43,733 bases of DNA, taken from NCBI GenBank assembly GCA_019637105.1, contig JAHBWF010000056.1, positions 1 through 43,733 of the forward strand. The letters run 5' to 3'. The DNA is from Labilithrix sp. (GTDB lineage Bacteria > Myxococcota_A > Polyangia > Polyangiales > Polyangiaceae). This document shows, in pieces, positions 1 to 43,733 of this stretch. The first letter of the stretch is position 1; every line of letters begins with the position of its first letter. Both the position numbers and the translations under genes were made by a program. The notes below the pieces were generated by a model. That model was not told the origin of the DNA, did not search any database, and was given only the letters and a program-made list of their open reading frames with translations.

Positions 1-73
1 CGATCAGCAGGACGACCCGCGTGGACAGTTTTCCGACGTCGGCGGCGCCGACACTCTCGTCGAGGTCACTCAT
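1..73 (-). CDS. Possible 5' end of a divergent gene, cut by window edge
   Basis: Read on the minus strand from an ATG at 73, 24 codons run off the window edge without a stop. The residues begin MSDLDESVGAAD and continue into KLSTRVVLLI, which looks like a short polar N-terminus entering a first membrane helix, as in many sensor proteins. The start lies only 14 bases from the divergent GTPase start at 88, which is very tight, and no clear Shine-Dalgarno sequence precedes it. All three plus-strand frames are also open here, so this is a tentative call. Confidence 0.3.
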   Translation of the reverse strand, partial: MSDLDESVGAADVGKLSTRVVLLI

Positions 74-87
74 CCACGAGGCAGCTC

Positions 88-1488
88 ATGGCGACCTTCG
101 ATCGAAGCTACGGATACATCGTCGTGCGCGTGGTCTACGACGGCCCATCGGGCGCGGGGAAGACCGCGAACCTGAAGCAGCTCGTTCAAACGTTCTCGGC
201 GCAACGACGCGGCGCGCTCTCGTCACCGCGTCAAGTCGACGAGACGACGGCGTACTTCGACTGGCTCTCCCTCAACGGCGGCGTCGTGGGCGGCTACCCG
301 CTGCGGGCGCAGCTCGTCACGACGCCCGGGCGTGACGCCCTCTCGCGCCGGCGCTGGCACCTGGTCGAGCAGGCCGACGTCATCGTCTTCGTCACGGAGA
401 GCACGCCCGCCGCCCTCAAGGTGGCGCGACGCTCGCTCGAGCTCCTGCGCGTGCGGCTCTCCCGGTCGTCGCTCGGCCCACCGATCATCGTGCAAGCGAA
501 CAAGCAGGACGCCCCGGGCGCGCTCTCCACCGAGGCGATCGCCGACGCGCTCGGCCTGCCGCCGGGCGCCGAGGTCGTGCCCGCGCAGACGTCCGACGGG
601 ATCGGCGTTCGCGAGACCGTGGTCCGCGCCATCCGATGTGCGGCGGCGCTCGCCGATCGAGACGTCGTCGCCCGCGGAGTGGACGCGCTCGACGACACCG
701 AGGACGAGCACGACCTGTTGGGACGGCTGGACGGCTCCACCATGCTCCGCGCGGCGGTCGAGCACGGCGACTTGCCCGCGCTCCCCGACGAGGACGCCGA
801 CGGCCGCGACGTCTGGCCCGAGCGAAGCGGGCGCGCCGTACTCCGCGCGCTGGCGCGCGGGTTCGCCGCCGGCGCGTTCGTCCCGTCGTCCACCTCGCCC
901 GACGCCGTCTCCCTCCGCGCGAGCGGCTTCTTCGTGACCTCCTCGCGCGTCGCCGCCGACGCCGGCCGGGACGAGCTCCGCGCGCGCGCCCGCGCCTTGA
1001 TCCGCCTCGGCGCCCTGAGCACGTCCACGACGCTCGCGATCGCCAGGGCGCCGGGAGCGTGGTCGTGGCTCTGGGCCATCACGCCGTGCGCGAGCACGCT
1101 CGAGGAGCGCCTCGACGCCGCCTGCACGGGCGACGACGAGGCGCGCCTCACCGAGGCGCTCGAGGCGTACGCGCGTGCCCTCGCCGCCGCGCTCGCCCTG
1201 GCGGTCCGCGACGACGTCGGCCTGGACGTCGCTCCCGCGCGCTTCGGCGAGGTCGACGGCCGCGTCGTCTACCTGAGCGATCGCCTCACCGCGCCGTCCG
1301 TCGCGGCCGTGGCGGAGGCCGCGCGCGCGATCCCGGCGCGCTGCGCGCGGTGGCCCGCCGCCGTCGACGCTTATCGGGCCGCGCTCGACGCGACGCTCGC
1401 GCGGCGCGGTCCGCTCCTCGCGCGCGCACGCGCCGAGGTGCTCGCGGGGATCGCCGGCCCGCACCCCTCGCGAGAGCTCGCGTCATGA
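88..1488 (+). CDS. MglA-like small GTPase with ~270-residue C-terminal extension and Arg in place of the switch-II Gln
   Basis: Residues 1-195 form a Ras-like G domain closest to bacterial MglA: P-loop GPSGAGKT (19-26), switch I TTAYFDW (53-59), G3 TTPGRD (78-83) and G4 NKQD (138-141). MglA-type proteins are cytoplasmic GTP/GDP switches controlled by Roadblock partners. Position 82, normally the catalytic Gln of TVPGQ, is Arg, so intrinsic hydrolysis may be weak. The rest (about 200-466) is not a standard GTPase part. It aligns loosely with the extension of the paralogue at 12903 and contains GLDVAPARF followed by DGRVVYLSDRL (378-400), resembling the kinase-like half of the protein at 11348. 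The start is supported by alignment with that paralogue and a GAGG at 79-82. The end overlaps the next gene by ATGA. Confidence 0.88.
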   Translation: MATFDRSYGYIVVRVVYDGPSGAGKTANLKQLVQTFSAQRRGALSSPRQVDETTAYFDWLSLNGGVVGGYPLRAQLVTTPGRDALSRRRWHLVEQADVIVFVTESTPAALKVARRSLELLRVRLSRSSLGPPIIVQANKQDAPGALSTEAIADALGLPPGAEVVPAQTSDGIGVRETVVRAIRCAAALADRDVVARGVDALDDTEDEHDLLGRLDGSTMLRAAVEHGDLPALPDEDADGRDVWPERSGRAVLRALARGFAAGAFVPSSTSPDAVSLRASGFFVTSSRVAADAGRDELRARARALIRLGALSTSTTLAIARAPGAWSWLWAITPCASTLEERLDAACTGDDEARLTEALEAYARALAAALALAVRDDVGLDVAPARFGEVDGRVVYLSDRLTAPSVAAVAEAARAIPARCARWPAAVDAYRAALDATLARRGPLLARARAEVLAGIAGPHPSRELAS

Positions 1489-2330
1489 CGGAGCAGCGGA
1501 TGGTCCGCGCGGTCGGCGCCGGCGCGAGCACCGGGCTGCTCGGGTGGCTCACGCGGCTCGTCGCGGGCAAGGAGCTCTCCGCGCTGCGCGCCCACGTCGC
1601 GGCCCTCTCGGACGAGGCGGCCGGCGCCGCGGAGGCCGCGAGGGCTCACGCGGCGCGGCTGGAGGCTCGGCTCGCCGCGGCGACCGCGGAGCTGCAGGCC
1701 GAACGACGGAGGCGAGAGGAGCTCGAGCGACGGCTCGCCGCTTCCTCGGCCACGCCGGCCGTCGACGAAGAGGCGCTGCTCGCTCCGCTGCGCCTCGAGA
1801 TCGAGCAGCGCGCTCGCGAGCAGAGCGATCTCGAGAAGACGGTCGCGCGGAAGGAGAGCGAGCGACGCGAGGCCACCGCGAAGCTGGCGAGGTCGCAGCA
1901 GGAGCTCGAAGCGCTGGACAAGCGGCTCAAGAAGGCGGAGGCGACCCTGCGGGACTCGACCGCGCAGCTCGCGAGCGCCGAGGAGCGCGCGCGACGGGCG
2001 GAGGGGCGCGCCGGCGACGCGCTCAAGGGGGCGGCGGTACGGTCGCAGGACGCCGCCCGCGAGGTGATGGACCTTCGCCACGAGGTCGCGCAGACGAAGC
2101 GACGGGCAGACGACCTCGCGGCCCTGACGACGCAACGACAGATGGAGATCGCCGCGCGCGACGAGACGATCGCCGCGCTCGAGGATCGCCTCGTCACGGC
2201 GCTCGGCGCCGCGACGTCCGACCCGCTCGCGATCGAGCGCGCGCTTCGCGATCGCGACGCCTTGATCGAGGAGCTGGAGAGCGCGCTCATCTCGATTCGA
2301 ATGACGGACGTCGACGGCACGTCCGCTTGA
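1485..2330 (+). CDS. Coiled-coil protein coupled to the GTPase
   Basis: This 281-residue protein starts at the ATG overlapping the GTPase stop (ATGA), implying translational coupling and probably matched expression. After about 40 residues (a short hydrophobic patch, TGLLGWLTRLV, near 16-26) almost everything is Ala/Glu/Arg/Leu-rich heptad sequence with no Pro or Gly breaks across long stretches, so a long coiled coil is expected. The C-terminus (AIERALRDRDALIEELE) is also helical. There is no enzymatic motif. In the GTPase context it could be an effector, scaffold or localisation factor; that is inference. A much longer open frame begins upstream but only shadows the GTPase. Confidence 0.8.
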   Translation: MTEQRMVRAVGAGASTGLLGWLTRLVAGKELSALRAHVAALSDEAAGAAEAARAHAARLEARLAAATAELQAERRRREELERRLAASSATPAVDEEALLAPLRLEIEQRAREQSDLEKTVARKESERREATAKLARSQQELEALDKRLKKAEATLRDSTAQLASAEERARRAEGRAGDALKGAAVRSQDAAREVMDLRHEVAQTKRRADDLAALTTQRQMEIAARDETIAALEDRLVTALGAATSDPLAIERALRDRDALIEELESALISIRMTDVDGTSA

Positions 2331-2427
2331 TTTCATGTCGACGCGCACGTGCTAGAGGAGGCACTTCATCGGGCTCTCAGCGCGACACAGCACCCTCGAA
2401 AACGTCTAATTCGTTCGTTGATCCGAA

Positions 2428-4728
2428 ATGTACCAGCCGCCGGCCGAGGAGCAGCTCATCGGCATCGCCGACGCCGAACTGCGCGTGGTGAACGCGGATC
2501 CCCGAATGCGGCGGCTGCTCGGCGCGAGCGCGCCGGAGGGTCGATCGCTGCTCGATCTGCTGCCCCCTCCCGCGCATCCGCTCGTGAACCTCGCGGCGTG
2601 CCGCGTCACCGGTCGCGTGGTGCTCCCGTCCTCCGTCGACGACGTGGTCATCGTCGTCCGACCCGCGGCCGTCGGCGACGAGACGTGGCTCTTGCTCTTC
2701 GAGCAGCCCAAGCGGAGGTCGCGACCGCCCCGCTCCGCCGAGCCGTTGCTCGTCGGCCGCCACAACGAGCTGCGCGAGTTCGATCGCTACCTCGCGGAGC
2801 CGAACGGAACCATCCTGTACCTGCAGGGGCCGCTCGGGATCGGCAAGACGGCGCTGCTCACGGCGCTCGCGGCGCGCTGCGACGAGCTCCAGTGCCCGCG
2901 GTTCTGGATCGACGCTCGCTCGCTCCCTCCCACCCAAGATGCCATCGCCCGGATCCTGACCGGCGGCGCAGACCGCAGTCCTCTTCAGCGCGTCGAGGCA
3001 GCGCTCGACCTCGGCGCGCAGCGATGGGTCGTCCTCATCGACAACTTCGACGCCTGGCAGGACCTCGAGACGACCGAGCACCCTTGCGCGCACCTCCCGG
3101 CCGCGTGTCGCGTCGTCGTCGCCTCACGCCACGGCCCCAACCCACGCTACTGGGGGCCGTCGGTGCGCCCCCCGCGCACCACCGACGTCGGCGCGCTCGA
3201 CGAGGCCGCGGCGGCGCAGCTCGTCGCGAGCCTCGGGGTCCCTGCCGAGCGCGCGGGCGAGCTGCTCGCGCAGGCCGCGGGACACCCGCTCTGCATCGTG
3301 ACGCTCGCGAGCGCGCTCCGCGCCGGCAAGTCGTTCGCCGAGGCGGCGCTCCCCCTCGATCCGGACCTGGCGGCCGCCGCGCCTCGGGAGGTGCTCGAGG
3401 TCGCCGCCCTCCCCGCACGGATCACCGAGGACGTGCTCGCCGCCCTCCTCGACGACGTCGACGCGGCCGCGGCCTTCGACGTCCTCGCCACGCTCGCGGT
3501 CCGCGATCCTCACGGGATCGGCCTCCGGATGCCGGTCGTCGTCCGCGAGGCGCTCGCCCGTCGCATCCGCGAGCGCAACCCGGCGCGCTACGCGGAGCTC
3601 GAGCAGCGGCTCGCGCTGTACGTCACGGCGCAGCTCGAGCTCGGGACGGCGTCGCACCTCGTGCCGATCCTCGACGACTTCTTCGATTCGCTCGACGATC
3701 GACTCGCGATCAAGCGCGCGGTCGGCGCGCGCCTCGACGGCCTGCCGGCGTCGCGCCGCGCGCGGGAGGGCGACCGCGCGCCGATCGAGGAGGCCGCGCG
3801 CCTCTTGGGAGGCGACGTCCTCGCGGCGAGCGTCCTCGGACGCCTCGACTGCGACGCCGCGGTCACCTGCGTCGCGGAGGGACCGAGCGGGATCGAGGGC
3901 ATCTGCCAGTACGTGACGCTCTCGTCCACGACGCCGAAGCTCCCCGAGGCCCGCGACGACGCCGAGCTCGGCGCCGCGCTCGACCTCCTCCGCCGCCGGA
4001 CGACCCTCGCGGCCGACGAGTACGCCCTCGTCGTCTTGCTGTGGGCCGCCTCCGACGTCGCGCGAGGTCGCTGGGAGGGGCCCTCGCAGTCGCTCCTCCG
4101 CTACATGTTCCCGATGCTGGTGAGCAGGCCCCAGGCGGCCGTCGCGATCGCGGTCCTCCCCCGCGACCCTCTCCCGCTCCCGGCGCCGGACGTCTGGAGC
4201 GCCGAGCCGGCCGTCACCGTCGGACCGCACACGTTGCTCTATCGGGACCTCCGGGGGCTGACCGCGCGCAGGATCCTCACCGGCCTCCTCGGCTCGAGCG
4301 AGGCCCGCGCGCCGGTCATGTTCCCGGTGCCGCTGCACCTCGAGGCGCAGATATCGTCCGAGACCGTGCGCGAGGCGCTGACGCTCCTCGAGCGCCCCGA
4401 GCGGCTCGTCGGCAGCCAGCTCCTCACACTCCGCAGCGTCGAGGTCGGCGCGGGAGCGAACGCGACCACGACGGACAAGGTCGTCGCCCTGGAGCGGCTG
4501 CTCCGTCAGACGATCACGTCGCTCGGCTCCGGCCGCCGCGAGTCCAAGCAACGCGAGGCGCTCGAGGCGGTCTTCTTCGAGCGAGCGGGCAAGCACGAGA
4601 AGATCGCCGCCGACCTCGGCATGCCGTACAGCACGTTCCGGAGGTGCCTCTCCCGGGGGCTCGAGGGCGTCGCCGAGCTCTTGCGCATGCGCGAGCAGGC
4701 GCTGCGTCGAGCACCAAGTGAGCAGTGA
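2428..4728 (+). CDS. PAS - STAND-type ATPase - HTH transcriptional regulator
   Basis: The 766-residue protein has three parts. Residues about 8-95 look like a PAS sensor domain. Residues about 105-350 are a nucleotide-binding module with Walker A GPLGIGKT (134-141) and Walker B VVLIDNFD (201-208) behind an LVGRHNEL entry, the style of MalT/AfsR-like STAND regulators and ORC-like ATPases. The long helical centre has no motif I recognise. Residues about 714-755 hold a helix-turn-helix (HEKIAADLGMPYSTFRR) like a sigma-70 region-4 fold. The family uses ATP-dependent assembly to switch DNA binding. It sits between the GTPase/coiled-coil pair and the PAS-HTH genes and is a likely controller of the island. 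The 97-base upstream gap contains an A/T-richer patch (2397-2425) but no clear promoter. Confidence 0.82.
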   Translation: MYQPPAEEQLIGIADAELRVVNADPRMRRLLGASAPEGRSLLDLLPPPAHPLVNLAACRVTGRVVLPSSVDDVVIVVRPAAVGDETWLLLFEQPKRRSRPPRSAEPLLVGRHNELREFDRYLAEPNGTILYLQGPLGIGKTALLTALAARCDELQCPRFWIDARSLPPTQDAIARILTGGADRSPLQRVEAALDLGAQRWVVLIDNFDAWQDLETTEHPCAHLPAACRVVVASRHGPNPRYWGPSVRPPRTTDVGALDEAAAAQLVASLGVPAERAGELLAQAAGHPLCIVTLASALRAGKSFAEAALPLDPDLAAAAPREVLEVAALPARITEDVLAALLDDVDAAAAFDVLATLAVRDPHGIGLRMPVVVREALARRIRERNPARYAELEQRLALYVTAQLELGTASHLVPILDDFFDSLDDRLAIKRAVGARLDGLPASRRAREGDRAPIEEAARLLGGDVLAASVLGRLDCDAAVTCVAEGPSGIEGICQYVTLSSTTPKLPEARDDAELGAALDLLRRRTTLAADEYALVVLLWAASDVARGRWEGPSQSLLRYMFPMLVSRPQAAVAIAVLPRDPLPLPAPDVWSAEPAVTVGPHTLLYRDLRGLTARRILTGLLGSSEARAPVMFPVPLHLEAQISSETVREALTLLERPERLVGSQLLTLRSVEVGAGANATTTDKVVALERLLRQTITSLGSGRRESKQREALEAVFFERAGKHEKIAADLGMPYSTFRRCLSRGLEGVAELLRMREQALRRAPSEQ

Positions 4729-4820
4729 TGAGCAGCGATGAGCCAGCGTTTTGCGTGGCGGCAGGTCGCAGGCACGTCAATACTCAGCGGTGGGGCGGGG
4801 GGAAAAGAGAGCGGGGAGTA

Positions 4821-5714
4821 GTGATCAGTTGGCACGCCGTCGCACTTCATTTTGCCGACCGTGGCTACCCCTGCGCACTCCTCGACCGCGACGCCGTCGT
4901 CCGCATGTTCAGCGCTTCGCTCGAGGAGCTCCTCGGGTGGAGACGCGAGGAGGTCGAAGGGAGGCGCTGGGTGGAGGCGATCGCTCCTCCGACGCACGCG
5001 CAGATCGCCGAAGCGCGCATCGATCGCGCGCTCTCCGGCACCCTCCGCACGTTCGACAGCGAGGCCGCGACGCCGAAGAGCGAGCGCTTCCGCTTGCGCC
5101 TCGAGGCCTCCCTCGTCGGCCGCGGCGCCGAGCAAGGGCTGCTCCTGACCGTGACCTCGTCCGAGGCGCTCGAAGCGAGCGGGCCGCTGCTCGAAGACGA
5201 CGTGGACTACGAGATCGTCTCGTCGCTCTCCGACTTCGGGCGCCTCGTGAGCATCACGACGCCGAGCGGCTCGGTGCGGACCGGCGGCAACGCCGTGGAC
5301 TACTGCTACGCGGTCATCCACGGGAACCAGAGCCCGTGCACCGACTGCCCGGCGCTTCAGCCCGGCGCCGACCGGTGGCCCCGCACCGTGGCGCGCCGCG
5401 TCAGCGGCGCCGCCGACCTCTACGAGGTCGTCACCGCGCAGTCGCACGACGACCGCCTCCGCATGAGACTCCGCCGGATCTCCGAGCATACGCTCTGCGC
5501 GATCCAGGAGTCGAAGGTTCGCTCGCTCGCCGACTCCGCCCAGCTCTCCGAACGAGAGCGAACAGTGCTCACCTACCTGCTCATGGGCCGCTCGCTCGCC
5601 GACATCGGCACGATCCTCGGCATCAGCACGCGGACGGTGAAGTTCCACCAGGCCAACGTGCTCGAGAAGCTGGGCGCGGACTCCCGCGCCGACCTCGTCC
5701 GCATCGTCACATAG
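4821..5714 (+). CDS. PAS-like sensor with Cys motif and LuxR-type HTH (paralogue 1)
   Basis: The best start is GTG 4821. From there VISWHAVALHFADRG aligns end-to-end with MDWKAVAELLVERG of the next gene, and GGGGAG lies just upstream. The open frame reaches back to 4725, but those residues look non-coding. With 297 residues, about 10-110 are a PAS fold (ASLEELLGWRREEVEG is the classic PAS helix). A second sensor-like part carries Cys162, His166-Gly and Cys173-x2-Cys176-Pro. Residues about 235-297 are a canonical LuxR/GerE HTH (LSERERTVLTYLLMG, DIGTILGISTRTVKFH). The cysteine pattern resembles those in redox- or metal-responsive PAS sensors; the ligand cannot be read from sequence. No receiver or kinase is attached, so it is probably a one-component regulator. 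Confidence 0.83.
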   Translation: MISWHAVALHFADRGYPCALLDRDAVVRMFSASLEELLGWRREEVEGRRWVEAIAPPTHAQIAEARIDRALSGTLRTFDSEAATPKSERFRLRLEASLVGRGAEQGLLLTVTSSEALEASGPLLEDDVDYEIVSSLSDFGRLVSITTPSGSVRTGGNAVDYCYAVIHGNQSPCTDCPALQPGADRWPRTVARRVSGAADLYEVVTAQSHDDRLRMRLRRISEHTLCAIQESKVRSLADSAQLSERERTVLTYLLMGRSLADIGTILGISTRTVKFHQANVLEKLGADSRADLVRIVT

Positions 5715-5811
5715 GCATCGTCACGCTCACGCGTCGCTGTCCGCCGGGCGAGGGACGCCTGAACGGTCGGCCCGTTGGCGCTCTCGGGGGCTCTAGTGGA
5801 TAGGACACGTC

Positions 5812-6675
5812 ATGGATTGGAAGGCCGTCGCGGAGCTGCTCGTCGAGCGGGGTGCACCGATCATCGTCGTGGACCGCGCCCTCCGCGTCGAGATGATCGA
5901 CGAGCGACTGACGCAGCTCCTCGAGCTGGACCGAGGCGCGATCCTCGGCGCGCCCATCGACGACGGATCGAGGATCGAACCGCTCCGCGCGCTCGCGGCC
6001 CGCGCGCGGGACGGCCCCGTGACGGCCTCGTGCACCATCGTCACGTCGCGCGGCGATCGGGTCGAGCTCCAGGTCGAGGCCACCCACGCAGGCAGCGGAC
6101 GGACCGCCGCGACGATGCTCGTCGTGGTCGCAGCCGTCGTGCGCGCGCCTCCTTCGGTCGAGCCGCGGCCGTCGGCGTTCGAATACGAGATCGGCGCGGC
6201 CCTCTCGCCCTTCGGCCGCCTCCGCCGCCTCGCGCTGGGGCACGAGACGCGGCACTACTGGTTCGGCGACGCGCCTCGGTGTCACGAGGTGCTCCACTCA
6301 TGCCCAACCCCGTGCGCGGACTGCCCTGCGCTCCGCGTCCGGCACCCGTTCCCCGTCACCGTCCGCGACCGGCGGCCGGGGCGCTACGAGGTGCTGCGCG
6401 CGGAGGGCTCCGCCGAGGGGACCGTCCGCGTCGACGTCCGTCTGGTGCCCCGCGACCACGTCGTCACGGTCCACCGCGCGCGGCTGAACCGCGCGATGGC
6501 GGCGGCGCGGCTGAGCCCGTACGAGCGCGCGGTGCTCGTCGCCCTCGGCGAGTCGGCCGTCTCCATCGCGGCGGCGCACGGGACCTCCCCCGGTCACGTG
6601 AGGCGCCATCAGGTCGCCGCGCTCCGCCGGCTCGGCGCGAGCGGCCGAGCGGACCTGCTCTGCCTCTTGCTCTGA
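5812..6675 (+). CDS. PAS-like sensor with Cys motif and diverged LuxR-type HTH (paralogue 2)
   Basis: This 287-residue paralogue of the preceding gene has the same layout: N-terminal PAS-like domain (1-115), a cysteine segment, then an HTH (about 228-287). The cysteines are Cys157, Cys164, Cys168 and Cys171-Pro, with PCADCPAL matching PCTDCPAL of paralogue 1, and His163 matching its His. The HTH keeps LSPYERAVLVAL and VRRHQVAALRRLGA but the recognition helix differs strongly (TSPGHVRRHQ), so it should bind another site or have lost DNA binding. AGGA at 5802-5805 is a suitable ribosome binding site. The pair arose by tandem duplication and diverged; they may act on different promoters or as a hetero-pair. 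Confidence 0.82.
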   Translation: MDWKAVAELLVERGAPIIVVDRALRVEMIDERLTQLLELDRGAILGAPIDDGSRIEPLRALAARARDGPVTASCTIVTSRGDRVELQVEATHAGSGRTAATMLVVVAAVVRAPPSVEPRPSAFEYEIGAALSPFGRLRRLALGHETRHYWFGDAPRCHEVLHSCPTPCADCPALRVRHPFPVTVRDRRPGRYEVLRAEGSAEGTVRVDVRLVPRDHVVTVHRARLNRAMAAARLSPYERAVLVALGESAVSIAAAHGTSPGHVRRHQVAALRRLGASGRADLLCLLL

Positions 6676-6821
6676 GCTCGGCGTCTTGCTCCGAAGCGGA
6701 ACGTACGCGCGTGTGCGGGCGAGCGCGCACGACTCGACCTGCCTGGCGAGACAGGGCGCGCACGTCCATCGGACAGTATCGGGAGCGCCCGTTCGCGCCG
6801 ACACTCGGTCGTCCACGCGCG

Positions 6822-7877
6822 ATGCCCGACGGTCCCAGCGAGCTCATCGAATTCAAGGCGAAACTCGCCTCGCTCGCGGACCGCGTCCTCGCGGTCGACA
6901 TCCGCGCCTACGAGTCGATGCCGCCCGACCAGCTGGCCTCCGAGCTGCAGCCCGTCGTGACCGAGCTCCTCACCGCCGCGAACGCGCTCATCGCCGACGT
7001 CCTCGACGCGTACGGGAACGTCCGCGTCGAGGCGGAGCCGGGGGCGGCCGGGGCCGGCGCGCTCTCGTCCCCCTACGCCGTCTTCGAGCACGCCATCGAC
7101 GCCGCGATCGCCGCGCAGACGACGTCCTCCCTCCAGGCCGTCGGCGACATCGCGTTCCTCGCGCACCTCGAGCTCCGCCAGCGCGCCGCGCGCCTCGAGC
7201 ACGTGACGTGGTGCCGGAGCGCCATCGCGATCGTCGGCGAGTGCGACAGCGCCCTCCGGCGGGTGCGCAAGGCGCTGACGTCGATCGACGTCGCGTTCGC
7301 GCGCGCGGGCATCGGCGAGGCCACGTTCGACTTCGCGTCGGAGCTCGAGGTCTCGCTCCGCGTCCGGCGCGCCTGCGCGAAGCTCCGCGGGCGCGTCCTC
7401 GCGGCCGCGGAGCCCTCCGAGGAGACGCTCTACGTCCGCCTCCGCTCCGCGGGGACGGCGATCGCGATGCTCGTGGGCTGGGAGGTCTACCCGAGCCTGC
7501 GCGTCCGCGATCGGCTCCAGCTCCGCGAGCTGCAGCGACGGATCCTCGACTGGCTGCGCCAGGACAAGGATCCGACGGCGGGCCTCCGGCTCTGGCAAGA
7601 CCTCGTCACGTTCATCCGGATGCTCTCGCAGGTGAACCGGCGGCAGGAGCTCGTCGAGCACGACACGCGGACCGTGCTCGAGCTGGCCGACCGCCTCGCG
7701 ACGGTCGAGCGAGAGTCTCTGTCGGACGACGCGCTCGACCTGCTGGCGTCGCTCGAGGGGCTCGACGACGAGGTGGACCAGCTCCTCGCCTCTCGGAGCC
7801 GCTCGCTCCGCGACGCCTGGCGCGAGCCGATCGCCCGCCTCGCGCGCACGCTCCGCGGCCCCGGAGCCGCGCGATGA
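6822..7877 (+). CDS. All-helical protein of unknown function
   Basis: This 351-residue protein has no domain I recognise. It is soluble, Leu/Ala/Arg/Glu-rich and apparently all-helical, without signal peptide, membrane segments, nucleotide motifs or cysteine pairs. The stretch around residues 205-275 (many Trp, Tyr and basic residues, including LRLWQDLVTFIRMLSQ) is the least repetitive and probably the folded core. ATG 6822 has no convincing ribosome binding site. The 146-base gap before it lies between the PAS-HTH genes and the overlapping chain, so this gene probably heads the second transcription unit. The next gene overlaps by ATGA, indicating coupled translation with the DUF4388-Roadblock protein. 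Confidence 0.72.
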   Translation: MPDGPSELIEFKAKLASLADRVLAVDIRAYESMPPDQLASELQPVVTELLTAANALIADVLDAYGNVRVEAEPGAAGAGALSSPYAVFEHAIDAAIAAQTTSSLQAVGDIAFLAHLELRQRAARLEHVTWCRSAIAIVGECDSALRRVRKALTSIDVAFARAGIGEATFDFASELEVSLRVRRACAKLRGRVLAAAEPSEETLYVRLRSAGTAIAMLVGWEVYPSLRVRDRLQLRELQRRILDWLRQDKDPTAGLRLWQDLVTFIRMLSQVNRRQELVEHDTRTVLELADRLATVERESLSDDALDLLASLEGLDDEVDQLLASRSRSLRDAWREPIARLARTLRGPGAAR

Positions 7878-9139
7878 GGATCGATCCCTCCCCGCTCGAC
7901 ACGCTCCGCGCGATCGCCGAACGCGGCGGCACGGGGGAGTTCATCTGCGCGTCCTCCACCGTCGAGGTGCACGTCTACCTCCAACGCGGGCGCCTGGCGT
8001 GGGCCACCGACTCGGAGCACCCGTTCGCGTTCACACGACACCTGCAGCGATCCTCGCAGATCGACGGGGAGTCGTTCCGTGACATCCTCGACTCGTGCCG
8101 GCGCGAGAGGCGCCCGCTCGGCGAGACGCTGGTCAGCTGGGGCGTGGCCACGTGGGACGAGGTCCGCGACGCCCTCCGACACCAGCTCGCGCTCGCGCTC
8201 GCGGTCCTGCGCGGCGGGGGCCCCGCCCAGACGCTCTTCCTCGACCGAACCGAGCAGTTCGCGAAGTACGAGCCGAGGCTCACCTTCGACGTCGCGGAGA
8301 TGCTCGCGGATCACGAGGGCTCGTCGCGCGCCGCTCCACGGACCGACGCCGGCGAGGGCGCGCGATCGGCTCCGCGCGGGAGCCTCGCGGGCCGCCTGCT
8401 CGACGCCGCCGACGGGATCCTCTGGGCGCAGACGCTCGACGGCACGAACGTCGCGGAGTCGGCGCCCGAGCCGGCGGAGCGAGCGCGCTTCGAGACCGAC
8501 ATCGTCCGTGGGACGGTCCTCGACGGCGCGGAGCTCGTGACCCTGCGCGCGCCCGAGGGGACGCTCGCGGGCGTCGCCCTCGACGCCTCGCGCTCGCTCT
8601 GGTGCCGCCTGACGACCGAGGCCACGGTAGGCGCGGCGATCTCGGCGCTGTCGGGGTTCGCCGCGAGCGAGCGCGCCTCGAGCGACGTCACCGGCGCGGG
8701 GCCGGTCGGCGCGCCGTGGGTCGTGGGCGCCCACGTGCCGGTGGTCCGCGACCTCGAGGACTTCCTCGGGCGAGCGCCCGAGACGCTCGCGGCGCTCATG
8801 ACGGATCTCGACGGAGGTTCGTGGTCGTGCGGCGCCGGCGCGTCGCTCGCGTCCGAGTACGCGTTCGAGCTCGCGCGCCGCCGGGCGCACGTCCTCGCGT
8901 CCCCGTCGCCGTTCGGCGCGGACGACGCCCCTCCCGCCGCCGACGACGTCGACCTCTCCTCCCGGAGCATGCTCACCCGCGAGCGCACCGTCTGGTGCTT
9001 CGGCGCCGAGCTCGACGCTCGGCCGCGCAAGATCCTCTGGCTCCTCTTGCACCGGCAGAGCTCGCAGGGGCTCGGGTGGGCGTACCTCACCTCGCTGAGC
9101 CGGCGGCTCATGCACGCCCGAGGCTGGCGCGATGGCTGA
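7874..9139 (+). CDS. DUF4388-like N-terminus with C-terminal Roadblock/LC7-like domain
   Basis: This 421-residue protein opens with a DUF4388 (PATAN)-like module, residues about 1-135: GTGEFICASS, VYLQRGRLAWA and GVATWDEVRDALRHQ are its typical pieces. A middle region (about 165-265) has an alternating beta pattern. The end (about 300-415) looks like a Roadblock/LC7 fold: RQSSQGLGWAYLTSLSRRL matches KKSTNQGMGWAALRSSLS at the end of the small Roadblock protein at 10941. DUF4388 occurs in bacterial signalling proteins, including those of myxobacteria, and Roadblock proteins are the usual partners of MglA GTPases. It overlaps both neighbours (ATGA upstream, 8 bases downstream), so it is co-translated with the helical protein and the ABC-phosphatase fusion. 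Confidence 0.78.
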   Translation: MRIDPSPLDTLRAIAERGGTGEFICASSTVEVHVYLQRGRLAWATDSEHPFAFTRHLQRSSQIDGESFRDILDSCRRERRPLGETLVSWGVATWDEVRDALRHQLALALAVLRGGGPAQTLFLDRTEQFAKYEPRLTFDVAEMLADHEGSSRAAPRTDAGEGARSAPRGSLAGRLLDAADGILWAQTLDGTNVAESAPEPAERARFETDIVRGTVLDGAELVTLRAPEGTLAGVALDASRSLWCRLTTEATVGAAISALSGFAASERASSDVTGAGPVGAPWVVGAHVPVVRDLEDFLGRAPETLAALMTDLDGGSWSCGAGASLASEYAFELARRRAHVLASPSPFGADDAPPAADDVDLSSRSMLTRERTVWCFGAELDARPRKILWLLLHRQSSQGLGWAYLTSLSRRLMHARGWRDG

Positions 9140-10523
9140 CGGCGCTCCGATCCTCCGGCTGCGAGGCTTCGGCGTCGCCTTCAACGGGACGCCGGTCCTC
9201 GCCGACGTGGACCTCGATCTGGCCGAGACGGGCCTCGTCGTCCTCGTCGGGCCGGCGAGCTCGGGCAAGTCGACGCTCCTCCGCACGCTGGCCGGAGTGA
9301 ACGACGCCCACCCGTCGCTGTCCACGTGGGGCGTCGCCGAGCTCGACGGCTCGCCGCTCAGGGACGGCGGCCGCCAGCGCGCCCGCGCGGGGCGTGGGAT
9401 CGGGCTCGTCATGCAGCACTCGAGGTTCTTCATGAACACGGTGCGCGAGAACCTCGTCTCTGCGCTGCCCAACCGCGGTCGCCTCGAGCGCGCGGCTCAG
9501 ACCGAGCTCGCGCGCTCGCTGCTGCGGGGCAGCGGGTTGTCCGAGCTCGCCGAGATGCTCGAGGCCGAGGTGGTGTCGCTCCCCCAGCCGGTGCAGCGGA
9601 TGCTCGCGATCGTGCGCGCGACCGCGATCGATCCCCTCGTGCTGCTCGCCGACGAGCCGACGAGCGGGCTCGACGACGAGGCGGCGATCGACGTGATCGC
9701 GCTGCTCCGCGGACAGGCCACGTCGCGCGCGGTCCTGTTCATCACCCACAACCAGCGCCACGCGCTCGCCGCGGGCGGCTCGACGTGCCTGCTCGCCGGA
9801 GGGAGGATCGTCGAGGTCGCCCCCACGTCGCGCTTCTTTCGCGCCCCCGCGACCGAGCTCGGCGAGCGCTTCGTCGCGACCGGGAGCTGCCCGCTGCCGA
9901 GCCCCGGCGCGGAGCTCGCCGATCTGTCCGAGGAGTCGCCGCGGCCGCCTCCGCTGTCGCCGGCCGCGAAGGCGGCGGCGGAGCGCAAGGTCGGCCCGCG
10001 CGGCTTCTTCTGGATCGTCGCCGGCCGGCTCGGCGGGCTGCCGCGCCCGGGGATCATCGCCGAGCTCGAAGACGACCTCGAAGGCCTGCGCGAGATCGGC
10101 GTGAACGTCCTCGTCACCCTCGAGGAGAGCCTCACCGTTCCGCCCGCGCGGCTCCGCGAGGTCGGCGTCACCTCGATCCACTTCCCCGTCCCCGACATGG
10201 GCGCGCCCGACGTCGCGCCGACCGCCGACCTCTGCGCCGACGTCGAGGCGCTCCTCTCCCGCGGGCAGGTCGTCGCCTTCCACTGCCGCGCCGGGCTGGG
10301 ACGGACGGGGACCTTGCTCGCCTGTCAGCTCATCTGGAGCGGCGACCGAGCCATCCGCGCGATCGAGCGCGTCCGTCAGATCAACCCGCGCTGCATCCAG
10401 TCCGACGAGCAGGTCGCGTTCCTGCGCGCGTTCGAGGAGGCCGCCTCCGCGCCCAACAGCATCCCGCCGCAACCCTCACGATCCATCGATACCCCAAAAA
10501 GGAGAGAACCCCATGTCGCTTGA
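9132..10523 (+). CDS. Degenerate ABC ATPase fused to DUSP23-like dual-specificity phosphatase
   Basis: Residues 5-230 are an ABC-type ATPase with intact Walker A GPASSGKST (40-48), Q-loop Gln95, Walker B LVLLADEPTSGLD (169-181) and H-loop His206. The LSGGQ signature is replaced by SLPQPV (149-154), and no permease is nearby. Residues about 285-435 are a phosphatase domain very like human DUSP23: GRLGGLPRPG, general-acid loop VPDMGAPD (Asp355) and P-loop HCRAGLGRTG with Cys385 and Arg391. The phosphatase active site looks complete. The likely role is nucleotide-gated dephosphorylation of a protein in the island rather than transport; that is inference. Both halves lie in one uninterrupted frame. 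The gene overlaps its neighbours by 8 and 11 bases. Confidence 0.9.
   Translation: MADGAPILRLRGFGVAFNGTPVLADVDLDLAETGLVVLVGPASSGKSTLLRTLAGVNDAHPSLSTWGVAELDGSPLRDGGRQRARAGRGIGLVMQHSRFFMNTVRENLVSALPNRGRLERAAQTELARSLLRGSGLSELAEMLEAEVVSLPQPVQRMLAIVRATAIDPLVLLADEPTSGLDDEAAIDVIALLRGQATSRAVLFITHNQRHALAAGGSTCLLAGGRIVEVAPTSRFFRAPATELGERFVATGSCPLPSPGAELADLSEESPRPPPLSPAAKAAAERKVGPRGFFWIVAGRLGGLPRPGIIAELEDDLEGLREIGVNVLVTLEESLTVPPARLREVGVTSIHFPVPDMGAPDVAPTADLCADVEALLSRGQVVAFHCRAGLGRTGTLLACQLIWSGDRAIRAIERVRQINPRCIQSDEQVAFLRAFEEAASAPNSIPPQPSRSIDTPKRREPHVA
10496..10506 (+). promoter_or_regulatory. Very strong ribosome binding site for the first small Roadblock gene
   Basis: AAAAAGGAGAG lies six bases before ATG 10513 and inside the end of the ABC-phosphatase gene. 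It is the longest Shine-Dalgarno match in the island, where most other genes rely on stop-start overlap. This suggests the small Roadblock protein is made in excess over its upstream neighbours. Confidence 0.7.
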
Positions 10524-10917
10524 TACCGCGCTCGCCAAAGCCCAGCAGATCGTCCCCGAATGCGTCGCTGCCGGCTACGTCGACATGAGCACCGGGATGC
10601 TGCTCGGAGTGAAGACCGTCGACTCGCATCCCCAGGAGGTCCTCGACCTCGTCGCCGCCGCGACGGCGGACCTCTTCCAGGGACAGAGCGTCACGGCGAT
10701 CGAGAAGCTGTTCCGCCGTTCGCGCGGGCAAGCGGAGGACGGCAGCCACTACTTCAAGGAGATCGTCGTCTTCAGCGAGAACCTGATCCACGTCTTCCTC
10801 CGGTCGAAGAAGAAGCGCGATCAGTCGGCGGTCTTCGTGTGCCGCGGCTCGGCCAACATCGGGATGGTCATCGCGAAGACGCGCTCCTCGCTCGCCGAGA
10901 TCGAGGGCGCGGCCTGA
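10513..10917 (+). CDS. Stand-alone Roadblock/LC7-family protein (copy 1)
   Basis: The 134-residue protein has the size and alpha/beta order of the Roadblock/LC7 family: an N-terminal helix, AGYVDMSTGMLLGV as paired strands (about 20-34), a long Ala-rich helix (about 41-65), then strands and a final helix ending IGMVIAKTRSSLAEIE. Family members form homodimers and act as GAPs or platforms for MglA/Arf-like GTPases (MglB in Myxococcus). It has no signal peptide or catalytic motif. It is a clear paralogue of the next gene and of the C-terminus of the protein at 7874. Two GTPases in the same island are the obvious partners. The gene overlaps the upstream gene by 11 bases. Confidence 0.82.
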   Translation: MSLDTALAKAQQIVPECVAAGYVDMSTGMLLGVKTVDSHPQEVLDLVAAATADLFQGQSVTAIEKLFRRSRGQAEDGSHYFKEIVVFSENLIHVFLRSKKKRDQSAVFVCRGSANIGMVIAKTRSSLAEIEGAA

Positions 10918-10930
10918 GCCGAGACGCAGA

Positions 10931-10938
10931 GGAGGAAG
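10931..10938 (+). promoter_or_regulatory. Strong ribosome binding site for the second small Roadblock gene
   Basis: GGAGGAAG ends two bases before ATG 10941 and gives its GGAGG core five bases of spacing. It is a near-perfect Shine-Dalgarno site and, like that of the preceding small gene, stronger than those of the enzyme genes around it. Confidence 0.65.
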
Positions 10939-10940
10939 AC

Positions 10941-11345
10941 ATGGCCAGCACACAAGAGATCTGCAAGGGGACGCTCGAGAAGGTGGACGACTGCCTCGCC
11001 ATCGGCGTCGTCGACCTCAACACCGGCATGTTGATGGGCGTTCACCACGTCGTGCCGTACTTCACCCAGGCGTACCTCGACGCCGTCGCCGCCGCGGCCG
11101 TCGAGATGTTCCGCGGCAAGACCGTGCGGAGGATCGAGGAGCTGCTCAGCGCGCAGCGCGGCGAGCAGCTCAAGGACAGCTTCGAGGAGGTCTTCATCTC
11201 GTCGCCGAAGACGTTCCACTTCATGACGGTGATCAAGGACAAGGGCGCGGTCGTCGTCATGATCACGAAGAAGTCCACCAACCAGGGTATGGGGTGGGCG
11301 GCCCTCCGCAGCAGCTTGTCGGCGGTCAAGGCGACCCTCCCCTGA
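10941..11345 (+). CDS. Stand-alone Roadblock/LC7-family protein (copy 2)
   Basis: This second 134-residue Roadblock paralogue shares the strand pair IGVVDLNTGMLMGV (with DxxTGML, as copy 1), the Ala-rich helix followed by FRGKTVRRIEELL, and the end NQGMGWAALRSSLSAVK. It differs from copy 1 in charge and in the exposed helix, so the two could form a heterodimer or serve different GTPases. The upstream gap to copy 1 is 23 bases. The next gene starts at GTG 11348, two bases after this stop. The family role is structural or GAP-like toward small GTPases; the specific partner here is inferred from context only. Confidence 0.82.
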   Translation: MASTQEICKGTLEKVDDCLAIGVVDLNTGMLMGVHHVVPYFTQAYLDAVAAAAVEMFRGKTVRRIEELLSAQRGEQLKDSFEEVFISSPKTFHFMTVIKDKGAVVVMITKKSTNQGMGWAALRSSLSAVKATLP

Positions 11346-11347
11346 CC

Positions 11348-12901
11348 GTGGACTGGTTCCCGCGACCCGCGCGCGTGGCGGACGTCGAGCTCGTCGGTCC
11401 GTCCGAGGAGCTCGACGCCGAGGCGCTGTTCCGCCTGCTCACGGCCGCGGACGCGCGCGAGTGGCCGCACAAGGTCGGCGTCGCCGGCCGGAGCGAGGGG
11501 TCGGCGAAGCCCACGACGAGGCTGCTCGCCTCCCGGGGCATCGTGTTCAAGACCAACCTCGCGGAGGTCTCGCCTTCGCGGGAGGCGGCCCTCGCCCGGG
11601 TCGAGCGCGCGCGGGAGCTCGGCGCGCGCGCGCGCGTGTGGCACCCCTCGAAGCGGTGGGCGCTGATGCGGATCGGCGACGGGTGGCTCCCGCTCACCGC
11701 TTGCCGCGAGCTGCGGACGCTGCGCACGATCGAGCTCCTCGCGGACCGGCTCCGGGCCTGGACCGCGATGCTCGACCTCGGTCTGGAGGTCCAGCGCCGC
11801 TGCGGGCTGGGCCTCGACCTCAACCCTGCGAACTTCGCGCTCGAGGACGGCCGCGAAGACCTCCACTACCTCGACGACGAGCTGTACGCGCGCCTCGAGC
11901 CGCGCCAGCTCGCGTTCGCCGCCGCCGCTCGTATCCCGGAGGAGCCCGACGCGGAGGAGGCGACCTGGTACGGGTGGGGACGCGACGTGGGGCTCGCCCT
12001 GGACCGTCGCGGCGTCTCCGACGAGGAGCGCGACGTCGTCGTCGGCGAGGCGCTGGGCTACCCGCTCGCGGAGACCTTCGAGCCGAGGCGGGCGGCGCTC
12101 GTCGCCGGCCTCCGGGCGGAGCGGCCCACGGTGCGCCTCGGCCGGCGGTCGTTCGGACGCTCGGAGCGGGTCTGCCTCCTCGCCGACGTCCACGCGAACC
12201 TGCCGGCGCTCGAGGCCGTGGTCGCGGCGGCGCGCGATCTCGGCGCGACCTCGTTCCTCTTCCTCGGCGACGCCGTCGGCTACGGCCCTCACCCCGCCGA
12301 GTGCGTCGCGCGGCTCGCCGAGCTCGGGGGGATCTCGATCCGGGGCAACCACGACCACGCGATCGCGACCGGCGAGCTCGACGTGGGGATGAACCGGCTC
12401 GCGCGGACGTGCGCGGAGTGGACACGCGGGCGCCTCGGGCGCGCCGAGGTCGAGTGGCTCGATTCGCTTCGGCCCGATCACCGCGACGGAGAATGGATGG
12501 CCGTGCACGGCGCGCCGCGCGATCCGAAGCGCTTCTTCGCGTACGTCTACGACCTCACCTACGAGGACAACCTCGACCACATGGAGCGCGAGGGCGTCGC
12601 CGTCTGCTTTCATGGGCACACCCACGTCCCCCTCGTGCACACGGAGCTCCCGTCGGGTCGCGCCAAGCTGACCGCCCCTCGCCACCTGACGCTGGACACG
12701 CGGAGACCGACCCTCGTGAACCCCGGCTCCGTGGGGCAGCCGCGGGACGGCGACCCGCGCGCGGCCTTCGCCGTGTGGGACCGGGCGACCTCGCGCGTCT
12801 CGTTCGAGCGCGCGGCCTACGACCTCGCGCGCACGCTCGCCGACATCCGGCGCGAAGGTTTGCCCGTCGAGCTCCTGTCGCGCCTGGAGAGAGGAGCCTG
12901 A
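11348..12901 (+). CDS. Kinase-like N-terminal module fused to calcineurin-like metallophosphoesterase
   Basis: The preferred start is GTG 11348, two bases after the Roadblock stop; the frame extends to 11294 but only inside that gene. The 517-residue product has two halves. Residues about 40-200 look like a protein-kinase/APH-like fold, with IVFKTNLAEV (possible ATP-site Lys), GLDLNPANF as catalytic-loop analogue (155-163) and LHYLDDEL as metal-loop analogue (170-177). Residues about 273-480 are a YfcE/MJ0936-like phosphoesterase with DVH (280-282), GDAVGYG (Asp308), GNHD (333-336), VHG (His387) and GHTH (423-426), all metal ligands present. It may phosphorylate and dephosphorylate the same target, or hydrolyse a small phosphodiester. 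The kinase half is a weaker call. Confidence 0.85.
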   Translation: MDWFPRPARVADVELVGPSEELDAEALFRLLTAADAREWPHKVGVAGRSEGSAKPTTRLLASRGIVFKTNLAEVSPSREAALARVERARELGARARVWHPSKRWALMRIGDGWLPLTACRELRTLRTIELLADRLRAWTAMLDLGLEVQRRCGLGLDLNPANFALEDGREDLHYLDDELYARLEPRQLAFAAAARIPEEPDAEEATWYGWGRDVGLALDRRGVSDEERDVVVGEALGYPLAETFEPRRAALVAGLRAERPTVRLGRRSFGRSERVCLLADVHANLPALEAVVAAARDLGATSFLFLGDAVGYGPHPAECVARLAELGGISIRGNHDHAIATGELDVGMNRLARTCAEWTRGRLGRAEVEWLDSLRPDHRDGEWMAVHGAPRDPKRFFAYVYDLTYEDNLDHMEREGVAVCFHGHTHVPLVHTELPSGRAKLTAPRHLTLDTRRPTLVNPGSVGQPRDGDPRAAFAVWDRATSRVSFERAAYDLARTLADIRREGLPVELLSRLERGA

Positions 12902-12902
12902 G

Positions 12903-14318
12903 ATGCCTCGCATCGACGAACGGAGCGGGGACATCATCATCCGCATCGTCTACGACGGCATGCCCGAGGCGGGGAAGACGACCAACATCCACCAGCTCTT
13001 CGCCTCGATCCCGCTCCAGCGGCGCGGCGACCTCGCGAGCCCCGACACCACCGGACGGCGGACGGAGTTCTTCGACTGGCTCGATTTCTCGGGTGGGTTC
13101 GTCGACGGCCGCCGCGTTCGCTGCCAGGTCGTGAGCGTCCCCGGGCAACCGCAGCTCCTCCATCGACGCACGTACCTGATCGAGACCGCCGACGTGGTCG
13201 TGTTCGTCGCCGACTCACGAAAGGAGAGCGTCGAGCAGAACCGCGAGAGCGTCAGCGACCTGGTCGGCCTGCTCCACCGCTTCGCCCCCACGCTCGCCGC
13301 CGCCGTCGTCGTCCAGGCGAACAAGCAGGACCTGCCGGGCGCGCTCCGCCCGCGCACGCTCGCGGCGCAGCTCGAGGTCCCGCTGACGGCGCCGGTGATC
13401 CCCGCCGTCGCGCACGCAGGCCGCGGCGTGCTGGACACCTTCATCCTCGCGGCGCGGCTCGCGACCGATCGCGTCCGCGCGCTCGTCGTCGGCGGGACCG
13501 AGCTCTCGCCCCTGACCGAGGACCAGTCGTCGGCGAACGCCCTCCACGTCGCGATGGTCGCGCTCGAGGACGCGAGGTCGACGATCGCGCCGCGCCGCGC
13601 CGTCGGACACGAGGCCGCGCTCGCGCTCGTCCGACGGCGCGCGAACGACGTAGAGACCGCGCGCGCCTGCGAGATTCCGCGGCCGGAGGCGCTCCTCGCG
13701 GGTCACGTCTGGCCACCGGTGAAGGGGCGCGCCGCGGTCGCGGCGGCGATGACGGGCGACTTGGAGGTCCCCGACCACGCCGCCGACTGGGCGCCGGACG
13801 CCCCGATCGAGATCGGGCTCGAAGGCGGCTGGACGCTGCATTCGTCGGCGCGCTGGACCTTCCCGAGCGAGTCCCACGCCCGGGCGGACCTCCTCGCCGT
13901 CGTGCGACGGCTCCTCGCGACGCCCGAGCTCGTCCCCGAGGGGCGCGCGATGCTCATCGCGCCGGACTCCGGCGCCTTTCGCCTCTGGATGTTGACCCCG
14001 CCGCTCGCGCCGCTCGCGGCGCGACTGCTGGAGGCCCTCGTCCGACGCGACGTGACCGCGACGGCCGCGGTGCTCGACGACGCGGCGCGCGCGCGGACCT
14101 CGCTCGTCGCGGCTCGCGGCGACGCGCGCGCTCCGGGAGGCTCGGCGGGCGTCGCCTTGCAGGAGCAGCGCGTCGTCGTCCTCGCCGCGACGGACGGGGG
14201 CGAGCCGGTCGACGAGCACCTCGCGGCGCTGGCTCGCCGGGTCGGAGAAGGAGACGCGGAGGCTGCCTTGGTCATGACGAAGGCGGAGCAGCTCTCCGGC
14301 CGGTGGCGCGGCCCATGA
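12903..14318 (+). CDS. MglA-like small GTPase with C-terminal extension, canonical switch-II Gln
   Basis: This 471-residue paralogue of the GTPase at 88 is alignable without gaps through switch II: P-loop GMPEAGKTT (19-27), switch I TEFFDW (54-59), G3 SVPGQ with Gln82, G4 NKQD (140-143) and G5-like PAVAHAGRGV. Unlike its partner it keeps the catalytic Gln, so it should hydrolyse GTP. The extension (about 200-471) shares blocks with the other copy, for example VWPPVKGRAAV against VWPERSGRAVL and FRLWMLTPPLAP against WSWLWAITPCAS, but lacks the GLD-x2-PA motif. It begins two bases after the phosphoesterase stop and overlaps the membrane protein gene by ATGA. It is probably the switch protein of the operon with the Roadblock proteins. 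Confidence 0.88.
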   Translation: MPRIDERSGDIIIRIVYDGMPEAGKTTNIHQLFASIPLQRRGDLASPDTTGRRTEFFDWLDFSGGFVDGRRVRCQVVSVPGQPQLLHRRTYLIETADVVVFVADSRKESVEQNRESVSDLVGLLHRFAPTLAAAVVVQANKQDLPGALRPRTLAAQLEVPLTAPVIPAVAHAGRGVLDTFILAARLATDRVRALVVGGTELSPLTEDQSSANALHVAMVALEDARSTIAPRRAVGHEAALALVRRRANDVETARACEIPRPEALLAGHVWPPVKGRAAVAAAMTGDLEVPDHAADWAPDAPIEIGLEGGWTLHSSARWTFPSESHARADLLAVVRRLLATPELVPEGRAMLIAPDSGAFRLWMLTPPLAPLAARLLEALVRRDVTATAAVLDDAARARTSLVAARGDARAPGGSAGVALQEQRVVVLAATDGGEPVDEHLAALARRVGEGDAEAALVMTKAEQLSGRWRGP

Positions 14319-14893
14319 GCGTCACGACTCGTGACTGGAGGAGGACGATGCGCGTAGGGCTTCGAGCGATCGCGGCGCCGTCGTGGGCGGTGCTGGGTGT
14401 CGTCGTCCTCCTCGTCGAGTCCGTCGTCCGACTCGGCAGCGTCGCGATCGCCGGCATCGTAGGCGGACTCCGTCCGCACGAGTGGGCGGCGCTGGCGGCG
14501 GGGATCGCCGTCATGGGTTACGTCGAGGGCTATCGCACGTTCTCGCGGTCGTTCGGTCCGCGCGTCGTGGAGCGCTCGTTCGAGCTCGCGGGGGCGCGTC
14601 CCGCGCTCTACGTGGCCCTCGGTCCGCTCTACGCGATGTCGCTGGTGGGCGATACACGTCGGAGGATGGCGAAGAGCTGGGCGCTCGTCGCCGCCATCGT
14701 GGCGATCGTCGTCGCCGTCCGGAGCCTGCCGCCGACGTGGCGCGGCATCGTCGACGCATCGGTAGCGCTCTCGCTCTCCTGGGGCGTCGTGGCCCTCTGC
14801 GCGCAGTGGCTGTCGCGCCTGCGGCGCGAGCTCGACCGCCGCGCGGCGGACGCCGCACCGCGGCCGCGCTCGACGCCGGGGCGCCCCGCGTAG
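14315..14893 (+). CDS. Inner-membrane protein with about five hydrophobic segments
   Basis: ATG 14315 overlaps the GTPase stop (ATGA); ATG 14348 is a possible later start. The 192-residue product has hydrophobic segments near residues 20-40, 55-75, 98-113, 123-140 and 147-168 and a basic, Pro/Arg-rich tail. The block GYRTFSRSFGPRVVERSFEL followed by LGPLYAMSLV and RRMAKSW resembles a family of uncharacterised proteobacterial membrane proteins. As the last gene of the island it could be the membrane anchor or output for the GTPase, which is inference. A weak GC hairpin (14908-14924) without a T-run follows. Confidence 0.78.
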   Translation: MSVTTRDWRRTMRVGLRAIAAPSWAVLGVVVLLVESVVRLGSVAIAGIVGGLRPHEWAALAAGIAVMGYVEGYRTFSRSFGPRVVERSFELAGARPALYVALGPLYAMSLVGDTRRRMAKSWALVAAIVAIVVAVRSLPPTWRGIVDASVALSLSWGVVALCAQWLSRLRRELDRRAADAAPRPRSTPGRPA

Positions 14894-14982
14894 CGCCCGT
14901 GTTCGCGCGGGCGCGAGCGGCCCGCCGCCCGGCCCAGGATCGCGGCGGCCACGCATGACCTCGTCATCGTCGAAGCAACGCG

Positions 14983-15009
14983 TTGACCGCGCGGAATCTG
15001 CGCTAAAAT
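14983..15009 (+). promoter_or_regulatory. Promoter of the MEMO gene, predicting a leaderless mRNA
   Basis: TTGACC (14983-14988) and TAAAAT (15004-15009) form a good -35/-10 pair with a short 15-base spacer. The -10 is five of six consensus in a very GC-rich background. Transcription would start about seven bases downstream, at the GTG of 15016, and that GTG has no Shine-Dalgarno sequence. Confidence 0.55.
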
Positions 15010-15015
15010 TCGTAC

Positions 15016-16374
15016 GTGGCTTCGGCTTCTTCCCGTCCGCGCCTCCGCCCCGTCGAGACCGTCATCGTCCCCGATCGCCGCCTCGGTCGGGCCCTCATGC
15101 TGCGGGACACCCAGGGCGTCACGTCGCACGCCGTCCTCCCGATCGAGGTCGTCCCGATCGTCGCCCGCTTCACCGGCAAGAGCACGTGCGAGGAGATCGC
15201 CCGCGACGCGTCGACGGAGCTCGGCGAGCGCGTGCCGCTCGACCTGGTGACGAAGCTGGCGACCGAGCTCGAGGACGCGCTCTTCGTCGACGGCGCCCCC
15301 TACCGGCGCGAGCGCGCCCGCATCGAGCGCGAGTTCGCGAGCGCCGCCGTGCGCGAGGCGTCCCACGCCGGGGGCGCCTACCACCGCGATCCGGCCGAGC
15401 TCGCCCAGTACATCGACGTCGAGTGCCTCGGGCCACGCGCGAGCGGCGGCGGCAAGGCAGCGCGCGCGGAAAACGGCGGCAGCGCGGCGCGCTCGGGCAA
15501 CGGCGGCGACGCGTCACGCGCAGGCAACGGCGGCGGCGCGGCCAACGGCGGCGGCGCGTCACGCGCGGCCAACGGCGGCGACGCGGCGCGCGCGCGCCTC
15601 GTCGGGCTCGTCGCGCCCCACATCGATCCGTGGCGCGGGGCGCGCTGCTACGGCGCCGCCTACCGTGCGCTCGCGGCGGGGCTGCCCGACGACGCCGAGA
15701 CGTTCGTGCTCCTCGGCACCTCGCACGCGCCGATGCGCGAGCCCTTCGCGCTTTGCCGCAAGGCGTTCGCGACCCCGCTCGGCCCGATGGAAGCCGACTT
15801 CGACGCGATCGACGCGATCGCCACCGCCTGCGACTTCGATCCCTACGCCGATCAGTTCAACCACAAGCGCGAGCACTCGCTCGAGTTCCAGGCGGTCTTC
15901 CTCCGCCACCTCCTCGGGAAGCGGCGGGCCCGGATCATCCCGATCCTCGCCGGGCTCGGCGCCCATCAACAGTCGGGCGAGTCCCCCACCCGCTCGAGGT
16001 CGATCACGCGCTTCTACGACGCCCTCCGCAAGGTCATCGACCGGCGGCGGGCGGTCGTCATCGCCGGCGCCGACCTCGCGCACGTCGGCCCGCGCTTCGG
16101 CGATCCGCGCGCGCTCGACGAGGCCGAGCGCGCCCGCCTCGACTCCGTCGATCGCGACTCGCTCGCGCGCGCCGAGCGCGTCGACGCCGAGGCGTTCTGG
16201 GAGCACGTCGCGAGCGATCTCGACAGCCGGCGCGTCTGCGGGCTCGGCCCGATGTACTCGCTCCTCCGCACCATCGATCCGCGCGCGCGCGGGGAGGTCC
16301 GTCACTACGAGCAGACCGTCGATCCGGACGAGGGGTCGATCGTGAGCCACGCCGCCGTGGGGTTCTACGCTTGA
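15016..16374 (+). CDS. MEMO-family protein (AmmeMemoRadiSam B-like) with N-terminal extension and repeat insert
   Basis: The C-terminal part (about 195-452) is a MEMO domain: APHIDPWRGA (His202), LLGTSHAP (His237) and RRVCGLGP (Cys408) supply the His/His/Cys metal site known from human MEMO1. GADLAHVG (about 354-361) is another family block. The N-terminal 135 residues (LRPVETVIVP, EEIARDASTEL, AGGAYHRDP) match the extension seen on some bacterial MEMO proteins. Between them lies a low-complexity Asn-Gly-Gly/Ala/Arg stretch (about 142-195) encoded by a DNA repeat. The neighbouring AMMECR1 and radical-SAM partners of the AmmeMemoRadiSam trio are absent. The start is GTG 15016, apparently leaderless. 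The stop overlaps the thioesterase start by TTGA. Confidence 0.85.
   Translation: MASASSRPRLRPVETVIVPDRRLGRALMLRDTQGVTSHAVLPIEVVPIVARFTGKSTCEEIARDASTELGERVPLDLVTKLATELEDALFVDGAPYRRERARIEREFASAAVREASHAGGAYHRDPAELAQYIDVECLGPRASGGGKAARAENGGSAARSGNGGDASRAGNGGGAANGGGASRAANGGDAARARLVGLVAPHIDPWRGARCYGAAYRALAAGLPDDAETFVLLGTSHAPMREPFALCRKAFATPLGPMEADFDAIDAIATACDFDPYADQFNHKREHSLEFQAVFLRHLLGKRRARIIPILAGLGAHQQSGESPTRSRSITRFYDALRKVIDRRRAVVIAGADLAHVGPRFGDPRALDEAERARLDSVDRDSLARAERVDAEAFWEHVASDLDSRRVCGLGPMYSLLRTIDPRARGEVRHYEQTVDPDEGSIVSHAAVGFYA
15472..15597 (+). repeat. In-frame 27-bp minisatellite inside the MEMO gene
   Basis: Units begin AACGGCGGC at 15472, 15499, 15526, 15544 and 15571. Four units are 27 bases and one is 18, so the frame is kept. 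They encode nonapeptides such as NGGDASRAG and NGGGASRAA. Copy number could vary by slippage without breaking the protein; the insert lies between two domains, where length change is tolerable. Confidence 0.8.
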
Positions 16375-17291
16375 CCGAAAGCCCCCTCGATCCGAGGAGC
16401 GCCCGCGCGTGGCCGTCGTGCGCGATCCCGCCGATCCCGCCCGAGCGCGGCTTCGAGGCGTCCGCGGACGTCGAGCTCCGACCGCGCTACGAGGACGTCA
16501 CGCAGGACGGCCGCGTGCAGCTGACCGCGCTGATGCCCGGGCTCGGCGCGGTGTGGCGCGCGCTCGGCAGCTCGGACAAGCTCGACACGCTCCGCGCGCG
16601 AGGCATCCTGCCGATCCTCCGTCGGATCGTGATCGCCGGCGAAGCCGGCCCGTTCTCGGCCCAGGCGCCGATCCACTACAGGGGGACGTGGCGCCTCGCG
16701 CGCGAGACCGACGGCGACCGCATCTTCCTCGACATGTGGCTCGAGGCGCTCGCGCCCGTCGGCTCGACGCACGCCCGTCCTCCGGCGCCGGACGCCGAGC
16801 GCGTCCTCGTCGGGCGGGTCTACGCCGAGCACGTCGTGACGCGCCCGTTCGCGCCGCCCTCCGAGCGCAAGGTCACGCGCCTCGACCTGCCGGGCGTCCC
16901 AGCCGTCCCCGAGGACACGCATCCGTTCGAGCCCGCCGAAGACCTCGTCGCCGGTCACACGCTGGGCGCCGCGGCCGAGCACACGTTCGGCGTGTCGCAC
17001 ACCGACTCGAACCAGCACGTCAACTCGCTCGTCTACCCGCGCCTCTTCGAGGATGCGGTCGTTCGAGCGCTCGCGGCGCGCGACGACGTCCCCGCGCCGA
17101 GCGCTCTGCTCGCGCGCGCGGTGGAGCTCCGGTACCGCAAGCCGTTCTTCGCGGGCGATCGCGCGGCGATCGCGCTCTCGGCCTCGGCGGTCGCCCGAGG
17201 CCCTCACCGCGCCGCCGCCGTCGGCGCGTTCGCGCCCGCGGGCGTGGCCGGCGCGAAGCCGAGCTGCACCGTCGCTTCGTGGCTCGGCTGA
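16371..17291 (+). CDS. Acyl-ACP thioesterase-like (hotdog fold) protein
   Basis: No ATG or GTG is available near the 5' end; TTG 16371 overlaps the MEMO stop as TTGA and is the likely coupled start, giving 306 residues. The product looks like a double-hotdog acyl-ACP thioesterase. The second half has SHTDSNQHVNSLVYPRLFED (about 210-230), close to the plant FatA/FatB catalytic segment in which the Asn and His of the NQHVN core act. The first half (RYEDVTQDGRVQL, then GTWRLARETDGDRIFLDMW) fits the first hotdog. It would release fatty acids from acyl carriers or handle a related thioester. Substrate chain length is not readable. Why it is paired with a MEMO protein is unknown. Confidence 0.75.
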   Translation: MTESPLDPRSARAWPSCAIPPIPPERGFEASADVELRPRYEDVTQDGRVQLTALMPGLGAVWRALGSSDKLDTLRARGILPILRRIVIAGEAGPFSAQAPIHYRGTWRLARETDGDRIFLDMWLEALAPVGSTHARPPAPDAERVLVGRVYAEHVVTRPFAPPSERKVTRLDLPGVPAVPEDTHPFEPAEDLVAGHTLGAAAEHTFGVSHTDSNQHVNSLVYPRLFEDAVVRALAARDDVPAPSALLARAVELRYRKPFFAGDRAAIALSASAVARGPHRAAAVGAFAPAGVAGAKPSCTVASWLG

Positions 17292-17297
17292 GACGCC

Positions 17298-17320
17298 GGG
17301 CCGGCGGGCTCCGCCGGCTC
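17298..17320. terminator. GC-rich hairpin between convergent genes
   Basis: GCCGGCGG (17300-17307), loop GCT, and CCGCCGGC (17311-17318) form a perfect 8-bp stem just after the thioesterase stop and before the 3' end of the convergent lipoprotein gene. It could serve both. There is no T-run on either side. Confidence 0.45.
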
Positions 17321-17366
17321 CGCGGTCGGCGTTGCGCCGGGGTCGGCGCGCGGGTCGTCTGCGCGC

Positions 17367-18134
17367 CTACTGCCCGACGCGAGACTCCCACGCGGTCGTG
17401 CGGATGGAGAAGCATTTCATCGGGAAGCGTTCGCCGTCGTATTCGAACCATCCCTGGCGGCTCTGGCGCGCCACGTCGAAGCTCGCCGTGAGGTTCCGTC
17501 CACCGTGCGAGAACGACGCCTGCCCCGCGACCTTCGAGTCGGTCACCGTCAGCGTCCACGCGTCGGAGGGGATGTTCACGCCGTACAGCCTGTCGCCGTT
17601 GCCGTCGAACCTCATCGCCTCCGGCGGGTACCACGCCAGGTCCATCGCCCTCGGGTGCGACGAGTCGTAGAGCTCGGAGCACGCCATCGAGAGGAAGCGC
17701 GGCGGGCCCGCGGAGCCTGCGTCCGCCGCCGCATCGCCGTCGCCCGGCGCCGGCGCGGAACCGTCGTTCGCATGCGCCTGACCGTATCGGAGGAGCAGCT
17801 TCACCTGGCTCACGTTCAGGATCGCGCGGAGCACCGTGACGCTCTCGAAGGGGCGTCTCTCGACGACCTCGCGCGCAGCCGTCTCGCCGAGGCCCACGTC
17901 GAGGTCGAGCTCGTCCTCGCTCAACGTGTTCGCGACGTGGAGGACGATGCGGTTGCTCGCTTCGTTGAGCTCGTCGTCCCACCCCGCGACCTCGTCCCCT
18001 TGCGGGTCGGCGCAGGCGACGACGGCGCCGGACGCGAACGTCGACGCGACGGTCATGAGAGCGAGCAGGGCGAGATGGCGACGGGGCGAGCAGGTCGGCA
18101 TGGCGATGTCGTACACCTGCACATCACGAACCAC
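17367..18134 (-). CDS. Lipoprotein with helix-hairpin-helix-like region
   Basis: The protein is exported and probably lipidated: RRHLALLALM begins the hydrophobic stretch and GAVVAC is the lipobox. GTG 18134 has GGAG five bases upstream; ATG 18101 gives a more typical short n-region but has no ribosome site, so either is possible. After the lipid Cys, residues from LNEASNRIVLHVAN to SQVKLLLRY resemble a ComEA-type helix-hairpin-helix (LNEA, VGLGETAAREVVERR, FESVTVLRAI). An Ala/Asp/Gly/Pro linker follows. The C-terminal half (SMACSELYDSS onward, NGDRLYGVNIPSD, ending in a Cys-containing strand) is beta-rich and unrecognised. Outside the cell an HhH segment could bind DNA, as in competence proteins, or be only structural. 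Confidence 0.75.
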   Translation of the reverse strand: MVRDVQVYDIAMPTCSPRRHLALLALMTVASTFASGAVVACADPQGDEVAGWDDELNEASNRIVLHVANTLSEDELDLDVGLGETAAREVVERRPFESVTVLRAILNVSQVKLLLRYGQAHANDGSAPAPGDGDAAADAGSAGPPRFLSMACSELYDSSHPRAMDLAWYPPEAMRFDGNGDRLYGVNIPSDAWTLTVTDSKVAGQASFSHGGRNLTASFDVARQSRQGWFEYDGERFPMKCFSIRTTAWESRVGQ

Positions 18135-18135
18135 A

Positions 18136-18152
18136 TTGTCTCCAAATGACAA
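18136..18152 (-). promoter_or_regulatory. Short inverted repeat spanning the ribosome site of the HhH lipoprotein
   Basis: Arms TTGTC (18136-18140) and GACAA (18148-18152) are exact complements separated by seven bases. They cover the GGAG ribosome site for GTG 18134 and lie in an A/T-richer patch, so this could be a protein operator or a small RNA hairpin hiding the site. Confidence 0.25.
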
Positions 18153-18340
18153 GCCTATGATATTGCCTCAGACGTTGCGCGCGGTGGCGGCACTTCCGCG
18201 GATCAACGAATCATCAGGTGGGGAGATACAGCCCCTGTCGAGGTGCGGTCGAGGCCTGCGTCAGGAGCGTCGGTCATCGCCGGGTCGGTCGCTCGTCTTG
18301 GGAGTCGGAGCGAGCCGATCGAGCTCATGGTGTCCGGGGA

Positions 18341-18733
18341 CTAGGGATTGACGACGTCGTCGTCGACGACGGCGGGCGCATCGCGGACGAGCGCGTCGCC
18401 CAGGTTGGCGTCCGGCGGAGGAGCAGCATCCTCGGACGCGTCCGACGCGTCCGACGCGTCGGCGAGGGCGTCCGCGTCCGAGGCGTCCGCGTCGCTCCAC
18501 GCGTCGTCGGTCGCGTCGGGTCGCGGCGCCTCGCTCTCCGTGACGCCGTCCGCGGACGGACCATCGAGCGCCGAACCGTCGACCGTGGGAAGCTCGAAGC
18601 CGCCGCCCTCGGGTAGCTGGAACGACAGGCCGCCTTGATCCTCGTCCGCCTCGCAAGCGCTCGTGTGCGCCGCGAACATCGTCGCGACCGCGATCGCGGC
18701 GAACCGCCCAAGCTTTTGCCCCACCGTAACCAT
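18341..18733 (-). CDS. Small Asp/Ala-rich lipoprotein
   Basis: From ATG 18733 the 130-residue product starts MVTVGQKLGRFAAIAVATMF and ends its signal peptide at HTSAC, a lipobox. The mature part is extremely acidic and low in complexity. After a short segment with Leu-Pro and Gly (LSFQLPEGGGFELP) it is dominated by Asp-Ala-Ser and Asp-Ala repeats encoded by GCGTCC-type DNA repeats. Such linkers are common in surface lipoproteins of Polyangia. There is no catalytic domain. An upstream GTG at 18748 is possible but has no better ribosome site. The function is unknown; it may be a surface spacer or metal-binding protein. Confidence 0.65.
   Translation of the reverse strand: MVTVGQKLGRFAAIAVATMFAAHTSACEADEDQGGLSFQLPEGGGFELPTVDGSALDGPSADGVTESEAPRPDATDDAWSDADASDADALADASDASDASEDAAPPPDANLGDALVRDAPAVVDDDVVNP
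18432..18515 (-). repeat. Short tandem repeats coding Asp-Ala-Ser
   Basis: Imperfect tandem copies of GACGCGTCC and GGCGTCCGC, 9-12 bases each, encode the acidic DASDASDAS-type part of the small lipoprotein. The units keep frame. Confidence 0.55.
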
Positions 18734-18879
18734 GATCCAGCGTCGCACCCGATCGAACCGCGGTCAACGCGAGGGTCGAAACGTCGGCGGAGTCTTCGTC
18801 GGCGCGCCGTCCATGCTTCGCGAGGTCGCTTCGCCGTCCGCCGACGGGTCACTTCGTCGACGACGGGATCGCGATCGCG

Positions 18880-18993
18880 CTACACGACGTCGGAGTCGTA
18901 GCCGCCGTTCGGCGTCACGAGGTTGAGCGAGAACGCTCCGAGCCAGAGCGGCTTTTGCCACGTCTGGAAGAACCCACGACTGCGAACCTGCGG
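18880..18993 (-). pseudogene. Remnant of the 3' end of a lost protein-coding gene
   Basis: In one minus-strand frame an open stretch of 38 codons ends at TAG (18880-18882) and is closed upstream by TGA (18994-18996). It reads RGFFQTWQKPLWLGAFSLN and then LVTPNGGYDSDVV. It is rich in Phe, Trp, Asn, Tyr and Lys, has strong GC3 bias, and is unlike the Arg/Ala-rich shadow frames elsewhere. It looks like the C-terminus of a secreted or carbohydrate-active protein, but I cannot name the family. No start or body remains in frame; the rest of the 18734-19052 gap shows nothing coding. Confidence 0.4.
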
Positions 18994-19052
18994 TCAGAGC
19001 GGCGTTACCGGCTCGTTGGGCCGGAGCGCGCCTCGGATCGCGCGAAGGGGCC

Positions 19053-19080
19053 TTGACCAACTTAGTAACTAAGTTATCAT
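19053..19080 (+). promoter_or_regulatory. Promoter with palindromic operator for the GntR gene
   Basis: TTGACC (19053-19058) and TATCAT (19075-19080) are 16 bases apart. The spacer is filled by AACTTAGTAACTAAGTT (19059-19075), a perfect 8+1+8 palindrome and one of the few A/T-rich spots nearby. A GntR dimer bound here would exclude RNA polymerase, so autorepression is likely. Transcription would start near 19087, so ATG 19079 would lie upstream of the start point and ATG 19088 would begin a leaderless mRNA. Confidence 0.65.
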
Positions 19081-19087
19081 GTCACCC

Positions 19088-19867
19088 ATGCGCGCCTCGC
19101 CGTCGCCCGCCTCGCCGCCCGAAGCCGACCTCCCGCTGCGTCGCGGGCACCTGGCCGACGGCGTGTTCGCGGTCCTCGGGGCCGAGATCCTCCGCGGCGT
19201 CATGGCCCCGGGCAGCCCGCTGCCGTCCGAGCGCGTGCTCAGCGAGCGGTTCGGCGTGTCGAAGCTCCTCGTCCGGCAGGCCGTGCACCGCCTGGCGGAG
19301 GCCGGCCTCGTCGACGTCCGGCAGGGCGGCGCGACCCGCGTGCGCGATCCGGACGACGCCGCCGACCTCCGCGTCATCGAGCTGTACTACCGGCTCGCGC
19401 CGGAGAGCCCGCAGGCGCGCGCGCTCGCGCGGGACGTGCTCGAGAAGCAGTTCACCCAGGGGCTCTCGCTCGTCGAGGTCTTCGCGCGTCGCGCGAGCGC
19501 CGCCGCGCGCGACGCGCTCGTCGCGCTCACCGAAGGCGCGCGGGCCGATCGCGACGACGACGCGAAGATGCGCGCGCTCGAGGAGCGCTTCTGGCGCGAC
19601 GTCGGCGACGCCTGCGAAAACCGCATCCTCCGCGCCGAGGTCCGGTGGTGGTACACGGCGCTCGCCGCGCGCCCCGATCGGCCGGAGCCGCCTCCGCCGA
19701 GCGCGCGCTGGGCCTTCTACGCGGAGCTCGCGCGGCGGCTGCGCGACGGCGACGCGCCGATCTCCTTCTACCTCGCGGCGCTCACGCCCGGCATCGACGC
19801 CCTCTTCGCCTCGACCTCCCCCTCCACCCGCGGCGCGAAGGCCCGCAGCAAGCAGGTCTCACGATGA
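19088..19867 (+). CDS. GntR-family transcriptional regulator (FadR-like)
   Basis: The N-terminal winged helix (about 15-85) has the GntR signature: ILRGVMAPGSPLPSERVLSE, FGVSKLLVRQAVHRLAEAGL and VDVRQGGATRV. The C-terminal part (about 90-245) is helical, FCD-like but divergent. I prefer ATG 19088 over 19079 because the promoter's transcription start falls at 19087-19088. Its palindrome is the probable own operator. It overlaps the cytochrome c gene by ATGA, so the two form one autoregulated unit. The ligand cannot be inferred; FCD proteins usually bind carboxylic acids through a metal. Confidence 0.85.
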   Translation: MRASPSPASPPEADLPLRRGHLADGVFAVLGAEILRGVMAPGSPLPSERVLSERFGVSKLLVRQAVHRLAEAGLVDVRQGGATRVRDPDDAADLRVIELYYRLAPESPQARALARDVLEKQFTQGLSLVEVFARRASAAARDALVALTEGARADRDDDAKMRALEERFWRDVGDACENRILRAEVRWWYTALAARPDRPEPPPPSARWAFYAELARRLRDGDAPISFYLAALTPGIDALFASTSPSTRGAKARSKQVSR

Positions 19868-21384
19868 CGCCCTCCCCCCTCGCGTCCGCCGCGGTCCTCA
19901 CGTTCGCGCTCGCCGGCGCGGTCTTCGCCGCGGGCTGCGTCCCCACGATGTCGAACCCGCCCGAGTACGCGGAGAAGCCGATCTCGGCCCAAGCCGGCGA
20001 GACGTACTTCCTCAAGACCGGCGGCGGCGATCCCTACGCGGCGGGGATGGCGTACCCCATCTTCATCGCGCTGATGGAGGACTTCCCCGAGGAGCTCGGC
20101 AAGGACTGGGCGGAGTTCGCCGACAAGTTCGGGATGATCCCCGATCCGGCGGCGAAGGGCGATCCGCAGGCGCCGCCGATCGGCTTCTACCTCACGACCG
20201 ATCCCAACTCGAAGGTGCCGTGGCTCGTCGGCAACTGCACGATGTGCCACACCGAGCGCATCCGGCTCGCCACCGGCGACGTCATCGTCCCCGGCCTCGG
20301 CAACAAGGCGGTGCGGCCGCACGCGTACGTCAACGCGCTGATGCGCATCGGCAACAGCCCGCGGCTGAAGGAGGACCGCATCCTCGCGATCGCCACCCGC
20401 CGCGCGCGCGAGTGGAAGGTGCCGTGGCCGGAGCCGATGCGCAAGCCGATCGTCAACGTCACGCTCTCCGCCTTCAAGGACGGAGCGAAGAAGCGGGCGC
20501 CCTCGACGCGCCGCTTCGACGGCGCGCTGCCCGGACGCATGGCGACGATCGAGAGCTTCGCGCTCGGGCTCGAGGCCTACCGCAAGCAGCCGATCCGGAT
20601 GCCCGAGGCGATCGGCTGGGCGAAGGTCCCCGACGTCCGGAGCTTCCAGTTCCGCGACACGTTCTCCTACGACGGCTCGGGCTACGGCTCGCCGCAGGCG
20701 CTCGTGCTCGAGGCCGACTTCCTCTTCGGCGCGCGACCCGAGTGGTACCTCTCGCACCCGCACATCGCGACGAGCGTCTTCCTCTACCTCCGGAGCTTCA
20801 CCCGCAAGCTCCCCTACCCCGCCCCGATCGACGCGAAGCTCGCGCTCCGCGGCAAGGAGGTCTTCGAAGGGACGTGCGCGACCTGCCACGGCTACTACGT
20901 CGACCACGGCGACGAGATGCGCGTCAGCTACAAGGAGCGGGTGGTCCCGATCGACATGGTCGGCACCGACCGCGCGCGCCTCGACGCCGTCACGCCTTCG
21001 TTCGTCACGGCGGCGAACGAGTTTCCCCCCATGAAGGGCTACACCGCGGTGAAGAACACCGGCGGCTACGTCCCCCCGGTCCTGCTCGACGTCTGGGCGC
21101 GCGGCGTCCTCGGGCACGCCGGCCAGTGGCCGAGCGTCGAGGCCCTCGCCACGCCGCCGGAGGAGCGCCCGCGCAAGTTCATCGTCGACACGAAGGGCCT
21201 CTACGATCTGGAGCGCGTCGGCGTCCGCTACGAGGCCGTCGCCGGGACGCCGCGCGCCCTCCGGCCGGGGGAGTACCTCTACGACGGCGATCTGCCCGGC
21301 CTCGGGACGCAGGGGCACCCGTTCCTCTCGGAGCTCGACGCCGACGATCGACGCGCGGCGATCGAGTACCTCAAGACGCTCTGA
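19864..21384 (+). CDS. Di-haem cytochrome c lipoprotein
   Basis: The 506-residue protein has a signal peptide ending in a lipobox (VFAAGC, lipid Cys about residue 21) and two haem c sites, CTMCH (125-129) and CATCH (338-342). The second sits in a typical small cytochrome c domain (GKEVFEGTCATCHGYY). The regions between are unlike standard peroxidases and contain few recognisable motifs. It should be anchored to a membrane facing the periplasm or cell surface and transfer electrons, either as a di-haem oxidoreductase or as a subunit with a partner encoded elsewhere. ATG 19864 overlaps the GntR stop, so the regulator probably controls it. The convergent esterase follows after 78 bases. Confidence 0.86.
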   Translation: MTPSPLASAAVLTFALAGAVFAAGCVPTMSNPPEYAEKPISAQAGETYFLKTGGGDPYAAGMAYPIFIALMEDFPEELGKDWAEFADKFGMIPDPAAKGDPQAPPIGFYLTTDPNSKVPWLVGNCTMCHTERIRLATGDVIVPGLGNKAVRPHAYVNALMRIGNSPRLKEDRILAIATRRAREWKVPWPEPMRKPIVNVTLSAFKDGAKKRAPSTRRFDGALPGRMATIESFALGLEAYRKQPIRMPEAIGWAKVPDVRSFQFRDTFSYDGSGYGSPQALVLEADFLFGARPEWYLSHPHIATSVFLYLRSFTRKLPYPAPIDAKLALRGKEVFEGTCATCHGYYVDHGDEMRVSYKERVVPIDMVGTDRARLDAVTPSFVTAANEFPPMKGYTAVKNTGGYVPPVLLDVWARGVLGHAGQWPSVEALATPPEERPRKFIVDTKGLYDLERVGVRYEAVAGTPRALRPGEYLYDGDLPGLGTQGHPFLSELDADDRRAAIEYLKTL

Positions 21385-21462
21385 GCGCGCGGACGCCCCC
21401 GACCCGCGACGGGAGCGACGGCGCGGACGCCTCGACACGCGCGACGGACGCCGAGGAGGCCG

Positions 21463-22698
21463 TCACCAGCCGAGCTTCTCGGCCATGACCGCGCCGATCT
21501 CGTCGGCGATGCGCTGGTGGTACGCCGGCGAGCCGTGGTAGCCGCAGCCCGTCATCTCGTGGGGCTGCTCCTCGCCGGGCACCACGGCGTGCACCTTGAG
21601 GTCGCCGGCCGCCGCGCGCTCGCTCGCGACGCCGTGGACCGTGTCGATCCACATCTGCCGCGCGATCCGCCCCGGGACGACGAGGAAGATGTGCGCGGCG
21701 GGGGCGCGCGCGCGGAGCTGGTCGACGACGAAATCGCGGTACACGTTCCGGAAGTTGGGGTGCCCGTTGTCGACGGTGCCCTGCACGAGGACGATGGCGT
21801 CCGGCACCCACGACGTGAGGTCGAAGAGCGGCGGGGCGTACGCGAGGGCGGGGTTCGGGTTCGCCCGGTTGTAGTAGTGGACGAGCCCGTCGGTGTCCGT
21901 CGGCCAGATGCCTCGCGTGAGGCCCTTCCCGGAGTACACGGTGCCCTCCACCTCGGCGTCGAACCTCGCGCCCAGCAGCGACGGCCACGCCAGCCGGAAA
22001 TTCTGGTGCCGTCCGGCGTGATCGGGGCCCGGATCGCATTTCAGGTCGGGCGCGTCGAGCGTCACGACGCCGTAGCCCGTGCCGTAGGAGTCGGCCATCG
22101 CTTCGATGTGCCGCGTCTTGCGCGGCGGCGGCGGCAGCGGCGCGCCGCCGTGGAAGTCGAAGCCGAGGTACTGCGTCACCCCCGTCTGCGTCTCGCTCCG
22201 CTTGTAGAGCTCGACCTCGTGCTCCCCCGCGGGCAGGTCCTCCGCGAGCGCGAAGACGCGCGGCTGCTCGTCCGCGATCATCGCGAGGACCTTCGGCGCC
22301 CCGCCGTCGATCACGACCTCCCAGTAGCTCGGGGCGCCGTCCATCCAGGTGTCGGCTTGCTCCTTCAGCGTCACCGAGACCCGCGTGCCGGAGAAGCGCG
22401 TGAGGATGCGCGAGCCGGGCCAGCTCGCCTTCGGCCCGGCGGGGTCGCTCGTGTCGAACCGACCGACGAACGCGACCTGCGCCGGACCGCTCGGCCCCGG
22501 CTCCGGGTCGGGCGCGCCGGACGACGATCCCGGGCTCGAGGGCGCGGAGGGCGCGTCGGCCCCTCCTCCGGCGACGTCCTTCGACGCATCGGCGCCGGTC
22601 CTCACGGCGGCGCGGGACGACTCCGAGTCGCAGGCGGACGGGACGAGCGCGAAGCATGCGGCGAAGGGCAGGACGCAGCGGACCAGCGGCGCGGACAT
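21463..22698 (-). CDS. SGNH/GDSL esterase lipoprotein, CE2-like
   Basis: The signal peptide ends in a lipobox (PSAC, Cys23). After a Ser/Pro/Gly linker comes an N-terminal beta-sandwich (about 75-190), with TRFSGTRVSVTLKE and YWEVVIDGG as in carbohydrate esterase family 2. A C-terminal SGNH hydrolase (about 200-411) follows. The nucleophile block is ADSYGTGYG instead of the usual GDS; Ser is kept but the oxyanion Gly is Ala. VQGTVDNGH provides the block-III-like GTxDN, and GYHGSPAYHQ supplies the C-terminal His. The family deacetylates polysaccharides outside the cell. GAGG lies just before ATG 22698. Confidence 0.82.
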   Translation of the reverse strand: MSAPLVRCVLPFAACFALVPSACDSESSRAAVRTGADASKDVAGGGADAPSAPSSPGSSSGAPDPEPGPSGPAQVAFVGRFDTSDPAGPKASWPGSRILTRFSGTRVSVTLKEQADTWMDGAPSYWEVVIDGGAPKVLAMIADEQPRVFALAEDLPAGEHEVELYKRSETQTGVTQYLGFDFHGGAPLPPPPRKTRHIEAMADSYGTGYGVVTLDAPDLKCDPGPDHAGRHQNFRLAWPSLLGARFDAEVEGTVYSGKGLTRGIWPTDTDGLVHYYNRANPNPALAYAPPLFDLTSWVPDAIVLVQGTVDNGHPNFRNVYRDFVVDQLRARAPAAHIFLVVPGRIARQMWIDTVHGVASERAAAGDLKVHAVVPGEEQPHEMTGCGYHGSPAYHQRIADEIGAVMAEKLGW

Positions 22699-22897
22699 GC
22701 CCTCGGGACATGCATCGCGCGTGCGCGCCGGGACGTCGACGAGCTCGACGACGTCGACGAGCCCGTTTTGCCTTCGATTTCGCGCGAGGATGCCCGTCCG
22801 CGCCCGCGCGGCCTTCGCGGCGTGCGCGCCGCGAGCCCGCGCACACCTGCCCCGCGTCGTCGGCGACCTCGTGGCGGACGTGTCCGCTCGACCGCGA

Positions 22898-23536
22898 TCA
22901 GGTCCGGCGGCGGCGCAGAGCGCGCTGGCCGCCGCCGTGCTCCGCGCCGGTGACGACGAGATCGATGAGGCGCTCGCACGCCTCGCGGTCGAGGCGCTCG
23001 CCGAAGCGGAGGAGGCGCGAGATCGCGAAGACGAACACGGTGTCCGTGACCATCGTCGGATCGACGCCGGCGGGGATCTCGCCGCGCTCCTGGGCGCGGA
23101 CGACCACGCGCGCGCGGAGCCTTCGCGTCTCCTCGCGGAGGTCGTGGCAGAGCGCCTGCACCTCCGGATCGGAGCTGTCCGTCGTGACCATGCGGGCGAC
23201 GGCGCGCCCCTCCGGCGTGCCGACGAGCGCCATGCTCCGCTCGAGCATCGCCAGCATGTCCATCCGGAGCGAGCCCGTGTCCGGCAGCGGCTCGTCGTAT
23301 CGCCCGGCCTCGCGGATCGCCGCGTGGACGAGTGTCACCTTCGTCGGCCAGCGGCGATAGACCGTCGTCTTCGCGACCCCCGCGCGGATCGCGACGTCCT
23401 CGAGGCGGAGCGCGTCGTAGCCGACGCGGGCGAGCTCGCTCAGGACCGCCGCGAGGACGGAGGCGACGACGCGCTCGCTGCGCCCGCCCATGCGCGCGCC
23501 CGTCGTTCGCCGCGCCGGTCCGACGTCTTCGGCCAT
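22898..23536 (-). CDS. TetR-family repressor of the adjacent efflux genes
   Basis: The 212-residue protein has a standard TetR N-terminal HTH (about 20-75): VGYDALRLEDVAIRAGVAKT, then TVYRRWPTKVTLV. The C-terminal helical ligand domain (about 80-205) resembles the TetR_C_11 type. It is divergent from the HlyD/MFS genes, with two similar inverted repeats in the intergenic region, so drug-responsive repression of both directions is the natural model. ATG 23536 has no ribosome site but sits about seven bases after a predicted -10, consistent with leaderless translation. ATG 23491 is the next alternative. Confidence 0.87.
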   Translation of the reverse strand: MAEDVGPARRTTGARMGGRSERVVASVLAAVLSELARVGYDALRLEDVAIRAGVAKTTVYRRWPTKVTLVHAAIREAGRYDEPLPDTGSLRMDMLAMLERSMALVGTPEGRAVARMVTTDSSDPEVQALCHDLREETRRLRARVVVRAQERGEIPAGVDPTMVTDTVFVFAISRLLRFGERLDREACERLIDLVVTGAEHGGGQRALRRRRT

Positions 23537-23542
23537 GGCCGA

Positions 23543-23571
23543 TAAATGGCAACGACTGGTTGCCTTTGCAA
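23543..23571 (-). promoter_or_regulatory. tetR promoter overlapping its operator
   Basis: On the minus strand TTGCAA (23571-23566) and CATTTA (23548-23543) are 17 bases apart. The spacer is almost entirely the first operator. Transcription would begin at 23537-23536, on the ATG of the TetR gene. Confidence 0.45.
23548..23564. promoter_or_regulatory. TetR operator, copy 1
   Basis: GGCAACGACTGGTTGCC has perfect 6-bp arms GGCAAC and GTTGCC around a 5-base centre. It overlaps the predicted tetR spacer and the -35 of the divergent efflux promoter, an ideal place to block both. Confidence 0.65.
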
Positions 23572-23588
23572 GCTCCGCGTCGTAGCGT
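23560..23588 (+). promoter_or_regulatory. Candidate promoter of the efflux operon
   Basis: TTGCCT (23560-23565) and TAGCGT (23583-23588) are spaced by 17 bases. The -35 overlaps operator copy 1. The -10 is a weak match, so this is tentative. Confidence 0.35.
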
Positions 23589-23594
23589 CACTAA

Positions 23595-23611
23595 GGCAAT
23601 GAATGGTAGCG
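23595..23611. promoter_or_regulatory. TetR operator, degenerate copy 2
   Basis: GGCAATGAATGGTAGCG matches copy 1 at 13 of 17 positions, starts 47 bases after it, and lies just upstream of the ribosome site of the HlyD gene. It could give a second, weaker repressor contact or a roadblock to transcription. Confidence 0.5.
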
Positions 23612-23627
23612 ATAAGGGAGGCCCGCG

Positions 23628-24857
23628 GTGACCGCCGCCGCGAGCCGTGACGAAGCGCCGAACGTCGCGGAGCGCGCGGAGGCGGCGACGGGCCGATCGC
23701 GCAAGCGCGCGATCGCCGTCGTGGTGCTCGCGCTCGGGGCCGCGGGGGCCGGCGGCTGGATGCTCGCGCATCGTGGCCTCGAGTCCACCGACGACGCGCA
23801 GATCGACGCCGAGGTGGTCGCGCTCGCGGCGCGCGCGGGCGGCGTCGTCGTCGAGGTCGGCTTCGAGGACAACGAGCGCGTCGAGGCGGGGCGCGTGCTG
23901 GCGGAGCTCGATCCCGAGCCCGCGAAGGCGAAGCTCGCGCAGGCCGAGGCGAACCTCGAGGCCGCGCGGGCGGCCGCCGCGGCCGCCGAGACCGACGCGA
24001 GCCTCGCGGCGACGAACGCGAAGGCGTCGAGCCGCGCGGCGACCGCGTCGCTCTCGGCCGCGAGCGCGGGCGCGAGCGCGTCCCGCGAGCAGATCGCCGA
24101 GGCGCGCGCGCGCGTGAGCGCCGCGGAGACGTCGCTCGCGCAGGCGAAGCTCGACCTCGATCGCGTGACGCGGCTCTCGCGGTCGGGCGCGCTGTCGCAG
24201 GCGCAGCTCGATCAGGCGACGACGGCGCACTCGACCGCGGAGGCGAGCGTCGCCCAGACGCGCGCGAGCCTCGCGGCCCTCGAGTCGAACGCCGCGCAGG
24301 CGGCGAGCCGGATCGGCGAGGCGTCGGCGCGCGTCGATCAGACGAAGGACGTCGACGCGTTCGTCGCGCTCGCCGAGGCGCGGGCGCGCGGCGCGAGGGC
24401 GAAGGTGGCCGAGCTCGAGGCCGCGCGCGATCTCGCCGCGCTCGAGCTCTCGTACACGAAGATCGTCGCCCCGCAGGCCGGCGTCGTCTCGAAGAAGAAC
24501 GTCGCCGTCGGACAGACCCTCTCCGCGGGCGCGCCGATCGCGCAGCTCGTGCCGTCCGCGAAGGGCGTGTGGGTGACGGCGAACTTCAAGGAGACGCAGC
24601 TCGGCAAGATGCGCCCCGGCCAGCCCGCCGAGATCCACGTCGACGCGCTGCCGGGGCGGGCGCTCCACGGATCGGTCGAGAGCATCTCGGCCGCCACCGG
24701 CTCGCGCTTCGCGCTCCTCCCGCCGGACAACGCCACGGGCAACTTCACGAAGGTCGTCCAGCGCGTGCCCGTCCGCGTCAAGCTGGACGGCCACGCCGAG
24801 GGCGTCGAGCTCCGACCGGGCATGAGCGTCGAGCTCACCGTCGACACCAGGAAGTGA
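23628..24857 (+). CDS. emrA: HlyD/EmrA-family periplasmic adaptor of an MFS efflux pump
   Basis: The start is GTG 23628 with GGGAGG seven bases upstream. The 409-residue protein has one N-terminal membrane anchor (about 25-45), split lipoyl-like halves (LESTDDAQIDAEVVALAARA near 48-67; SYTKIVAPQAGVVSKKNVAV near 280-300), a long Ala-rich coiled coil (about 105-265) and a beta-barrel (VWVTANFKETQLGKMRPGQ). This is the EmrA pattern. It bridges the inner-membrane transporter to an outer-membrane channel; no TolC-like gene is in the window. It is separated from emrB by 16 bases and controlled by the divergent TetR. Confidence 0.88.
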   Translation: MTAAASRDEAPNVAERAEAATGRSRKRAIAVVVLALGAAGAGGWMLAHRGLESTDDAQIDAEVVALAARAGGVVVEVGFEDNERVEAGRVLAELDPEPAKAKLAQAEANLEAARAAAAAAETDASLAATNAKASSRAATASLSAASAGASASREQIAEARARVSAAETSLAQAKLDLDRVTRLSRSGALSQAQLDQATTAHSTAEASVAQTRASLAALESNAAQAASRIGEASARVDQTKDVDAFVALAEARARGARAKVAELEAARDLAALELSYTKIVAPQAGVVSKKNVAVGQTLSAGAPIAQLVPSAKGVWVTANFKETQLGKMRPGQPAEIHVDALPGRALHGSVESISAATGSRFALLPPDNATGNFTKVVQRVPVRVKLDGHAEGVELRPGMSVELTVDTRK

Positions 24858-24873
24858 GCGGCGCCGGCCGGTC

Positions 24874-26421
24874 ATGAGCAGCTCTGCTCCGAACAAGTGG
24901 CTGGTCGCGGTCGCCGTCGCGCTCGGCGCGCTGATGGAGATCATCGACACGTCGATCGTGAACGTCGCGCTGAGCGAGATGCAGGCCTCGCTCGGCGCCA
25001 CCCTCACGCAGATGAGCTGGGTCGTCTCGAGCTACGCGATCGCGAACGTGATCATCCTGCCGCTCAGCGCGTGGCTCGGGTTCCGGTTCGGGAAGAAGCG
25101 CTACTTCGTCTTCTCGCTCGTCGGCTTCACGCTCGCCTCGGTCCTCTGCGGCCTCTCGACGTCGCTCTGGATGCTCACCGTCTCGCGCGTGCTCCAGGGC
25201 CTCTTCGGCGGCGGGCTGCTCGCGAAGGCGCAGGCGATCCTGTTCGAGACGTTCCCGCGCGAGGAGCAGGCGGCCGCGCAGGGCTTCTTCGGCGCGATCG
25301 TGATCGCCGGCCCGGTCGTCGGACCGACGCTCGGCGGGTACATCGTCACGAACGTCGGCTGGCGCTGGATCTTCTTCATCAACGTCCCGGTCGGGATCGC
25401 CGCGACGGCGATGTGCCTCTCGGCGCTCCCCGCGGACGGCGCGCTCGCCAGGCGCGCCCCGATCGACTGGACGTCGATCGCCCTCCTCGCCGTGGGCCTG
25501 GGGGCGCTCCAGACGTTCCTCGAGGAGGGCTATTCGGAGGACTGGTTCGAGTCGACGTTCATCACCGCCCTCGCGGTCGCCTCCGTCCTCTCGCTCGTGC
25601 TCTTCGTCGTGCGCCAGCTTCGGTCGGAGCACCCCGTCGTCGATCTGCGCGTGCTCCGGTACCGGTCGCTCTGGGCGGGCAGCGTCCTCTCCGTGATCAT
25701 CGGCATGGTCCTCTACGGCGCGATGTTCTCGGTCCCGATCTTCGCGTCCTCGGTGATGCGCTTCACGGCTCAGCAGATCGGGCTCTTGATGTTGCCCGGG
25801 GCGCTGGCCTCCGCGCTCACGATGCCGATCGCCTCGATGCTCGTCCGGCGCGTCGACCCGCGAGCGCTCCTCACGACGGGCGCGCTCATCCTGACCGGCG
25901 CCGTCATGTGGCTGGGGACGTTGACGACGAGCACGGGCGCGGACGACCTCCTCTGGCCGCTCCTCGTCCGCGCCTTCGGGACGGTGTTCATGTTCCTGCC
26001 GCTCAGCATGGCGGCGCTCGGTCCGATCCCCAAGGAGGAGATCGCGGCGGCGACGGGGTTCTTCAGCCTCACGCGCCAGCTCGGCGGCAGCGTCGGCGTG
26101 GCGCTCCTGAGCACGTTCCTCGGCACGCGGACCGCGTTCCATCGGAGCGTCCTCGTCGAGCACCTCTCCGTGACCGATCCCGCCGTCCAGGCCCGGGTGG
26201 CGGCGATGACCGGGAGCTTCGCGTCGAAGGGCGCGGACGTCGCCACCGCCGAGCATCGCGCGCTCACGCTGCTCGACGGCGCGGCGCGCCTCCAGAGCTC
26301 CGTGCTCGCGTTCAACGACACGTTCTATCTGACGGGTCTCCTCGTCCTCCTCTCGATCCCGCTCGTCTTCCTCCTCGGCAAGCCGAAGGGCGGCGCGAAG
26401 GTCGAAGCCGGCGCGCACTGA
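24874..26421 (+). CDS. emrB: DHA2-family MFS multidrug transporter (EmrB-like)
   Basis: This 515-residue integral membrane protein has the 14-helix layout of DHA2 drug/proton antiporters. It shows EIIDTSIVNVALSEM in helix 1 with the family Asp, the MFS loop motif LGFRFGKKRYF after helix 2, and antiporter motif C in helix 5 (GPVVGPTLGGYI). Length and motifs agree with EmrB. It exports hydrophobic toxic compounds with the adaptor encoded immediately upstream. The C-terminus is short and basic (LGKPKGGAKVE). No attached domain or frame defect is visible. Confidence 0.9.
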   Translation: MSSSAPNKWLVAVAVALGALMEIIDTSIVNVALSEMQASLGATLTQMSWVVSSYAIANVIILPLSAWLGFRFGKKRYFVFSLVGFTLASVLCGLSTSLWMLTVSRVLQGLFGGGLLAKAQAILFETFPREEQAAAQGFFGAIVIAGPVVGPTLGGYIVTNVGWRWIFFINVPVGIAATAMCLSALPADGALARRAPIDWTSIALLAVGLGALQTFLEEGYSEDWFESTFITALAVASVLSLVLFVVRQLRSEHPVVDLRVLRYRSLWAGSVLSVIIGMVLYGAMFSVPIFASSVMRFTAQQIGLLMLPGALASALTMPIASMLVRRVDPRALLTTGALILTGAVMWLGTLTTSTGADDLLWPLLVRAFGTVFMFLPLSMAALGPIPKEEIAAATGFFSLTRQLGGSVGVALLSTFLGTRTAFHRSVLVEHLSVTDPAVQARVAAMTGSFASKGADVATAEHRALTLLDGAARLQSSVLAFNDTFYLTGLLVLLSIPLVFLLGKPKGGAKVEAGAH

Positions 26422-26735
26422 CGAGGCCCGCGAGCAGGAGACGACCGCCGGCGAGGTGCGCCCGTCGTGTGCATGTCCCCGAAGGCCGCATCGCGACGCG
26501 CCGGCGCTGCGCGCCTGCCTCGATGAAGCCGTTCGCCCGTAGCAAGGTGGCTCGCGCCGCGACGCGTCCGCTCGGTCGAGGCTCGCGGAACGCTCGGTAA
26601 CCGTTCGCTTGGTCTTCGACGCGACCGCGCAGCCCGGGCCGCGCACCGAACTTGCGTCCGGTCGTGACGGCTTCACGCGGTGCGAGGCGCGACGCGCTCT
26701 CCTCACCGTGATCGACGAGGAGAGAGGAGGACTTC
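26422..26735. other. Intergenic region with no recognised gene
   Basis: The 314 bases between emrB and the FGE-like lipoprotein contain only Arg-rich shadow frames. I see no terminator hairpin and no convincing -35/-10 pair. The only clear signal is GGAGG at 26726-26730 for the next gene. Confidence 0.6.
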
Positions 26736-28358
26736 GTGGTGCGCACCGACGCGGCGGCTTCTGGGATGCTGGCTCTCTTCTGCCTCGTGTCCGTCCTGTT
26801 CACTACGGCAGGCTGCAAATCGGACAACGAGGCCGCCGCCGTGAACAAGGGCGACCACGCGTGCGCGAACGGCGGCGCGGGAGCCGGCTGCGACGAGGCC
26901 TGCGGCGACGACTGCGCGGGCTCGAGCGGCGGGACGTCGGGGGGCCCCGGCGCGAGCGCCGCCAACGGCGTGGTCGACGGGACCGAGACCGACGTCGACT
27001 GCGGCGGCGGCGACGCGCCCAAGTGCGGCGAGGGCAAGCGCTGCCTCGTCGACGGCGACTGCGAGGTCGCCTGCAACTACGCCAAGCGGTGCGTCAGCGC
27101 GCCGAGCTGCAAGCCGCACCTCGGCGGCGACACCTGCGGGCTCGGCGAGGTGGAGGAGTCCGGCGCGCGGCACGAGAGCTGCTGCCGTTCGCTCGTGGTC
27201 CCGGGGTACTCCGATCCCGCGCGCCCGGGCAAGACGGTGTACCTCGACAAGTACGAGATCACGGCCGGGCGCGTCCGCGCGTTCGTCGAGCAGCTCGCGG
27301 CCGAGAACGCCGGCAACCCCGATGTGAAGCGCTGGATCGCCGAGCATCGCCCCGAGCTCTGGGACTCGGCCTGGGACGACTTCCTGCCGACGGACTACGA
27401 GACCGGCTCCGCCGTCATCAACCGGCGCCTGCTCGGCGACCCGCGGCTCGAGGACTACGGCTACCAAGGTCCCCCGGGCCCCGGCGTGATCTTGCCGCCG
27501 CCCACCGACGAGGTCCGCCGCTTCGGCGTCAACTACCAGTTCAACGACGAGATCTACGTCGACCTCCACGGCAACAACTGCGGGACGTACCCCAACACCT
27601 ACGGCTTCCCCACGTACTGGTACCCGCCCGACATCCTCGCCCGCAGCGGCCAGCTCCCTCGGGCCGACGGCGTCGGCTATCGCGGCCAGCCGATCCCGGC
27701 GAAGGAGCTCCTCGACGTCAAGTCGATGAACTGCATCACCAACGCGATGCTCGCGGCGTTCTGCGCCTGGGACGGCGGCCAGCTCGCCACCGACGAGGTC
27801 CTCGACTACGTCACCACGACCCCGCGGTCGCTCGGCAACCTCTCGGGGTGCGGCGTCCAGATCGACGACCACGGAGCGCTCCTCGGCAACGACCTCCGCA
27901 ACACCGTTCAGAGCGGCGGCGCGTGCGCGCCCGTCTCGCTCGTGAACGCGACGTTCGACGCGGGCGACGAGCTCCCCGTCCCCAACAGCCCGCTCAACGT
28001 CCACAACTACCACTACCCGGACACGGGGAACGTGACGCACGACAAGTCGTGGCAGATCTCGGCGCCGGGTCGCGCGAGCCTGGCCGACGCGGCGAACGGC
28101 GAGCAGGTCGACGCGGTCCGGATGCGTCCGGAGGACGAGCCGTGGATGGACCTGCACGGCAACCTCAACGAGGCCGCGCTCGAGGTGTCTGACGGCACGT
28201 TCACCGGCCGCTTCGCGCTCAAGTACCGCGGCATCGGCTACGGCAGCTCGCGCTCGGACCTCAACATGACGACGATCCGCGGCGAGGACGTCTTCCGCAT
28301 CCAGCGGCCCGAGGCCAAGGCGGCGTACAGCGGCGGTCGCTGCATGCGCTTCAAGTGA
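26736..28358 (+). CDS. FGE-sulfatase-fold lipoprotein without the catalytic cysteine pair
   Basis: GTG 26736 follows GGAGG by five bases. The signal peptide ends in a lipobox (TTAGC). Residues about 45-140 are Cys-rich and include NGVVDGTETDVDCGGG, a segment I associate with myxobacterial surface lipoproteins. The rest (about 145-540) looks like a formylglycine-generating-enzyme/sulfatase-modifying-factor fold: VYLDKYEITAGRVRAFVEQ at its start, MDLHGNLNEAALEV near 470 and the end SGGRCMRFK. The CxxxxC copper-binding pair of true FGE, expected just before the end, is missing (GIGYGSSRSDLN instead). The protein is therefore probably a non-catalytic or differently acting member outside the cell. 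Confidence 0.78.
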   Translation: MVRTDAAASGMLALFCLVSVLFTTAGCKSDNEAAAVNKGDHACANGGAGAGCDEACGDDCAGSSGGTSGGPGASAANGVVDGTETDVDCGGGDAPKCGEGKRCLVDGDCEVACNYAKRCVSAPSCKPHLGGDTCGLGEVEESGARHESCCRSLVVPGYSDPARPGKTVYLDKYEITAGRVRAFVEQLAAENAGNPDVKRWIAEHRPELWDSAWDDFLPTDYETGSAVINRRLLGDPRLEDYGYQGPPGPGVILPPPTDEVRRFGVNYQFNDEIYVDLHGNNCGTYPNTYGFPTYWYPPDILARSGQLPRADGVGYRGQPIPAKELLDVKSMNCITNAMLAAFCAWDGGQLATDEVLDYVTTTPRSLGNLSGCGVQIDDHGALLGNDLRNTVQSGGACAPVSLVNATFDAGDELPVPNSPLNVHNYHYPDTGNVTHDKSWQISAPGRASLADAANGEQVDAVRMRPEDEPWMDLHGNLNEAALEVSDGTFTGRFALKYRGIGYGSSRSDLNMTTIRGEDVFRIQRPEAKAAYSGGRCMRFK

Positions 28359-28491
28359 GGGCTCGGGAGAGAGCGCGCCGGCCGCCGCCCTTCGGGAGGA
28401 CGCGGGGACGCGACGCCCGCGCCGCGATCGCCGGGCCGCCCTCGCGCGGGGGCCTGCAACGCAGACCGCCCCTCGTGGCATCGTAGGCGTC

Positions 28492-29607
28492 ATGACGCTG
28501 TTCGACCCTCGCGTGCTGGGCGCCGCGCCCGCGGGCCTCCGCCGGGAGCGGCTGCAGAGCTCGCCCCGGTTCCGGAGCGGGCGCTTCCACAACACCGAGC
28601 CGCTCGCGTCCCCGATGGACGGACGGCCGGTCTCCGAGCGCATGGGCATCGTCGGCGAGTTCTTCCTCGGCGGGCGGAGGCGGGTGCCGGCGGGGGCGAT
28701 CCCCGTCGAGAGCCCGCTCGACGCGTGGGCGCGCGCCCCCGAGACGGGGCTCCGGGCGACGTGGCTCGGCCACTCGACGGTGCTCGTCGAGATCGACGGG
28801 TTCCGCGTGCTCACGGACCCGGTGTGGGGCGAGCGCGTCTCGCCGTTCGGCTTCGCGGGGCCGAGGCGCTTCCACCGCGCGCCCGCCGCCATCGAGCAGC
28901 TCCCCGAGCTCGACGCGGTCGTCGTCTCGCACGACCACTACGATCACCTCGACTTCCCCTCCGTGCGCGCGCTCGCGCGGCGCGGCGTCCCGTTCGTGAC
29001 CTCGCTCGGCGTCGGCGCGCACCTCGAGGCGTGGGGCGTCCCGCCCGGGCGGATCACGGAGCTCGACTGGTGGGAGGAGGCGGCGCTCTTCGGCGGCCGC
29101 CTCGGGATCACGGCGGCGCCGAGCCGGCATTTCTCCGGCCGCGGCGTCGGCTCGAACGCGACGGCGTGGTCGTCCTTCGTGCTCCGGACCGATCGCCATC
29201 GCGTGTTCTTCAGCGGGGACACGGGGCTCACGCGCGAGCTCGAGGACGTCGGCGCGCGGCTCGGGCCCTTCGACCTCGTCATGCTCGAGGTGGGCGCGTT
29301 CCACCCGGCGTGGGGCTCCATCCACCTCGGCCCGGAGAACGCGCTCGAGGCGCTGCGCATGCTCGGAGGCGGGCCGCTCCTCCCCGTGCACTGGGGCACG
29401 TTCGATCTCGGCCTCCACCCCTGGGACGAGCCGCCGGAGGTGCTCGCGCGCGAAGGCGCGAAGCGCGGCGCGCACCTCGTCATGCCGCGTCTCGGCGAGG
29501 TCGTCGAGCCGTCCCGGAGCGAGCGCGTCGAGCCGTGGTGGCGGCTCGCGTCCGCGCCCGCCGAGGCGCCCCGGCGGTCGATCCACGCGCTCACGCCGCA
29601 CGCGTGA
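28492..29607 (+). CDS. Metallo-beta-lactamase-fold hydrolase (NAPE-PLD/UlaG-like)
   Basis: The 371-residue protein has the MBL fold with ATWLGHSTVLVEIDG (about 83-97), the zinc motif SHDHYDHLD (about 143-151), a His at SRHFSG, FFSGDTGLT with the bridging Asp, and a final LPVHWGTFDLGLHPWDEP. That last block and the N-terminal GRFHNTEP are typical of bacterial relatives of N-acylphosphatidylethanolamine phospholipase D and UlaG lactonase. A two-zinc hydrolase of lipid or phosphodiester substrate is likely; it is cytoplasmic, with no signal peptide. Its 3' end overlaps the end of the convergent small membrane protein gene by 17 bases. Confidence 0.88.
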   Translation: MTLFDPRVLGAAPAGLRRERLQSSPRFRSGRFHNTEPLASPMDGRPVSERMGIVGEFFLGGRRRVPAGAIPVESPLDAWARAPETGLRATWLGHSTVLVEIDGFRVLTDPVWGERVSPFGFAGPRRFHRAPAAIEQLPELDAVVVSHDHYDHLDFPSVRALARRGVPFVTSLGVGAHLEAWGVPPGRITELDWWEEAALFGGRLGITAAPSRHFSGRGVGSNATAWSSFVLRTDRHRVFFSGDTGLTRELEDVGARLGPFDLVMLEVGAFHPAWGSIHLGPENALEALRMLGGGPLLPVHWGTFDLGLHPWDEPPEVLAREGAKRGAHLVMPRLGEVVEPSRSERVEPWWRLASAPAEAPRRSIHALTPHA

Positions 29608-29948
29608 GCGCGACGAGCGCGCCGGTCTCGGCGACGCTCGCGCCCCCGGTCGCCTCGTCCTCGCGCCGAACCGTGAGCGTGCAACGCCCCCCCCGCGGGC
29701 TGGTCCACCCACACGACGTGCGGGCCCGCCGCGAGGCGCGGCGTACGAAGCTCGCGCGACGCGGGGTCGAAGTTCCACCCCGAGCTGGGCGGCTCGAAGA
29801 ACGAGATCGTCAGGATGAGGGCCGAGCAGCCCACGAGGCCGCCGCCGAGCAGCATCAGCACCCGAGCGCGATCGCCGCCACCCGCATCTCCGCCCAGCGT
29901 ACCTCGCCGCCGCGCTGCCCGCGCCCGAACGTGGCCGAGGCCGCTCAA
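29591..29948 (-). pseudogene. Small single-pass membrane protein gene with a frameshift at a G8 tract
   Basis: Directly after the RND gene, TTG 29948 overlaps its stop (TTGA) and opens an Arg-rich N-terminus, then a membrane helix VLMLLGGGLVGCSALILTIS, then SSGWNFDPASRELRTPRLA and VVWVDQPAGG. At eight Gs (C8 on the plus strand, 29687-29694) the sensible sequence leaves frame. With seven Gs it would continue RCTLTVRREDEATGG to LVALTRAA and stop at 29591, about 118 residues. In the present frame it becomes Arg-rich nonsense. Possible causes are a sequencing error, a real mutation or slippage-based on/off switching. The family is unknown; its position suggests an accessory of the efflux operon. 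Confidence 0.55.
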
Positions 29949-32900
29949 CGACGCCCGGCGGGCGCGCGCTCGTGCTCGCGCGGCGGGTCCCATCGGATCC
30001 ACTTCAGGTCCTCGATGAAGACGGTGTAGAGCACCGGGACGAGGACGAGCGTGATGACGGTCGCGAACGTGAGGCCGCCGATCTGCGCGAAGCAGAGCGG
30101 CTCCCACAGAGGACCGCCGTGCAGGGCGAGCGGGATCAGGCCGAGCACCGTCGCGACGACCGTGATGAGCACGGGGCGCAGGCGCACGAGCCCCGCGTCG
30201 AGCAAGGCCTCGCGCATCGGCACGCCTCGCTCTCGCATCTCCTCGATGAAGTCGAAGAGCACGATGATGTGGCTCACGATGACCCCCATCAGGCTGATGA
30301 TCCCGAGGATCGCCATGAAGCCCACCGGGGCGTCCATGACGACCAGCGACACGACCGCGGCGACGGCGCCGTACGGGAGAGCGGCGAGGATCAACAGCGG
30401 CTTGACCGCGTTCTTGAGCTGCACGACGAGCGCGACGTAGATGCCGACCAAGAGGAGCCCGGCGACGACGGCCATCTCCGCGAAGCTCTTGAGCTGCTCC
30501 TCGCGCTCTCCGGCGATCTCGAGGGAGTACCCCGGCGGCAGCCTCTCGCGGAGCGCCTCGAGCTCCGGGAGCATCCGCTCCAGCACCTGCGACGAGAGCA
30601 GCCCGAACGCAGGGAACGCGGAGACCGTGATCGTGCGGAACTGATCGCGTCGCCGGATCTTCTCCGTCTGCGTCGAGTACGAGAGCTTCGAGACCTGGCC
30701 GAGCGGGACCTTCTGCTCGCTGGCCTGACCGTGGACGTAGAGGTTGCCGACCTCGCCGAGCTCCGCGCGCTCCTCGGCGCGGAGGCGGACGAGGATGTCT
30801 ATCTGGCGGTCGCCCTCGCGCAGCTGGCCGACGACCGCGCCGTTCATCGCGGCGGAAGAGGAGCGCGCGACGTCCAGGTTCGTCACCCCGGCGAGGTTGG
30901 CGCGGTCCGGATCGACCTCGAGCCGGACCGCGAACGTGTCCGCGCCCCAGTCGTCCCGGACGCGGACCGCGCCCTCGGTGCTCCGGAAGATCGATTTCGC
31001 CTCCTCGGCGATGCGCCGCAGCTCGTCGATGTCCTCGCCCGCGACGCGCACGGCCACGGGAATGCCCACCGGCTTGCCGGTCTCGAGCTGCCTCACGTCG
31101 ACGCGCGCTCCGGCGACCCGCTCCGCGAGGCGCTCCTGAAAGAACGCCACGAGCGGACCGGTGACCTCCTTGTCGCGGACCTGGACGAGGAGCTGCGCGT
31201 AGTTGAGCTGCTGGAGCTCGGGCGAGACCGAGAACCAGAACCGCGGCCCCCCTCCCCCGACGAACTGCGTCACGGAGACCAGCGGCGTCGGACCGTGCCC
31301 GGGGTGGCCGCGACCCCACTCCTCCGCCGCCTCCGCGAGCACCGCCTGCACCTCGGCGGCCTTCTCGCGCGTCGCCGAGAGCGGGGCGTCCTCGGGGAGC
31401 CACACGTCGACGTAGGACAAATACGAGAGGTCCTTCGGGAAGAACGCCTGCTTGAGGTGCCTCGCCGAGGACGCTCCGCCGAACAGGAAGAGCAACGAGA
31501 CGAGGATCACCGCGTGGCGATGATCCACCGCCCAGCCCACGGCCCGGTGATAGAGCCGGCCGAAGCCGCGCGCGCGGCGCTCCGCCGGCGTGGGCTCCGC
31601 CGCCTTCGGAGGCCGCAGGAGCGAGCCGGCGAGCAGCGGGACGAACGTCATCGACACGACGCGCGACGAGACGAGCGACAGCGTCATGACGACCGGGAGG
31701 CTCCAGATGAACTTCCCGACGTCACCGGAGAGCGTGAGGAACGGCAGGTAGGCGGTGATGTTCGTGATCGTCGCGAAGAGGATCGCGGTCGCGAGCTTCG
31801 TCGGCCCGAGCCACGCGGCGATCTGCGGCCTCCAGCCCGCGCCGATCGAGCGCTTGATCGCGTCGCTCGCGACGACTGGATCGTCGATGAGGAGGCCGAG
31901 GGCGAGGATCAGCGACGCGATCGAGATCTGCTGGATGTCGACGCCGAACGCGTGCATGAGGCCGAACGTCATCGCCAGCGTGATCGGGATCGAGAGCGCC
32001 AGGAGGAGCGCGCTGCGCCACTCCCAGAAGCCGACGAGCGCCACGACGACGACGAGGAAGACGGCCTCGTAGAGCGACCTCATGAAGAGGCTCACGTTCT
32101 CGTCGACCTGCAGCGGCTGGTCGGACGTGCGCTGGAGGATCAGGTCCTCCGGCAGGAGCTGACGCGCGCGCGCGAGCTGCGCGTCGACGTCGCGCGCGAA
32201 GGCGTCGATCTGGCCGCCGGTCCGCATGTTGATCGCGAGCGTGACGGCGCGGTGGGTGACGAGCCCGCCGTCGGGCCCGGGGACCGAGAGGAAGCTCAAG
32301 AACCGCGGCGGGCTCTGGTACTCGCGGTGGACGTCGACCACGTCGCGCAGGTAGACCGGATCGCCGCGCTGGCTCGCGCCGATGACGACGTCGCCGATCT
32401 GCCCCTCCGACGTGAACGAGCCGGACGGGTCGATCGTCACGTTCTTGCCGGCGACCTCGAGGACGCCGCCGGGCGCGGTGATGTTGCGCGCGCCGATGAC
32501 GCCCGCGAGCTTCGTCGGATCGAGCCCGTACGAGGCGAGCCGCTCCTGCGAGTACTCGAGGTGGATCTGCTCCGGGACCACGCCGGAGCGCGTCACCTTC
32601 GCGACGGCGGGGACGGCCTGCAGCCAGCGCTGGAGCGTGTCGGTGAAGAGGTCGAGGTCGCGGTAGCCGTAGCGAGCGCCGGCGACCTGCGCGAGGGCGG
32701 CGCGGGCCCCGCTCGGGTCACGCACGATCGCGACGTCCCAGACGTCCGGATGAAGCTCGGAGCGCCGCAGGTGCTCGTCGGCGAAGTCCCGGAGGCGCTC
32801 GCGCAGGCCGTCGTCGTCGAGCGTCGTCGCGAGGTCGAGGCCGAGGAAGCCCGGGCGCTGGAAGTAGCGGGCGTCGCGGACGCCGGGGAGCGCCTCGAAG

Positions 32901-33580
32901 TGGCGCTTCGCCGCGCCGGAGAGCGCCGTGAGCGCGCCGTCGTCGATCTCCGGCGGGTAGCTCAGGACGAGCGCGGCGCGCTCGCCGTCCTGCGCTCCGG
33001 AGCGCGCGGCCCGGATCGCGGCGCTCACGGCGTCGGAGCGGAGGTCGAGCTCGACGTCGCCGACGCGCGGGCTCGCCACGGTGAGCATCAGCGTGGCCGT
33101 GTCGCCGAAGTCCTTCTGGAAGACGATCGGACCGGCGCCCTGCGGCAGGTTGCGGACGCCGTCGAGGCGCGACTGGACGTCGGTCCACTCCTTCGCGCGG
33201 TCGGCGACGCTCTCCTTGAGCGTGACGTAGACGATGGCCACGCCCGTCCGGCTGATCGACTCGATCTTCTCGATGTTCGAGCTCTCGGCGAGCTTCTGCT
33301 CGATCTTCCGCGTGACGAGCTGCTCGATCTTCTCGGCCTCCGCTCCCGGCCACACGCACGACGCGACGGCGACGCGAACCTCGATGAACGGATCCTTGGC
33401 CTTGGGCGTCCGGACGTAGGCGAGGACGCCCCAGAGCAGCGTCAGCACGAGGGCCGTCCAGGCGACGTGCCGGCTCTCGCTGAAGTACCGAGCCGTGTTC
33501 TTCGTCGTGGCGACGAGCGCCTCGTCGTGCGCGCGCTCCCTCGCCTCGTGCGCGCCGTCGGGCGCTCCCCCTCCGCTCAC
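29945..33580 (-). CDS. RND-family efflux transporter permease
   Basis: This 1211-residue protein starts at GTG 33580, overlapping the adaptor stop (GTGA); the longer open frame upstream only shadows the adaptor. It has the RND plan: cytoplasmic N-terminus, first helix (VAWTALVLTLLWGVLAYV), large periplasmic loop, helices 2-6 with the proton-relay motif ALGLLIDDPVVASDAI, helix 7, a second large loop and helices 8-12 (VAGLLLVGIYVALVVQL, GFMAILGIISLMGVIVSHII, TVVATVLGLIPLAL). Length is slightly above AcrB. It resembles the AcrB/MexF-like HAE group of organic-compound pumps more than metal pumps. It works with the adaptor just upstream; an outer-membrane factor is not encoded here. Confidence 0.92.
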   Translation of the reverse strand: MSGGGAPDGAHEARERAHDEALVATTKNTARYFSESRHVAWTALVLTLLWGVLAYVRTPKAKDPFIEVRVAVASCVWPGAEAEKIEQLVTRKIEQKLAESSNIEKIESISRTGVAIVYVTLKESVADRAKEWTDVQSRLDGVRNLPQGAGPIVFQKDFGDTATLMLTVASPRVGDVELDLRSDAVSAAIRAARSGAQDGERAALVLSYPPEIDDGALTALSGAAKRHFEALPGVRDARYFQRPGFLGLDLATTLDDDGLRERLRDFADEHLRRSELHPDVWDVAIVRDPSGARAALAQVAGARYGYRDLDLFTDTLQRWLQAVPAVAKVTRSGVVPEQIHLEYSQERLASYGLDPTKLAGVIGARNITAPGGVLEVAGKNVTIDPSGSFTSEGQIGDVVIGASQRGDPVYLRDVVDVHREYQSPPRFLSFLSVPGPDGGLVTHRAVTLAINMRTGGQIDAFARDVDAQLARARQLLPEDLILQRTSDQPLQVDENVSLFMRSLYEAVFLVVVVALVGFWEWRSALLLALSIPITLAMTFGLMHAFGVDIQQISIASLILALGLLIDDPVVASDAIKRSIGAGWRPQIAAWLGPTKLATAILFATITNITAYLPFLTLSGDVGKFIWSLPVVMTLSLVSSRVVSMTFVPLLAGSLLRPPKAAEPTPAERRARGFGRLYHRAVGWAVDHRHAVILVSLLFLFGGASSARHLKQAFFPKDLSYLSYVDVWLPEDAPLSATREKAAEVQAVLAEAAEEWGRGHPGHGPTPLVSVTQFVGGGGPRFWFSVSPELQQLNYAQLLVQVRDKEVTGPLVAFFQERLAERVAGARVDVRQLETGKPVGIPVAVRVAGEDIDELRRIAEEAKSIFRSTEGAVRVRDDWGADTFAVRLEVDPDRANLAGVTNLDVARSSSAAMNGAVVGQLREGDRQIDILVRLRAEERAELGEVGNLYVHGQASEQKVPLGQVSKLSYSTQTEKIRRRDQFRTITVSAFPAFGLLSSQVLERMLPELEALRERLPPGYSLEIAGEREEQLKSFAEMAVVAGLLLVGIYVALVVQLKNAVKPLLILAALPYGAVAAVVSLVVMDAPVGFMAILGIISLMGVIVSHIIVLFDFIEEMRERGVPMREALLDAGLVRLRPVLITVVATVLGLIPLALHGGPLWEPLCFAQIGGLTFATVITLVLVPVLYTVFIEDLKWIRWDPPREHERAPAGRR

Positions 33581-34725
33581 GGGATGATCTCCACCTGCTC
33601 GCCGTCCGAGAGGAGGCCCGCGCCGAGCACGACGATGCGCTCGCCGGCGCCGAGCCCGTCGCTCACGGGGATGACGCGCCCGAGGTACTCCCCGAGCTTC
33701 ACCTCGCGGAGGCGCGCGATCGACTCGCCGCCGCCGGCGTCCTCGACGACGAACACGCCGAACGCGCGCGCTTTGCCGGGCGCGCGGACGATCGCCATGA
33801 GCGGCACGAGCGGCGGCGACGCGCCGTCGGCGCCCGGCCCGGCGGGGGCCTCGAGCGAGAGCGCGGCCACCATGCCGGCCTTCAACCGTCCGGACTCGTT
33901 CGGGATCGCGACCTCCGCCTCGAAGACGCGGCTCTTGGGATCGGCAGACGGCGAGACCCGCGAGATGCGCCCCGCGAACGTCTCGCCGGGGAAGGCCTCC
34001 GTCGTGACGATCTCTGGCGCGCCGATCTGGACGCGCGACAGCGCGGTGTCGGGGACCGCGAAGATCGCCTTCACGGACGAGAGGTCGGCGATCGTGAACG
34101 CGACCGTGCCCGGGCTCGCGAGCACGCCGACCTCGACGCTGCGCCGGAGGACGATCCCGTCGAGCGGCGCCCGGAGCGTCGTGTCGGCCAGCGCCGTGGA
34201 GGCCTCGTTCACGCGCGCCGACGCCCCCGCGAGCTGCGCCCTCGCGCTGGCGAGCTTGGTGCGGGAGACCTCGAGCTCTGCCGTGCCGATGCTGCCGCCG
34301 CGCGCGAGCTGCTCGGCGCGCTCGAGATCGCGCTCCATCTGCTCGGCCGACGCCTTCGCCTGCTCGAACGCCGAGCGCGCTTCGTCGAGGCGCTGCGCGT
34401 AGTCGCTCTTGCGGAGGGACGCGAGCTCCTGGCGCGCGCGGACGACGTCGCCCTCTTGCAAGAGCCGAGGCTTGCGGTCGAGGCCCGGGACCTTCGCGAT
34501 CGTATCGACGTAGCCGCCGCCCTTGAACGCGACGTCCACGCGCGTGGCAGGCTCGATGTGTGCCGAGTAGCGCGTCGAGGAGCTCGACGCCGCGCGCTCG
34601 ACCACCGCGACCTTCACCGCGGTCCGTTGGCGCTCCGGCTTCGGCGCAGGACGGCATCCGGACGTGACGATGCAGAGGAGCGCGACGAAGGCTCGCCGAG
34701 GACGGCGCGAGGACGACGGCGTCAT
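33577..34725 (-). CDS. RND efflux periplasmic adaptor lipoprotein
   Basis: The 382-residue protein has a lipoprotein signal (RRAFVALLCIVTSGC) and the membrane-fusion-protein layout: lipoyl half FKGGGYVDTIAKV, helical hairpin about 105-165 (ARSAFEQAKASAEQMERDLE), second lipoyl half TTLRAPLDGIVLRRSVEVG, beta-barrel (VKAIFAVPDTALSRVQIG) and membrane-proximal domain ending GLLSDGEQVEIIP. It links the RND pump to an outer-membrane channel. The stop overlaps the pump start. The upstream gap to the AraC gene is 60 bases and contains an inverted repeat that may control this operon. Confidence 0.9.
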   Translation of the reverse strand: MTPSSSRRPRRAFVALLCIVTSGCRPAPKPERQRTAVKVAVVERAASSSSTRYSAHIEPATRVDVAFKGGGYVDTIAKVPGLDRKPRLLQEGDVVRARQELASLRKSDYAQRLDEARSAFEQAKASAEQMERDLERAEQLARGGSIGTAELEVSRTKLASARAQLAGASARVNEASTALADTTLRAPLDGIVLRRSVEVGVLASPGTVAFTIADLSSVKAIFAVPDTALSRVQIGAPEIVTTEAFPGETFAGRISRVSPSADPKSRVFEAEVAIPNESGRLKAGMVAALSLEAPAGPGADGASPPLVPLMAIVRAPGKARAFGVFVVEDAGGGESIARLREVKLGEYLGRVIPVSDGLGAGERIVVLGAGLLSDGEQVEIIP

Positions 34726-34739
34726 CCGCGCGAGGTTAA

Positions 34740-34776
34740 GTCCTGCGCGCGCTCCGCGAACATGCGCAAGCAGGAC
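34740..34776 (-). promoter_or_regulatory. Inverted repeat and A/T-rich patch upstream of the efflux adaptor
   Basis: Exact arms GTCCTGC (34740-34746) and GCAGGAC (34770-34776) flank 23 bases in the AraC-adaptor gap. Next to them (34777-34792) lies AAAATCTAGCTATTTT, a near-palindromic A/T island that includes the AraC stop. This is the likely promoter/operator region, for AraC or another regulator. Confidence 0.4.
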
Positions 34777-34785
34777 AAAATCTAG

Positions 34786-35805
34786 CTATTTTCGGACACG
34801 CCCGCTCGCGGCTCGCGAGGCCCTCGGGGGCGCTCCCTTCCATCGCTTGAACGCGTGGATGAAGCTGGACGCGTCCGCGTAGCCCAGCCGTTCGGCGATC
34901 ATCGCGACCGACACGTGCTCGTTGAGCAGCTCCTCGGCCAGCTTCGCGCGCACCTCGTCGACCAGCGCGCGGTACGTCGTGCCCTCGTCGAGCAGCCGGC
35001 GGCGGAGCGTCCGGCTCGTCATCGCGAGCGCGGACGCCGTCACCTCCATGTCTCGCGCGTTCGCCGGATCGAGCCACAAAAGCTCGCGCACCCGCGCCGC
35101 GGTGCTCGCGCGCCCTTCCCTCGCGCCGATCAGCTTCCTGCACGCCTCCTCCGCGGCGCGCGCCGTGAGCTCGTCCGCGCACGGAAGGGGCCGGTCGAGC
35201 GTCGCCCCGTCGACCGCGAACACGTCTCGCGCGGCGCCGAACGACGGCGTCGTCCCGAACACGCGCGCGAAGGCCTCCGACGACCGCGGTCGCGGCATCG
35301 TGAAGGTCACGCGGCGCGCCGGGACGCGCATCCCCAGCGCTCCGTGCTGGAGGCTCACGATCGTCGCGGCGGCGCGCGCGACGAAGAAGGCGCGGACCTC
35401 CCGCGGAACGCCCGCCGCGTCGATGACGACGCGCAGCTCGCGAGCGTCTTCCTCGATCGCGAGGCGCAGGAGCGTCGACGAGACGTTCAGGTAGCGGACG
35501 CCCAGCTCGTACGCGCGACGAGCCGTCAGGCTGCTCACGATCGCGAGGCCCACGGTCCCGAACGCCGTGAAGTGAGAGCGGCTCCCCACCTCGAGGCCGA
35601 GCGCGGGGTCGTCGCCGAGGGCTCCCAGCACGTTCTTCGCCACCGTCACCGCGAGGCGAGGATCGAGCTCGACCTCGGAGTCCGAGAGCTCGCGCGCGTG
35701 GAGGCCGGTGCCGGCGAGGCAGGCCTCGACCGACATGCCCCGCTCGACGGCGACGTCCACCAGGAGCCTGAGATGCGTCACGCTGCGTTCGAAGGATCTG
35801 GACAC
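34786..35805 (-). CDS. AraC-family regulator (OruR/ArgR-like), likely activator of the RND pump
   Basis: I prefer GTG 35805, preceded by GGGGA, because SRSFERSVTHLRLLVDVAVE is where family homology begins; the frame extends to 35958 but reads like non-coding sequence. The 339-residue product has the N-terminal 'arabinose-binding-like' ligand domain of the OruR/ArgR type (about 15-200) and a C-terminal AraC double HTH (about 235-335): VTASALAMTSRTLRRRLLDE, then HVSVAMIAERLGYADASSF and IHAFKRWKG. It sits directly upstream of and co-directional with the adaptor and pump genes, so it probably regulates them in response to a hydrophobic ligand. Confidence 0.86.
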   Translation of the reverse strand: MSRSFERSVTHLRLLVDVAVERGMSVEACLAGTGLHARELSDSEVELDPRLAVTVAKNVLGALGDDPALGLEVGSRSHFTAFGTVGLAIVSSLTARRAYELGVRYLNVSSTLLRLAIEEDARELRVVIDAAGVPREVRAFFVARAAATIVSLQHGALGMRVPARRVTFTMPRPRSSEAFARVFGTTPSFGAARDVFAVDGATLDRPLPCADELTARAAEEACRKLIGAREGRASTAARVRELLWLDPANARDMEVTASALAMTSRTLRRRLLDEGTTYRALVDEVRAKLAEELLNEHVSVAMIAERLGYADASSFIHAFKRWKGAPPRASRAASGRVRK

Positions 35806-35829
35806 GATCGCGTCCCCGAGACGAGTGTC

Positions 35830-35851
35830 CCCGAGTCCGCCAGGACTCGGG
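35830..35851. promoter_or_regulatory. Hairpin in the AraC leader
   Basis: CCCGAGTCC (35830-35838), loop GCCA and GGACTCGGG (35843-35851) form a perfect 9-bp stem 25 bases before the AraC start. There is no T-run, so it is more likely an operator or leader structure than a terminator. Confidence 0.4.
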
Positions 35852-35900
35852 CACGGGATAGGGAGAAAAGTAACGTGTCCAGAGCCCGACGTTCGGCTTT

Positions 35901-35951
35901 GTCGGACCGTCGCGAGGCCTCCAGGCGAAGCGGGCCCCGCGACGGTCCGAC
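35901..35951. repeat. Long inverted repeat between the DUF1444-like gene and the AraC gene
   Basis: GTCGGACCGTCGCG (35901-35914) and CGCGACGGTCCGAC (35938-35951) are perfect 14-bp complements around a 23-base loop; allowing one wobble the stem extends to about 17 bp. It lies after the end of the DUF1444-like gene on its strand and could act as its terminator, though no U-run follows. It could also be a dispersed repeat. Confidence 0.55.
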
Positions 35952-36021
35952 GAACCATGGACGCAGGACACCAGAGCCATTTCGTAGCCGAAACGCGCGC
36001 GTCGGGCAGCCGAGAGCATGA

Positions 36022-37360
36022 CTATCGGCTCAGCGCGAACAGCAGCAGCGCGAGCAGCGCGACGCACGCCAAGGCGACGCCGAGGGCGAGCGGACGCCGG
36101 CGCGGGCGGCGCGACGCCGGACCGGCCGCGTCGACGGCGCGCGCCGAGCGCGCGCGCCAGCTCGGCGCCCCGCTCGCCGCTCGCTTCCCTCCACTCGGCG
36201 AACGTCGCGGCGCTCGGGAAGGCGGCGGGCTCCCAGCGCGGCGGGAAGAGGTCCGGGACCTGGGTGAAGAGCTCGGGCTCAAGCTCGACGACCGATCGCC
36301 ACGGCATCGCGATCACCTCCCCCCTCGCGCTCCGAAGAACGAGCACGTGGGTGCGCGGGAGCCAGGTGCGCGTCCCCTCGACCCAGCGGCACACCGTCGC
36401 CGCTCGGTCGTCGCCTTCGACGGCGAGCCACTCGACGGGCGCGACGAACGGAGGATCGGGCGTGGCCAGCTCGGCGAGGCTCGACGCGACGACCTCCCTC
36501 TGTCGATCGTAGCTCGGCTCGAGCGACTCGACGACGAGCCCGCTCGAGGCGAGGCCGATCGGGCCGAGGTCGTCGTAGAGCGCCCAGCGCCCCTCGCGCA
36601 GCACGACCGCGCCGGGGAAGAAGGGCGTCGGCTCGTCGAGGCGTTCGACGGCGGCTCGCAGCGCGCGCTCGAGCGCCTCGAGGTCCTCCGAGCCGGCGAC
36701 GACGATGCTCTCGCGCTCCTGGAGGAACACGACCGGATCGCCCTCGATCGCGAGGTCCGTCCAGAGCTCCGGCAGGAGCATTCGCTCGGGGGCCGAGCTG
36801 TCTCCCCAGGCGCCGAGGTAGAGGCCGGGGTGGAGCGGCTCGAGGCCGTGCGTCGTCCGGCGCCGCAGGTTCGCGAGCGCGATCTCCTCGAGCTCGCCGG
36901 CGGCCACGCCGTACCTCGCCGGATCGACGAGGACGTCGACGCGGTCCGGGCGGTCCACCGCGACGGTGAGCGCGAGGTACTCGGCGAACGGACGATGGTG
37001 GGGGACGATCGAGCCGCCCGGCGCAGCGGCGTCCGCGGACATCACGATCACGTCGGCGTGGCCGAAGACGAGCTCGGTTCGAACGCAGAGGTGAGGGACG
37101 AGCGTGACGCGGAGCTCGTCGAGCGACTCGTCGCCGCCGACGAGCGTGGGGGCGCGGACGATCCGCGCCAGGATCGCCTCGCGCGCCTCCGGCGCGGCCG
37201 CGGCGTAGGCCCGGTGATACCGATCGAGCGCGATGACCTGCGCCTGCGCGTCGCCCCGCACGACGAGCGCGCCGCCGCGTTCGTCGAGCTCCGCCGCCAG
37301 CCGCGGGTGCGCGGCCTTCACGCGCTCCAGAACGAGCCGCTGGAACTCGCGCCGGTCCAC
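36022..37360 (-). CDS. DUF1444/YtpQ-like protein with C-terminal tail-anchor reached by a frameshift
   Basis: From GTG 37360 the first ~275 residues resemble the DUF1444 (B. subtilis YtpQ) family in block order: REFQRLVLERVKAAHP, LDRYHRAYAAA, ELEEIALANLRRRTTHGL and GDPVVFLQERESIVVAG. A further ~125 residues follow (YDDLGPIGLASSG, WVEGTRTWLPRTHVLVLRS, SATFAEWREASGERG). At a GC repeat (36148-36157) the frame becomes Arg-rich and runs far into the AraC region. The next frame gives RRPRRRPLALGVALACVALL, a few Leu, FALSR and a stop at 36022, a convincing tail-anchor. One extra GC pair would join them into about 446 residues. The function is unknown; the C-terminus would sit in the inner membrane. 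Confidence 0.6.
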
Positions 37361-37701
37361 GGGGCCTACGGCCCTCGAGCGGGCGAAGGGGCCGCGGGGC
37401 CGCGCCGATCGCTCTCGAGCACGGGTGGGCGCGTCGAGCTCACCTCCGTGACGGTACCAGAGGATCCTCGTACCTCGTCGAGCGGCGGCGCCGAAAAGGA
37501 CGCTCGGACGTCCCGGCGCGCCCGCCGGACGGAGCGCGCCGGCCGTCGATCGGCCAGGCTCGTCGAGCCGCGCCCGGGCCAGCCCGCCCTCGGACCTCGC
37601 CTGTGCGGGAGGCCTCCGTTCGGCTACTCCTTCGTCCTCGGGGCTCGCTACAACTCCGTAGCAGGGATGAGAGCGCTCACGCCGCGAGCAGGAGGTCCGA
37701 G
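37361..37701. other. Divergent intergenic region
   Basis: The 341 bases separate the DUF1444-like gene from the divergent TPR gene. Both promoters should be here, but I find no good -35/-10 pair or palindrome. The only clear signal is GGAGG at 37691-37695 for the TPR gene. Shadow frames through it are Arg/Pro-rich. Confidence 0.5.
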
Positions 37702-38631
37702 ATGACGAGGTTCTTCCGCCGCCTCCTTCGCCGGACGGGAGACGAGCGCGATCGAGGCGACGACGAGGGCCGGCCGAACGCCCCGCGCGCCGCGCAGGTG
37801 CGGCTGCGCGACTGGCTCGATCGGCTGATGAAGGCCTCCGTCCTCGTCGTCGTGCTCGCGATGCTCGCGTCGATGGCGTGGCCGAGCGCCAGGCCGCTCA
37901 TGCTCGAGATCGCCGTCGGGGCGGTGGGCGTGCTGCTCCTCGAGCTCCTCGTCCTGGGCGCGCTGCTCCTCTGGTTCGAGATCGACGCCGCGAGGCGAAC
38001 GCGCGAGGCGAGGTCGTTGAACGACGCCTACCGCGACGCCTTCGCGCGCGGGGACGCGGACGCGGCCGACGCGATCGCGCGGCGCATCGCGGAGCTCCAG
38101 CCTCCGGCGCCGCCGCGGGTGACGGAGGCGCGCGAGTCGGTGGGGATCGGGGAGCGCCTCCTCCTCCGCCAGGACTGGGCGGCGGCGCGCGACGTGCTCT
38201 CGTCGATCGACCGCAAGCTGCTCGAGGCCGCCCAGCGGCCGGGCGTCTTGAACAACCTCGCGTACGCGACCGCGCAGGCGGGAGACCCGGACGGCGCGAT
38301 CGCCTTGGCGGAGCGGGCCCTCGCCGAGGCGGAGCGCGCGCGCGACTACCCGCCGGACAAGGTCCTCAACATCCGCGGCACGCGCGGCATCGCGCTGTCG
38401 CTCGCGGGTCGACACGAGGAAGCGGTCGCCGCGCTCGCTCCGCTGCTCGAGGCACGGGCGGCGCCGCACGCGGCGGCGACGCGCGGCTTCTACCTCGGGA
38501 GCTCGCTCTGGACGCTCGCGCGGAGAGACGACGCCCGACGCGAGTGGCGCCGCGCCGCGTCGTTGACGGGCCCGTTCGCGATCCGCGCGCGCGAGCGCCT
38601 CGCGGCGACCGAGGACGGGGGCGCCTCTTGA
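37702..38631 (+). CDS. Membrane-anchored TPR-repeat protein
   Basis: ATG 37702 lies six bases after GGAGG. The 309-residue protein has a basic N-terminus, two membrane helices (about 44-64, ASVLVVVLAMLASMAW; about 70-93, IAVGAVGVLLLELLVLGALL) and a soluble helical domain with TPR-like repeats: LNDAYRDAFARGDADAADAI, GERLLLRQDWAAARDVLSSI, LNNLAYATAQAGDPDGAIAL, GIALSLAGRHEEAVAALAPL and GSSLWTLARRDDARREWRRA. Such proteins scaffold membrane complexes; no enzymatic motif is present. It is divergent from the tail-anchored DUF1444-like gene, which might be a partner. Confidence 0.83.
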   Translation: MTRFFRRLLRRTGDERDRGDDEGRPNAPRAAQVRLRDWLDRLMKASVLVVVLAMLASMAWPSARPLMLEIAVGAVGVLLLELLVLGALLLWFEIDAARRTREARSLNDAYRDAFARGDADAADAIARRIAELQPPAPPRVTEARESVGIGERLLLRQDWAAARDVLSSIDRKLLEAAQRPGVLNNLAYATAQAGDPDGAIALAERALAEAERARDYPPDKVLNIRGTRGIALSLAGRHEEAVAALAPLLEARAAPHAAATRGFYLGSSLWTLARRDDARREWRRAASLTGPFAIRARERLAATEDGGAS

Positions 38632-38664
38632 CGCGGGAGCGAGCTCGCGTCGAGCTTCATCCTC

Positions 38665-38680
38665 GCCCGCGCACGCGGGC
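38665..38680 (+). terminator. GC hairpin after the TPR gene
   Basis: GCCCGCG (38665-38671), loop CA and CGCGGGC (38674-38680) form a perfect 7-bp stem 33 bases after the TPR stop and directly before the next promoter. No T-run follows, so termination is likely but not certain. Confidence 0.4.
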
Positions 38681-38681
38681 A

Positions 38682-38711
38682 TTGACGCTGCGTCGCTTCG
38701 AGGTGTAGGAG
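38682..38711 (+). promoter_or_regulatory. Candidate promoter of the cobalamin riboswitch transcript
   Basis: TTGACG (38682-38687) and TAGGAG (38706-38711) are 18 bases apart. The -10 match is modest, but a start near 38718 coincides with the 5' edge of the riboswitch fold. Confidence 0.4.
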
Positions 38712-38714
38712 GAT

Positions 38715-38965
38715 CGCGTGCTGGTGCTCCGGGCTCGCCCGGGGCTTAAAAGGGAACCCGGTGAGAATCCGGGACTGCCCCGCAGCGGTAAGCGAGAACA
38801 AAACCGTACGGAGCGTAGCGAAGTACCGGTTTTGTCGACGGAGCGTAAGCGAAGTCGATCGACCCCCGTCTCATGCACTGGTCGTCCCCTCGAGGGGAGG
38901 CTGGGAAGCGACGGGCAGTAGGAAGCCGGCGGAAGCCGGAGAGCTCGCGAGTCCGAAGACCTGCC
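38715..38965 (+). promoter_or_regulatory. Cobalamin (vitamin B12) riboswitch
   Basis: The conserved core is unmistakable: GGTGC near 38723, TTAAAAGGGAA (38746-38756), CCCGGTGAGAATCCGGGACT, then GCCCCGCAGCGGTAAGCG, and the 3' element GTCCGAAGACCTGCC (38951-38965). Between core and 3' element sits a long variable arm (about 38796-38948) with two nearly identical hairpins. The aptamer binds adenosyl- or methylcobalamin and lies upstream of metE, the classical target, which is shut off when B12 permits use of MetH. The expression platform is probably the hairpin over the metE ribosome site. Confidence 0.93.
38808..38855 (+). repeat. Duplicated hairpin loop in the riboswitch variable arm
   Basis: ACGGAGCGTAGCGAAGT (38808-38824) and ACGGAGCGTAAGCGAAGT (38838-38855) differ by one base insertion. 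Each is capped within a stem, the first closed by ACAAAACCG (38798-38806) and CGGTTTTGT (38827-38835), the second by TCGAC and GTCGA. Confidence 0.6.
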
Positions 38966-39173
38966 CGCATCCGACGCCGGCTTCACCGTCGTCGGTTCGA
39001 CCTGGGAGCCTCGAGGGAAGGCGGGTAGGTCCGAAACAGCGCACCGCCGTGCGTCTGTCCGGCTCCGCCCGTCCGTCCCGCGATCTCCCTGTCGCCCGCG
39101 GGGGCGAGCCGTCGGACGAACGCGAGCGGCCCTGGACACACTCCGCGGGGCACGTGCGCGCTTCGTCGGCGAT

Positions 39174-39198
39174 CTCTCCCCGAAAGCCCCGAGGAGAG
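39174..39198 (+). promoter_or_regulatory. Hairpin covering the metE ribosome binding site
   Basis: CTCTCC (39174-39179) pairs perfectly with GGAGAG (39193-39198), the Shine-Dalgarno sequence four bases before ATG 39203, with a 13-base loop. It is a plausible translational OFF structure for the upstream cobalamin riboswitch. Confidence 0.55.
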
Positions 39199-39202
39199 GA
39201 CC

Positions 39203-41491
39203 ATGACGATCGCGACGAACCTGGGATTTCCACGCATCGGCAAGCACCGCGAGCTCAAGCGCGCGCTCGAGTCGCACTGGAGCGGCAAGAGCGACGCGCG
39301 GGCGCTCGTGGAGACGGCGAAGGGCCTCCGCGCGGAGCACTGGCGCGTCCAGCGCGCCGCAGGGATCGAGCACGTCCCTTCGAACGACTTCGCGCTCTAC
39401 GATCAGATCCTCGACGCGATCCAGCTCGTCGGCGCGACGCCTCCTCGCTACACGGCGCTCGAGTCGGAGCCGCTCCGCGCGTACTTCGCGATGGCTCGAG
39501 GCCTCCAAGCGGACGGCGTCGACGTCCCGGCGATGGAGATGACGAAGTGGTTCGACACGAACTACCACTACATCGTCCCGGAGCTCTTCCCCGGCATGTC
39601 GTTCGCGCGCGGCTCGGACAAGCCCGTCGCGGAGCTGCGCGAGGCCTCGGCGCTCGGGATCCGGACGCGGCCGGTCCTCGTCGGCCCCGTCTCGTTCCTC
39701 CTCCTCGGGAAGATGCACGGCGCGTCGCCGATCGCCCTCCTCGATCGCCTCCTGCCCGTCTACGAAGCGCTCCTCGGTGAGCTCGGCCGCGAAGGGGCGG
39801 AGTGGGTTCAGCTCGACGAGCCCTGCCTCGTCACCGATCTGGACGAGGCCGCGAAGGCCGCCTTCCGCGCGGCCTACGAACGACTCGCGAAGGTCGACGG
39901 CGCCCCTCGCGCGCTCCTCGCGACGTACTTCGGCGCGCTCGGCGACAACCTCGCGCTCGCGACCTCCCTCCCCGTCTCGGGTCTGCACGTCGATCTCGTC
40001 CGCGGCAGGGACCAGCTCGACGCGGTGTGCGAGGCCTTGCCGAAGGGCCGCGTCCTGTCGGCCGGCGTCATCGACGGCCGCAACGTCTGGCGCGCCGATC
40101 TCGACGACGCGCTCGCCTTGCTCCGGAGGATCGGCGACGCCCGCGGCACCGACGCGCTCTTCGTCGGCCCGTCGTGCTCGCTCCTTCACTGCCCGGTCGA
40201 TCGGAGCACGGAGACCGATCTCGACCCCGAGCTCTCGAGCTGGCTCGCCTTCGCGACGGACAAGCTCGAGGAGATCAGCGCGCTCGCGGAGGCCGTCGAC
40301 GGCCGCGCCCCCGAGGAGATCTTCGAGAAGAGCCGCGCGGCCAAGGCGAGCCGCGCCGCGTCGAAGCGGGTCCACGATCCCGCCGTGGCCGCGAGGCTCG
40401 AGGCGGCGACGGCCGACATGACGCGACGGAAGAGCCCCTACGCCGCGCGGCGCGAGAAGCAAAAGGCGCTCGGCCTCCCGCTCCTCCCGACCACGACGAT
40501 CGGCTCGTTCCCGCAGACCTCCGAGGTCCGCGCCGCGCGCGCGGAGCACAAGGCCGGCAAGCGCGACGACGCGAGCTACGAGCGGTTCCTCCGCGAGGAG
40601 ACCGAGCGCGCGGTCCGCCGGCAGGAGAGCCTCGGGCTCGACGTGCTCGTGCACGGCGAGTTCGAGCGCAACGACATGGTCGAGTACTTCGGCGAGAAGC
40701 TCGAGGGCTTCGCCTTCACCAAGAACGGCTGGGTGCAGAGCTACGGCTCGCGCTGCGTCAAGCCGCCGATCGTCTACGGCGACGTCTCGCGCCCGACGCC
40801 GATGACGGTCGCCTGGTCGCGCTACGCCCAGTCGCTCACGAAGCGGCCGATGAAGGGGATGCTCACGGGGCCGGTCACGATCCTGCAGTGGTCGTTCGTC
40901 CGCGTCGATCAGCCGCGCTCTTCGACGTGCCGCCAGATCGCGCTCGCGATCCGCGACGAGGTGGCCGATCTCGAGGCCGCCGGCCTCCGCGTGATCCAGA
41001 TCGACGAGCCGGCCATCCGCGAGGGGCTGCCGCTCCGCCGCGCCGAGTGGAAGGCGTACCTCGCGTGGGCCGTCGACGCCTTCCGCCTCGCGTCGTCGCC
41101 GGTGAGCGACGAGACGCAGATCCACACGCACATGTGCTACTCGGAGTTCAACGACATCATCGACGCCATCGCCGCGATGGACGCCGACGTCGTCAGCATC
41201 GAGACGTCGCGCTCCCGGATGGAGCTCCTCGAGGCGTTCGCGACGTACCGCTACCCGAACGAGGTCGGCCCGGGCGTGTACGACATCCACTCCCCGCGCG
41301 TGCCGGCGGCCTCCGAGATCGTCGATCTCCTCGCGCGCGCCGCCAAGGTCGTCCCGGTCGAGCGCCTCTGGGTGAACCCGGACTGCGGGCTCAAGACGCG
41401 CGGGTGGCCGGAGGTGGAGGGCGCGCTCCGGAACATGGTCGAGGGAGCGCGCCGCGCCCGCGAGGAGCTCGCCGCGGGAGGCGCGAAATGA
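39203..41491 (+). CDS. metE: Cobalamin-independent methionine synthase
   Basis: MetE transfers a methyl group from 5-methyltetrahydrofolate (polyglutamate) to homocysteine in the cytoplasm, the last step of methionine synthesis without B12. The 762-residue length is normal. The N-terminal duplicate domain starts [17 protein letters not shown]. The C-terminal catalytic half has [43 protein letters not shown] and [16 protein letters not shown]. Zinc ligands His643 and Cys645 (THMCYSEF) and Cys728 ([11 protein letters not shown]) are present. It is governed by the cobalamin riboswitch and coupled by ATGA to the following dehydrogenase. Confidence 0.97.
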
Positions 41492-42990
41492 GCGTCCCCA
41501 CCGTGCGCCTGCTCGTCGACGGAGAGCTCCGCGAGTCGCGCACGACCGAGTGGCGCGACGTCGTGAACCCGGCGACCCAGGCCGTGCTCGCGCGCGTCCC
41601 GATGGCGACGCCCGACGAGGTCGCCTCCGCCGTGGCGAGCGCGAAGAAGGCCTTCTCGACGTGGCGCTCGTCGCCGATCGGCGTCCGCGCGCGCGTCTTC
41701 CTCAAGTACCAAGGCCTCATCCGCGAGCACATGAAGGAGATCGCCCAGCTCCTCACGAAGGAGCAGGGCAAGACGCTCGCGGACGCCGAGGGCGACGTCT
41801 TCCGCGGCCTCGAGGTCGTCGAGCACGCGGCGAGCATCGGCACGCTGCAGATGGGCGAGCTCGCGAGCAACGTCGCCGGCGGCGTGGACACGTACACCGT
41901 CCTCGAGCCCCTCGGCGTCTGCGCCGGGATCACGCCGTTCAACTTCCCGGCGATGATCCCGCTCTGGATGTTCCCGATGGCGATCGCCTGCGGGAACACC
42001 TTCGTGCTCAAGCCCTCCGAGCAGGACCCGATGTGCACGATGCGGCTCGCCTCGCTCGCCCTCGAGGCCGGCCTGCCTCCCGGGGTGCTCAACGTCGTGC
42101 ACGGCGGCGCGGCGGTCGTGGACGCGCTCTGCGATCACCCGGACGTCGAGGCCGTGTCCTTCGTCGGATCGACGCGCGTCGGCACGCACGTCTACGAGCG
42201 CGCGTCGCGGGCGCACAAGCGTGTACAGTGCATGATGGGAGCGAAGAACCACGCGGTCGTCCTCCCCGACGCGAACGAGGAGCAGACGCTGAACGCGCTC
42301 GTCGGGGCCGGCTTCGGCGCCGCCGGGCAGCGCTGCATGGCCGCGTCGGTCGCCGTGCTCGTCGGCGAGGCGCAGCGGTGGATCCCGGAGCTGGTGGCGC
42401 GGGCGAAGAAGCTCACCGTCGGCGACGGCGCCGCCCCCGGCACCGACGTCGGGCCGCTCATCTCGCGCGCCGCGAAGGAGCGCGTCGAGTCCCTCATCGC
42501 GCGCGGGCAGGCGGAGGGCGCCACCCTCGAGCTCGACGGGCGACGCCCGGTCGTCGACGCCGCGGTGAAGGAGGGCAACTTCGTCGGGCCGACCATCTTC
42601 TCCGGGGTGAAGCCCGGGATGGCGATCTACGACGAGGAGATCTTCGGCCCCGTCCTCTGCGTCGCGAGCGCGGCGAGCCTCGACGAGGCGATCGCGTTCG
42701 TCAACGCCAACCCCCACGGGAACGGCACCGCGATCTTCACGCAGTCCGGCGCCGCGGCGAGGAGGTTCCAGGAGGAGGTCGACGTCGGTCAGGTCGGGAT
42801 CAACGTGCCCATCCCGGTCCCGGTGCCGCTCTTCTCGTTCACCGGCTCGCGCGCCTCGAAGCTCGGAGACCTCGGCCCTTACGGCAAGCAGGTCGTCCTC
42901 TTCTACACGCAGACGAAGACGATCACGGCGCGCTGGTTCGACGACGCGAGCGTCTCCGGCGGCGTCAACACCACCATCACCCTCCGCTGA
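41488..42990 (+). CDS. mmsA: Methylmalonate-semialdehyde dehydrogenase (CoA-acylating)
   Basis: The enzyme oxidises (methyl)malonate semialdehyde with NAD and CoA to propionyl-CoA or acetyl-CoA, releasing CO2, in valine and beta-alanine catabolism. The 500-residue length and family features fit: [57 protein letters not shown] and the nucleophile GAAGQRCMA (Cys283). The usual aldehyde-dehydrogenase Glu is absent, as expected for the CoA-dependent type. It overlaps metE by ATGA and is three bases from the acyl-CoA dehydrogenase gene, so the riboswitch upstream of metE should influence it. Confidence 0.94.
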
Positions 42991-42993
42991 GCG

Positions 42994-43733
42994 ATGGACT
43001 TCGAGCTGACAGAGACCCAGCGCGACCTCCAGCGCGAGGCTCGCGGCTTCGCCGAGCGCGAGCTCCTCCCGCACGCCGCTCGATGGGACAGCGCGTCCAC
43101 GTTCCCGCGGGAGACGCTCTTCCACGCGGGCCGGCTCGGGTTCTGCGGCCTCTACGCCGACGAGCGCCACGGCGGCCTCGGCAAGTCCCGGCTCGACGCC
43201 TCGATCGTCTTCGAGGAGCTCGCCGCCGCGTGCCCGTCGACCACGGCGTTCCTCACGATCCACAACATGGCCACGTGGGTGATCACGCGCTGGGCGCGGG
43301 CCGACGTCGCCGCTCGGTGGGCGAGGCAGCTCACGAGCGGCCGCGCGCTCGCGTCGTATTGCCTGACGGAGCCGCACGCCGGATCGGACGCCGCTTCGCT
43401 CGCGACGACGGCGGCGCGCGACGGCCGCGACTTCGTCCTCGACGGGACGAAGGCGTTCGTCTCGGGCGCGGGGGTGACCGACGCGCTCCTCGTCCTGGCG
43501 CGGACGGGAGAGGCCGGCCCGCGCGGGATCTCGGCGTTCCTCGTCCCCGCGGACACGAGGGGCGTCACGTTCGGATGCGAGGAAGACAAGCTCGGGTGGC
43601 ACAGCCAGCCGACGCGCTCGATCACCTTCGACGCGGTCCGGGTGCCCGGCGATCACCTCCTCGGAGAGGAGGGCGAGGGCTTCCGCGTCGCGATGAAGGG
43701 GCTCGACGGCGAGCGCGTGAGCATCGCGACCTG
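42994..43733 (+). CDS. Acyl-CoA dehydrogenase, isobutyryl-CoA dehydrogenase (ACAD8)-like, 5' part
   Basis: The gene starts at ATG 42994 and is cut by the window end after 246 codons. It is a FAD-dependent acyl-CoA dehydrogenase: MDFELTETQRDLQREARGFA, LGFCGLYADERHGG, then the flavin-binding YCLTEPHAGSDAASL, VLDGTKAFVSGAG and GWHSQPTRSITFDAVRVP. The GWxSQPTR block and SDAASL are closest to isobutyryl-CoA dehydrogenase, which makes methacrylyl-CoA in valine breakdown. That fits the adjacent mmsA, which acts later in the same pathway. The catalytic Glu region lies beyond the window. Confidence 0.9.
   Translation, partial: MDFELTETQRDLQREARGFAERELLPHAARWDSASTFPRETLFHAGRLGFCGLYADERHGGLGKSRLDASIVFEELAAACPSTTAFLTIHNMATWVITRWARADVAARWARQLTSGRALASYCLTEPHAGSDAASLATTAARDGRDFVLDGTKAFVSGAGVTDALLVLARTGEAGPRGISAFLVPADTRGVTFGCEEDKLGWHSQPTRSITFDAVRVPGDHLLGEEGEGFRVAMKGLDGERVSIAT

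Follow-up and report, generated by a model that had tools for sequence, protein, structure and literature searches.

What is known of Ras-like GTPases in bacteria comes mostly from conservons and from the control of cell polarity. The MglA/MglB/MglC switch of Myxococcus xanthus and Thermus combines an MglA-type Ras-like GTPase with partners of the Roadblock fold. In the actinobacterial conservons (CvnA-D), a GTPase, a Roadblock protein and a phosphorylation enzyme are encoded in one operon (PMC4316618, PMC13343842). The Group 3 MglA systems belong to beta- and gamma-proteobacteria (Wuichet and Sogaard-Andersen 2014, PMC4316618).

The cluster analysed here shares with the Mgl switch the presence of MglA-type GTPases and Roadblock-fold partners, and with the conservons the linkage of GTPase and Roadblock to a phosphorylation enzyme. 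It comprises 13 genes at positions 88-14893 of Labilithrix sp. contig JAHBWF010000056.1, all located on the forward strand according to codon-phase gene calls. The window is the whole stretch of 43,733 nucleotides that was analysed, and the codon-phase gene finder puts some starts elsewhere than the coordinates given below.

88-1488, forward: G1, MglA-like GTPase with degenerate kinase-fold C-terminus, 466 aa (PDB MglA, 4e-22)
1485-2330, forward: coiled-coil-like protein, 281 aa (codon-phase frame; weak sub-cut-off Pfam matches; orthologues in L021, L023)
2428-4728, forward: STAND-like ATPase with possible C-terminal helix-turn-helix, 766 aa (AAA_16 5e-05, sub-cut-off; orthologues in L021, L023)
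4725-5714, forward: PAS-LuxR regulator 1 (Pfam GerE 5e-18, PAS_4 8e-08)
5812-6675, forward: diverged relative of regulator 1 (GerE 0.006, sub-cut-off; cross-matches to regulator 1)
6822-7877, forward: HYP, conserved protein that belongs to no known family (Pfam matches at chance level only)
7874-9139, forward: DUF4388-like protein, C-terminal Roadblock suggestive only (Pfam, hhalign)
9132-10523, forward: ABC-DSP, fusion of ABC ATPase and dual-specificity phosphatase (Pfam ABC_tran 5e-17, Tc-R-P 7e-22)
10513-10917, forward: RbA, stand-alone Roadblock protein, most conserved marker (structure model against PDB)
10941-11345, forward: RbB, second stand-alone Roadblock protein (hhalign to RbA)
11348-12901, forward: fusion of kinase-fold domain (residues ~1-268) and calcineurin-type phosphoesterase (model; PDB 3rqz, 9e-46)
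12903-14318, forward: G2, MglA-like GTPase with intact catalytic motifs and extended tail (PDB MglA, 2e-26)
14303-14893, forward: small membrane protein, 196 aa, possible anchor (hydrophobic segments; orthologues in L022, L023, L024; no Pfam family)

Every junction across 6822-14893 falls between the extremes of a 16-bp overlap and a 23-bp gap; before 6822, two pairs of genes overlap by 4 bp and the other gaps measure 97, 97 and 146 bp. The left border of the cluster is out of view because the window begins 87 bases before the first gene. The original prediction of two MglA-like GTPases (88-1488 and 12903-14318) bracketing one co-directional gene set is borne out, and so are its two stand-alone Roadblock proteins, its ABC-phosphatase fusion (ABC_tran and Tc-R-P in 9132-10523) and its kinase-like/phosphoesterase fusion (kinase fold by model; phosphoesterase by Pfam Metallophos and 3rqz). 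The proposed DUF4388-Roadblock protein stands in part: DUF4388 scores 18.4 bits in 7874-9139 against a Pfam cut-off of 25, and the C-terminus, which aligns to RbB with an hhalign probability of 46% (E 2e-4) and to which hhalign found nothing in RbA, is only suggestive of a Roadblock domain. As for the expected PAS-HTH and PAS-STAND regulators, the PAS-LuxR protein is present at 4725-5714; the STAND assignment of 2428-4728 does not reach the Pfam cut-offs, and the scan revealed no PAS domain in this protein. Its neighbour at 5812-6675 has no Pfam PAS match and is called PAS-LuxR because it is about 30% alike to regulator 1. Two genes had gone unnamed, the coiled-coil-like 1485-2330 and the family-less conserved 6822-7877; the latter (HYP) occurs within 5 kb of RbA in nine of the best 80 of 386 RbA loci.

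Thermus thermophilus MglA is the best PDB sequence match of both GTPases, and both possess the P-loop and the NKxD motif (NKQD). The intrinsic Arg finger and the Gln of PGQ are kept in G2 only. In G1 of the window they are replaced by Thr and Arg, in its two same-genus orthologues by Ala and Arg, respectively, and judged by these residues G1 looks unable to hydrolyse GTP. The C-terminus of G1, which was outside the training set of our kinase-domain HMM, matches this HMM with 96 bits; the tails of G2 relatives give weak matches of 25-36 bits, and the tail of the window's own G2 shows none at E 1e-3. The long C-terminal extensions distinguish the cluster GTPases from the MglA/MglB system, as does the addition of kinase-fold, phosphoesterase and ABC-DSP parts. 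The genome also has a separate pair of this kind, another MglA-like gene that adjoins a Robl_LC7 gene on contig C2.

Neither RbA nor RbB yields a meaningful match in Pfam, Robl_LC7 included, and RbA was not recognised in a PDB sequence search, so that a fold model was needed. The model of RbA (pLDDT 82.9) retrieves the Roadblock structures of MglB, MglC and Ragulator, with a TM of ~0.7 to MglB, and RbB is an RbA paralogue (hhalign E 1.8e-20). Both proteins have the Roadblock fold, RbA by its model and RbB by homology; a GAP or GEF activity is only predicted. This paralogue pair recalls MglB and MglC. RbA is slow-evolving, and the orthologues of RbB share 75-97% identity.

The kinase-like part of 11348-12901 has no convincing sequence match in Pfam or PDB. 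Its model (pLDDT 89.8) finds its structural matches in the kinase superfamily and thereby indicates that the domain has a kinase fold, and the beta-3 Lys, the catalytic-loop Asp and Asn and the metal-binding Asp, with roles assigned from the alignment, are all present. Intact copies of the domain are fused to the phosphoesterase in five loci and to MglA in four, and a tenth locus is cut. The phosphoesterase was found in 10/10 loci with an intact kinase domain versus 0/4 with degenerate copies only, in a set of 14 loci that are not independent (L038 and L040 represent one genome; the window, L023 and L038 one genus), where L025 and L042 of one contig count once and where the kinase HMM was trained on eight sequences that are themselves among its matches. 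The kinase-phosphoesterase and MglA-kinase arrangements fall in separate supported clades of the RbA tree (134 columns, L023 absent). Within the clade of MglA-kinase (Form II) loci, L113 harbors MglA and ABC-DSP but lacks both the kinase domain and the phosphoesterase, and contig ends truncate L062 and L088. In L171, kinase, phosphoesterase and ABC-DSP are present, and RbA is not matched on the 13-kb contig, whose end falls within the kinase gene. Relatives of the phosphoesterase also exist with neither the kinase domain nor RbA in their vicinity (L175-L177), and most of the best 80 RbA loci lack the kinase (found within 5 kb in 4/80) and the phosphoesterase (7/80).

LRRK2 and other Roco proteins unite a kinase fold with a Ras-like GTPase in one chain. 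The Form II loci exhibit the same combination, which is degenerate in G1, but their GTPase is of the MglA type, and the Pfam tables of G1 and G2 contain no LRR or COR family; the likeness is likely convergent. From the conservons the cluster differs in its enzymes: it has a different kinase fold and phosphatases, and no histidine-kinase family, as would correspond to CvnA, appeared in the Pfam scans of the 13 proteins.

An alignment of 46 ABC-DSP proteins (45 of the 67 cluster members plus the window's own) showed that the Walker A GK, Q-loop, Walker B DE, H-loop and HCxxGxGRTG are invariant in 46/46, that the CX5R catalytic signature of dual-specificity phosphatases is likewise present in 46/46 and that the LSGGQ signature is found in 0/46. 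The DSP part matches the sequences of 25xa (2e-23) and DUSP23 in the PDB. It resembles the DUSP23-like phosphatases of Pfam Tc-R-P (PF22785) and PTP-SAK (PF22784) in its intact HCxxGxGRTG and differs from them in its fusion to an LSGGQ-less ABC ATPase and its position next to RbA. One paper reportedly named these two Pfam families, and it may already describe the ABC-DSP fusion. An ordinary ABC transporter was considered and rejected, since LSGGQ is missing and the Pfam scans of the 13 proteins revealed no permease family; one small family-less membrane protein is present.

At E 1e-40, three of the genus's 13 genomes possess ABC-DSP, namely the window's own and two of the 12 others searched. 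In both of these genomes all 13 genes recur in identical order with 46-97% protein identity, individual gene calls in relatives being possibly wrong; the two genes to the right of 14893 are not kept there. The 13-gene arrangement is more than chance. Beyond the genus, we surveyed the best 80 of 386 RbA matches, a set drawn from four phyla, for neighbors within 5 kb, with HMMs that were built from clusters of those same loci chosen irrespective of distance. ABC was found in 72 loci, DSP in 70, and both together in 69 (always on the same strand); 36 loci had an MglA-type GTPase and 30 another Roadblock. The 5-10 kb ring comprises only loci whose nearest match falls into it, and contig ends truncate several loci. 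RbA and ABC-DSP therefore form the constant heart, and the GTPase is a frequent second layer (72 and 70 versus 36 of 80) that is not obligatory locally, being absent within 5 kb from 44/80 loci. Approached from the ABC-DSP side, RbA adjoins the fusion at 15/17 places and is absent at L033 and L035. The expected conserved neighborhood is thus documented by the same-genus gene order and the 80 RbA loci, and homologues scattered without shared surroundings were not what we found. A search for synteny across Myxococcota had been suggested; the neighborhood is conserved, but its core is not confined to this phylum and extends to Comamonas, Polaromonas, Pseudomonas and Planctomycetales. A relative of RbA with 44% identity is encoded on a Ruegeria plasmid, where genes of the dynamin family and those for a Ser/Thr kinase, an FHA protein and a PP2C surround it. 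Proteobacterial RbA/ABC-DSP loci often lie beside a Group 3-like GTPase, a second Roadblock and a Pfam-less protein; neither an ABC-phosphatase nor RbA is named in the passages on Group 3 that were consulted (PMC4316618). The window's own GTPases are not of the Group 3 type, because they keep the NKxD lysine (NKQD) that Group 3 lacks.

The evidence documents the parts, folds, motifs and conserved linkage of a module. That the block is a cytoplasmic module in which a Roadblock-set or Roadblock-read GTP switch of the MglA type balances a kinase against two phosphatases is a prediction to which we give an even chance. The shared 13-gene order, the genes found around RbA, the kinase fold with its two fusion arrangements in separate RbA clades, the catalytic differences between G1 and G2 and the Ruegeria locus speak for it. 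Against it speak the 44/80 RbA loci with no MglA-type GTPase nearby, the scarcity of kinase and phosphoesterase around RbA, the phosphoesterase relatives L175-L177, the non-independence of the 14 kinase loci and the small-molecule kinases among the nearest structural neighbors of the kinase domain. G2 would be the cycling GTPase, with RbA and RbB as its GAP- or GEF-like partners; G1, devoid of Arg finger and Gln, would stay GTP-loaded as a scaffold or reference, and its degenerate kinase-fold tail might dock onto or activate the intact kinase encoded by 11348-12901. Where the other lineage is concerned, MglA itself carries this kinase. The phosphate, on a protein or a small molecule as acceptor, would be removed by the attached phosphoesterase and the DSP. 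The ABC part, with neither a recognised permease nor LSGGQ, would serve as an ATP-driven phosphatase gate with RbA as its closest partner, and the PAS-LuxR and STAND-like proteins would provide sensing and output. The originally proposed coupling of a GTP switch to reversible phosphorylation is partly supported, namely by the kinase fold, its fusions to MglA and phosphoesterase and the intact copies tracking the phosphoesterase. It needs correction in three respects: RbA is accompanied most constantly by the ABC-phosphatase and not by a GTPase, one GTPase looks non-hydrolysing, and the core reaches beyond Myxococcota. Somewhat doubtful is a broader evolutionary scenario of an undescribed widespread architecture, in which an MglA GTPase is physically linked with a kinase, with a phosphoesterase that opposes it and with an ABC ATPase that is under Roadblock control and gates a DSP. 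The kinase would have moved between GTPase and phosphoesterase, leaving pseudokinase docking tails on the GTPases, and one GTPase of the genus pair would be frozen in the GTP state.

The survey figures also accommodate a simpler, in our view rather unlikely, explanation: RbA and ABC-DSP alone would constitute the unit, a phosphatase gated by ATP in which the Roadblock protein acts directly on the ATPase, and GTPases, kinases and dynamins would be interchangeable local clients without a central GTP switch. The predominance of ABC plus DSP over MglA-type GTPases around RbA, the adjacency at 15/17 places and three alpha-proteobacterial loci in which DSP has a gene of its own (L080, L098, L111) agree with it, but in three genomes the window's GTPases keep strict co-linearity with the core, and MglA-type GTPases recur beside it in distant lineages within the 5 kb limit. 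Clearly less probable is a GTPase-controlled metabolic or second-messenger cycle, with the kinase acting on a small molecule and both phosphoesterase and DSP on the same metabolite. The nearest structural neighbors of the kinase domain do include small-molecule kinases, but PRPK and protein kinases rank alongside them at Z values <2 apart (VIA-align covers only chains ranked by Foldseek), and the DSP resembles protein phosphatases such as DUSP23.

The MglA and Roadblock homologies could also reflect an additional polarity or motility switch paralogous to MglA/MglB. We consider this very improbable, given the other MglA-like gene adjoining Robl_LC7 on contig C2, the missing Robl_LC7 match of RbA and the Pfam scans, which recognised no motility gene in the block. 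Hardly more credible is a phage-defence or other biological-conflict system, which the patchy presence in the genus (3/13), the STAND-like protein, the dynamin-like neighbors in alpha-proteobacteria and the matches of the ABC-DSP ATPase part to PADLOC mad3 (1e-15) and mad8 (4e-10) might suggest. These two matches fall on the shared ATPase part, RbA evolves slowly, and the Pfam scans revealed neither a nuclease nor a recognised toxin domain; the defence reading was rejected because PADLOC, run on 10/13 proteins, gave no system-specific match, only those ATPase hits and weak HTH matches.

The cluster thus looks like an undescribed signalling device, which may join a GTP switch to the addition and removal of phosphate, and a full-text search of the open literature showed, among the matches listed, no described pathway with this complement, in line with the original remark. 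RbA, which is slow-evolving and present in culturable bacteria such as a Polaromonas isolate and, with ABC-DSP, Myxococcus sp. RHSTA-1-4, offers a practical handle, and a ferredoxin-globin neighbor hints at a link to oxygen or nitric oxide. The MglA-kinase fusions are compact enough to study how kinases can come under the control of a GTPase. If GTPase, Roadblock, kinase fold and two phosphatase types do form one conserved module, it would represent GTP-switch control of phosphorylation in bacteria.

The 13 genes at 88-14893 are all co-directional according to codon-phase analysis and ORF calls:

88..1488: G1, MglA-like GTPase
1485..2330: coil protein
2428..4728: STAND-like protein
4725..5714: LuxR1
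5812..6675: LuxR2
6822..7877: HYP
7874..9139: DUF4388-like protein
9132..10523: ABC-DSP, ABC ATPase fused to a dual-specificity phosphatase (DSP)
10513..10917: RbA, stand-alone Roadblock protein
10941..11345: RbB, stand-alone Roadblock protein
11348..12901: kinase-fold/calcineurin-type phosphoesterase fusion
12903..14318: G2, MglA-like GTPase
14303..14893: membrane protein

Junctions in 6822-14893 range from a 16-bp overlap to a 23-bp gap, the spacing that an operon would be expected to show. ABC-DSP was found at E 1e-40 in 14 of the 145 genomes searched and in three of the 13 genomes of the genus, the window's genome counted in both cases. All three share the identical order of the 13 genes from G1 to the membrane protein as listed here. 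Protein identity among these genomes is 91-97% for RbA and RbB and 46-78% for the other proteins. The two genes to the right of the block (15016-17291; Memo-like, then thioesterase-like) were not found beside it in the two same-genus relatives, whose sequence was examined for about 11 kb and 4.9 kb to the right. Ten proteins scanned at 19864-41491 are ordinary neighbours (cytochrome c-like, HlyD, MFS, AcrB-type efflux, beta-lactamase-fold, AraC regulator, MetE-like methionine synthase).

RbA is not recognised by Pfam; its structure model matches the Roadblocks of MglB, MglC and Ragulator, and RbB is its paralogue. An RbA profile retrieved 386 relatives from GTDB contigs, and at E 1e-10 RbA occurs in 29 of the 377 Myxococcota genomes drawn. 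The best 80 of the 386, taken with their surroundings, stem from Myxococcota, Pseudomonadota, Planctomycetota and Acidobacteriota. Of these 80 loci, 72 have an ABC protein no farther than 5 kb from RbA, 70 a DSP (several of those without it end near RbA), 69 both, 30 a second Roadblock, seven the phosphoesterase and four the kinase domain as scored with the first HMM. In the ring from 5 to 10 kb, nearest matches drop to zero or one per family, with five for the globin family. Seen from ABC-DSP, RbA adjoins in 15 of 17 places. An MglA-type GTPase lies within 5 kb in 36 of the 80, which fits the strongest rival explanation, namely that RbA and ABC-DSP form the core and all else is optional; ABC, DSP, GTPase and second Roadblock stand together in 27.

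The case for a larger unit comes from two arrangements, which we read as the same parts fused anew. Form I (HYP, DUF4388-like, ABC-DSP, RbA, RbB, [kinase-phosphoesterase], MglA) is found in the window, L023, L038, L039 and L046, and Form II (RbB-type, RbA, [MglA-kinase], phosphoesterase, ABC-DSP) in L071, L097, L106 and L115. L171 has the Form II order with no RbA visible in a locus cut by a contig end. A DUF4388 gene also follows RbA in L071, L097 and L106; L097 and L106 have the RbB-type domain joined to the receiver/DUF4388 protein that precedes it, and Response_reg and DUF4388 are present in the L088 relative. The RbA tree separates Form I, represented by the window, L038, L039 and L046, from the Form II loci plus four others, with support of 98/86 and 96/92 for the respective clades. 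A phosphoesterase is present in all ten loci whose kinase domain is intact, but in none of the four that have only degenerate copies (L040, L042, L066, L174), a split with a chance of 1 in 1001 if the loci were independent, which they are not. The re-fusion of the same parts argues for GTPase, kinase and phosphoesterase as one functional unit, against which count the phosphoesterase relatives L175-L177, which have neither kinase domain nor RbA nearby.

In 11348-12901, the half with the phosphoesterase has a match to 3rqz (E 9e-46). An alignment of 46 ABC-DSP proteins (the window's plus 45 of 67 cluster members, picked by length) shows no variation in the GK of Walker A, in the Q, DE and H motifs or in the DSP signature; LSGGQ occurs in none. 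Very large proteins (560-1963 aa) upstream of RbA in L053, L058, L061 and L099 contain or neighbour ABC/DSP; in L058 and L061, ABC is matched more than once.

Other company of RbA varies. In 26 of the best 80 of 386 loci (e.g. L085, L070), RbA has a ferredoxin/(reductase)/truncated-globin protein within 5 kb; CxxCxxCC or CDGSH proteins frequently accompany it, which hints at a link to oxygen, NO or redox. Many beta- and gammaproteobacterial loci place a small GTPase beside RbA and ABC-DSP (MglA3 HMM, 22 of these 80), with a readable DAR motif and the NKxD lysine missing in two members; it looks like the Group 3 MglA of Wuichet and Sogaard-Andersen 2014 (PMC4316618), whose receiver/winged-helix partner may correspond to a protein without Pfam match that often also stands there. 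Three alphaproteobacterial loci (L080, L098, L111) combine DSP, RbA, ABC protein and two neighbouring dynamin-like genes, and on a Ruegeria sp. THAF33 plasmid (L168) an RbA relative sits amid four dynamin-family genes, after which come genes for a Ser/Thr kinase, an FHA protein and a PP2C phosphatase.

Both G1 and G2 match MglA structures in sequence comparison. G2 retains P-loop, Arg finger, PGQ and NKxD. G1 is predicted to bind GTP without hydrolysis because Arg finger and Gln are substituted (Thr and Arg in the window; Ala and Arg in two same-genus orthologues). The G2 relative in Myxococcales bacterium 68-20 (L038, 12396-13930) is split into two overlapping pieces in different frames, either by a frameshift or an assembly error. 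The genome holds six MglA-like matches, two inside the window and four on contigs C2, C35, C257 and C18 (L165, L164, L166, L167; L178); the C2 gene has a Robl_LC7 gene as its neighbour, and near the C35 gene, in the same stretch, a strong relative of the window's DUF4388-like protein lies on the opposite strand.

This gene complement is undescribed among the matches listed from the open full-text literature. The block resembles GTPase-Roadblock switches in general, but it fits the definition of neither a conservon nor MglA/MglB polarity. Building on the parts, folds, motifs and linkage observed, we infer that RbA and RbB would tune the GTP state of G2 and that this state would set kinase activity, that the pseudokinase tail of G1 may be a docking or allosteric element, and that phosphoesterase and DSP would act as erasers, with the ABC ATPase as a putative ATP-driven gate.
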